From NCBI GenBank assembly GCA_000442125.1, contig KE546968.1:399932-463931 (forward strand): a DNA stretch of 64,000 nucleotides. The letters run 5' to 3'. Origin of the DNA: Opeltia flavorubescens (Eukaryota > Ascomycota > Lecanoromycetes > Teloschistales > Teloschistaceae). The stretch's first letter is position 1, and each line of letters begins with the position of its first letter. Below the pieces are notes generated by a model. That model saw nothing but the letters and a program-made list of their open reading frames with translations, was not told where the DNA came from and ran no database searches. The translations under genes and the position numbers were made by a program. Positions 1 through 64,000 of the stretch are shown in pieces.

Positions 1-878
1 GCTTTCCGATTCCTCTGCTGGTAGAACAAGTGTTTCGTTGACGTGCAAGGTGTCCTCATGATTAGGAAAGCGAAACATCAGGCGAGCTGTATTATCTTCC
101 TTCTCTTCATAGCGATCTCGGTTGCGGACATAGCAGTCGTGCTGTAGTCGTCCCCAGTCCACCTTCTCCCAGTTGACGCCAGGTGGCTGTGGCCTGTCAC
201 TAGGACTATTTCCTGGTCGGTCTTCATCCCCGTATGGACTGTTGCGACTATGTCGTTGAAAGCAATAGCCGGACCCGAGTCCAGTCTCTTTGTAAGAGCC
301 GAATATTGGAGATGGCGTTTGGACTGGAGCTCAAAGTTAGCAAAACTGAATTACCGTCTTGGTGGACTCTCTGACCCTCGCTTGGGATTTTGTAAGCTCC
401 TAAAGTATCATTCTCGTTCCCGTTGACATCAACACCTCGAGGGCCCTCACAGCCGAAATGTGCTCCATGCCAATTCTTCTGCCAAGCTTTACTGTTATAA
501 TCCGGATAAGGGTCGTACAGCTCCAAATTCAAGTTCTCGGCGGACTCTTCGAACTTGGCAGAGGGCTGCTGAAGATTGATATCACTTTCAGGAATCAGTA
601 CAACTCTCCGCCAAGAGAAAGCACGCATAATACCCTTTGTCTGCATGAGTCACCTCCGTCGAGTTGGACTTCGAGTATGACTCATAATGCTCAGGCAAGG
701 AGTTGTCCTCGGAGCCTTCTATGTAAAGATCGTATATCCTCCCAGAAGGCGCATCTGACTGAATGGAAAAAGACTCAGGTATTGGATAATACCAGAAGCA
801 TAAACATATCGTAACCAGGGCAAGAAGGAAAACAGTAGATACTCGACGCAACAAAAATGAAGGCTCACGCAGGACCAT
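1..878 (-). CDS. DUF3405-like type II membrane protein, N-terminal 247 residues (cut by window start)
   Basis: Three exons join in frame: 878-654, 568-376 and 323-1 (introns 653-569, 85 nt, donor GTGACT, with a TACTGAT branch site; and 375-324, 52 nt, with a GCTAAC branch site). The start at 878 gives a short basic N-terminus, then one hydrophobic segment at residues about 13-31 and no signal-peptidase-like site, which is the layout of a type II (Golgi/ER signal-anchor) protein. N-glycosylation sequons occur at residue 72 and near the 3' end (NET). After the anchor come YDPYPDYNS, a CEGPRG motif, FGSYKETGLG and VNWEKVDWGRLQHDC followed by RNRDRY. From memory these resemble the N-terminal half of fungal DUF3405 proteins, which are glycosyltransferase-like but without assigned activity. 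The conserved core should lie before base 1, outside the window. The second donor (GTCAGA) is weak; a GTAATT donor at 354 keeps the same frame but would leave only a 31-nt intron. Confidence 0.65.
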
Positions 879-1718
879 AATGACAGATTGTAGTGAAGAT
901 TAGGTAGGGAAAGAAAAGGAAAGACTAGAAGAACAAGGAATGGACTCAGGGAAGTAGCGGCCTTACACCTGACGTCGTGTTACGAGCTTACTCTTAAAGG
1001 CTGTGCCAGGAGCTGACGGCATCTTGTGTACAGGGCCAAGATCAGGATTCATGGAAAAGCTACTGATTCAGAAGACACTAGCCAAACAATAGCGGTCGCT
1101 TTGATGGATGGTCTGTAGAAAGGCGCCATATCAAGGCTGATGTTGTACAAAAAGACGCCATTCCAATGGAATGCAAGGCAAACAAGGAAGACCACACCAT
1201 CAGTGGTAAATCAGGCACACTTTGGCGAATCCAATGTTATCTTCATCGCACAGACCTCGCATTTACGGGTCCTTCCACCAAGATTATTGACAGCTTCTTT
1301 GGAGGATCGGGGTCCAAAATGGAACGGCTGAGGTGAGCCCAACACGTCACACTAAGAATATGATGCTCCTAGTACGGAGTGTTTTTGCGGCGTGAATCCA
1401 CATCGTTGAAGAACCACGTGTTAGAAAGGATCCGGTCCAACCAGATCTTACAATTCTTGCAAACGAGCGGATGTTTCAACAGATGATTATCTGCGACCTA
1501 GAGTCGATTTCTTCCAGCCCTAAAAAGTTTGATTGCCTTGCCTAAACGAGCAGCCGCCATATCTTGGCGCCAAGTGCATACTCTATCCTTACAGACCTCG
1601 GATATTATTGCAAGACTCGCAGCTCCCCGCTTCAGACTCCAGTCATTATGATCTTTTACCATTTTCCACCGCATCTCGATATCACAGTCGCCAAGCTGCC
1701 CTCTGACGCTCTTCCACC
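879..1718. promoter_or_regulatory. Divergent intergenic region between the membrane-protein gene and the SDR gene
   Basis: The 840 bp between two divergently oriented start codons must hold both promoters. Visible motifs are a CRE-like TGACGTCG at 970-977, a CCAAT box at 1231-1235, and a palindromic E-box CACGTG at 1415-1420. A pyrimidine-rich stretch ending in CCACC lies directly before the SDR ATG. No TATA box is obvious. The base composition is normal with plentiful CA/TG, so RIP has not touched it. A 63-codon open frame at 1140-1331 has no recognisable features and I do not call it a gene. Motif occupancy is inference. Confidence 0.4.
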
Positions 1719-2771
1719 ATGACCTCGTCCCCTAAAGATCGGTTGCAAGCACTCAGTAAGCAGCTATCCGCCGGTGCCTCGGACCCTAAGCCCTCCATAC
1801 CGGAAATCCGCCGCATAGCTCCCGATTCTACAGGATTGTATGTACGTCCCCATCAGGCCTCGATCCAATAAGTCTATTCTGACCTATCCCCCAGAAGAGT
1901 AAAAGGCAAAGTCATCATCGTCACAGGTGCAAACTCTCCTCTCGGTATCGGCCGCGCGAGCGCCCACCAATTTGCCCACAACGGCGCCCTTGCGATCTAC
2001 ATCTGCGACTTCAACAATGAGTTCCTCGAAAGTCATAGGCAGGAACTCAATGCCCAATACCCAGACACAGATGTCCACGCCCGACACTTCGATGCGTCGG
2101 ATGAAACTGCCATAAAAGGTGTGATCGACGAAGCGATATCGAAGTATGGGAGACTGGACATTATGTTCGCGAACGCGGGAATCGTGGGTATGAACAAATT
2201 ATTTTGGGATATCTCGGATGAGGAGTTCATGAAGACGATGAGGACGAACGTTTTGAGGTACTCTTCCTGCTCGTTCCTGAGAAATGACATCCACTGACCG
2301 AGCTCCCAATCTAGCGTTTTTCTTGCCTTCAAACACGCCTCCTCCGCCATGCGCCTTACCTCTACCTCTAAATCTCACCCCGGCGGCTCCCTCATCGCCA
2401 CCGCCTCCGTCGCTGGCATTCGCTCCAACGCCGGCTCGACGGACTATTCCGCCTCCAAAGCCGCTGTCATCTCCCTCGTGCAAACGACGGCATACCAGCT
2501 CGCCGGCACCAATATTCGGTGCAATGCCATCTGTCCGGGTTTGATTGAGACAGGGATGACAAGCGCGGTGTATGAGGGGGCGAGGAAGAAGGGGACAGAA
2601 GGGAAAATAGGGCAACTGAACCCGATGAGGAGGGGAGGCGTGGCGGATGAGGTGGCCAGAGTGGCACTGTTCTTGGGGAGTGAAGAGGGGAGTTATGTGA
2701 ATGGACAGGCTTGGGCGGTGGATGGGGGGTTGAGTGCGGGACACCCATTCGTATCTGGGAAGATGCATTGA
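1719..2771 (+). CDS. Classical short-chain dehydrogenase/reductase (SDR), 312 aa
   Basis: Exons 1719-1837, 1895-2257 and 2315-2771 join in frame across two 57-nt introns (donors GTATGT and GTACTC, acceptors CAG and TAG, branch-like CTGAC in both). The product is an NAD(P)(H)-dependent Rossmann-fold oxidoreductase; the substrate cannot be read from sequence. The cofactor motif TGANSPLGIG is at residues 50-59, two residues longer than the textbook TGxxxGxG. NAG is at 133-135, the helix-4 Asn at 158 (TNV), and the catalytic Ser192, Tyr205 and Lys209 (YSASK) form a complete tetrad. CPGLIETGM and a C-terminal DGG complete the fold. A roughly 40-residue N-terminal extension, not a clear targeting signal, explains the length above the usual 250-280. 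The ATG has a CCACC context. It converges on the Bcd1-like gene with 72 bp between stops, so the 3' UTRs probably overlap. Nothing nearby suggests a metabolic cluster. Confidence 0.93.
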
Positions 2772-2843
2772 GGGAAGTAGGGTCACACTGACTGTATGCA
2801 ATATATGAAGTATGTATTTGGCATTCAGGGTATATGTGGTAGC

Positions 2844-4113
2844 TCATCCAGCGTCTACTTCCCTGACAAGATCTTTCTTCAAAACATCCCTCAGTGCAAC
2901 CTCGTTAAGATCTTCCTTTCCATACTCAGTCGTATCCTCTTGTTCTGGATATCCTTCTCCGCTGAGCAATCCATCCCACCGTCGATCGAAACTCCCTCTT
3001 TGAGCCATCCCCTTTAGATAATCATCCTCCGTCGTGAATCCTGTCGGTAATTTGTCCGGAGGCTGCTTCAAGGCGTAGATGGTTGGAAACTCGAGAACGA
3101 GACGGTCAGTTAAGCAATTTGCTAGGTTGTCTGTAGATGATAGGGGTATTAGGACGCGATAGGAGGTTGGCGTGGAAGGTAGGAGGAGGTAGAAATTCAG
3201 AGCCGGCGGAGAGAGTTGTTTGGTGTCAAATAAAGGTGTAGGTGGTTCGTTGCGAGACGGTTCTTTTTCGGTGAACGCTGGTTGAATATCATTTTTGACT
3301 GAGGACGAAGGCTTCTGTAGGGGCTGCGACTCTTCATTTGGCGGTTGCGTTTCTGAGGTCGTAGGTGGTTGTGTCGTTTTTGCCAAAGCGACCGGTCTCG
3401 ATACCTCGTTGTTCAATTTGAACTTCTTTGTGGGTCTCTCCGCTTCTGCAGCTGCTTTTGATGTAACGACCTTGTCGTATGCGACGCTAATGGGTTCGGT
3501 ATCTGGGCATTGGCTGATTTCTCTGCTGCCGTTCTTGTGCACCCATTCTACCGTCCAGACGATACGCTTGGCTCTACACAAACAAACCCAGATTCAGCTA
3601 GGCATTCAAATAATGTCAATGGTCGATACGACTCACCTCTTATCCCAGCGGGTCGCATTCTGTTTTTGCCTCGACATGCCCTTTGGCGCTTTATCGACCA
3701 CTACTCGGCATTGCTTGATCGCATTCTCCAGCGGCACTTGGCCTTTCACTGGCTTGTTGTGACCAGTCTGCTCATCATACAACAAAATGCCTCGAGACTC
3801 GATATTACGTTCTGCAATATCGAATTGGCGTTCGATGCTTGTCAAGTAGTTGTAATCGTGGTCGATGCCTTTTGGAGTGGCTAGATCGCTACGCTTGACA
3901 TAGGCAGCAGGATCCCGAATGCCACTGCACGAAGCCCATTGCTTGTGACGCTTGATGCAGGGGAGGGAGCAAGTCCTGGAGGAACATCGCGGGCAGCAAT
4001 ACTTGTAAGGTTTGGCATGACTAAGATCGTGATTAGAATCTACTGAAGAAGGTAGATTGAAGAGAGTCGTACCATATCATGCAAAGCTCTGTTAAGAGCA
4101 GCTCCTCGGCCAT
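2844..4113 (-). CDS. BCD1: Box C/D snoRNA accumulation protein Bcd1 (HIT zinc finger), 384 aa
   Basis: Exons 4113-4073, 4020-3637 and 3573-2844 join in frame. Introns are 4072-4021 (52 nt, TCTAAT branch site) and 3636-3574 (63 nt, GTGAGT donor). The N-terminus is a complete HIT zinc finger with ligands C11, C14, C23, C26, C31, C35, H39 and C45. The first intron splits the C14 codon, so an unspliced reading misses the first Cys pair. The family block CSGIRDPAAYVKRSDL follows, then GIDHDYNYLTSIER, and after exon 2 the RIVWTVEWVH strand, all typical of Bcd1/ZNHIT6. In yeast Bcd1 is a nuclear factor needed for box C/D snoRNP assembly. The middle part (about residues 165-260) is Pro/Ser/Lys-rich and probably disordered; the C-terminus is charged. 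Length is close to yeast Bcd1 (366). An out-of-frame ATG lies 13 nt upstream. The codons look normal and untouched by RIP although the mutated block starts less than 200 bp upstream. Confidence 0.93.
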
Positions 4114-4274
4114 TCTTGCTAGACATCCAAATATCAAAAGTTGCTGTTGGCTTTCACATAGGCTAATGGACTTAAGCGGCGATACGCTAGATGGAGTTTG
4201 GTAGGACTAAGCTCCTTTGGGCTCAGAGATTTGAGGTGGTCAGCTGTATTTCTTCTTGGGAGCACCTCCTCGCA
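4114..4274 (-). promoter_or_regulatory. Short promoter/5' leader of BCD1 squeezed against the RIP border
   Basis: About 160 bp of normal-composition DNA separate the BCD1 start from the first border repeat. No TATA box is apparent. An ATG at 4126-4124 (minus strand) lies 13 nt before the chosen start in another frame. The promoter is either very compact or extends into the altered repeat DNA. Confidence 0.4.
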
Positions 4275-4322
4275 CCCCCATTTGTCACTAAAGCACACTC
4301 CCGTTTTCACTAAAACACACCC
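4275..4322. repeat. Border repeat, left copy (ACTAAA/ACACCC units)
   Basis: Two ACTAAA-RCACAC-type units 22 bp apart follow a run of five C. The same arrangement (C5, then two ACTAAA units 23 bp apart, ending ACACCC) recurs at 4656-4707, with several CA positions changed to TA there. This copy still has its CA dinucleotides and marks the outer edge of the RIP-affected block. Confidence 0.6.
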
Positions 4323-4364
4323 ATCCTAATATTTGCAGAGCTCTATAAAGCGTAATAATATAGA

Positions 4365-4419
4365 TATTAAAAATCTAAAGAGTACGTTTTAAAAACCTGA
4401 GTAAGTCCGTTTAATGCAT
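4365..4419. repeat. 55-bp inverted repeat, left arm
   Basis: It pairs with the reverse complement of 4564-4618 over 55 positions without gaps. Forty-five positions match and all ten differences are transitions (A/G or C/T). Most lie in CpA/TpG context, as RIP would produce. The spacer is 144 bp and holds its own 7-bp-stem palindrome at 4464-4479. Confidence 0.8.
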
Positions 4420-4563
4420 CCAGTTTTTACTAAAATCCGAGCTTTCCTTATAGAGATATTCCACGGTAAAAGTTTACCGCCGTAAAAAAGCCTTAGTATT
4501 ATTTACAGAGTTAAGATTTTATAATTTAGCGCTGGATTAATATAAATTATCGATAAAAAGCTT

Positions 4564-4618
4564 ATATATCGAACGGGCTTGCTCAGGTCTTCAAAACGCA
4601 CTCTTCAGATTTTTAATA
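4564..4618. repeat. 55-bp inverted repeat, right arm
   Basis: This is the partner of 4365-4419. It keeps more CA/TG than the left arm at most differing positions, while the left arm keeps TGCA where this arm has TATA. Each arm therefore carries private RIP-type changes. It may be the terminal repeats of a tiny non-autonomous element or a fold-back repeat; no target-site duplication is evident. Confidence 0.8.
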
Positions 4619-4655
4619 GGGAGATAGTCCTCGAACCCCTACGAATTACTATTAA

Positions 4656-4707
4656 ACCCCCTCTTTATTACTAAAATATACCCTGGTATTATACTAAAAT
4701 ACACCCC
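4656..4707. repeat. Border repeat, right copy (ACTAAA/ACACCC units)
   Basis: It is a direct-orientation copy of the module at 4275-4322, lying just outside the 55-bp inverted repeat. ACTAAA units start at 4670 and 4693. CA-to-TA changes relative to the left copy indicate heavier RIP here. Confidence 0.55.
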
Positions 4708-7700
4708 TTCTATTTTCGGTATAGATTCCTTTAGTTATTATAAATCAGTTAATAATTATATAGAACTCTATATTAATTCCGTTAACTCTACATCCTGAGA
4801 TTATAAAACGAGCCCTATCCGGCTCAAAGGACGTAAAACTAGCTCCAGCCGCTGGACGCGTATTCAGCTACTAAACTAGCCTTTTCGGTCTTTAAGTATA
4901 GCTATTTTACTAATAGATAAATAGCTAATAACGATTATTCTTTAAATATCTTTTATTTATTATAAATAAATATATTTATATTTATCTTTAATTTAATAAA
5001 TATAATTAATAATTTATTAAATTATAACTTTATTTATATTATTTATATTATTTAAATTTATAATAATAATATTATAAAACTTTTAATTGTATATTAATAT
5101 ATATTTAAATACTATAATATATTTTATTTAATAAACTTTTTTAAATATTTATTAAATAATAATATAATTTTATTATTTTATTATATTAGTATTAGTAGAT
5201 AAAATAATTTATATATTTTATTTAACTACTATTATATATTTAATAAGAATCGTAATATTTAAAAATTTTTAATATTTATTAGCGATATTAATTATAATAT
5301 AATTACTATTTTTATTATTATAAGTATATTTATAAAGCTTTTTTTAAGTATATAAACTAGCGATCCGTATTCCTATTATACCTATTTTTATCTTTTATTA
5401 TTAATAGTTATTAAAAATTATATAAAAACGCTAATAATTATCGATATTTTTACCGGGCTTTAATATTTATAGTAGAAGCCGTTAATTTTAAATAGAAAAA
5501 TATATAATTAACCTAATAAAAAAAAAAAAATAAAATTTATTTAAAAAATTAATTATTATTAGGCCTTTTTTTTTTAATTAAAAATTATTACTTTATTATT
5601 TATATATATTAAATAATATCTATATTATAAATATTTTAATATTTAAATAATATCTTTAAATTCTAATAAAATCGTAGCCGAAATTAATTTTATTATAGGT
5701 ATTTATAGTATAAATACTACTATTAAAAGGGTAGTCCGTAAAAGTATTATAAATAAATTAGTATATAATAAAATTTTTATTTAGTATAGTATTTATAGCG
5801 ATATTTATAATTTAAATAATATTATTTATATAATTAAAAAAATTTAAAAAGTTATTTAATATAGTTTAAAGGTATTTTAATATTTTAAATATAAATATAG
5901 AATTTAAAAAAGAGATTTAGATTAATAAAGCCTTTATATTTAATTGTAGTAGTTTATTTTTTTTATAATATTTTAACTAGTACTTTACTATATTATTAGA
6001 TTCGAGGTTAAACTTTCTAATTATAATTCGAACTCCTATATAATTTATTATTAAATAATATTCTTTAAATATTATATTATAATTAAAATTTTTTTAAAAT
6101 ATAATTAAAAAAAATTACTTTCTTTTATAAAATTTTAGAATTTTTAAATTTAATATTTTTATATTTTATTAAATAATTTAATTAAATTAAAGGTTAAAAT
6201 AGTTTATATAAAAGTTAATAAAGATTTTTATAGTTTTATATCTAGGGTAAATTAAAAAGCTAATATTTTTATTAAAATTTATAGCCGTTAAACTAGTTAT
6301 AAAAACTTTTATATTCGATTTTTTATACTTTTTTATTATAATATCCTTTAAAGTAGTAATTTTTCTATTTAGAACTTTATTTTATAGGTTTTAAAATAAA
6401 ATTAGTATATATAATATTATATATTACGAGATATTATTTATTTAAAAATAAGCTATATTTTATTAATATATTCATTATTATTAAACTAATTTTTTTTATT
6501 TTTTTTATTTAACTTTTTTTAATCTCCGTTTTTAAATTATATAAAGTTTTTCTAAAATATAATACTATATTAAATATAATTATAAATTTACTATAGTAAC
6601 TTTTTTTAATATAAAAATAGAATAATTAACCGAGAATAAAGTTCTAAAATTATATATTAAATAATAGGCTTCGTTATTAGTAATTAAATAACTTATATTT
6701 TATTAATATTAGTAAATTTATATTCCCGTTTATAATTTAAAAAGGAAAGTTAATAGTTAAAATTTTATACTAAATAATAAGCGTAGTTATTATTTTTTTT
6801 TTTTTTAATTTTTATTTTATAGATAATATAAGTAATAATTTAATATTATATTAGTTAAAAAACCGAATTTTTCTTATAATATAAATATAAATACTAATTT
6901 TAAAAGTTAGTAAGATTTTTTTTAAAAAGTAAAATTATTTTTATAATTAAATCGCGGAAATATTATAAAATATTATATAGCTTTAAAATTTTTAAAGGGC
7001 TAGTTTTAAAAAATATATATAGTTTTAACTATAAAAGTTCAGTATTTATATTATTAGAATATATAATAAAATCGATAGCTAGAATATTTTAAAAAGATAA
7101 TAAAATAGTATTTATAATAGTTTATTAATTTAGAAATTTTTTATAAAAATAAATTCGCGAAAATTTATACGAATAAAATTATATTTTAATTCGAAAAAAA
7201 TTTAAACGAATATTTCTTAATAATTAATAAAGAAGGATTTTTATTAAATAAAAATTATATTTAAAAATAAAAGGTATATAATTTTTTAAATAATTCTTCC
7301 GGTATTTAAAATTTATTATTTAAAAAATATTAAATATATATTTAATCTAGAAGGTTTAATTTTTAAATAAAAAGCCGATTATTATCTATATAATTAGAAT
7401 AAAATTTATATTAATTAATATTATTAATTTATAATTATTAATAGCTCGAAATAAAATTTATTAATTTTAATATCGATTTTTAACTTTAATTAGGTATATA
7501 TAGATTTCGATTCTATTTTTAAAATTATAAAAAAAAATTTTATTCCGTTTTTCTCGACTTTTAAAAAAGCGGTATAAAATATTTAAATAGTTGTTTTATT
7601 ATTAAAAAAGTATATTTTTATATAATATTATTTTTTATATAAAAAAATTTTATATTTAAACGGTAGCTTTTAAATTTAAAAAAAAAACCGTCGTTTATTT

Positions 7701-10700
7701 TAATTTTATATAATAGTAGGATTACTATTATAAAAATAATTAGTAAAAATATTCTAATTTATTTAGTAAATATTATAGTTTTAATTAAATATCGCGATAA
7801 TAAATTAATTAATAATTTAATTTTTATATAATAAAAATCTAATATTAAATTAAACGGCGGGCTTAATAATAAAAAAGTATTATATTATATTATTTCGCTA
7901 TATAAAGTAGGAATTAAAAATTTTACCAAATTATAAAAATTATTTAATTTTTTTTATAACTTAAAATTTTAATTATTTAGTACGTATAATATTATTAATA
8001 GCTTTCCTTTTTTATTAATATTATTAAGCTTTTAACTATTAGATATTTTAAATAATTATTTAAAAGCGTAACTCTTTTATAATTTATATATTATTTTATA
8101 ATTATTTTATTTTTAAATTAGGAAACTAGTCTATATTTAATAAATAAAAAATAGAGCTTATTATTTATAAAAAANTTTTTTAAATAAAATTTAATTATTT
8201 TACTTTTATTAAAATAGACTACATTAAAATTAAAAAGGTAAAAAGTTTATTTTATTTAAAAAATTTATTATAATATTTTTAAAATTATATTAATATAAAG
8301 ATACGGTTTTAAATTTAAAAAAAACTACGAGCTTATTATTTTTATAGCTAGTTATATTAAAAGAAATTATTTTTTAGTAAACTTATAAAAATATAAATAA
8401 ATAAAAATAAAAAAACTAGGTTAAAAATATAAATATAATATAATATAATAAAAGAATTAAAAAATAAGATATATATCTAAAATAAAAATGTTTAATATAG
8501 TAGAATCGAATATTATAGCTTTAAAAAATTAATATAATAAAATAAATAAAGGAAAATCTATATTTTAAAAACGAAAATAAAAGTATAATAGTAATAATAT
8601 TAACTACTACCTATCTTTATATATAATTTTTTTATAACGCCGATTTTTTATTATATTATTAGAGCGCTAAAAATAACTATAGTTAAATTTTTAGTAAATA
8701 TTTAATTATACTATAGTAATATTACTATAGCGATAGGATAATTAAAACCTTTAAGTTTTATAAACTTTAAAAAATATTTATTTTTTCTAGCCGAGTTTTC
8801 GCTATACCGTATTAAAATAAAGCCCTATTAGTTCGTTTAATTATCTACTATTTATTTAATATAGAGGGTTATTTTAGAATAAAATATATAATAGATTAAT
8901 AAAATTATTATTAGTTTTAAATATTTTTAAGTAAATTAGTACTTATTTTTTATATAATAATTATATTCTAGACCGAGCTAGCTTTATAAAATATCGGGGG
9001 CTATAAAATTTTAATTTATTATAGCTTTATTTTACTTTTATATATCGCTTTAATATTAAGGTTTACTAGTTTATTAAACTATCCGCCTTATTTTTAAACT
9101 TTTATTAATTTTATAAATTAATTAGAGTATTATTTATTTAATAAATAAAATCGAATATAATAGACTATAATAGCTGTTAATATAGAAACTCCGATTTATA
9201 ACTATTATATATTTAAAATTAACCTTTAAGTAGAAAAAAAGAGAATAAATACTAGATAGGATAGAAAAAAAAGGAATAATAATACGTACGCGTATTTTTA
9301 TAAAAGTTTAAAAAAATAAAAATAGTATAATCGAATAATAGTATTACGGATATTATAATATAATTATTTATAATAAAGTATAAAACTCGTTATACTAATA
9401 TTATATTAAAGGCGGGTTAAAAGATATTTATTAGAAATATATATAAATCGAACTACTAAAGATATATAAATAAAGATATTATATAGTAAGTAATTAATTA
9501 ATAGTAAAAAATAAAGGTTAAAAAAAAGCGTTTTAGTTAATTTAAAGATTTATAATATAATATTTCCTTTTTTAATAAATAAAAAATAATAATAATTAAA
9601 TATATTAAAAGCGGACCTTTTTTTAAATACTGATATAAATATTAGGTACTCGTTATATAATTATTTTATTTAACGCTCTTTTAATATCGGTTATTTTTAA
9701 TTTATAGCCGATACTATTTAATTAAAATAATATATTTTAAATATCTAAATTTATAAGTAATTTATTTTTTATAAAATTTTTTTACTTTAAATACGATTAA
9801 TAATAAATCGGATTAGTATAAATAATTAATAAAAACGTATTTATAAATTTAAAACAGGCGTTAAAGCTTTTATAATATATATAATTTCTTTAAAAGTTTT
9901 TAAAAAGATTAATTTTAGCTAATAATATTTTATATTCTATAATATATTTATTTAATTTTAAAAAGAGATATTTAAATAATATAATTAGTAAAAAAACTTT
10001 CGAATAGTTATACTTCTTTTTTTAACTATAAAATCTTCTATATTCCGCGATACGTCGAGCTATTAAAAATACTAAAATTCGAATTAAAATATATACTACT
10101 ATAAATATTTTATAAAGGTAAAAAAACTATTATATTCGTTCTATAATCTTTTATCTAGCTTATATATCTATTTACCGTCTAGCTTTTTATATAGCGAATT
10201 AAAAGTAGATTATAATTTATACAGGACTTTAGATTTTATTAATTTAAAAATTAAAGAAAAAAAATTATTTAAACTTTTAATAATATTTAATTTAATAAAA
10301 AAAAGCTATTATAATTTACTATATTATATTCTATTAAAATATATTTAAAAATAAATAAACCGATAATATAATTAAATTAAAATTTATAGTCGATTTATTT
10401 ATTATTATATAATCTAATATTTTTTTAATTATATTAATAATAATTATAAAATTTAATTTATAGTTTTAAATTATAATATATACTTACTGAAATAATAGAA
10501 TATAAATTATAGTATAATAATAGTATAGCTAATATATTAAAAAAAAGGGCTAGTTATAATCTATAATATTATTAGTTATATAAAAAATCTAATAATAATA
10601 AATTTTAGTAATTTAAGGACTTATATTTATAATAGAAAGATTATAATATATTTTTAATAGAGCCTTCGATATAAATATAAAACGATAAAAATTATAATAA

Positions 10701-12179
10701 AGGATTTAATTTTTTAGGTTAGTAATAGACGGAAAAATAAAGGGATAAGCTAAAGTTTAATAAAGTTGAACTCGTTATATAAAATAATTTATAAATAGAT
10801 AGTTTAATAATAAAAAAAAAATTAATTAATTAAAATATTAGATTAAACTAAAAATAAATAATAATTTTAATAAAAATAAAATAAATTAAATATACTAATT
10901 ATATATATAATAATAAATAACTAAAAAGTAGTATTTTATTAATAAACTAGTAAGTTTTAAAAATAAATTTATTATTTTTGTACTACTTTTATCTAATATT
11001 TAGTGAAGATATTATCTCTAATAATTAATAACTACTATTACCGGGTTTAGATTTTAAATATAAAAATAATAAATAAAATATAATATAAATAAAGTAAAAA
11101 TAGGATTATAAAACGTATATTTATTATTAAAATATATTTAAAAAAAAAAAAAATCTAGATTACCGAGTTAATAATTAACCGCTAAACTAGAATTAATAAA
11201 ATTTATATATTAATAAAGTTTTAAGTTTATATAAATATAAAATTAATTTAATAATAAAATATTAACCGAACTATAATAAATTTTATAAAAAAAGCGTATA
11301 TATATTATTTAAGATTTATTAAAATAACCTATTTAATAAATTAAATAAATAGCTTAATACGCGAATTTAATAAAATAACTATATAAACTATATATTAAAA
11401 TCTTTAAAATCGTTCGTTATATTAAATTTAATTTTAACTTTTATTTATTTTTTTATATATTTAATAAATTTTAAATAACTATTATTATTATCTATAAAGT
11501 TATTCGCGCCGCGGCGACTTTTTTAGTATTAAATTCTAGAATATTATATATTTACTATCTCTATAAAGGCTTTAAATCTAAAGGAATTTATATATAAATA
11601 TTCTATTTTTATATTTTTATTAATAGCTTTAAACTTTATTAAAAAATATAATAATATATATATACGCTTTTATAATAATAAATCCTACTTTAAACTATTT
11701 TATTAATTATCGATTATTATAATTATAAATCCTAATTCGTCCGTTTAAATCTATTATATTAGAAATAAAAAAAAACTTTTAATAATATAAAAGTATAAAT
11801 AGGCACTTATTTATATATTTAATCCCGCCCTATTATTATAATAGAAGCTCGGCTATAAATTTTAATTTATAGCTAGCGAAGTAAATATAATTAACGGCCC
11901 GCTTTTAAAATAAATATTTAACTATAAATTCTATTCTAAATTTAAAAAGAAAGGTATTAATAATACCCTAATATTAAATAGTTCTAATTTTAATAGCTCA
12001 TTTAAATCTATAATATAATCCTTAAAATAGTTTAATAATAAATATATAATAGATAAAACGTTTTTATTTTTAAAATTTCTCTATCTTTTTATCCTTTTAA
12101 TAAGTATTTTAAGAATTTTATCTTTATAAATATCTATTTAATCTTCCTAAATATTTAATATCTATATATATATATCTAT

Positions 12180-12213
12180 CGCGATATTAATTAGTAATTA
12201 AATTAATATCGCG
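12180..12213. repeat. Perfect 13-bp inverted repeat
   Basis: Stems 12,180-12,192 and 12,201-12,213 are exact reverse complements, begin and end with CGCG, and are separated by 8 bp. No poly-T tract or coding context suggests a terminator. In DNA this AT-rich some hairpins arise by chance. Confidence 0.5.
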
Positions 12214-13787
12214 GTTAAATATTATAATAATATACTTTTTATTTATCTACCTTTAAACTTTAATATTCGTTTTTTACTATTATAGAAATATTTAATAAAA
12301 GTATAGCGGATATTAATAATAACTATAATTAATAACCTAAATTTAATAACCCTAAATATATAAACGGTATCCGGATATTAATCTAAACCGTATTTTATAT
12401 TTTAAAAATAAACGGTAATTAATACTTTTACGATTATATTTATAAGGAAATGCAGCTTATTTTATAAATAATAAATCCGAGTCCGCTTATAATAATAAAA
12501 TACTATATATTTTTAAATAATTTACTATCTAAAATATAATAAATAAAAATATTTTTATCTAGTAGCTCGACTATCTAAATAGTATATACAAATTCTCTAT
12601 TAATAAAACTATAATAATCGCGGATTATATTTTAAATATATTCTATTATATAAACCTAAAACTCGTTTATTAAATTATAGATTTACTACTAGTTATTAAC
12701 TTAATATTACTTATAATCCGAATAACTTAAATAAACTTTATATACTTCCTTTTTCGTTAGTTTTAATTCGATATTCGAATTCGGTTTTTTAGATTTTCGA
12801 TTAAGTTATTAAGTTATTTCGTTCTATTTATTCTATATTAATATACTTAATTTAACTAAATTACCCTCTAATTAAATTCTTTTATATTTAACGTTTAAAA
12901 AGATATAAACTATAATTACAGCTTTTATAGATTTAAAAACGGGTGCGTATACTTTTAAAAATTAAAAAAGCTAGCGCCGTTTAATACCGTCCTATAGTAA
13001 TTATTATATAAACTCGTTATTTAAATTATTTAAATCGTTTTATTCTAATTTAAACTAGTCCGATCTAATTAAATCGCTATCCTATATATTATACAGGAGG
13101 TATAATCTATATTACGTTTATATAACTAACCTTGACTTAAATAATATTTTACAACTTTTCTATAATATATATTAGTTTTATTATTTATAAAATATATTAA
13201 ATATCGATTTAATAACTTTAATAATAATTTAAAACTTATTAATATTTAATTTACTAGTAAATATTTTATTATTAAATATATTATTACTATTTAACTCGAA
13301 TTCTTTAATATTATTTTAAAACCGAAGGTTAATATTTTAATTAAATATTAGTATTTATTAGTTATAAAGCTCTAATAAATTATAATATTAATAACGGCCA
13401 GGCTTTATAAATTTCTTAATATAAGTTTTAGCTATTAAATATTAATAATATATAACTAAAGACGATATATTTACCTTCTTCTACGATTTTTATAATATAG
13501 ATTTTAAAACCGGAGATAATTTACGCTTATAAAATCGAATACTAGAAAGTTAAAGTATAATTAATAAAGGAAAATAGTATAATTACGGTTAAAATATAAA
13601 TAAAGTTTTTTAAATATAATAAAAGGTCTTTTTTTACCGATAATAATATTAAATCGAGTTTTATATTTTAGGGTATCCTTTTAAATTTAAAAACGAGGGT
13701 TATAATTTAAAAGCCCTCGCTTAAAAAAAAAAAAGATTTTATTAAAAATAAAAATAGGAAATTATATTTCGCTTAAAATCGGTAGCT

Positions 13788-13955
13788 ATTAAACTAGTAT
13801 TAGATATTATAAAAAGAAAAAAATATATAATTTAAACGATACTATAAATCGTTTACTAAAAAATAATAATTATTAAGTTAGTATTAGATATTATAAGGGA
13901 AAAAAAATATATAATTTAAATAATATTATAGATCGTTTATTAAAAACCGATATAT
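13788..13955. repeat. 84-bp tandem duplication
   Basis: Two adjacent copies start at 13,788 and 13,872 with the same order of motifs (GTATTAGATATTATAA, then ATATATAATTTAAA and ATCGTTTA). Most differences are transitions, with a small length difference in an A run. The duplication predates at least part of the RIP mutation. Confidence 0.65.
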
Positions 13956-16900
13956 AGATAAAAAATTTAAAGGCTATTTTTTATAAAAATTTAATATTTA
14001 AGTTATAAAATTAATAAGTTAAAACCGCTATAATATAAGCTAGAATTATAACTATAAATAACTTTAATATATAATATTTATTTCTTATTTTATTTAAATC
14101 TATTTATATTTATTAAAAGACTTTTTTATTTTTAAATCTAATCGTAAAATATAATCGCCCTATTATTTATATTTAATTAATTATTTTAGTATATATTATT
14201 TATAGTATAAATAAATTTATTATTCTAAAAAAACTTATTAAAGATATTCTATTTATTTTTTTATTTATTTTTATAGATCTATATATCGACTTAAAAGCTA
14301 GTAAACTTTTTTTTTTTTATTTATAAAACTTAATATTATCGATATTCCTACTAGTATTTATAGATAATATTAGTAATTATTTTCCTACTAGTTAAAACGA
14401 TATAGCCGGGTATTATAAAATAACTAGTTATAAAACCGAGTAATTATTATTAAAGTTTAATATAAAAAAAATTATATCTAGATTTAATCTAGTCTTAATA
14501 AAAAATTATAATTTTAATAAATTTAAAGAATATAAAAAATATTAGTTTTTAAATATAGAACTATTTATCTACTAGATTAAAAGTCTATTTATTAGGGTTA
14601 AAAATAGTTTAGTATAATTTAAAAATAATTTTTCTAGTATAACTATAGCTTCGATTATCGAGTTTAACCTAAAACTATAATTCTATTATTTAATATTTTT
14701 AATTCTTTAATAAAAAAAAGCTAGTAATAGTTAAACTAAAAATATAATTTTATTAAAACCGATTTAATATATTCTACCTAACTATTCTACTAACTTAATA
14801 ATTTTTATATAAAGGCCGCTGGCTATAATTAATCTAAATATTCGGTAGGACTAAATTATAAAAAAAGGAATATAGTAAAAAAACTATTTTAAAAAATATT
14901 ATAAGCTTTTAAAGGTTTTTAAAAAAAACGTTTAATATAATAAAAATAATTTAATAAATATATTTAATATAAATTTACTATTTTTTAGGTAAAAATTATA
15001 ATCGCTCTTTATTATATTTATTTTAATACTAGCGCGCGAAGGTTAACGCGAGTATTTTAACCCTATTTTTCTTTAATCTAATTCCTTTAATTTTATATTT
15101 ACCTTTATTCCGGTAAAATATAATCTATTATAAAGTTTATACCGCTTTTATAGGATTTTTATTCTAATTAAATTACTTAATCCTATTAAATATATATTAA
15201 TAGCTAGCGGTACTATAAAATTAAAGAGGAAATTGGAAAGAAATATTTAAGGTTATAAACGCGGATAAAAACGAGAATAGGGCTATAAATAAAGGGCGAG
15301 AAAGAGTATATAATCGGCGAAAAAGAGTTAGAATAATAACGCTTATATAAAAGTCGCGACTAATAGTAATTAAATAGTATTATATAATAGTAAAGCCGAA
15401 TATAAAACCGATAATAGATTTATTATTAAAAGTATTACTTTTATATTATTTTTTCCTTTTTTTTCTATAATTATAACTATATAGTCTAATTATATAGTTA
15501 TTATACTTTTTTTTTTTTATATTATACGGGTCCGATAGATATATCTACTTTTATAGTTAGTTATTAGAAATTCAAGTATTAAATAAAATATATATAGGTT
15601 AGTAAATTTAATCTAGAATTTAAATTTTAATTATTTATCTTTTAATATTTAATAAATTATAGCGTAAAAGCTATTTTTATTTTTAATTAATAAATTTTTC
15701 TATTAAATTTTATTATTAATTAGGTTTTATATAAATTTCTTAAATTAAAATTATAAAATAGTAAAATTTAAATTATTTAATTTAATAAATTTATTATCTC
15801 GGGTAAACTTCGCTTTAGTTATTATATAGATAAAGAAAACTTTCGATTTGTTATTAAGTCGAAAATCTATTACTATTATACTAAGTAGTATATATTAGAT
15901 ATATTCTATTATTTTTAGGTTATCTATATAAATTTATAAGCTTAAGTTAATTATTATTATTATAATAGATAACTTTATATAGACCTTTCGCTTTTTTAAT
16001 TAATATTTAGTATTAGTATTAATTTTATATATTAATTAATAGAAAGTTTTATAATTTAAAATATTTACTATTATAAATTAATCGGCGCCTATATAGATTT
16101 CGTCGTAAATAATATATAGCTTAATTTTATTTTTATAACTAGCTAAAAATTATATTATAAATAGATCGGCTTTTTATATAATTTTTTTAACTTTATTATA
16201 AAGTAACGAATATTCGTTATTTTTTTTATAGCCGAGTTTTTACTTAAATTCTCTAATTTTCTATTAATTTCGGAAAGATAAAAGAATATCTAGGCTAAAG
16301 GTTATTTTTAAAGTAGGATCCATTATATAAAAGGCTAAAAATAGGAAAATATAAAAATTATATTAAGTTTTTAATCTTTAATAGCATCGAATTTATTTTA
16401 TATTAAAGCTAGTTTATTTTTATTATTATAAAAAAGATTAAATAAACTATTATATAAATAATTAAAATATAGAATCTAATTTAATATAAATTAATTTTAG
16501 TTAAAATTTCTACTTTATTCTAAATTAGATAATAAACCGTATCTAATTAGAATAAATAATAAGCTTATTTAAAGGCCTACTAGCCGTTTATAAAAAAATA
16601 ATAGTATTATTATTATTATATTTCTATTTATATTATATAGGAATAATAGAATTAAATACTAAATTAGATTTTTTAAATAGACGCGCTATATTTTAAATAG
16701 TATAATTAAATATTAATTTTATCTTTAATATTTAAGAAGCTCTATTATTAAATATTAATTCTTACCTTTTAATTAGTATAGACCTTTTATATCGAAAAAA
16801 AATTATTAATTTTTTTATTACTCGCGGCCTCTAATATTCCGTATAATATATAGATAATATTAATAAATTAATAGTAATACTATAAAAAAAAATAAAAGCT

Positions 16901-17667
16901 ATTCTAATTTAAAAATAGTAAACTATATTTTTAAAGTAACTTATCTAGTTATATATTATAAATTTTTTTATTACTAAAAACTTTTTATAATTAATTATAA
17001 CGTTTAAATTATATAAATCTCAGATTTTATTTTATATTCTAGTTATTCCTATATTTAATTTATCTAATCCGCTAATAAATTTTTAGATAAAATATAAAAT
17101 AGAACTAAATTAAATAATTTTTTTTTACTCGAAATTATACTATAAGAAAAAGGTAAAAGTATAAGGATATATATAAATAAAAAATAATAAATTAAAAGCT
17201 CGAGTATTAATAAACCAAAAATAATTTAATTTATATAATAAAATACCTTTTATTATTATATCTTATTTATAACCTTATAATTACTATATTTAATAAATAT
17301 TTATATCGATTTTTTTTTTTTATTAGAAGTTAAATAAATTAAATTTAATTTATATAATTAAATATTCTATTTAACTATATATTATAATATATTAGAAGTT
17401 TAAAAAAAATAATAATATTTATTTTTCGCCGCGAGTATTTAAATTATCTATATTTATTACTTACTATTTTTAATATTTTAGATTAAATATTATACTATTT
17501 AAGCCTTATTTAAATTTAATAAACTAAAGCTAATATTATTTAAATATAGGTAGCTATATAAATTATAAAAATAATAAATAAAAATTAATAATCGATTTAA
17601 TATATATTAAATACCTATATTAAATTATCGTTTATTAATTTATTTTAAGCTTTTAAATATTTTATAT

Positions 17668-18110
17668 CTTCTACTAGCCTATTAAATCTAGTATTAGTAT
17701 TATTTATCCTTATATATTTAATATATTACCCTATTAATTCTTTTTATCTTATATTATAGCTTACTACTTTTATAATCGGTTATTTTATCTACTCTTTATT
17801 TATATTTAAATTTTTTTTTCTAGTACTATTAATAATCGAAAATACTTTAATTAATTAGTAATTTTATTTTAAAAGGTTCCTTTAAATTTTAAATTTTTAT
17901 ATAAATTTTTTTATATTTCCCGCTAGCCTATTAAATTTAATATTAATATTAGTTAATTATCCTTTTTTATATATTTATTAAATTATCGAACTTTTTTATA
18001 TAACCCGCTAGCCTACTAAATCTAATATTAATATTATTAATTTATCCCTTCTTTATATATTTAATTAATCTTCGAATCTTTTTATATAACCTTTTAGCCT
18101 ATTAAATTTA
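17668..18110. repeat. Minisatellite-like array in left arm (units with CTAGCCTATTAAAT)
   Basis: The core CTAGCCTATTAAAT and variants starts at 17,674, 17,933 and 18,008, with a TTAGCCT variant at 18,094. It is followed each time by TA-rich text and TTTTTTATATA-type text. Spacings are 259, 75 and 86 bp. The mirrored array is at 61,079-61,510. Confidence 0.6.
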
Positions 18111-19618
18111 GTAGTATTATTTTATTTAATTCTTTTTTATATATTCAATACGCTTATTTTATTAACTCCTCTTATTTTATATTAAACTCTACTTCTTTTA
18201 TATTTAATAGTTAAATCTAATTCCTATCTATATTTAAAATTATTTTTTTATTTTATTTTCGAATATTAAATTACGGGGGTATTATATCTTATAAGTTTAT
18301 TAACTAACTAGTAAATTTATCTAGCTATTTTATATCGCTCTATTTTTTTATTAGTATAATTTTAAACTTTTTAACTATAAATTATTAAAGAATATCTTTT
18401 AGGTAAATAGTAAAACTTTTTCTATTATTACTTTTATTATTAAATATACGATAGTTTTTAAATATATTCTATTTTATTTAAAATATTATAAATACCGAAG
18501 TTTTTAATTTATTATAAATTCTTTTTTTAATTTATTTAATCTTTTAATAGGACCTAATTTCCTTTAATATTAGTATTTATTTATTATTATTATTATTTCT
18601 ATTACTTTAGCTTCTTTATATTTAAATACTCGCTAATTTAATTATATTAAGTTTTAGATTATTTATATTTCTTTCTAAATTTTTATTATTATAGAAGCTA
18701 TAATTTTAAAGTATTTTATATATATATTATAGCCTTTTTAAGTACTTACTAATTTTTTAATAGTAGCTCTCTTTTAATTTTACTAGTATACCGCGGAGGT
18801 AAATAAATAACCCTAGCTAGGTAATAAAGGCCCTTTTTAGTATATAATTCGCGGGTATATAAAAAACCGTCCGTATTTTAAACTATAAACTAGACTACGA
18901 TAGCGATTTTAATAAATTTAAGCCTATTAATATTTAAAGCGGTAATTTTAATAAATTTTAATTTATTAATATTCGAAATAGTATTCTTAATAGTATAAAG
19001 TCTATTTTAGCCTAGTATTATATATCTATTATAAAGTATAAAGATATAATTATTCTAATATTCGGTTAATTTAAATTATTTAAAATTAAAAAAAATATAT
19101 ATATCCGTCGGGCGAAATTTATAATTTTTTTAATTAATCGCGTATAAATAAATAAAATTTATTTAAAAATCTTACTTTATAATTTAATTAAAAACGGTAA
19201 AAAAATATACAATAATATTTTTTATATTTAAATTTTTATTTTCGATTTTACCGCCTTTTTAAAAGCTATATATTTTTATTAATATAATAAATAACTTTTA
19301 AATAGTAATAAAACTACTATTATAGAGGTATTCTTTAAAAAATAGACTTTAAAAAAGAAGATATAAAGGGTTAAGACGATTTATATAAATAGAAAATTCT
19401 AATTTATTTAATTCCGCTTCGATTCTAATAAAGTTTATATATAAAGTATTTATATTAATAATCTACCTACCTTTATATTTAATTATAGACTTTATTATAA
19501 AATATATATAAAATTTAAATAAATATTCGAGCCTATAAAAGTTTATTTTATTATTAAAGAATTAATCGACTATTAAAGTATTAAATCTAAACTAGCTATA
19601 ATAAATATATTTTTAGTA

Positions 19619-22320
19619 GTCGAATAGCCAGACGTTTTTATATATTTATTATATAAATTTAAAAACTACTTTATATAAAATTATAACTATTTATTTTACT
19701 AATTATATTTTAATCTTATACTACCTTTTAAATATCGACCCGATTATAGCTAGTATTTATATAAACCGGACTAATAATTTTATTTTATAGTAAAACTCTA
19801 TTATAAAATTTTTAAAAACTTTATTAAATAGAATTTAATCTATATTTTAGAGATTTTATAAAATTATAAAAAAGAATAAACCGAGATTAAATAGTTCTAA
19901 AAGCTTTAATATAATTTATAGATACTATTATTTATATAAAATAGCGATAAACTATATATCGGTCTCTTATATCTTTATTAAGATTTTATTTATTATATAA
20001 AACCTAGCGACTATATTACTATTAAATATAAAAATAAAGAATAGCCCGTAATAATATTTAAATAGTTTTTTTAATAATTTTTTTTATTAAATATTACTAT
20101 AATTATTAAACGACTATATAAAACTAAAAAAGGCTTTATAATTAAAAACTTCGTTTATAAATTCGATTTTTATTAAAAGTAATTTAATAATAATAAAAAA
20201 GCGATTATTAACTACTATAATTTCAGCCTATTTAATATTATATATATTAATATTAAATCCTTTAATATTAATAAAAACTACTATTTAATAGTTTTAAAAA
20301 AGCAGAACCCGGAATATATAGGTAAAAGATAATTCGTACTTTTTAACCGATTTATAAAGTTCTATCTTAACTAGGACCTATAACTAGAATATAAAATAAA
20401 TATTTTTCGTATTTTAAAGATAAATAAAATTATAAATCTTTTAAAATAATAATATATTAATTTAAATATAAAGTAATTTTAAATTATTAAATATTTAATT
20501 AAATACTTTAACGGCTTTAAAATTATTTAAAACGTTTTTAAAAATAAAAAATTATATATAAATAAAATAATTTACCTACTATTTATTAGTTAAAATTATA
20601 AAATTTAAATTATTAATCTTTTAAATAAAATAATAAATTATTTTCTAAAATAATTAAAGGCTATATTATAGAAATTAATAGAATTTAATATTAAATATTT
20701 TTAAAATAAAAAGGTTATATATTTAAATATATTAATTATAAAATATCGCGCGGTCTAAAATAATATTAAAAGATATATTAATAATAAAATTAATCTTATA
20801 AATTAGCGCTAGAATAAATTATATAATCTTATTATAAAATTCGATTTAATAATATATCTACTAATAAAAAAATAAAAAATAATTAAAGCGTTTAAAATTA
20901 ATAATAAATATTTTAAAAATTTTAAAAATAGCTTTTATATATATATTTTTAAAAAGGCCGGTTTACTAAATTAAAAATTATTTAAAAACTATTTTTTAAA
21001 ATTTTAAAACTCTATTAATATATTTATTATAGAATTTAATAAATATTTAATAATTCCTCCTATAATTTTAACTATAGGAACCTTTATAGAAAATCTACTC
21101 GAGAAATTAAATATAACTTCTACCTTACCGGAAAGTAGTTACTTTTTAGGTATTTAAACCCAGTCTAAAAATAAAAATAAAAATAACTATATTAATAATA
21201 ATAATATCGATAATAATAATAATTTAAAAGATTTCTCGGGCTATAATAATTATAAAAAAGATATATCTTAATTTAATCTATTAAAGAAACTAATATATAA
21301 GTAAAAATAAACGCGCTATAAAATTTTCTATATAATCGAGGGCTATAAATAATAATCTAATATATATTAATATATAAATATCTAATTCGCTATTTTATTC
21401 TATTATTAAAAAGATTCGAAAACTCTATTTAATTATTAAAATATATAGCTATTTAACGAATTCTATTATAAATTTAAAAAAAAGGCATTTCGATATAATA
21501 TAGATATATTAATTTATATAATTCTAACTAAAGGGCGAATAATAATTATATACTTTTTTATTAATTATATAACTATATAAGAAACGGGTAGTATAAACTA
21601 TAGAAAATATTTAATAACCCTCGCGTAATATAACCGGTTTAATAAAAAACTTATAATTTTATTTTTAAATAATAATATTTATTAAATTAAATATAAATCT
21701 AATAAAAGCGGTAATTTCGTAGAATTTATAAAATAAAATTTTTTTAATCGCTAGATATTTTTAAATCAAAAATATATAACTTTAAATATATAAAACCGTA
21801 TTATATTAGACCTTTTAAATATACTTAATATATTTTATAATAATAACCTACTATTTAATATAAATTTTTTAATACGTCCGAATATCGCTATTATAATAAT
21901 TATAATTTATAAATTTATTAAAAAAATCGTTAATAAATCTTTTATTTTTATAAACTATATTAATATTAAAAATTAAAAAATAGGCTCGACTTATTTTAAA
22001 TAAAATCCGGACGAGTTTATCGCCGCGATATACCTAGTAAAATACTTTATAAAGTATAGCTATAAAATAAAAAAAATTATAATTTTTTTATTTTATTATA
22101 AGTAATTTAATCTTTTATAATATTAAATTTAAGGCGATAATTAATTAGAATTTATTAATATAAATACTATAAATAGATATTTAAATATAAAAATAAGCTT
22201 CTTTATTATTATTATAGCTACTATCAAACGTTTCGAATTTATAAAAATTAATCGAATATTAATTATTTTAAATCGAGGAAAAGATAGTATCGCTTATATA
22301 TATAATTATATATTATATTA
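19619..22320 (+). pseudogene. RIP-killed UPF1/NFX1-like superfamily 1 helicase, left-arm copy
   Basis: One reading frame runs about 900 codons with no frameshift, broken only by TAA/TAG, as expected when CAA, CAG or TGG codons suffer RIP. Its 3' third shows SF1B helicase C-terminal motifs in the correct order. A motif II-like site is at about 21,578-21,592 (GAA ACG GGT AGT here, an EAG-type site when compared with the right arm). The L-x-x-Q-x-R-M region is at about 21,782-21,802. A QNPDEF...LVKYF block precedes an ITIL-x-x-Y-x-x-Q-like segment at 22,076-22,108. Then come an NT(V)-x-x-Y-like motif V at 22,163-22,190 and a LNRGKD motif VI at 22,268-22,285. Spacing matches UPF1/ZNFX1-type helicases. 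I did not find a convincing Walker A, so the N-terminal part is uncertain; an in-frame Asn/Asp-rich tract lies at about 21,160-21,225. The true start is probably upstream. It cannot be functional as it stands. Confidence 0.68.
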
Positions 22321-25300
22321 ATAATAAAAGCACTATAAATAAATAACTATATTAAATAGTTTAGTAGATCGCTTTAAAATAAAATTCGTATTTATTTAAA
22401 TAAGTTATTTATAATAACCTTATAAAATTAATAACCGTATTTTTAATCTTCTCGCTTATAAATAGACTATATTAATAGATAAATAAATAAAAAACAATAA
22501 AAATAAAAATAATAATAATAATAACGCGACGAGTAAAGATAAAAAAAAAGTAATACTATATAATAATCTCGCGGGTATATAAAGATAGAATAATTTAATA
22601 AATAAATAATTAAATAAATAAATTATATTAACTATAATTTCTTTTTTTATTAATAAAATTTATATACTAATTATTTTATTAACTAGATCGAGTATAGTTT
22701 ATAAATAAATAAAACGCTAATAATAAAAACAATAATAGCTAAAATATATTTTCTTTTTAATAATATAATTTATATATTAAATCCGCTTTAACCAATAATT
22801 AATATTCGTACTATAAATAACTTTAAATTTAATAGTTAAGTAACTAGTATTATTATTAATTAAATAACCGTTATAATATATAAAATAGATTAAACCACGT
22901 ATAAACCTTTAAAAGATAATATTATATTATAATACTTATATATTTTAAAACTACCTTTATTAATTATTAACTTTATAATTATAGATATTAATCCAACTAA
23001 TATATAATAATAAAATCAAACGATATTATAATATTAAAAAGTTATAATCCAGCTTAATAGCCTAATAAAATATTAATAATAGTATTTTATTATAGCCGGG
23101 GGTGTAATTAAACTAACCGGAGCATTTTTATCTAATATATAATCTATAAAAAATAAAATAATTAAATCGAGGACCGATAATATTATTAATATTATAGTAT
23201 TTAATAATAATAATTATTATATAACCTACTTAAATAAATTTATAAAAGGGGAAATTTATACCGAAATTATTAGATATTAATTTTTTACTAACTATTATTT
23301 TTAACCGGAAACGATTTTAAAATATTTATCTATTAATTTTTTTATTAAAGGCTTTAAAACTACCGTTTATTTATATAAATAATACTTATAAATTCTATTC
23401 TTTTATCTTTTTTATATATTATACTTTTTATTATTAACTATTAAATTTAAATTCGCTATAAAAGCAAATCGCTAGTATAACTACTAGTTACCTTCTTTTA
23501 TTATTTATATATTTATAGATTTAATTATTAGATTTTTATAAATATTTTTTTATAACCTCCGCTATTAAATTTATTATAATATCTATTTAAGAGCTATATT
23601 TATATTAATTAAATTATAAATTTTCGATTATTATTTTTTTATTTTACTACCGATAATATCGCTTTATTTATTTATTATAGATATTAGTTTTTTTTAAACT
23701 ATTAAATATATTATTAAATTCTTTATTTTATTAATTCTATTATATCTTATATTATTAACTTTAGAACTTTTATTTTAATAATATATTATACTTTATACTA
23801 CTATCGGATTTTAATAGTATAGCTGGCTAATTTCGGATTTATTTTAGCTTATTATTATTAGTAATATCGGGTTTAATAAGTATTTAATATCTATATACGT
23901 CTATTTATTAAATCGAAAGTAAATAAATAGTTTTATTACCTAATTAATTAATACTAATAACGTTAAATTAATAACTAATTTTTTATAATTTAATTTAACG
24001 ACTAGTAGCTATAATATATTTAGTATTTTAAATCTAATAATTAATATATAAACTATTTTCTTACTTTTAGTCTTTTAAATACGGTTTTATAAGCTAATTA
24101 TATTTTTTATAATAGAATTTTAATTAATTAAAAATTATAATACGCGTAATTAAAAGCGTTACTACTTATATTAGCGATTAAAAAAAATATATATATTAAT
24201 ACGAAATAATACGTTTCTATTTTTTTAATTTTAATATTAAAAAATATTTTTTTAATAAATTTTTAATAGTACTTTAAAAGCGAATAAAGTATAATAATAA
24301 ATAAAAATTTCTATTTTTTATTTCTAATAATAGCGAATCTATAAAATTAATAGATAAATATAATTTTAATATATTTATTATTAATAGATACTACGTAGTT
24401 AATAATATAATTTTATATTTTTAAATATATCTATAATTATAAATTCTAGATTAGTATATAATAACTATTTAATTAATTATCTAATTAATTTTTATTAATA
24501 TTTATAAATTCTAACCCTCGTTTTATTAAACCGGCCGATTTTAATAATAAAAAACTATATTAAATAATAAAAAATACCTTTTATTAAAATTATAATCGTT
24601 TTATAAACTTAAAATAATTTTTTAAAAAAAATTAAAAAAAATTTTTATATATAAAATTTAATAGAATTAAATTAGTATAAAATAAATATTAAATATAATT
24701 TTAAATAATTAACGACTATTAAATATTTTAAATTTATTATTTATATTATATATATATAATATTAAATATCTATTATATATATTAATAGCCGAATAGATAT
24801 TATAATAATATTCCTTTTTATTTAATATAATTATTACGTATTTTATTTTATATAAAAAATAGTTACTATAAATTATATAATTCGGATCTTTCTATTTAAA
24901 TTATATTATAGGCGCCCGCGCTATATATTTTATAGTTTTTTTTTTTTTTATTACTATTAATATCGTTTTTTAAATAATTCTCTATATTTAAATATTTTTT
25001 AATTATTCTCGCGTTCTATAATCTTTATATACTATTTTAAACTTTTTAATAGTATTTTTTCTAATTTTATTACCTTTTTAATATTTTAACGGCCTATTTA
25101 TATATTAAAAGAATCGCGGAAGCGTTAATAATAAATTAATATTAATATTTTAAATATTATATTCTAGTATATAATAAAAATTCTAATAATTATTAATTAA
25201 TTTATAAGGTATATAATTTTTAATACTATTTAAAACTATTAGCGGGAAAATTAAAAAAATAGTAAATTAAATTATTATCCTTTTAAATAATTAAATTAAT

Positions 25301-28300
25301 TAGTTTTTTAATAAAAATAAACTTATTTAATATTTATTTAGGTTCTAGATTAATAAAAAAATACTAATATTACGGCTAGGTTTTTAAAGTAGATTTTAAT
25401 TCCGAGTATAACTAATAAATACCTAATAATAAATTAAAAGATACTATTCGTATTATTATTTAATTAGCTAATATTAGAATAAAAATCGATTTTAACGTTA
25501 TTTATAAGTATTTAAATAGTAAAATAATAATAAAAGCTCCTATTTTTAATATAATTAGTAAGTAAAAAAATAATAATTATTTTATAATAGGAAAATAATT
25601 TTTTTTAGATTTTTTAAATTATTTTATTTAAAAATATTTATTTAAAAACTTTATAAGCTTCGAGCGTTTATATTTTTTACCTAATTCTAAAAATTAATTA
25701 ACTGTTAATAGAGGTATTAATATAATATATAATATTTATTAATCTATTTATATAATAGAAGTATAGAATTTTTATTTTAATAATTAGTATTAAATCGGGT
25801 TATTTTTAATATAAAATTAAAAGTAAGTGTTTAATTATTAATATTAATATTTTAAATATTATAAAATTTTATTTTCTATTAATTTATTATATTAAAATCG
25901 TTTTTTTATTTATATATTTATTATAAAGCTGGAGTTTTATAATTTAGATTATTTATCTTTTAATTATAATAATAAAACTTTATTTCTATTATCTATAAAT
26001 CCACTTCTTTAATAAAGGTAATTCTAGTATATTTTAATATATAGAAAGTTTTCTATTAATTATTAATTAATTTATAGACTATATAGATTTTAAGATTATA
26101 TAAATATATTAATATAATTAAAATTCTAAAAAATTAATCTAAAAATTTAATAAAATAAAAAAATTAAAAGTAAATTATTTTATAATAAAGTATAAGGGCC
26201 GTTTTAAAAAAGATAATAAATTAAAACTATCTTTAACTTAAGTACTAGATAGGCTAATATATACTAGGCTAGAAAAAATATCGCGTTATTAGTATTATAT
26301 TATAGATATTATAAAAATTTATATTTAAAAAATATAATCGGAAAAAATAGTAATTTAAATTTTTTATTTTTATTTTTGACTATTATTATAGAAGCTATAA
26401 TATTTATTTTAATTTCTTTTATATATTATTTATTATAACCGGTTAAGTTATTAAAAAGAATATAGAAGATAAAAAAATTAAAAATTTTGAAATTTTTTTT
26501 ATAGAACTTTATATTATATATAAAAGCTAATATTATTTTTATAAATTTAATAAATATTAAATAGATTTTAAAAATTAGATATTACTAGATTTATATTTTT
26601 ATTAATATTTTACTAAATTATTATAATAATCGAGTTTATAGTAAAAAAATTAAAAAATTATTTATAAAATATTAATAACGGATTAAATATATTTAATTAA
26701 AATAAGAATTTTTATTTAAAGTAGTATAGATTTAAAAAAAATTATAATTAAATTTAAATTAATACTTGCTTTTTATTATTTTTAAAACTTTAATTTACTA
26801 AATCGATTATTAAACTAGAGATTAAGGGCTTATAGAATTTATAAAATAAGAAATTTCTATTATTAAATATAGTACCGTTAATTTTATAAAATATAACTAT
26901 TATTAAAACGAACTAATATTAAAAGTAGATTAATTTTTTTTAAATATAAATATTCGTTAAAGCTTTTATTTAAATTTATAGAATTTATAACGGCGATATT
27001 ATAAATAAAACCCTTTTAATCTATTCTAGCTATATTAATACTATTAAAATAGTAGAATTATTATTTTATACTATTAATAATAAATATAATTATTATCTAT
27101 AGATATTCCTTTTTATTTTTTTTAATAAAAATATCGATATCTATTTTTATATTAAAAAACTTTATAATTACTAATAAAAAGTTTAATTATAATATTATTT
27201 TAGATTAATAAGGAATAAAAATAGCGCTATAGTATATTTCGAATATTTTTATAAAATTTAATATTAAGCTTAAAGAAACTATTTAATATAATATTATTAA
27301 AGGATTTAAAGACTATTTTACTCGTTTTATTTTAATTATTAATATTAATATTTCTTATATTAACCTTATAGTATACGCGCCCTTATATACTACTATAATT
27401 ATACTATTAAATAGATAGACTCTTTTTATTTATAATTTTTTATATATTTATTAAATTTAATATTAAAGCGTTTAAATACTATATAATAGAATTAAAAGTT
27501 TTTAAAATATTAAGCTTTATTTATCGAATATTATAATAATATTTTAATATACTAGTATATATTACTTTTATTACCCGCTAATTATTAGCGTTAGTTTATT
27601 TATTTAAATACTTATCTAAATTTTTTACTTTTCTAATCGATTACTACTTATTATATATCTATAACTTAAATTGTTTAGCTATATATATCGTTTAAAATTA
27701 GCTTTTATAAATTTAATAAAGCTGTACTACTATTATTAAAAGCGAATAATAACTTTTAGAAAATTTATTTAAATAATTTCTATTTAACCCGGTTTTTTAT
27801 TTTAAGAAAATGAGTTTATTATTTATATACCCTAAATTCTTTATATTTATAATTATTTAATAGAAAAAAGGGTATATAATACTTTAACTACTTATATTAA
27901 CGGTATTTAGTATATTATTATTAACTTTTCTTTTTATTTTACTATTTATCCTTAATTTATTATATTTTAATTACTATTATATTCTAAAATTAAACGCTAT
28001 AAAAGCTTTTTAAATATTTATAACTATATTAATAAATATTTATTTTATTTTTTCTACTAATTTTTTAACCGCTAACCTTATAGATAAAATAATTATTTCG
28101 TTTCTTTTAAAACCTGCTATATTATACTATATAATATAGTATTTCTACTCTATCGAATAAACGGATCGAATTAATAAAAACCGGTGTAATTTAATAATAC
28201 GTATATTTATATAATTTATAATATTAAGTTATTTACCGTTTTAAATATTAATTATATTAAAAATATATTAAATATTATATATATTATTTCTAGAGCCGAA

Positions 28301-31010
28301 GATAATTATAAAATTTTTTTTTTTTTTTAAAAGAAATTATTTAAATATAAAATAAACTTTTAAATATACCGCGAGTATATCTAATTTATTATAAACGGCT
28401 ATATATATTAAAAAATCGAAGATTAAATAAACTTTAAATAATATATTAACTACTTTTTTTTCTATACGCTTTACTATATTAATATATAATTTATAATTTA
28501 TCCGAAATTAATTCTAGCGGAGATTATAAATAAATAATAATAGCTATAAAACTAATACTAGTCCGGTTATACTAATTAAAATAGGTATACCTAGTATTTA
28601 AAAGCCTCCTCGCCGGTATTATAATTTTATTATAGGAAAATATACTATAGCTATATATAGATAAAGGTTTATAAAATCGATAATTATAATTTATATAATA
28701 GCCGTTTATTTTTACCTATATATTTATAAAAAAAATCTCTTATAAATTAAATTAATATTATCCGCTATTTTATAAAATAAAAATAAGTAAATAGTTTAAA
28801 TAAAAATTATATAAAATTTTTTTTCCGCGATTATAAATTATTTTTTTTTTATTTAATAAACCTTTTATTTATTTATTAAACCTTTTTTTATTATATAATA
28901 AATATATATCTAGTACTTTAAATAAATAAATACCCCGTTTTAATATAAATTTTATTTTTTTTATAAATTAATATAATTACCGAGCTTAAATAAAATATTA
29001 ACTAAAGTAAATAGTAATAATTATATTATATATAGTTTACGGTAGCGGCGTATTATAAATATTAAATCGCCTCGTAAATTATATAAAATCTTTTTTTATC
29101 GTCCGTTAATTATTAATATTAGTATTTTTCTTTTAATTATCTAGATAAATTATTATTTAAACTTCTACTATAAATAATAATTTATCTATTATAATTAATT
29201 TTTAGCTATACTATCGATTATTATATAATATAGTTTTAATTTAAAACTTTATATTCTATATAATATATTTAAAAACGTTAACTTTATTTAAAATAAATTA
29301 AATAAATTTATTATACCGTTTAAATAATATATAATAAATAATTAATATAGCCTTATACTAGCTTTAACTTTATTATATTATAGTATATTATAATTAAGAT
29401 AATACTACTAGTTTTTTTTATTATTACCGCGGGGTATTTAATTTAAATTTATATTTTTTATTTAATTATATTTCTTATTCTATTCTACTCTATTTATTAT
29501 TTTAATTATAGTCTTTTTTATAGTTACGGTTATTAAACTAAATAGTCGATTTATATATAAATCCAACGAAATATTAGCGATTTTACTAGTAATAATAGTA
29601 AGTATATTATAGACTAGCCGGTTAATAAATAATAAAACTAATCGAGTCTATTAAATAATTAAATATAATCTTTTATCTATTATATCTGTACTTTTAGTCG
29701 ATTAATAAACTAGAATACTATATTAAAAAAAGATATAATCTTTAAATATACGCGAGATAAAAACGCGTAAAAGAACCCGATTTTTCGGAATAAAAATTAA
29801 ATTAAGATATTCCTTTTAATAAATAACGAAATTTAAAAAAAACTATTAAAAGCCTTTAATAATAAATATAAAAGATTTAATTTAATTATAACCGGGTTTA
29901 AATTAAATAAAAATAAGGCCGAATTTAAACTAATCGTTTATTATTTAAATAAACGGTTTTATTTTTATTAAAAAATAAAAAATCTTTTAATAATTAATAT
30001 TAAACGTATAGTAAAAAAAATTATATAAAATATTTTATATAATAATTAATAAAAAAATAAAAAAAGACTATTAAACGTTATATCTCTAATTTCGATAAAA
30101 AAAATAACTAAAGTATTAAAAACTATAAATTTAACTATAAATATTCCTATTATAAAAATAAACTAACTTATATTATAAATAAAGGCCGAATAGAAAATTA
30201 AAATTATATAAAATAGTAAAATCGTTTTAATAATCTATACGAAGATTTTAATTAAAAATAGCTTAATTAAAAAAAAAATACTATACTATAAATTTTTTAA
30301 AAGATTTAAAAAGAGAATTTATTATAAAATAAATTTTAATAATCTTTAATTAATACTTTATAATAAAAAAATAGATATAATAATAAAAATTATTACTCTT
30401 ATAAATCTATATAAGGTATATATAGTAAATTTATAAATTATTATTAAAATCCGCCTGTTTAAATATCCAGATTATAAATTATTACCTTTATATTTATTAT
30501 TCGATTTTAATATTCTTTAGAATTAGAATTAGAAGAACCTCTTAAAAAAAAATTAAAAGTTAGTTATAATATTTAGAGTATTTTATCGCTAATATAAACT
30601 ATTAAAAAGGATATTTAAATTCGATAAAAAGCTTTAGAAGGAATATTTAATAAAATAGAATCGGATTTTTTATAAAAATATCTAATTATAACTTTCTAGG
30701 ATAGAATTATAAAAAAATACTTTAATAATCCTTTATTATTTTCTAATAATAGAAAATATAATTAAATTTTAAAAAAAGTTTAAACTATAAATAAATTTAT
30801 ATAATTAGATATTTTATTAAAAATAGTCTATAAAGATTTTTAAAAATAGAATAGTAAAATTAAACGCGTTTTTTTTAATAAATAATATACTATTAAATCT
30901 AATAGTAATTTTAAGCTCTATAATTTAAAAATAAATAAAAATCTAATAAAGTTTAAAAAAAGAGGCTTAATTTTTAGCGTAGATATTTTTTACAGTAGTA
31001 ATACCTATAC

Positions 31011-31370
31011 GTTTAATAGTAGATTCTAAAGTAAATAAAATTAAAGATATTTTTTATTTTATTTAATAAATAAATAATATAAGAGATTTAAATTAAAAAA
31101 TAGCCTAAAATTCGAAATAAAAGTAGTTAATAATAACGATAATTAAAATATAATAAATAAAATAATAGCTAATATATTCTAATTAAAATCGTTTAATACT
31201 AGGTACTAAAGTAAATAAAATTAAAGATATTCCCTATATTATTTAATAAATAAAAAATATAAAAGATTAAAATTAAAAATTAACCTAATATTCGAAATTT
31301 AAAAAACTATTAATAATAATAATTAAAATATAATAAATAGAGTAATAGTTAATAAATCCTAGTTTAGCCC
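31011..31370. repeat. 180-bp tandem duplication (left arm)
   Basis: Two head-to-tail copies start at 31,011 and 31,191, exactly 180 bp apart. Both contain AAAGTAAATAAAATTAAAGA. Differences are mainly transitions. The same duplication is at 47,575-47,934 in the right arm, so it existed before the large inverted duplication. Confidence 0.75.
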
Positions 31371-34300
31371 GTTTATATAAAAGATAATAAATATAGTAAA
31401 TAAGCTAGCTAATAAAATAATATCGACTATAAATATAATACTTTATAAAATAAATTATAATCTAATAGATTTAAATAATAAATTAATAATAAAAATCCTT
31501 ATAAATATTAAAAAAGGTTTAAAATATCCTAATATTAATTATAAAGATCTACCCCCTAGTATAATACTTAAAACCTATATATATACTATCCCCCCTCGGT
31601 TTAAAAAGGAAAAAAAGTCTATTAATAATAATAGTAAAAATAAAAATATATATAAAATCGCTGAATAAATTCGATTTTAAAGTACTATATACCTATTTAA
31701 ATATATTAAATTTATATAATAGACTTAAAACTATTATAATAGCTAATTATTTTAATAATATAACTTTTATAAAATTTACTTAAATATTTAAATATAATAG
31801 CTTTAAAAATTTTAAAAAACCTATAATATTATAAAAATTTATAAAAATAAATAGATTAAAAAAAAAAAATTTAAATTTTATACTCTACTAAATATATAGC
31901 GCGTACTATATATTATATATAGAGGTCTAATAGAACGGTAGTTTCCTCGCGGATATAATAGATTTAGAAAAAATAAAATTTTATAAAAATATCTTAATAA
32001 ATAAAAGCTAATAAATATTATAGATTTTTAATATATTTACTTTACTCGTTATAAATATAATAATATTTTAAACGTTTTACCGAGTTAAAAAAAATTAGAA
32101 AAAAAAACTAGGCGATAAATATATCGAATCTAATAATAAGTAAATTTTAAAGGCGCGCTATCCTTTTACTAGCGATATAATTATTAATTACTTTTATATT
32201 TTAACTAGCCCTATTAATAATATATAGCTATTTAGAAAATTTACTTTTATTCTAGTCCTTCTATAATTTTTAAATTAATAGCTAGAGTAGATTAAAAAAT
32301 ATCTCGACCTATTTAAATAAAAGATTTTTCTCGATTATAAATAATCTATAAAAAGCGAGTTTAAAAGGCTAGATATAAAATATCGCGAATATATTTATTT
32401 TAAGTAGAAAAAAATAAATAAATATTAAAAAACTATACTATAATTAAAATAGAAAAATATAATTATTATATCTATCCTTTAATTATATAAGAAAAACGTT
32501 TATAATATATTTTTTTTTAAATTAGTACCTAATTCGGATAAAAAAGCGGATAAAAACTTTAAAGAAAAAAAAAAAAAAAAAATAAAATAATTATTTTATT
32601 TAATAAAAATAGATAATTATAAATAAAATATATTAATTTATTAAACTAAAGACGGTATCGCTATAAATATTTATTAAAAATTTAAAAGTATTTAAATAGC
32701 TTATTTTTAAAATATTATTTAATACTATTATTAAATCGATAATAATATAAATATATATTATATAAAATTAGTCTATTAAATAAACTAATCCCCTCTCGAT
32801 TAATTAGAAAGTATAAAATATATACCGTAAAAATTTAAAAAACTATATTATAACAGCTATAAATAAAAAATTAAAACCGGTTTTCGTAGTATTTATTAAA
32901 AATAGTAATATAATAAATAAAATAATTTAGAAAAAAAATTAATAAATTTAAAAAGATTTTATAAATAAATTTAAAACGTTTTTTTCTATAATAATAATAG
33001 CGCGGATTCTATTTTTAAAAATATTTAATAAATTTTTATATTATATATAGCTAAATTAATATTAAAATATCTTTTATAATTTTAAAAAAAATATTAACTA
33101 TATATTTATAGAGAAATTTTAAAAGGTTTTTTCTAAAATTATAAAAGCTAATAAAAATAATATATTAGAAAGCGACTATTAAAATAAAATTTATAAACTA
33201 AAACTAGTAATAAATATTAATATAGCCCTTTTTTATTTTTAATAATTAAAAATATTTTAAAGCTTTTTTAATTTATTAACCGTTTAAAAGTTTAAAAAAA
33301 ATTTATATATATTTAAAAAAAAAATAAAAAAATTAAATTAAATTTTAAAATAATAGTTAAAATTTAAAATTAAATTTATTTATAATTTTAAAAAAAGTTC
33401 CCCTATTAAATAAAATATTAAAAAAATTTATATTATTAAAATTAATTTAAAAATTTAAACGGTTAAATATTAAATAAAAATATAATAAAAAATAAATAAA
33501 AAAGTAGTAATTTATATATTAGCGTTATATAAAATATATATTCTATATTAAATAAATATAATATCTAGTAATATTTTATATAATTTTCTTTTTAATATAA
33601 TTTTATTTTAATAATTTAAAAAAATAAAAAAAAAAATATTATATTAGTTTTAAGCGATATACTAAAAAAAAATATTATTAATATTTTTAAAGATTTTAAT
33701 AATTTATATAAAATATAAATCCTTTTAAATATTATTTAAAATATTAAAATAGGTTTTAATTTTTAAATCGCTAGCTAACTTATTTTTTTCGATTTTAAAT
33801 AAAAGGTAAAAAATAAATTATAAATTAAAACTAAAATTAACTATATTAATAGTTTAAAGTTTATAATAATATAATATATTCTATATCCGTATTTAAAGCT
33901 CGACCTTATTATTATAAATAAAAATATTAAATATAGAATTATTTATAATACTATATAAAGTTATAATAGTAAAATTATAAAAATATATAATAAAAAATAT
34001 ATATTCTATTATATTAAAAACTAGGCTAAAACTATTATATATAATAAAAATAATAATATATTTTAAAGCGATAAAATAGAATTAAAGTAAATAAAAAAAT
34101 ATAAAATTAAATTAATATATATTCGGGTATATATATTTAAAATTTTATTATAGCGTAAATTAATTCTATAAACTTTTATTTATTAAAATATAAAATTTAT
34201 TAATAAATATTAGAGATTATAATAGAATATAAATAGCGATTATATAATTTTTAAAAATATAAATTAAATATAAATTAAAAATTAATATATAATTTTTAAA

Positions 34301-37300
34301 TATTAATTATAAACTATTTAATATATTAATTAAAAAATACGTCTTATTACTAGCAGCCCTAGATTTTTTTTAGTATAAAATTCTACTAAAGTAGCTTATA
34401 AAAAGAATATTTAAAAGTAAAATTTTTTTAAATATATAAAAATTTAATAAATATCGGGTAGAAAAATACTATATAATTTATAATAAAAGATATATTTCTT
34501 TTAATAAATAGCTAGTTTACGTCTACTATATATAATAAAGTATAGTTTTTAAATATAGTAAATTACTGTTTTCTATTATAATAACTATAAGCGAATACTT
34601 TAAATAATATATAAATACTATTAATCGCGAGTATAAATTTTATAAAAAATTAATAAAAACTATTTAAAGGCTAATTAAATATTTATTTATATATAAAATT
34701 TAATAAAAAAAAATATAATAGTAAATATTATAATATATATAATATTTAACTAATTTTAAAGTTTATTTATAAAATAGTTTAAATATTAAAAAATTTATAA
34801 AAAATATTTTAAAGAAGCTTTAATATAATAGTTTAACTTTTTTAAAATCTTAAATCTAATAAAATTATATTATAAAGTAAATTAATAATAAATTAAAAAA
34901 TAAAAGCTATAATATTATTTTATATAAATCGGGAATATTATTAATATTTAATACTATAAGAATAGAAACGTATTTTAAGGCGATAAAAATAAAGACTAGA
35001 AAACCGGTTAATTACTCGGTACGTATCTATAAAATATATTAAATACTAGATTTTTTTAATTTATATAAAATAGTATTTAAAAAACTAATAATATAAAAAA
35101 ATAACTTTAATATATTCTATAATTTAGAAATTAAAGGAAATATTTAATTAAATTATATTTCTAAAAATATATAAAATAATATTTATATTATAGAATAAGA
35201 TAAATAATATTTAGATATATTAGATTTTATTTTATTTATTTTAGAGTATAAATATTATTTAACTAGCTAGTTTTTTAATAATAAATATATTAAAAATAAA
35301 GTCTAGAAGTTTATTAATATTATTACAGCGAGTAATAAATAGAGGTTATTTACTTTTTATAATATTAATAAGTAGCTAATTCAAATTAATTAGATTTTAT
35401 ATAATTTAAAAAATTATAATAAATATAAAATAATAGATTTAAAAGTTAAAATATTATATACGAGCTCGAAACCTAGTATATATATAATTATATACTATAA
35501 TATATTAGATATTCTAGAATTTATAATCGGCTATAAATTATTTACTTTTTATTTTAATTATAATCCTATATAATTATATAATAATAATAAAAAAAGAATA
35601 TATAATAAAATATATACCGCGAATTAATAGTAGAATAAGTAGTAGATATTATTAAAAAGCGCGACGATTATTTTAATTAATTAAATAAGCGATAAAATTT
35701 AATTAATATAGTTTTATAAAAATTAAAAAGTTTATTTTATTTATATAATAATCGGTAATTTCGATTATATTATACGCCGTAGGTAAACTGCCTTTAGTAT
35801 AATATTATTAGGATTTATTTCTATTATTAAAAAAATACAGCTAGGGATAAAGACGAAAGTATATTATTATATTATAAAAGCTATATTTAAATATAAATAC
35901 CTAACGCTAGTATTATAGGTTAAAAAATAACTAACCTATATATATAATATTAAAGGAAGCCGCGAGAATAAAAATTATATAAAAATATATTAATAAAAAA
36001 ATTAAACGATATTTTTTAATTATAGAAATAATAATAATAAATTATAAAAAATAAATTATAATCGCGGGAATTAAAAATAACCGCTAATATTTTATATATA
36101 TAGTCTTATTAAATAAATATAGCGATTTTATTAAATATTAATTAGAATAGATTTATATTAATATATAAAAATAGATTAAAAAGTAGCGGCGGGATAATAT
36201 ACTATTTATAGACGATTTATAGGTTTATAAATAAAAGATTTTTATAAAAGATTATATATATATTAATATCTATTAATACTTTATATTAAATCTATTATAT
36301 TAATTATATAAAAAGATAATAATATATTATTTAAAGTAGATTAAAGCTATATTAAAAAAAATATATAAAAATAGATATAAAAAAAAAAAGCGGGTTTTAA
36401 TTACTAAAATATTAGATTTATTATAGCTTAATATAAAATTTTAATAAATACCGCGATTTTTTAGATTTAAAATTTTTAAAAAATTTAGCGCTATAAGTTA
36501 ATAAACGGGAATAGAATAAAAGGCGCTTATTAAATAAATAATACTTATACTAGTATTATTATTTAAGAAAACCTTTATTATTATATATTTTATACGAGTA
36601 ATAGTAGATTTTATAATATTAATATAATATAAAACGTATAATAAAGAAATAATCGATTTTATTAAACAGTATATTTTATAAATAGCTTATTTTATTTATT
36701 TTATTTTTTAGGAAAACCGTATCTATAATATAATAATAAAAAGATTTAACTTTCTAAAATTCTATATAATAGCCTATTATCTAGATATAATTATTTTTTT
36801 TAAATATTACGATAGATTCTATATAGAATATAATAAAATAGTATATAAATATTATATTAAAGTATTTTATAAAAGGATTAATAATAAAAGGTTTTTTAAA
36901 TAAATTTTTTAATATAATTCCTAATAAATTAAACTACTTATAATAAGGAACTATTTTAAAAACTATATTATTAGATTAAAAATTAAAGTTTTTATAAATT
37001 AAAAAATAAAATTCGCTAGAGTATTAAGAGCGATAGATATAAATTATTCCTTATATTTATTTTTAATATTCTAAAAAGCTGGCTAGTTAGAATAATTAAA
37101 TATTCGAGACTGAAAAATATAGCGTTTTATTATTTATATTTAACGGAAGTTTTAAATTTTAAATTTTATTAAAGCCCTAGCGGTTTTTATAAAAAAATAC
37201 TATTAATAATATAAAAATCTTAAAATAAAATATTATTAAAACTAAATATAAGATTATAATTTTATCTAAATCGAAAATTATATAATATTTATTTATAAAT

Positions 37301-38481
37301 TAATAATAATATAAAAATATAATAATATAAATCTAAATAATATAAAGTATATAATTTCGGAAAAAATTCGGTATTTACTTATTAATAGCGGCGTTAGTAG
37401 TTAATAATAAAAAAACTATATTTAATTATAACCTCCGCTAAGTAATAGGCCTAGTAATATAATTAGACTAAAAAAACGAAGTTTTTTCTAAAAAATAAAA
37501 GTAGATAATCTTTAATTAATAATTACGGTTATTAATTAATATAAATATAATAATTATAGAAACTACCTTTAATATAATAGCGTTTTACTTAAAATATATT
37601 AATTTTAAAAAAAAAAAATTCTAAACGACTACTATAGTATATATAAAGTTAAAAAATAGCTTAAAAATACTATAAAAATATTAAAATTTTTAAGCTATAA
37701 ATATTTCTACCCTATAGAAATAATCTAACGTAGCGTTTATATCGTTAATACCGGTTTTTTAATTAATAAAAGAGGTAATAAAAAAAACTTTTTATATTTA
37801 AATAATATATATAACTTTTAATTTTATAATTAACTATATTATCTAGACTTCCTAAATAAATAGAATTATATAGCGGATTTCTATATAAAAACGGCGTTAA
37901 AAGATTAAATTTATAGAAAAAAATATTTCTAGCCTTTTAAATAATTCCGTATATTTAGTAAAAAATAATTATATAAGTTTAAAAATAATAGTAATTTACT
38001 ATAATATATAGTTTAATAAACTATTATTTATATATTCTATATTTAATAAACCGTCTATTATAATAAAAATTTAATAAAGTAACGCCGTTTAAATAGAATT
38101 TAAATAATATACTACTACTATTTTAAATATTTAATAAACTATCGCTATTATTATATAATTTTATAATATTTATTTATAAATTCCCGAGCTATATTTAACC
38201 TACGCTATATTTATTAAATATATAAGCGAGGTTTAAATAATAATACTTTAGGTAATAAATAACGAACTTTAATTATTTTATTCCTCGAGCCTATTTAAAT
38301 TAAAAGACGAGTTATTTATACTATTAATTCTATATTAAATATTTTATTAAATAAGCGTTAAGCGATTTAAAAAAAAATAAAATAGTTTTATAAACTCTAA
38401 AATATAATATATTCCTAGAGCTATTTAAACTACTTAAGCTAAATTTTAATTCTAGAGCTCGTTTTATAAATTCAGAATATA

Positions 38482-40463
38482 TTAAATTTATATACTATTT
38501 ATATATCTACTAAATATATTCTTTACTAACTTTTTTACTTTTCTAACTATTATAAAACTTTTATTATCGTTTATTATTTATATTTTTAATTACTTTAATA
38601 CGTTTATTATCTTTATTAATAGTTAAACTAAAAATTATAAATTTATAATATAAATTAAACGCTTTAAATCGTATAACGGCGAAATTTTTAAAATAAATCT
38701 CTAGTATTTTAAAAGCGGTATTTATATATTTAATAAGAGGATTTATTATAAAACCTTTACTATTAAATATAATTACCTATTTAATACTTATATAATTATA
38801 AAAAAAAATTTAAATAATCGATAGTAGCTTATTATATAAAATAGGGAATATAATTATAAATTTTTTAAATTTAAAAACTTTACTATTTATTATTATAATA
38901 AAATAATAAAAAATATTTTTTATAAAATTAAACGCTTTATTAAATTAAATACTAGGCTAGGTTAAATTTTTACTGCTTTTCGCGATATAGCCGATGAAAA
39001 AAAAAAGAGATTTTTTATTTATAAAGCGGATATTTATAATATAAAATATAAAATTAAACGAAAAGCTTTTAGCGGCTTTATACTTATATAAGTATTAGTT
39101 AAAGAGTTTATTAATAGCGAGAGCGATAAAAATAAATAGTTTTTTCGAATAAAAAATTAAAAATAAATAAATTAAATTAGTTAATATACCTATTTTTTAT
39201 TTATAAAAAATTACTACCTTTATTAGAGAAAAATTATAAGATTTTAGTCCTAAATTATATTTATAAAACTAATAAATTCCGATTATTTTTTATAGCTTTA
39301 TAGGGAATTACTACTATATATTTATTATTTATAGTAGTATTTATATTTATTTTTAATAAAAAAGAAAAAAATTATTACTAGATTTTTATCTAGTTAAAAT
39401 ATCTCTATTAAAAAGGCTGTAATATTTTTAACCTAGTAGTTATTATTACTAATACCGATAAAGTTCTAGGGAATATTTTTTAGGCTATTTTTTTTTATAT
39501 TATATATTTTTTATATATTTAATATATAAATAAAAATATTATAAAATATATAATTAAATATATACTATTTAAAAAGGAGTTAAATATATTTATAAAGGTA
39601 TAAAAAAAAGTTTTTTATATAAAATTTCTAGACGAATTAACGCGTATTTAATAGGAATTTATAAAGAAATATCGGTATAAATATTTCGAATTAATATATT
39701 ATATTTATTATATATAGTTTAAATTATATATAAATAAAATTATTAAATATTTTATCGATTATATACTATATATAGAAATTATAACTATTAGTTATATTAA
39801 AAAAAGGTATATATTATTAAAAACCCGTTTTAAGCTTTTTATAAACGATTTATATATAGTAGTAGAAAAAATCGCCTTATTTATTATTAACTAGGTGGTT
39901 ATTTACTATTAAAATATTGCGTAAATAAAAAAACGTATTTTAATTAAATTTTTTATATTTATTTTCTAGGCTTTTAACTTTAGAATTTTATCTATAGCGT
40001 GTATAAAAGTTTTTTAGTAGTATTTATAGCTAAAAAATCTATAAAAAGGTTAAAAACTATTTTCGTATACTAAAACCTTTAAAAGAATAATAAAACTATT
40101 ATATAAGTATAAAATTATAGAAATAATTTAGTTAGTATTTAAAGGATATAACGTTTTATTATTTAAAAATATTTATTTATATTAATATTATTATTATTTA
40201 AAAACTAAACGGTTTTATTATTAAATACTATTTATAAATAATATCGGCGAAACTGGCTAGTTAAATATTATTTCTAATATTTATCCCAATCTCTTCGATA
40301 TTACTAGTAAAAGTAAAGAATTTAATAAAAACGATAAGAATTTATATATATTTATAGATAAAATCTCCAGAATTTATTACTAGTAATCGCGAGATCGTTT
40401 ACCTATATATAGATATAAATACTCGTCGAAATAGATTGAAGAAACCTATACTTAACTTATATT
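38482..40463. other. Non-repeated centre (loop) of the inverted duplication, 1,982 bp
   Basis: Homology between the arms stops sharply at 38,481 and 40,464, and the sequence between shows no mirrored counterpart. It is nevertheless RIP-mutated (AT-rich, CA/TG rare), with somewhat more surviving CA/TG than in the arms, for example near 38,973, 38,995, 39,418, 39,928 and 40,000. Apart from a 41-codon open run (38,966-39,088) nothing gene-like is visible. Confidence 0.75.
38942..39139 (+). pseudogene. Possible degraded coding remnant in the central loop
   Basis: One frame reads 66 codons with stops only at 38,963 (TAA), 39,089 (TAA) and the terminal TAG. It includes a stop-free run of 41 codons, unusually long for this DNA, with a mixed, protein-like composition (FTAFRDIADEKKKRFF then KADIYN and RKAFSGF). 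All stops fit CAA/CAG changed by RIP. I do not recognise the family. It could be chance. Confidence 0.3.
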
Positions 40464-43400
40464 TATATCCTAAATTTATAAAACAAGCTCTAAAATTAAA
40501 GTTTAATTTAAGTAGTTTAAGCAGTTCTAGAAGTATATTATATTTTAGAGTCTATAAAACTATTTTACCTTTTTTTAAATTATTTAGCGCTCGTTTAATA
40601 AAATATTTAATATAGAATTAATAATATAAATAGCTTATTTTTTAATTTAAATAGGTTTAAAAAATAAAATAATTAAAATTTATTATTTATTATCTAGAAT
40701 ACTATTATTTAAACCTCGCTTATATATTTAATAAATATAATATAGGTTAAATATAGCTCGGGAATTTATAAATAGATATTATAAAATTATATAGTAGTAG
40801 TAATAGTTTATTAAATATTTAAAATAATAATAATATATTATTTAAATCTTATTTAAATAGTATTATTTTATTAAATTTTTATTATAATAAATGGTTTATT
40901 AAATATAAAATATATAAACGATAATTTATTAAATTATATATTATAATAAACCACTATTATTTTTAAACCTATATAATTATCTTTTATTAAATATATAAAA
41001 TTACTTAAAAAGCTAAAAATATTCTTCCCTATAGATTTAATTTCTCGACGCTATTTTTATATAGAAATCCGCTATATAATTTTATTTATTTAAAAAGTTT
41101 AGATAATATAATTAATTATAAAACTAAAAATCGTATATATTATTTAAATATAAAAAGCTTTTTTTATTATTTTTTTTATTAATTAAAAAACCAGCGCTAA
41201 TAATATAAACGCTACGTTAGATTATTTTTATAAAATAGAAATATTTATAATTTAAAGACTTTAATATTTTTATAATATTTTTAAATTATTTTTTAACTTT
41301 ATATATATTATAGTAGTTATTTAGAATTTTTTTTTTTTAAAATTAATATATTTTAAATAGAATACTATTATATCGGGAGTAGTTTTTATAATTATTATAC
41401 TTATATTAATTAATAACTATAATTATTAATCAAAAATTACCTATTTTTATTTTTTAAAGGAGACTTTATTTTTTTAGCCTAGTTATATTATTAAATTTAT
41501 TATTCGGTAGAAATTATAACTAGATATAATCTCTTTATTATTAATTATTAACGCCGCTATTAATAGGTAAATATCGAATTTTTTCTAAAACTATATACTT
41601 TATATTATTTAGATTTATATTATTATATTTCTATATTATTATTAATCTATAAATAGATATTATATAACTTTTAATTTAAATAGAATTATAATCCTATATT
41701 TAATTTTAATAATATTTTATTTTAGAATCTTTATATTATTAATAGTATTTTTTTATAAAAATCGTTAAAGTTTTAATAAAATTTAAAATTTAAAACTTTT
41801 ATTAAATATAAATAATAAAGCGCTATATTTTTTAATTTTAAATATTTAATTATTCTAGCTGGCTAGCTTTTTAGAATATTAAAGGTAAGTATAAAAAATA
41901 ATTTATATTTATCGCTCTTAATATTCTAGCGAATTTTATTTTTTAATTTATAAAAATTTTAATTTTTAATTTAATAGTATAGCTCTTAAGATAATTCCTT
42001 ATTATAAATAGTTTAATTTATTAAAAATTATATTAAAAAATCTATTTAAGAAACTTTTTATTATTAATCCTTTTATAAAATATTTTAATATAATATTTAT
42101 ATACTACTTTATTATATTCTATATAGAATCTATTATAATATTTAAAAAAAATAATTATATCTAGATAATAGACTATCGTATAGAATTTTAGGAAATTAAA
42201 TCTTTTTATTATTATATTATAAGTACGGTTTTCCTAAAAAATAAAATAAATAAAATAAATTATTCGCGAAATATATTATTTAATAAAATCGATTATTTTT
42301 TTATTATATATTCTATATCGTATTAATATTATAAAGTTTATTATTACTTATATAAAATATATAGCGGTAAGAGTTTTTTTAAATAATAGCATTAATATAA
42401 ATATTATTTATTTAATAAACGCTTTTTATTTTACTTCCGTCTATTAATTTATAGTATTAAATTTTTTAAAGATTTTAAATCTAGAAAATCGCGGTATTTA
42501 TTAAAATTTTATATTAAATTATAATAAACTTAACGCTTTAATAATTAAAACCTATTCTTTTTTTTTATATTTATTTTTATATATTTTTTTTAATATAGCT
42601 TTAATTTATTTTAAATAATATATTATTATCCTTTTATATAGCTAATATAATAGATTTAATATAAAGTATTAATAGATATTAATATACGTATAGTTTTTTA
42701 TAAAAATCTTCTACTTATAAATTTATAAATCGTTTATAAATAATATATTATCCTATTATTATTTTTTAATCTATTTTTATATACCGGTATAAATCCGCTC
42801 TAGTTAATATTTAGTAAAATCGCTATATTTATTTAATAGAACCGTATATATAGAATACTAGCGGTTATTTTTAATCCCCGCGATTATAGTTTATTTTTTA
42901 TAATTTATTATTATTATTTTTATAATCGAGAAATATTATTTAATTTTTTTATTAATATATTTTTATATAATTTCTATTCTTACAGCTTCCTCTAATACTA
43001 TATATATAGGTTAGTTATTTTTTAATCTATAATACTAGCGCTAGATATTTATATTTAAATATAGCTTTTATAACGCGGTAATATATTTTCGCTTTTACTT
43101 CTAGCCGTATTTTTTCGATAATAAAAATAAATCCTAATAATATTATATTAAAGATAGTCTATTTATAGTATATAATACGGTTAAAATTACTAATTATTAT
43201 ATAAATAAAATAAACTTTTTAATTTTTATAAAGTTATATTAATTAAATTTTATCGTTTATTTAATTAATTAAAATAATTATCGCGCTTTTTAATAACGTC
43301 TACTATTTATTTTATTACTAATTCGCGGTATATATCTCGTTATATATTCTTTTTCTATTATCGTTATATAGCCGTATAAAACTATAGTTAAAATAAAAAA

Positions 43401-46400
43401 TAAATAGTTTATAATCGATTATAAACTCTAGAATATCCAGTATATTATAGTATATAATCGTATATATACTAGGTTTTAAGCCCGCGTATAATATTTCGAC
43501 TTTTAAATCTATTATTTTATATTTATTATAATTTTTTAAACTATATAAAATCTAATTAATCTAGATTAGCTATTTATTAATATTATAAAAAGTAAATAGC
43601 TTTTATTTATCGCTCGCTATAATAATATTAATAAATTTTTAAACTTTATTTTTAGTATATTTACTATCGAAGAACTAGTCGGCTAAATAATATTTATATT
43701 TTAAAGTAAATAGAATAAAATTTAATATATTTAAATATTATTTATTTTATTTTATAATATAAATATTATTCTATATACTTTTAAAAATATAATTCGATCG
43801 AATATTTCTTTTAATTTTTAGGTTATAGAATATATTAAAGCTACTTTTTTATATTATTAATTCTTTAAATACTATTTTATATAAATTAAAAAAATTTAAT
43901 ATTTAATACACTCTATAAATATATACTAAATAATTAACTAGTTTTTTAACTTTTATTTTTATCGCTTTAAAATACGTTTCTATTTTTATAATATTAAATA
44001 TTAATAGTACTCCCGATTTATATAGAATAATACTATAGCTTTTATCTTTTAATCTATTATTAATTTATTTTATAGTATAACTTCGTTAAATTTAAAGTTT
44101 TAAAGAGGTTAAATTATTATATTAAAACTTTTTTAAAATATTTTTTATAAATTTTTTAATATTTAGATTATTTTATAGGTAAATTCTAAAATTAATTAAA
44201 TATTATACGTGTTATAGTATCTACTATTATACTTTTTTTTATTAAATTTTATATATAAATAAGTATTTAATTAGCCTTTAAGTAGCTTTTATTAATTTTT
44301 TATAAAATTTATACTCGCGATTAATAGTATTTATATATTATTTAAAATATTCGTTTATAATTATTATAATAAAAAGCAGTAGTTTATTACGTTTAAAAAC
44401 TATATTTTATTATATATAATAGATATAAGCTAGCTGTTTATTAAAAAAGATATACCTTTTATTATAAATTATATAATATCTTTCTACCTAATATTTATTA
44501 AACCTCTATATATTTAAAAAGGTCTTACTTCTAGATATTCTTTTTATAGACTACTTTAGTAGGATTTCGTACTAAAAAAAACCTAGGGCCGCTAGTAATA
44601 GGACGTATTTTTTAATTAATATATTAAACAGTTTATAATTAGTATTTAAAAATTATATATTAATTTTTAATTTATATTTAATTTATATTTTTAAAGACTA
44701 TATAATTGCTATTTATACTCTATTATAATTTCTAATATTTATTAATAGGTTTTATACTTTAATAAATAAAAATTTATAGAATTAATTTATATTATAATAA
44801 AATTTTAAATATATATACTCGAATATATACTAATTTAATTTTATATTTTTTTATTTACTCTAATTCTACTTTATTATTTTAAAGTATATTATTATTTTTA
44901 CTATATATAATAGCTTTAATTTAATCTTTAGTATAATAGAATATATATTTTTTATTATATACTTTTATAATTTTATTATTATAATTCTATATAATATTAT
45001 AAATAATTCTATATTTAATACTTTTATTTATAATAGTAAAATCGAGCTTTAAATACGGATATAGAATACGCTATATTATTATAGATTTTAGACTATTAAT
45101 ATAATTAATCCTAGTTTTAATTTATAGCTTATTTTTTACTTTTTATTTAAAATTAAAAAAAATAAATTAACTAGCGATTTAAAAATTAAAACCTATTTTA
45201 ATACTTTAAATAATATTTAAAAGAATTTATATTCTATATAAATTATTAAAATTTTTAAAAATATTAATAATATTCTTTTTTAATATATCGCTTAAAATTA
45301 ATATAATATTTTTTTTTTTTACTTTTTTAAGCTATTAAAATAAGATTATATTAAAAAGGATATTATATAAAATATTACTAGATATTATACTTATTTAATA
45401 TAGAATATATATTTTATATAATATTAATATATAAATTATTATTTTTTTATCTATTTTCTATTATATTTTTATTTAATATTTAACCGCCTAAATTTTTAGA
45501 TTAACTTTAATAGTATAAATTTTTTTAATATTCTATTTAATAAAAAAATCTTTTTTAAAATTATAAATAAATTTAATTTCGAATTTTAATTATTATTTTA
45601 AAATTCGATTTAATCTTTTTATTTTTTTTTTAAATATATATAAATCCTTTTTAAACTCTTAAATAGTTAATAAACTAAAAAAACTCTAAAATATTTTTAA
45701 TCGTTAAAAATAAGAGAGAGCTATATTAATATTCGCTATTAGTTTTAATTTATAAACTTTACTTTAATAATCGCTTTTTAATATACTATTTTTATCGGCT
45801 TTTATAATTTTAAAGAAAACCTTTTAAAATTTCTTTATAAATATATAGTTAATATTTTCTCTAAAATTATAAAAAATATTTTAATACTAATTTAACTATA
45901 TATAATATAAAAACTTATTAAATATTTTTAAAAATAGAGTCCGCGCTATTATTATTATAGAAAAAAATATTTTAAACTTATCTATAAAATTTTTTTAAAT
46001 TTATTAATTTTTTTTTAGATTATTTTATTTATTATATTACTATTTTTAATAAATATTATAAAAGCCGGTTTTAATTTTTTATTTATAACTATTATAGTAT
46101 AGTTTTTTAAATTCTCGCGGTATATATTTTATATTTTTTAATTAATCGAGGAAAAATTAATTTATTTAATAGACTAATTTTATATAATATATATTTATAT
46201 TATTATCGACTCGATAATAATATTAAATAGTATTCTAGAAATAAACTATTTAAATATTTTTAAATTTTTAGTAAATATCTATAATAGTACTATTTTTAAT
46301 TTAATAAATTAGTATATTTTATTTATAATTATCCGTTCTTATTAAATAAAATAATTATTTTATTTTTTTTCCTCTTTTTTTCTTTCGAAGTTTTTATCTA

Positions 46401-47574
46401 TTTTTTTATCCGAATTAGATATTAATTCGGGAAAAAATATATTATAAACGTTCCTCTTATATAATTAGGGGGTAGATACGATAATTATATTTTTCTACCC
46501 TAATTATAGTACGGTTTTTTAGCGTCTATCTATTTTTTTCTACTTAAGATAGATATATTTATAATATTTTATACCTAGCCTTTTAAACTCGTTTTTTATA
46601 AATTATTTATAGCTAAAAAAAATCTTTTATTTAAATAGGTCGAAATATTTTTTAATTTATTCTAATTATTAGTTTAAAAGTTATAAAAGGATTAAAATAA
46701 AAATAAATTCTTTAAATAACTATATATTATTAATAGGGCTAGCTAAAATATAAAAGTAATTAATAATTATATCGCTAGTAAAAAGATAACGCGCCTCTAA
46801 AATTTATTTATTATTAAATCCGATATATTTATCGCCTAATTTTTTTTTTTAATCTTTTTTAATTTAACGGAATACTCGAAATATTATTATATTTATAATA
46901 AATAAAATAAATATATTAAAAGTCTATAATATTTATTAATTTTTATTTATTAAAATATTTTTATAAAATTTTATTTTTTTTAAACCTATTATATTTATAA
47001 AAAAACTATTATTCTATTAAATCTCTATATATAATATATAATACGCGCTATATATTTAATAGAGTATAGAATTTAAGTCCTCTTTTTTTAATTTATTTAT
47101 TTTTATAAATTTTTATAATATTATAGATTTTTTAAAATTTTCGAGGCTATTATATTTAAATATCTAAGTAAATTTTATAAAAGTCGCGTTATTAAAATAA
47201 TTAATTATTATAATAATTTTAAATTTATTATATAAATTTAATATATTTAAATAAATATATAGCGCTTTAAAATCGAATTTACTCGGCGATTTTATATATA
47301 TTTTTATTTTTACTACTATTATTAATAAATTCTTTTTTCTTTTTAAATTAAGAGGGGGTAGTATATATATAAATTTTAAATATTATACCGGGGGGTAGAT
47401 CTTTATAATTAATATTAAAATATTTTAAACTTTTTTTAATATTTATAAAAACTTTTACTATTAATTTATTATTTAAATCTACTAGATTATAATCTATTTT
47501 ATAAAGTACTATATTTATAGTTAATATTATTTTATCGACTAACTTATTTATTATATTCGCTATCTTTTATATAG

Positions 47575-47934
47575 GCGGGCTAAACTAGGATTTACTAGCT
47601 ATTATTCTATTTATTATATTTTAATTATTATTATTAATAGCTTTTTAAGCTTTAAATATTAGGCTAGTTTTTAGTTTTAATTTTTTACGTTTTTTATTTA
47701 TTAGATAATATAGGGAGTATCTCTAGTTTTATTTATTTTAATACCTAATACTAAGCGATTCTAGTTAGGATATACTAGCTATTATTTTATTTACTATATT
47801 CTAATTATTATTATTATTAACTACTTCTACTTCGAATTTTAGATTATTTTTTAATTTAAATTTTTTATATTATTTATTTATTAAATAAAATAGAAAATAT
47901 CCCTAGTTTTATTTACTTTAAAACCTACTACTAA
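47575..47934. repeat. 180-bp tandem duplication (right arm)
   Basis: This is the mirror image of 31,011-31,370, placed by the coordinate sum 78,945 and visible directly as two copies of a CTAGTTTTATTTA-ending unit. It adds no length difference between the arms. Confidence 0.7.
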
Positions 47935-50900
47935 ATATATAAACGTCGCTACTATAGAAAGTATCCACGCTAAAAATTAAGCCTTTCTTTTTAAATCTTA
48001 TTAGATTTTTATTTATTTTTAAATTATAAAATTTAAAATTATTATTAAATTTAATAGTATATTATTTATTAAAAGGAATATATTTAATTTTATTATTCTA
48101 CTTTTAAAAATCTTTATAGACTATTTTTAATAGAATACCTAGTCGTATAAATTTATTTATAGCCCGAGCTTTTTTTAAAATTCGATTATATTTTCTATTA
48201 TTAAAAAATAATAAAAGATTATTAAAATATTCTTTTATAGCTTTATTCTAGGAAATTATAGTTAGACGTTTTTATAAAAAATTCGATTTTATTTTATTAA
48301 ATATTCCTTTTAAAACCTTTTATTAAATTTAAATATTTTTTTTAATAATTTATATTAGTGATAAAATATTTTAAATATTATAATTAACTTTCGATTTCTT
48401 TTTAAAAGGTTTTTCCGATTTTAATTCTAAAAGATATTAGAATCGAATAATAAATATAGAAATAATAATTTATAATCTAGATATTTAAACGGGCGGATTT
48501 TAATAATAATTTATAAATTTACTATATATATTTTATATAAATTTATAGAAGTAATAATTTTTATTATTATACCTATTTTTTTATTATAAAATATTAACTA
48601 AAAGCTATTAGAATTTACTTTATAATAGGTTCTTTTTTTAAACCTCTTAAAAAATTTATAATATAGTATCTCTTTTTTAATCGAGCTATTTTTAATTAGA
48701 ATCTTCGTATAAATTATTAAAATAATTTTACCGTTTTATATAACTTTAATTCTCTATTCGGCTTTTATCTATAATATAGGTTAGTTCGTTTTTATAGTAG
48801 AAATATCTATAATTAAATCTATAGTTTTCGATATTTTAACTACCTTTTTTATCGAAGTTAAAAATATAATATTTAATAGTCTCTTTTTATCTTTTCATCG
48901 ATTATTATATAAAGTACTTTATATAACCTTTTTTATTATATATCTAATATTAACTATTAAAAGGTCTTTTACTTTCTAGTAAAAATAGAATTATTTATTT
49001 AAATAATAGACGATTAGTTTAAATTCGATTTTATTTTTATTTAATTTAAACCCGGTTATAATTAAATTAAATCTTTTATATTTATTATTAAAAATTTTTA
49101 ATAGTTTTTTTTAGATTTTATTATTTATTAAAAGGAATATTTTAGTTTAATTTTTATTCTAAAAAGTCGAGTTCTTTTATATATTTTTATCTCGTATATA
49201 TTTAAAGGTCGTATTCTTTTTTAGTATAATATTCTAGTTTATTAATTAATTAAAGATACGGATATAATAAATAAAAAGTTATATTTAGCTATTTAATAAA
49301 TTTAATTAGTTCTACTATTTATCGGCTAATTAATCTATAATATATCTACTATTATTACTAGTAAGGTCGCTAATACTTCGCTGGATTTATATATAAGTCG
49401 ACTGCTTAACTTAATAACCGTAACCGCGAAAAAGGCTGTAATTAAAATAATAAATAAAATAAAATAAAATAAAAAATATAATTAGATAAAAAATATAGGT
49501 TCGAATTAAATATCCTGTAGTAGTAGTAAAAAAAACTAGTAGTATTATCTTAATTATAATATATTATAGTATAATAAAATTAAAATTAGTATAAAACTAT
49601 ATTAATTATTTATTATATATTATTTAAACGGTATAATAAATTTATTTAATTTATTTTAAATAAAATTAATATTTTTAAATATATTATATAAAATATAAAG
49701 TTCTAAATTAAAATTATATTATATAATAATCGATAATATAGCTAAAAACTAATTATAGTAAATAAATTATTATTTATAATAGAGGTTTAAATAATAATTT
49801 ATCTAAATAATTAAAAGAAAAATATTAATATTAATAATTAACGGGCGATAAAAGAAAATTTTATATAATTTATAAAGCGATTTAATATTTATAATACGCC
49901 GTTATTATAAGTTATATATAATATAATTATTACTATTTACTTTAATTAATATTTTACCTAAGTTTAATAATTATATTAATTTATAAAAAAAATAAAATTT
50001 ATATTAAAATAGGGTATTTATTTATTTAAAATACTAAATATATATTTATTATATAATAGGGAGAGATTTAATAAACGGGTGGAAGATTTATTAAATAAAA
50101 AGGGAGTAGTTTATAATTATAGAAAAAGAATTTTATATAATTTTTATTTAAACTATTTATTTATTTTTATTTTATAAAATAGCGGATAATATTAATCTAA
50201 CTTATAAAAAATCTTTTTTATAAATATATAGATAAGAATAAACGGCTATTATATAAATTATAGTTATCGACTTTATAGATTTTTACCTATATATAACTAT
50301 AGTATATTTCTTTATAATAAGGTTATAATACTAGCGAGGAAACTTTTAAATACTAGATATACTTATTTTAATTAATATAACCGGACTAGTATTAGTTTTA
50401 TAACTATTATTATTTATTTATAATTTTTGTTAAAATTAATTTTGAATAAATTATAAATTATATATTAATATAGCGAGACGTATAAAAAAAAAGTAGTTAA
50501 TATATTATTTAAAATCTACCTAATTTTCGATTTTTTAATATATACGGCCGTTTATAATAAACTAGATATATTTATAATATATTTAAAAGTTTATTTTATA
50601 TTTAAATAATTCCTTTTAAAAAAAAAAAAAAATTTTATAATTATTTTTAATTCTAAAAATAATATATATAATATTTAATATATTTTTAATATAATTAATA
50701 TTTAAAGCGGTAAATAACTTAATATTACAAATTATATAAATATATATATTATTAAACTACGCCGGTTTCTATTAACTCGATTCGTTTATTTAATAGAGTA
50801 GAAATACCGTACTATATAGTATAATATAGTAAACTTTAAAAAAAATAGAATAACTATTTTATCTATAGGATTAGCGGTTAAAAAATTAGTAAAAAAAATA

Positions 50901-51951
50901 AAATAAACGTTTATTAATATAGTTATAGATATTTAAAAAGCTTTTATAATATTTAATTTTAGAATATAATAGTAATTAAAATATAATAAATTAAAAATAA
51001 ATAGTAAAATAGAAAGAAAAGTTAATAATAATATACTAAATATTATTAATATAAATAATTAAAGTATTATATACCCTTTTTTTTATTAAATAATTATAGA
51101 TATAAAGGATTTAAAGTATATAAATAATAAATTTACTTCTCTAGAATAAAAAACCAAATTAAACGGGAATTATTTAAATAAATTTTTTAAAAACTATCGT
51201 TCGTTTTTAATAATAGTAGTACGGCTTTATTAAATTTATAAAAACTAATTTTAAGTAATATATATAGCTAAAAAATTTAAATTATAGATATATAGTAAAT
51301 AGTAATCGGTTAGAAAAGTAAAAAATTCGGGTAAATATTTAAATAAATAAACTAACGCTAATAATTAGCGGGTAATAAAAGTAATATATACTAATATATT
51401 AGAATATTACTATAATATTCGATAAATAAAGCTTAATATTTTAAAGGTTTTTAACTCTATTATATAATACTTAAACGCTTTAATATTAAGTTCGATAAAT
51501 ATATAAAAAATTATAAATAGAGAGAATTTATTTATCTAATAGTATAATTATAATAGTATATAAGAGCGCGTATATTATAGGGTTAGTATAAGAAATATTA
51601 ATATTAATAATTAAAATAGGACGAGTAAAATAACCTTTAGGTCTTTTAATAACGCTATATTAGATAATTCCTCTAAGTTTAATATTAAATTTTACGAGAA
51701 TATTCGAAATATATTATAGCGCTGTTTTTATCCCTTATTAATCTAGAATAGTATTATAATTAAACTCCCTATTAATAATCGCAAGGTTTTTTAATATAAA
51801 GATAAATATCGATATTTTTATTAAAAAAAATAAAGAGGAATATTTATAGACGATAATTATATTTATTATTAATAGTATAGAATAATAATTCTACTACTTT
51901 AGTAGTATTAATATAGCTAAAATAGATTAAAAAGGTTTTATTTATAATATC

Positions 51952-52350
51952 GCCGTTATAAATTTTATAAATTTAAATAAAGGCTTTAACGAATATTTAT
52001 ATTTAAAAAAAATCAATTTACTTTTAATATTAATTCGCTTTAATAATAATTATATCCTATAATATTAATAGCGCTATATTCGATAATAAAAATTTTTTAT
52101 TTTATAAATTCTATAAGTTCCGCTGCTATAAGCCCTATAAATTTAAATAAAAACTTTAGCGAATATTTATATCTATAAACCCCGTTACTATAAGTTCTAT
52201 AGATTTAAATAAAGGCTTTAATAAATATTTATATTTAAAAAAGGTTAATTTATTTTTAATATTAATTCGCTTTAATAATAATTATATTTTATAAAATTAA
52301 CGGCGTTATATTTAGTAATAAGAATTTCTTATTTTATAAATTTTATAAGT
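51952..52350. repeat. Right-arm-specific 232-bp tandem duplication with an inner 62-bp partial copy
   Basis: The block ATTTAAATAAAGGCTTTAA starts at 51,971 and again at 52,203, exactly 232 bp apart. A third, shorter occurrence (AAACTTTAGCGAAT variant) begins at 52,141. The left arm has only one copy, at about 26,820-27,000. The inverted-repeat coordinate sum changes from 78,946 to 79,178 across this block, which equals the repeat period. Confidence 0.8.
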
Positions 52351-55300
52351 TTTTAGTTCCTAGTTTAATAATTAATCCGGTAAATTAAAGCTTTAAAAAT
52401 AATAAAAAATAAATATTAATTTAAATTTAATTATAGTTTTTTTTAAATCTATACTATTTTAAATAAAAATTTTTATTTTAATTAAATATATTTAATTTAT
52501 TATTAATACTTTATAAATAATCTTTTAGTTTTTTTACCGCGAACTCGATTATTATAATAGTTTAATAAAATATTAATAAAAATATAAATCTAGTAATATC
52601 CGGTTTTTAAAATTTATTTAATATTTATTAAATTTATAAAAATAATATTAGCTTTTATATATAATATAAAGTTTTATAAAAAAAATTTTAGAACTTTTAA
52701 CTTTTTTACCTCCCGCGCTTTTTTTAATAACTCGGCCGGTCGTAATAAATAGTATATAAAAGAAATTAAAATAAATATTATAGCTTTTATAATAATAGTC
52801 GAAAATAAAAATAAAAAATTTAAATTATTATTTCTTTTAATTATATCTTTTAAATATAAATTTTTATAATATTTATAGTATAATATTAATAATACGATAT
52901 TCCTTTTAATCTAGTATATATTAATTTATCTAATATTTAAATTAAAAATAGTTTTAATTTATTATTTTTTTTAAAATAGCCTTTATACTTTATTATAAAA
53001 TAATTTATTTTTAATTTTTTTATTTTATTAAATTTTTAAATTAGCTTTTTAAAATTTTAATTATATTAATATATTTATATAATATTAAAGTCTATATAAC
53101 CTATAAATTAATTAATAATTAATAAAAAACTTCTTATATATTAAAATATACTAGGATTATCTTTATTAAAAAGGTAAATTTATAGATAATAAAAATAAAG
53201 TTTTATTATTATAATCGAAAAATAAATAATCTAGATTATAGAACTCTAATTCTATAGTAGATATATAAATAAAAAAACGATTTTAATATAGCGAATCGAT
53301 AGAAAATAGAATTTTATAATATTTAAAATATTAATATTAATAATTAAATATTTACCCTTAATTTTATATTAAAAATAATCCGGTTTAATACTAATTATTA
53401 AAACGAAAGTTTTATATTTTTACTATATAAATAAATTAATAAATACCGTGTACTATATTAATACCTCTACTAATAATTAACTAATCTTTAAAGTTGGGTA
53501 AAAAATATAAATATTTAAAGTTTACGAGGTTTTTAAATAAATATTTTTAAATAAAATAATTTAAAAAATCTAAAAAAAATTATTTTTCTATTATAAAATA
53601 ATTATTATTCTTTTATTTATTAATTATATTAAAAATAAAAGCTTTTATTATTATTTTACTATTTAAATACTTATAAATAATATTAAAATCGATTTTTACT
53701 TTAATACTAACTAGTTAAATAATAATACGAATAGTATTTTTTAATTTATTATTAGATATTTATCGACTATATTTAGAATTAAAATCTACTTTAAAAATTT
53801 AGCCGTAATATTAGTATCTTTTTATTAATTTAGAGCCCGAATAAATATTAAACGAGCTTATTTTTATTAAAAAACTAGTTAATTTAATTATTTAAAAGGA
53901 TAATAATTTAATTTATTATCCTCCTAATTTTTCTATTAATAGTTCTAAATAGTATTAAAAACTATATACTCTATAAATTAATTAATAATTATTAGGGTTT
54001 TTATTATATATTAGAATATAGTATTTAAAATATTAATATTAATTTATTATTAGCGTTTCCGTAATTCTTTTAATATATAAATAAGCTATTAAAATATTAA
54101 AAAAATAATAAGATTAAAAAAAATATTATTAAAAAATTTAAAATAGTATATAAAAATTATAGAACGCGAGAATAATTAAAAAATATTTAAATATAGGGAA
54201 TTATTTAAAAAATAATATTAACGGTAATAAAAAAAAAAGAAACTATAAAATATATAGTATAAACGCTTATAATATAATTTAAATAAAAAAATTCGAATTA
54301 TATAATTTATAGTAACTATCTTTTATATAAAGTAAAATATATAATAATTATATTAAATAAAAAGAAATATTATTATAATATTTATTCGGTTATTAATATA
54401 TATAATAAATATTTAATATTATATATATATAATATAAATAGTAAATTTAAAATATTTAATAATTATTAATTACTTAAAATTATATTTAATATTTATTTTA
54501 TATTAATCTAATTTTATTAAATTTTATATATAAAAATTTCCTTTAATTTTTTTTAAAAGATTATTTTAAATTTATAAAACGATTATAATTCTAATAAAAG
54601 GTATTTTTTATTATTTAATATAATTTTTTATTATTAGAATTAATTAGTTTAATAAAATAAGGATTAAAATTTATAAATATTAGTAAAAATTAATTAGATA
54701 ATTAATTAAATAGCTATTATATATTAATTTAAAACCTACGGTTATAAATATATTTAAAAATATAAAACTATATTATTAATTACGCGGTACCTATTAATAA
54801 TAAATATATTAAAATTATATTTATCTATTAACTTTATAAATTCGCTATTATTAGAAATAAAAAATAAAAATTTTTATTTATTATTATATTTTATTCGCTT
54901 TTAAAATACTATTAGAAATTTATTAAAAGAGTACTTCTTAATATTAAAATTAAAAAAATAGAAATATATTATTTTATATTAATATATATATTTTTTTTAG
55001 TTATTAATATAAATAGTAGCGCTTTTAATTACGCGTATTATAATTTTTAATTAATTAGGATTCTATTATAAAAAATATAATTAATTTATAAAGTTATATT
55101 TAAAAGATTAAAAGTAAAGAAATAATTTATATATCGATTATTAGATTTAAAATACTAGATATATCGCAGCTACTAATCGTTAAATTAAATTATAAAAAGT
55201 TAGTTACTAGTTTAATATTACTAGTACTAATTAATTAAATAATAAAACTATTTATTTATCTTTAATTTAATAAATAGATATATATAAATATTAAATACTT

Positions 55301-56857
55301 ACTAAACCCGATATTACTAGTAATAATAGGCTAAAGTAAATCCGAAGTTAGCTAGTTATATTATTAAAATCTAATAATAGTATAAAATACGATATATTAT
55401 TAAAATAAAAGTTCTAAAGCTAATAATATAAAGTATAATAGAATCGGTAAAATAAAGAATTTAATAATATATTTAATAGTTTAAAAAAAATTAATATTTA
55501 TAATAAATAGGTAAAATAATATTACTAGTAGTAAAATAAAAAAATAATAATCGAAAATTTATAGTTTAATTAATATAAATATAATTTTTAAATAAATATT
55601 ATAATAAATTCAATATCGGAGGTTATAAGGAAGCGTTTATAAAAATCTAATAGTTAAATCTATAAATATACGAGTAATAAAAGAAGGTAATTAGTAATTA
55701 TATTAGCGATTTACTTTTATAGTAAATCTAAACTCGGCGATTAATAGTAAAAAACGTAATATATAGAAAGAGTAGAAAAATAGGACTTATAAATATTATT
55801 TATATAAATAGACGGTAGTTTTAAAGCCTTTAATAGAAAAATTAATAAATAAATATTTTAAAATCGTTTCTAGTTAAAAATAATAGTTAATAAAAAGTTA
55901 ATATCTAATAATTTTAATATAAATTTCCTCTTTTATAAATTTACTTAAATAGGTTATATAATAATTATTATTATCGAATACTATAATATTAATAATACTA
56001 TTAGTTTTTAATTTAACTATTTTATTTTTTATAGACCGTATATTAAATAAAAATACTCCGGTTAATTTAATTATACCCCCGGCTATAATAAAATACTATT
56101 ACTAATATCCTACTAAACTATTAAACTAGATTATAACTCTTTAATATTATAATATCGTTCGATCTTATTATTATATACTAATTAAATTAATATCTATAAT
56201 TATAAGGTTAATAATTAATAAAGATAACTTTAAAATATATAAATATTATAGCGTAATATTACCTTTTAAAGGTTTATATATAGTTTAATCCGTTTTATAT
56301 ATTATAGCGGCTATTTAATCGATAATAATACCAGTTATTTAACTATTAAATTTAAAATTACCTATAATACGAATATTAATTATCGGTTAAAACGGATTTA
56401 ATATATAAATTATACTATTAAAAAAAAAGCGTATTTTAACCGTTATTACCTCTATTATTAGCGCCCTATTTATCTATAAGCTATACTCGGTCTAGTTAAT
56501 AAAGTAATTAGTATATAAATTTTATCAGTAGAAAAAAAAATTATAGTTAATATAATTTATTTATCTAACCATCTATTTATTAGATTATTCTACCTTTATA
56601 TACCCGTAAAATTATTATATAGTACTATCTTTCCTTTATTTTTACTTATCGTATTATTATTATTATTATCTTTATTCCCGTCGTTTTTTACCTATTTATT
56701 TATTAATATAGTCTATTTACGAGCGAGAAGATTAAAAATACGGTTATTAACTTTATAAAGTTATTATAAATAGTTTATTTAAATAAATACGGATTTTATT
56801 TTAAAGTAATCTATTAAATTATTTAATATAATTATTTATTTATAATATTTTTATTAT

Positions 56858-59559
56858 TAATATAATATATAATTATATATATAAGCGATATTATCTCTTC
56901 CTCGATTTAAAGCGGTTAATATCTAATTAACCTTTATAAATCTAAAATATTCGGTAGTAGCTATAATAATAATAAAAAAGTTTATTTCTATATCTAGGTA
57001 TTTATTTACGGTATTTATATTAATAAATTCTAATTAATTATTATTTTAAATCCAACGCTATAAAAGATTAAATTACCTATAATAAAATAAAAAAATTATA
57101 ATCTCTTCTACTTTATAGCTATACTTTATAAAATATTTTACTAGATATACTATAGTAGTAAACTCGTTCGGATTTTATTTAGAATAAATCGGGCCTATTT
57201 TTTAATTTTTAATATCGGTATAATTTATAAAAATAAAAGACTTATTAACGATTCCTTCGGTAAATTTATAAATTATAACCATTATAATAGTAATATTCGG
57301 ACGTATTAAAAAATCTATATTAAATAATAAATCGTCGTTATAAAATATATTAAATATATTTAAAAGATCTAATATAATATAGTTCTATATATTTAAAATT
57401 ATATATTCTTAATTTAAAAATATCTAATAATTAAAAAAATTTCGTTTTATAAATTCTATAAAATTACCGCTTTTATTAAATTTATATTTAATTTAACGGA
57501 TATCGCTATTTAAAAATAAAATTATAAGCTTTTTATTAGGCCGGTTATATTACGCGAGAGCTATTAAATATTCTCTATAATTTATACTACCCGCTTTTTA
57601 TATAGCTATATAGTCGGTAGAAAAATATATAATTATTATTCGCCCTTTAATAAAGACTATATAAATTAATATATTTATATTATACTAAAATACTTTCTTT
57701 TTAAACTTATAATAAAGTTCGTTAAATAGCTATATATTTTAATAATTAAGCGGAATCTTCGAATCCTTTTAATAACGGAATAAAATAATAAATTAAGCGT
57801 TTATATATTAATATATATTAAATTATTATTTATAGCTTTCGATTATATAAAAAATTTTATAATACGTTTATTTTTATTTATATATTAGTTTTTTTAATAA
57901 ATTAAATCGAGATATATCTTCTTTATAATTATTATAACCCGAGAAATTTCCTAAATTATTATTATTATTAATATTATCGTTATTAATACAATCGTTCCTA
58001 TTTTTATTTTCGGACTAGATCTAAGTATTTAAAAAATAACCACCTTTTAATAGGGTAGAAATTATACCTAATTTCTCGAGTAGATTTTCTACGAAAATTC
58101 CTATAGTTAAAATTATAAAAGAAATTATTAAATATTTATTAAATTCTATAATAAATATATTAATAAAATTTTAAAATTTTAAAGGATAGCTTTTAAATAG
58201 CTTTTAATTTAATAAACCGGCCCTTTTAAAAATATATATATAAAAACTATCTTTAAAATTTTTAAAATATTTATTATTAATTTTAAATACTTTAATTATT
58301 TTTTATTTTTTTACTAGTAAATATACTATTAAATCGAATTTTATAGTAGAATTATATAATTTATTCTAGCGCTAGCTTATAAAATTAACTTTATTATTAA
58401 TATATCTTCTAATATCGTTTTAAATTATATAGTATTCTATAATTAATATATTTAAATATATAATCTTTTTATTTTAAAAATATTTAATATTAAATTCTAT
58501 TAATCTTTATAATATAGCCTTTAACTATTTTAAAAAATAATTTACTATTTTATTTAAAAAATTAATAATTTAGATTTTATAATTTTAACTAATAAATAAT
58601 AAATAAATTACTTTATTTATATATAACTTCCTACTTTCGAAAACGCCCTAAATAATTTTAAAATCGTTAGAATATTTAATTAGATATTTAATAATTTAAA
58701 ATTACTTTATATTTAAATTAATATATTATTATTTTAAAAAACTTATAATTTTATTTATTTTTAAAATATAAAAAATATTTACTTTATATTATAATTATAG
58801 ATTTTAGCTAAAATAAAGCTTTATAAATTAGCTAAAAAGTATAAACTACCTTTTATCTATATATTCCAGGTTCTACTTTTTTAAAACTACTAGATAATAA
58901 TTTTTATTAATATTAAAGACTTTAATATTAATATATATAATATTAAATAGATTAAAATTATAATAATTAATAATCGCTTTTTTATTATCGCTAAACTACT
59001 TTTAATAAAAATCGAATTTATAAACGAAGTTTTTAATTATAAAGCTTTTTTTAACTTTATATAATTATTTAATAATTATAATAATATTTAATAAAAAGAA
59101 TTACTAGAAAAACTACTTAAATATTATTATAGGCTATTTTTCGTTTTTATATTTAATAATAATATAGTCGCTAGGTTTTATATAATAGATAAAATTTTAA
59201 TAAAAATATAAAAAATCGATATATAACTTATTACTACTTTATATAAATAATAGTATTTATAAATTATATTAGAACTTTCGGGACTATTTAATCTCGGTCT
59301 ATTCTTTTTTATAATTTTATAGGATTTTTAAAGTATAAACTAGACTTTATTTAATAAAATTTTTAAAAATCTTATAATAAAATTTTACTATAGGATAAAG
59401 TCGCTAGTCCGGCTTATATAAATACTAACTATAACCGGATTAATATTTAAAAGGTAGTATAAGATTAAAATATAATTAATAAAATAAATAGTTATAGTTT
59501 TATATAAAGCGGTTCTTAAATTTATATAATAAATATATAAAAACGTCTAGCTATTCGAC
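56858..59559 (-). pseudogene. RIP-killed UPF1/NFX1-like superfamily 1 helicase, right-arm copy
   Basis: This is the mirror of the left-arm pseudogene, and its sampled pairs keep one constant coordinate sum, so no net insertion or deletion separates the copies. It keeps several informative residues lost on the left: an AAA GCG GGT AGT site at motif II supporting E/K-A-G-S, a TEYFRF block before motif VI, and an intact LTALNRGRD at motif VI (near 56,890-56,920). Conversely it has TAT where the left copy retains Arg in the QxRM motif. Comparing the copies position by position supports the UPF1/NFX1-like assignment. Many TAA/TAG codons make it non-functional. Confidence 0.68.
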
Positions 59560-61078
59560 TATTAAGAATATATTTATTATAGCTAGCTTAGATTTAATAT
59601 TTTAATAGTCGATCGGTTTTTTAATAATAAAATAAGCTTTTATAAACTTAAATATCTATTTAAATTTTATATATATTTTATAATAAGGTCTATAATTAGG
59701 TACAGAGATAGATAGGTCGTTAATATAGATACCTTACGTATAAACCTTATTAAAATCGAAGCGGAATTAAATAAACTAGAATTTCCTATTTATATAAATC
59801 GTCTTAATCCTTTATATTCCTTTTTTTAAAATTTATTTTTTAAAGAATATTTCTATAATAGTAGTTTTATTACTATTTAGAAGTTATTTATTATATTAAT
59901 AAAAATATATAGTTTTTAAAAAGGCGGTAAAATCGAAAATAAAGATTTAAATATAAGGAATATTATTATATACTTTTTTACCGTTTTTAGTTAAATTATA
60001 AAGTAAAATTTTTAAACAAGCCTCGCTTATTTATACGCGATTAACTAAAGAAATTATAAATTTCGCCCGATAGATATATATATTTTTTTTAATTTTAAAT
60101 AATTTAAATTAACCGAATATCGGAATAATTATATTTTTATACTTTATAATAGGTATATAGTACTAGACTAAAATAGATTTTATACTATTAAAGATACTAT
60201 TCTAAATATTAATAAATTAAAGTTTATTAGAATTATCGCTTTAAATATTAATAGGTTTAAATTTATTAAAATCGCTATTATAATCTAGCTTATAGTTTAA
60301 AATACAAACGGTTTTTTATATACCCGCGAATTACGCACTAAAAAGGGCCTTTATTATCTAGCTAGGGTTATTTACTTACTTCCGCGGTATATTAATAAAA
60401 TTAAAAGGGAGTTATTATTAAAAGATTAGTAAATATTTAAAAAGGCTATAATATATATATAAAATACTTTAAAATTATAGCCTTTATAGTAATAAAAATC
60501 TAAAGAAAAGTATAAATAATTTAGAACTCGATATAATTAGATTAGTAAGTATTTAAATATAAAGAAGCTAAAATAATAGAAATAATAATAATAATAAATA
60601 GATACTAATATTAAAGGAAATCAGGTCCTATTAAAAAATTAGATAAATTAAAAGAAGAATTTATAGTAAGCTAAAAACTTTAATATTTATAATATTTTAA
60701 ATAAAATAGAGTATATTTAAAAACTATTATATATTTAATAATAAAAATAATAATAAAAAGAGTTTTACTACTCGCCTAAAAAGTATTCTTTAATAATTTA
60801 TAATTAAAAAATTTAAAATCGTATTAATAAAAAAATAAAGCGATATAAAATAACTAAATAAATTTACTAATTAATTAATAAATTTATAAAATATAATACC
60901 CCTATAATTTAACGTTCGAAAATAAGGTAAAAAGATAATTTTAGGTATAGATAGAAATTANATCTGATTATTAAATATAGAAGAAGTAGAGTTTAATATA
61001 AAATAAAAGGAGTTAATAAAATAAACGTATTAAATATATAAAAAAGGATTAAATAAAATAGTACTACTAAATTTAATA

Positions 61079-61510
61079 GGCTAGAAAATTATATAAAAAG
61101 GTTTAAAAATTAGTTAAATATATAAAGAAAGGATAAATTAATAATACTAATATTAGATTTAATAGGCTAGTAAGTTATATAAAAAAATTTAATAATTTAA
61201 TAAATATATAAAAAAAGATAATTAATTAATATTAATACTAAACTTAATAGGCTAGCGGGAGGTATAAAAAAATTTATATAAGAATTTAAAATTTAAAAGA
61301 ATCTTTTAAAATAAAGTTATTAACTAATTAGAATATTTTCGATCGTTAATAATATTAAAAAAAGAGATTTAGATATAAATAAGAAATAAATAAAATAATC
61401 GATTATAAAAATAATAAACTATAATATAAAGTAAAAAAAATTAATAGGGTAATATACTAAGTATATAGAGATAAATAATACTAATATTAGACTTAATAGA
61501 CTAGTAGGAG
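61079..61510. repeat. Minisatellite-like array in right arm (AATAGGCTAG units)
   Basis: The core GGCTAG starts at 61,079, 61,165 and 61,250, with a GACTAG variant at 61,499, giving spacings of 86, 85 and 249 bp. It mirrors 17,668-18,110, but one spacing differs (85 here, 75 on the left), a small independent length change. Confidence 0.6.
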
Positions 61511-64000
61511 ATATAAAATATTTAGAAGTTTAGAGTAAATCGATAAACGATAGTCTAATATAGATATTTAATATATATCGAGTCGATTATTAACTCTTAT
61601 TTACTATTCTTATTATTCGTATAGCTATTTATATTTAAATAATATTAGCTTTAGTTTATTAAATTTAAATAAAGCTTAAATAGTATAATATCTAATTTAA
61701 AATATTAAAAACGGTAAATAATAAATATAAATAATCTAAATATTTATAGTGAAAAATAAATATTATTATTTTTTTTAAACTTTTAATATATTATAATATA
61801 TAGTTAAATAGAATACTTAATTATATAAACTAAACTTAATTTATTTAATTTTTAATAAAAGAAAAGAATCGATATAAATATTTATTAAATATAATAATTA
61901 TAAAATTATAAATAGAATATAGTAATAAAGGGTATTTTATTATATAAACTAAGTTACTTTTAATCTATTAATATTTAAGCTTTTAATTTACTATTTTTTA
62001 TTTATATATATCTTTATATTTTTATCTCTTTTTTATAATATAATTTTAAGCGAAAAAAAATTACTTAATTTAATTCTACTTTATATTCCGTTTAAAAATT
62101 TATCGGCGGATTAAATAGATTAAATATAAAAATAACTAGAATATAAAATAAAATTCGAGATTTATATAATTTAAATATTATAATTAGTTATAAAAGGTTT
62201 TCGGCGATAGAAAAATTTATAATATACGACTAGATAAACTATTTTAAAGATATAATTTATTATTTTTAAATTAAAATAGCTCTTATTTTTTTTTATAATA
62301 TCGCTACTAACTTATTAATATTATTTATATATTATACGGAGTATTAAAAACCGCGAGTAATAGAAAAATTAATAATTTTCTTTTAATATAGGAGGTCTAT
62401 ATTAATTAAAAAACGAGAATTAGTATTTAATAATAGAGCTTCCCGAATATTAAAAATAAAGTTAATATTTAACTATACTATTTAAAATATAACGCGTTTA
62501 TTTAAAAAATCTAGTTTAATATTTAATTCTACTATTCCCGTATAATATAAATAAAAATATAATAATAATAATATTATTACTTTTTTATAAACGGCTAATA
62601 GGTCTTTAAACGAGTTTACTATTTATTTTAATTAAATATAGTTTATTATTTAATTTAAAATAGAGTAGAAATTTTAATTAAAATTAGTTCGTATTAAATT
62701 AAATTTCGTATTTTAATTATTTATATAATAGTTTATCTAGTTTTCTTTATAATAATAAAGATAAACTAGCTTTAATATAAAATAAATTCGATATTATTAA
62801 AGACTAAAAACCCGATATAATTTTTATATTCTCCTACCTCTAGCCCTTTATATAATAGATTCTATTCTAAAAATAATTTTTAGCCTAGATATTCCTTTAT
62901 TTTCTTAAAATTAATAGAAAATTAGAAAATTTAAGTAAAAACTCGGTTATAAAAGAGATAACAAATATTCGTTATTTTATAATAAAATTAAAAAAGTTAT
63001 ATAAAAAGCTAATCTATTTATAATACGGTTTTTAATTAATTATAGAAATAAGATTAAATTATATACTATCCACGACGAAATCTATACAGGCGTTAATTAA
63101 TTTATAATAGTAAATATTTTAAATTATAGAGCTTTCTACTAGTTAGTATATAGAATTAATACTAATATTAAACGTTAATTAAAAAAGCGAAAAATCTATA
63201 TAAAATTATTTATTATAGTAATAACGGCTAATTTAAGCTTATAAATCTATATAGATAATCTAGAAATAATAAAATATATTTAATATATATTATTTAATAT
63301 AATAGTAATAGGCTTTTAATTTAATAATAAATTAAAAATTTTCTTTATTTATATAATAGTTAAAGCGAAATTTATTTAGAATAATAAATTTATTAAATTA
63401 AGTAATTTAAGCTTTACCGCTTTATAATTTTAATTTAAGGAATTTATATAAAACCCGATTAATAATAAAATCTAATAGAAAAATTTACTAGTTAAAAATA
63501 AAAATAGCTTTTATATTATAATTTATTAAATATTAAAAGATAAACGATTAAAATTTAAATTCTAGATTAAGCCTATTAACTTATATATATTCTATCTAAT
63601 ATTTAAATTTCTAATAGCTAATTATAAAAGTAGATATACCTATCGAATCTATATAATATAAGAGGAGGAAGGTATAGTAATTATATAACTAGGTTATATA
63701 GTTATAATTATAGAAGAAAAAAGGAAAAGCGATATAAAAATAATATTTCTAATAATAAATCTACCGTTAGCTTTATATTCAGTTCTATTATTATATAATA
63801 TTATCTAATTACCGTTAATTATAACTTTTATATAAGTATCGTTATTCTAGTTCTTTTTCGCCGATTATATATTTTTTTTTATTTTTTGTTTATAGCCTCG
63901 TTTTTATTTTTATCTATATTTATAGCTCTAAATACTCCCTTTTAACTTTTTTTTCGATTTTATAGTACCGCTAGCTATTAATATATACTCGATAAGATTA

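What the first reader, a model, noticed from the sequence alone, without database searches (positions are those of the whole stretch)
15178..64000. Giant inverted duplication: arms of at least 23 kb around a 2-kb centre
Reverse-complement matching holds at every point tested, from the loop edges (38,481/40,464) to the end of the window (15,178/64,000), with a nearly constant coordinate sum. Palindromes of this size are rarely recoverable in fungal heterochromatin and would be missed by ORF- or TE-based annotation because the DNA is RIP-saturated. Possible origins are a fold-back or breakage-fusion type rearrangement, or two huge elements inserted head to head.
Basis: seen in the sequence. Interest (0 to 1): 0.92.

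Follow-up and report, generated by a model that had tools for sequence, protein, structure and literature searches.

The report
Two giant transposons inserted tail-to-tail
The huge mirror-image repeat is real, but it is two separately inserted copies of a roughly 34,000-base jumping gene (of the Plavaka kind) that face each other and were then heavily mutated, rather than a chromosome that folded back and duplicated.

Summary
Confirmed, and larger than reported. The arms are 33.7 kb (L, window 4791-38479) and 33.9 kb (R, 40466-74385; the last 10.4 kb lie past the window end, read from the same contig). Ignoring C/T and A/G changes, the ungapped outer block is 99.95% identical; 800 shifted registers average 50.3%. 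Identity falls to chance exactly at both ends.

The arms are two insertions of one dispersed repeat (at least 12 loci by its ends). It has ~27-bp inverted termini (5'-CATCC..GGATG-3' before mutation), TA target duplications and a Plavaka (PF18759) transposase remnant. Older repeats elsewhere run through both insertion points: two loci for L, three for R. This excludes a fold-back or breakage-fusion origin. RIP-type mutation hit the arms nearly independently.

The ~2-kb centre is the rest of one older repeat (weak MULE match) plus 46 bp of another. Two internal blocks occur as alternative versions in all four combinations among copies, so copies recombined before they were mutated.

The arrangement is ordinary transposon nesting. 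The element is less ordinary: a giant Plavaka-type transposon, recalling the 'Plavaka giant repeats' of Amoebidium. Its content beyond the transposase could not be read here.

The parts
4613..4790 (.). Outer piece of the older repeat into which L inserted; the rest of that repeat is the centre 38482-40419
   Evidence: Window 4613-4785 matches C21 and 4620-4778 matches C2, directly beside the places that match the centre
4789..4790 (.). L target duplication, outer copy (TA)
4791..38479 (+). Element copy L, 33,689 bp
   Evidence: Ends fixed by TIRs, by other copies and by empty sites
4791..4817 (+). L 5' terminal inverted repeat (~27 bp)
18700..22500 (.). Internal block 2: two versions among copies (3-5% transversions from C1/C13 copies); limits approximate
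29400..34800 (.). Internal block 4: two main versions among copies (11-19% transversions per 2 kb); limits approximate
35472..35834 (+). Plavaka transposase remnant in L, PF18759 profile positions 41-166 of 325, broken by stops
   Evidence: E 8.4e-14, 52 bits, cut-off 26.3;
38453..38479 (-). L 3' terminal inverted repeat
38480..38481 (.). L target duplication, inner copy (TA)
38482..40419 (.). Centre: remainder of the older repeat that L entered; weak MULE transposase match
   Evidence: Full-length or near full-length matches on C2 and C21 and others; PF10551 E 0.0046, 17.8 bits, below the cut-off of 27.6
40420..40465 (.). 46-bp end piece of the second older repeat, into which R inserted
   Evidence: Continues beyond R's far end; unbroken in C3 (two loci) and C13
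40464..40465 (.). R target duplication, inner copy (TA); the outer copy is at window-equivalent 74386-74387, outside the window
40466..64000 (-). Element copy R, 33,920 bp in all, continuing to window-equivalent 74385 on contig C4
43114..43470 (-). Plavaka transposase remnant in R, at the mirrored place
   Evidence: E 4.3e-7, 29.9 bits
51957..52188 (.). Extra ~232-bp tandem unit in R that L lacks; cause of the step in the coordinate sum; limits approximate

Best explanation
The mirror structure is two independent insertions of one ~33.7-kb DNA transposon of the Plavaka type (CACTA/EnSpm-related DDE transposases), in opposite orientation with their 3' ends facing, 1,982 bp apart (1,986 with the target-duplication bases). 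Shown: one dispersed family with fixed ends; terminal inverted repeats; TA target duplications; unoccupied versions of both target sites; a transposase remnant at mirrored places; C-to-T mutation of both copies, nearly independent. Inferred: the transposase bound the terminal repeats and joined the element to TA-like targets in repeat DNA; both copies came from one recent source (16 transversions apart in 33.7 kb), perhaps by a local hop; premeiotic repeat-induced point mutation (RIP) then destroyed both.
For: The ends recur at other loci: 5' end at 12, 3' end at 12 plus one diverged (lower bounds). Ten of ten copies with both ends read carry the inverted terminal repeat. TA flanks on both sides in 7 of 10, TT in 1. 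Unoccupied sites with a single dinucleotide: for L in C21 (TA) and C2 (CG); for R in C3:1238.7k (TA), C13 (TA) and C3:1278.2k (CA). Homology stops exactly at both ends. PF18759 in L, R, C1 and C13a and C1b, and no other Pfam family in the element frames scanned. Transition differences among five copies are near star-like, 12.5-13.2%.
Against: The target-duplication count alone is weak: because TA dominates, random re-pairing of the ten ends would match in about 5.8 of 10 against 8 seen, and two copies (C1b, C5) do not match. The genome-wide family search listed the transposase at only 2 places (L and C1b), missing copies that the direct scans found. Only 126 of 325 profile positions match, so the catalytic triad is not shown. 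L and R share slightly more mutated sites than other pairs (phi 0.232 against 0.185-0.206), so part of the mutation may predate their separation. Whether one copy hopped from the other is not shown.
Confidence: 0.93

Rival explanations
1. Fold-back, template-switch or breakage-fusion duplication: one segment was copied into an inverted position beside itself, so the arms are one event.
For: L and R are closer to each other (16 transversions in 33.7 kb) than to the three other aligned copies, and share slightly more mutated sites.
Against: Arms end exactly at the element's own termini on both sides, which recur elsewhere; unoccupied sites show L and R entered two different older repeats.
Confidence: 0.02
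2. Assembly artefact: a collapsed or chimeric join, or a fold-back read, produced the mirror.
For: Large palindromes are a known failure of assemblers (recalled); two single N bases lie inside the arms; reads were not available.
Against: The arms differ at 4,230 transition sites in both directions, one arm has an extra tandem unit, and each junction is explained base by base by an unoccupied site elsewhere.
Confidence: 0.03
3. The element is another kind of giant mobile DNA (a Starship, a Polinton or an integrated virus) and the Plavaka remnant is a passenger nested inside it.
For: Size, low copy number and modular variation would fit such elements (recalled). Most of the 34 kb is unread.
Against: The remnant sits at the same place in L, R, C1, C13a and C13b by alignment. 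Six-frame Pfam scans of L, C13a and C1 found no other family in the element, though mutation lowers sensitivity. No DUF3435 in the genome (but no control genome rang either). Terminal repeats with a 2-bp target duplication fit a DDE transposon of this clade.
Confidence: 0.06

Closest known systems
Plavaka DNA transposons of fungi, PlavakaB lineage (Kojima 2025, PMC12730594: abstract, section 3.2.2, figure legends, first parts of Results and Discussion, and passages seen)
   Same: PF18759 transposase; terminal inverted repeats beginning CAT; 2-bp target duplication (PlavakaB 2 or 3 bp)
   Different: Terminus CATCC..GGATG rather than CATCA..TGATG; ~34 kb (lengths of published families are in supplements not seen); RIP-destroyed; no TET/JBP domain found in the Pfam scans
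'Plavaka giant repeats' of the ichthyosporean Amoebidium (PMC11244446, passages seen)
   Same: Tens of kb long, associated with a Plavaka transposase, dispersed
   Different: Amoebidium units are tandem clusters of intron-poor genes, many coding for tyrosine recombinases, up to 50 kb; no such genes were detected here, and the host is not a fungus
Starship giant transposons of Pezizomycotina (abstract starts in listings; otherwise recalled)
   Same: Tens of kb; variable internal content
   Different: Starships use a tyrosine recombinase captain (DUF3435, recalled), not found here; this element has terminal inverted repeats, a TA target duplication and a DDE-type transposase remnant
Enlarged EnSpm/CACTA families of Chondrus crispus, 16-20 kb (PMC6431247, passage seen)
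   Same: Related transposase superfamily, enlarged size
   Different: About half the size, in a red alga, with 4-5 ORFs known

Membership tests
Plavaka (CMCT clade) | PF18759 transposase domain | tested here: met
   Above the curated cut-off of 26.3 bits in L (52) and R (29.9) and in C1b (49); matches in C13a (2.1e-7) and C1 (1.2e-6, two frames) reported without bits
Plavaka (CMCT clade) | Catalytic D, D, E with C(2)C and H(3-4)H motifs | tested here: inconclusive
   Only profile positions 41-166 of 325 match, and codons are damaged; the motifs were not located
CMCT clade | 5'-CA..TG-3' termini, 2-5 bp target duplication | tested here: met
   5' ends start CA in 3 of 10 and TA in 7 of 10; 3' ends read TA at 10 of 10 in reverse complement, read as RIP of CA; 2-bp duplication by empty sites
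PlavakaB | Termini CATCA..TGATG | tested here: not met
   CATCC..GGATG: fifth base differs
PlavakaA | Termini TGT..ACA | tested here: not met
Starship | DUF3435 tyrosine recombinase at one end | tested here: inconclusive
   No match in the genome, but none in the 14 control genomes either; no match in six-frame scans of L, C13a and C1
RIP (mutation process) | C-to-T transitions on both strands in repeats, CpA preferred | tested here: met
   4,230 of 4,246 substitutions between L and R are transitions. C counted over both arms and strands: CpA 166, CpC 1,495, CpG 2,694, CpT 5,349; 68% of CpA are T in the other arm against 36-45% in other contexts
Fold-back / breakage-fusion duplication | Breakpoints unrelated to transposon ends; flanks shared across the duplication | tested here: not met

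The most novel reading that the evidence does not exclude
A giant, modular, cargo-bearing transposon driven by a DDE (Plavaka) transposase in a RIP-active fungus: a counterpart of Starships with other machinery. Its internal blocks (18.7-22.5 and 29.4-34.8 kb) would be exchangeable cargo that recombined between lineages before RIP; all four combinations are seen.
Probability: 0.3. Interest if true: 0.7.

Novelty: new variant of a known kind. Interest (0 to 1): 0.45.

Why it matters
It shows how a spectacular palindrome in mutated fungal heterochromatin can be resolved: purine/pyrimidine identity plus unoccupied paralogous target sites give a base-exact insertion history even at 14% GC. It also points to a ~34-kb Plavaka-type element whose ends are found at 12 or more loci. 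Eleven library papers hold the word Plavaka (10 listed); in what I saw of them (listings, passages or sections of three), giant Plavaka units appear only for Amoebidium. If the internal blocks are cargo, giant transposons in such fungi would not be limited to tyrosine-recombinase Starships.

Tried and rejected
Coding frames from stops shared by five copies: only one frame over 150 codons, uninformative because mutation is saturated. Codon periodicity of transversions between block versions: none convincing (19 windows of block 4, lowest p 0.034 and 0.044; 8 windows of block 2, lowest p 0.56), so no sign of protein-level selection there. An apparent 3.2-kb shared flank beyond R's 5' end with copy C1: rejected, 70% purine/pyrimidine identity against 67% for an unrelated AT-rich control. 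An apparent extension of the 3' end into the centre in C1 and C7: rejected, those loci are not among the listed matches of the centre (its list is cut). A first check of the 5' boundary used a register off by two bases and was repeated in the exact register. Paper searches for inverted duplication with RIP, and for giant CACTA or DDE cargo elements in fungi, gave nothing closer in their listings. No structure prediction was made.
Full report
OBSERVATION. The window is C4:399932-463931 of a 34.4-Mb, 23-contig genome. Self-comparison gives two large reverse-complement blocks that together run from the loop edges 38481/40464 to the window end. Almost all mismatches are transitions: 1,531 of 1,538 in the outer block; over the whole element 4,230 transitions, 16 transversions and 2 positions with N. 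Reduced to purines and pyrimidines the ungapped outer block is 99.95% identical; 800 shifted registers give a mean of 50.3% (SD 0.5, maximum 52.2%). Reading on past the window end on the same contig, the match continues for another 10.4 kb to window-equivalent 74387, pairing with 4789. In the exact register identity in that code is 99.3-100% just inside and 45-51% just outside both ends. The 233-bp step in the coordinate sum is one extra ~232-bp tandem unit in R.

A DISPERSED REPEAT. A 3-kb piece of the arm finds further long matches on C1, C4, C5, C7, C13 and C15. Searches with the two ends find the 5' end at 12 loci and the 3' end at 12 loci plus one diverged locus, L and R included; the tool calls such counts lower bounds. 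Eight copies besides L and R have both ends, 34-96 kb apart. Distances above ~34 kb imply later inserts; I read whole interiors only of L, R and C1, and large parts of two C13 copies. Five copies (L, R, C1, C13a, C13b) were aligned.

TERMINI AND TARGETS. Ten 5' ends and ten 3' ends share an inverted repeat of about 27 bp, YATCCTGARWTTRTAAAACGAGCYCTA; further departures in single copies are mostly transitions, with a few others in C4b and C15. The first base is C in 3 of 10 5' ends and T in the other 7 and in 10 of 10 3' ends, as RIP would give. L is 4791-38479 (33,689 bp); R is 40466-74385 (33,920 bp). The flanking dinucleotide is TA on both sides in 7 of 10 copies, TT in 1 (C1), unmatched in 2 (C1b, C5) (hand count). 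Because TA dominates, random re-pairing of ends would match in about 5.8 of 10 (hand calculation), so this count alone is weak.

UNOCCUPIED SITES. They settle the origin. For R, the 46 bp between the centre repeat and R, and the sequence beyond R's far end, belong to one older repeat. Copies of it at C3 (two loci) and C13 run through the insertion point with a single dinucleotide: TA in two, CA in the third. For L, window 4613-4790 and the centre 38482-40419 are adjacent in C21 with a single TA, and adjacent in C2, where the dinucleotide reads CG. Differences at these junctions are mostly transitions. The CA and CG versions leave open whether TA was the original target or was made by RIP before or after insertion. 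Either way L and R entered two different older repeats at two separate sites, which a fold-back cannot produce.

TRANSPOSASE. Reading stops as X, all six frames of L, C13a and C1 were scanned against Pfam (cut-off E 0.01 for C13a, 0.1 for the others; about the first 0.3 kb of C1 and 0.4 kb of C13a were not in the scanned stretches). Within the element only Plavaka PF18759 matched: L 8.4e-14 at 35472-35834 (+); C13a 2.1e-7; C1 1.2e-6, in two frames. R, scanned only around the mirrored place, gives 4.3e-7 at 43114-43470 (-). C13b was not scanned. The genome-wide family search lists only two places, L and C1b, so it misses copies that the direct scans find. The centre gives a MULE match at E 0.0046, below its cut-off. 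No DUF3435 was found, though no control rang either. Mutation lowers sensitivity, so absence of other domains is weak evidence.

HISTORY OF MUTATION. Over 21,911 shared columns outside the variable blocks, any two of five copies differ by 12.5-13.2% transitions (L-R 12.5%), close to a star, so each copy mutated largely on its own. L and R share slightly more mutated sites (phi 0.232; other pairs 0.185-0.206) and have slightly lower GC (14.2, 14.4% against 15.1-15.4%). By transversions L and R are close: 16 in 33.7 kb. CpA is the scarcest C context and the most often lost.

MOSAIC BLOCKS. Compared with C1, C13a and C13b, most of L differs by few transversions (0-16 per 2 kb), but ~18.7-22.5 kb has 3-5% and ~29.4-34.8 kb about 11-19% per 2-kb bin. 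Genome searches type the blocks. Block 2 is L-like (85% or more) in L, R, C5:591211 and C7:1276913, and 78-80% in the other long matches. Block 4 is L-like (84% or more) in L, R, C7:1264144, C1:1541941 and C14:640334; 75% in C16; 68-73% in seven other loci, two of which also show weaker second pieces at 65-67%. So C5 is L-like in block 2 only, the C1:1530-1630k copy in block 4 only, C7 in both, and C1, C4b, C13 and C15 copies in neither: all four combinations, implying recombination between lineages. This assumes that the scattered pieces on C1, C5 and C7, which lie in order on one strand, are one copy each; I did not read those interiors. Block differences show no codon periodicity, so these blocks may be non-coding.

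COMPARISON. Kojima 2025 (PMC12730594, sections and passages) gives PlavakaB termini CATCA..TGATG with 2-3 bp target duplications and PlavakaA TGT..ACA with 2 bp. The element matches on transposase and duplication length and misses the PlavakaB terminus by its fifth base, so I call it Plavaka-type and file it in neither subgroup. 'Plavaka giant repeats' up to 50 kb are described in Amoebidium (PMC11244446, passages), with gene clusters not detected here. The size is the unusual feature; the inverted layout is not.

VERDICT. The palindrome is two insertions of a giant transposon that happen to face each other; the element deserves more attention than the mirror.

Noticed in passing
window 8175 and 60961: Single N bases inside the arms.
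   Followed up: no
window 4400-4618: A ~219-bp repeat beside L's outer flank, also at six other listed loci (84-93%), two of which lie within about 1 kb outside the two ends of copy C1b, in opposite orientation.
   Followed up: no
window 1872-2768 (+): Host gene for a short-chain dehydrogenase/reductase in two open pieces (PF00106 3.8e-21, PF13561 6.7e-32).
   Followed up: no
window 2847-4076 (-): Host gene resembling the box C/D snoRNP factor BCD1 (PF25790 7.4e-11 in one piece; the other piece's BCD1 and zf-HIT matches are just below cut-off), ending about 0.5 kb before the small repeat and L.
   Followed up: no
window-equivalent 74386-75385 (L010:386-1385), outside the window: The older repeat that R entered is itself a repeat family: 13 other listed loci at 82-89% identity; three forward frames of 5 kb gave no Pfam match.
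   Followed up: partly
window-equivalent 81013-81387 and 89964-90339, outside the window: A ~375-bp direct repeat pair about 9 kb apart (82% identity), possibly the long terminal repeats of a retrotransposon.
   Followed up: no
window 17908-18150, 31010-31361, 47586-47934, 61029-61298: Tandem arrays of ~86-bp and ~180-bp units at mirrored places in both arms.
   Followed up: no
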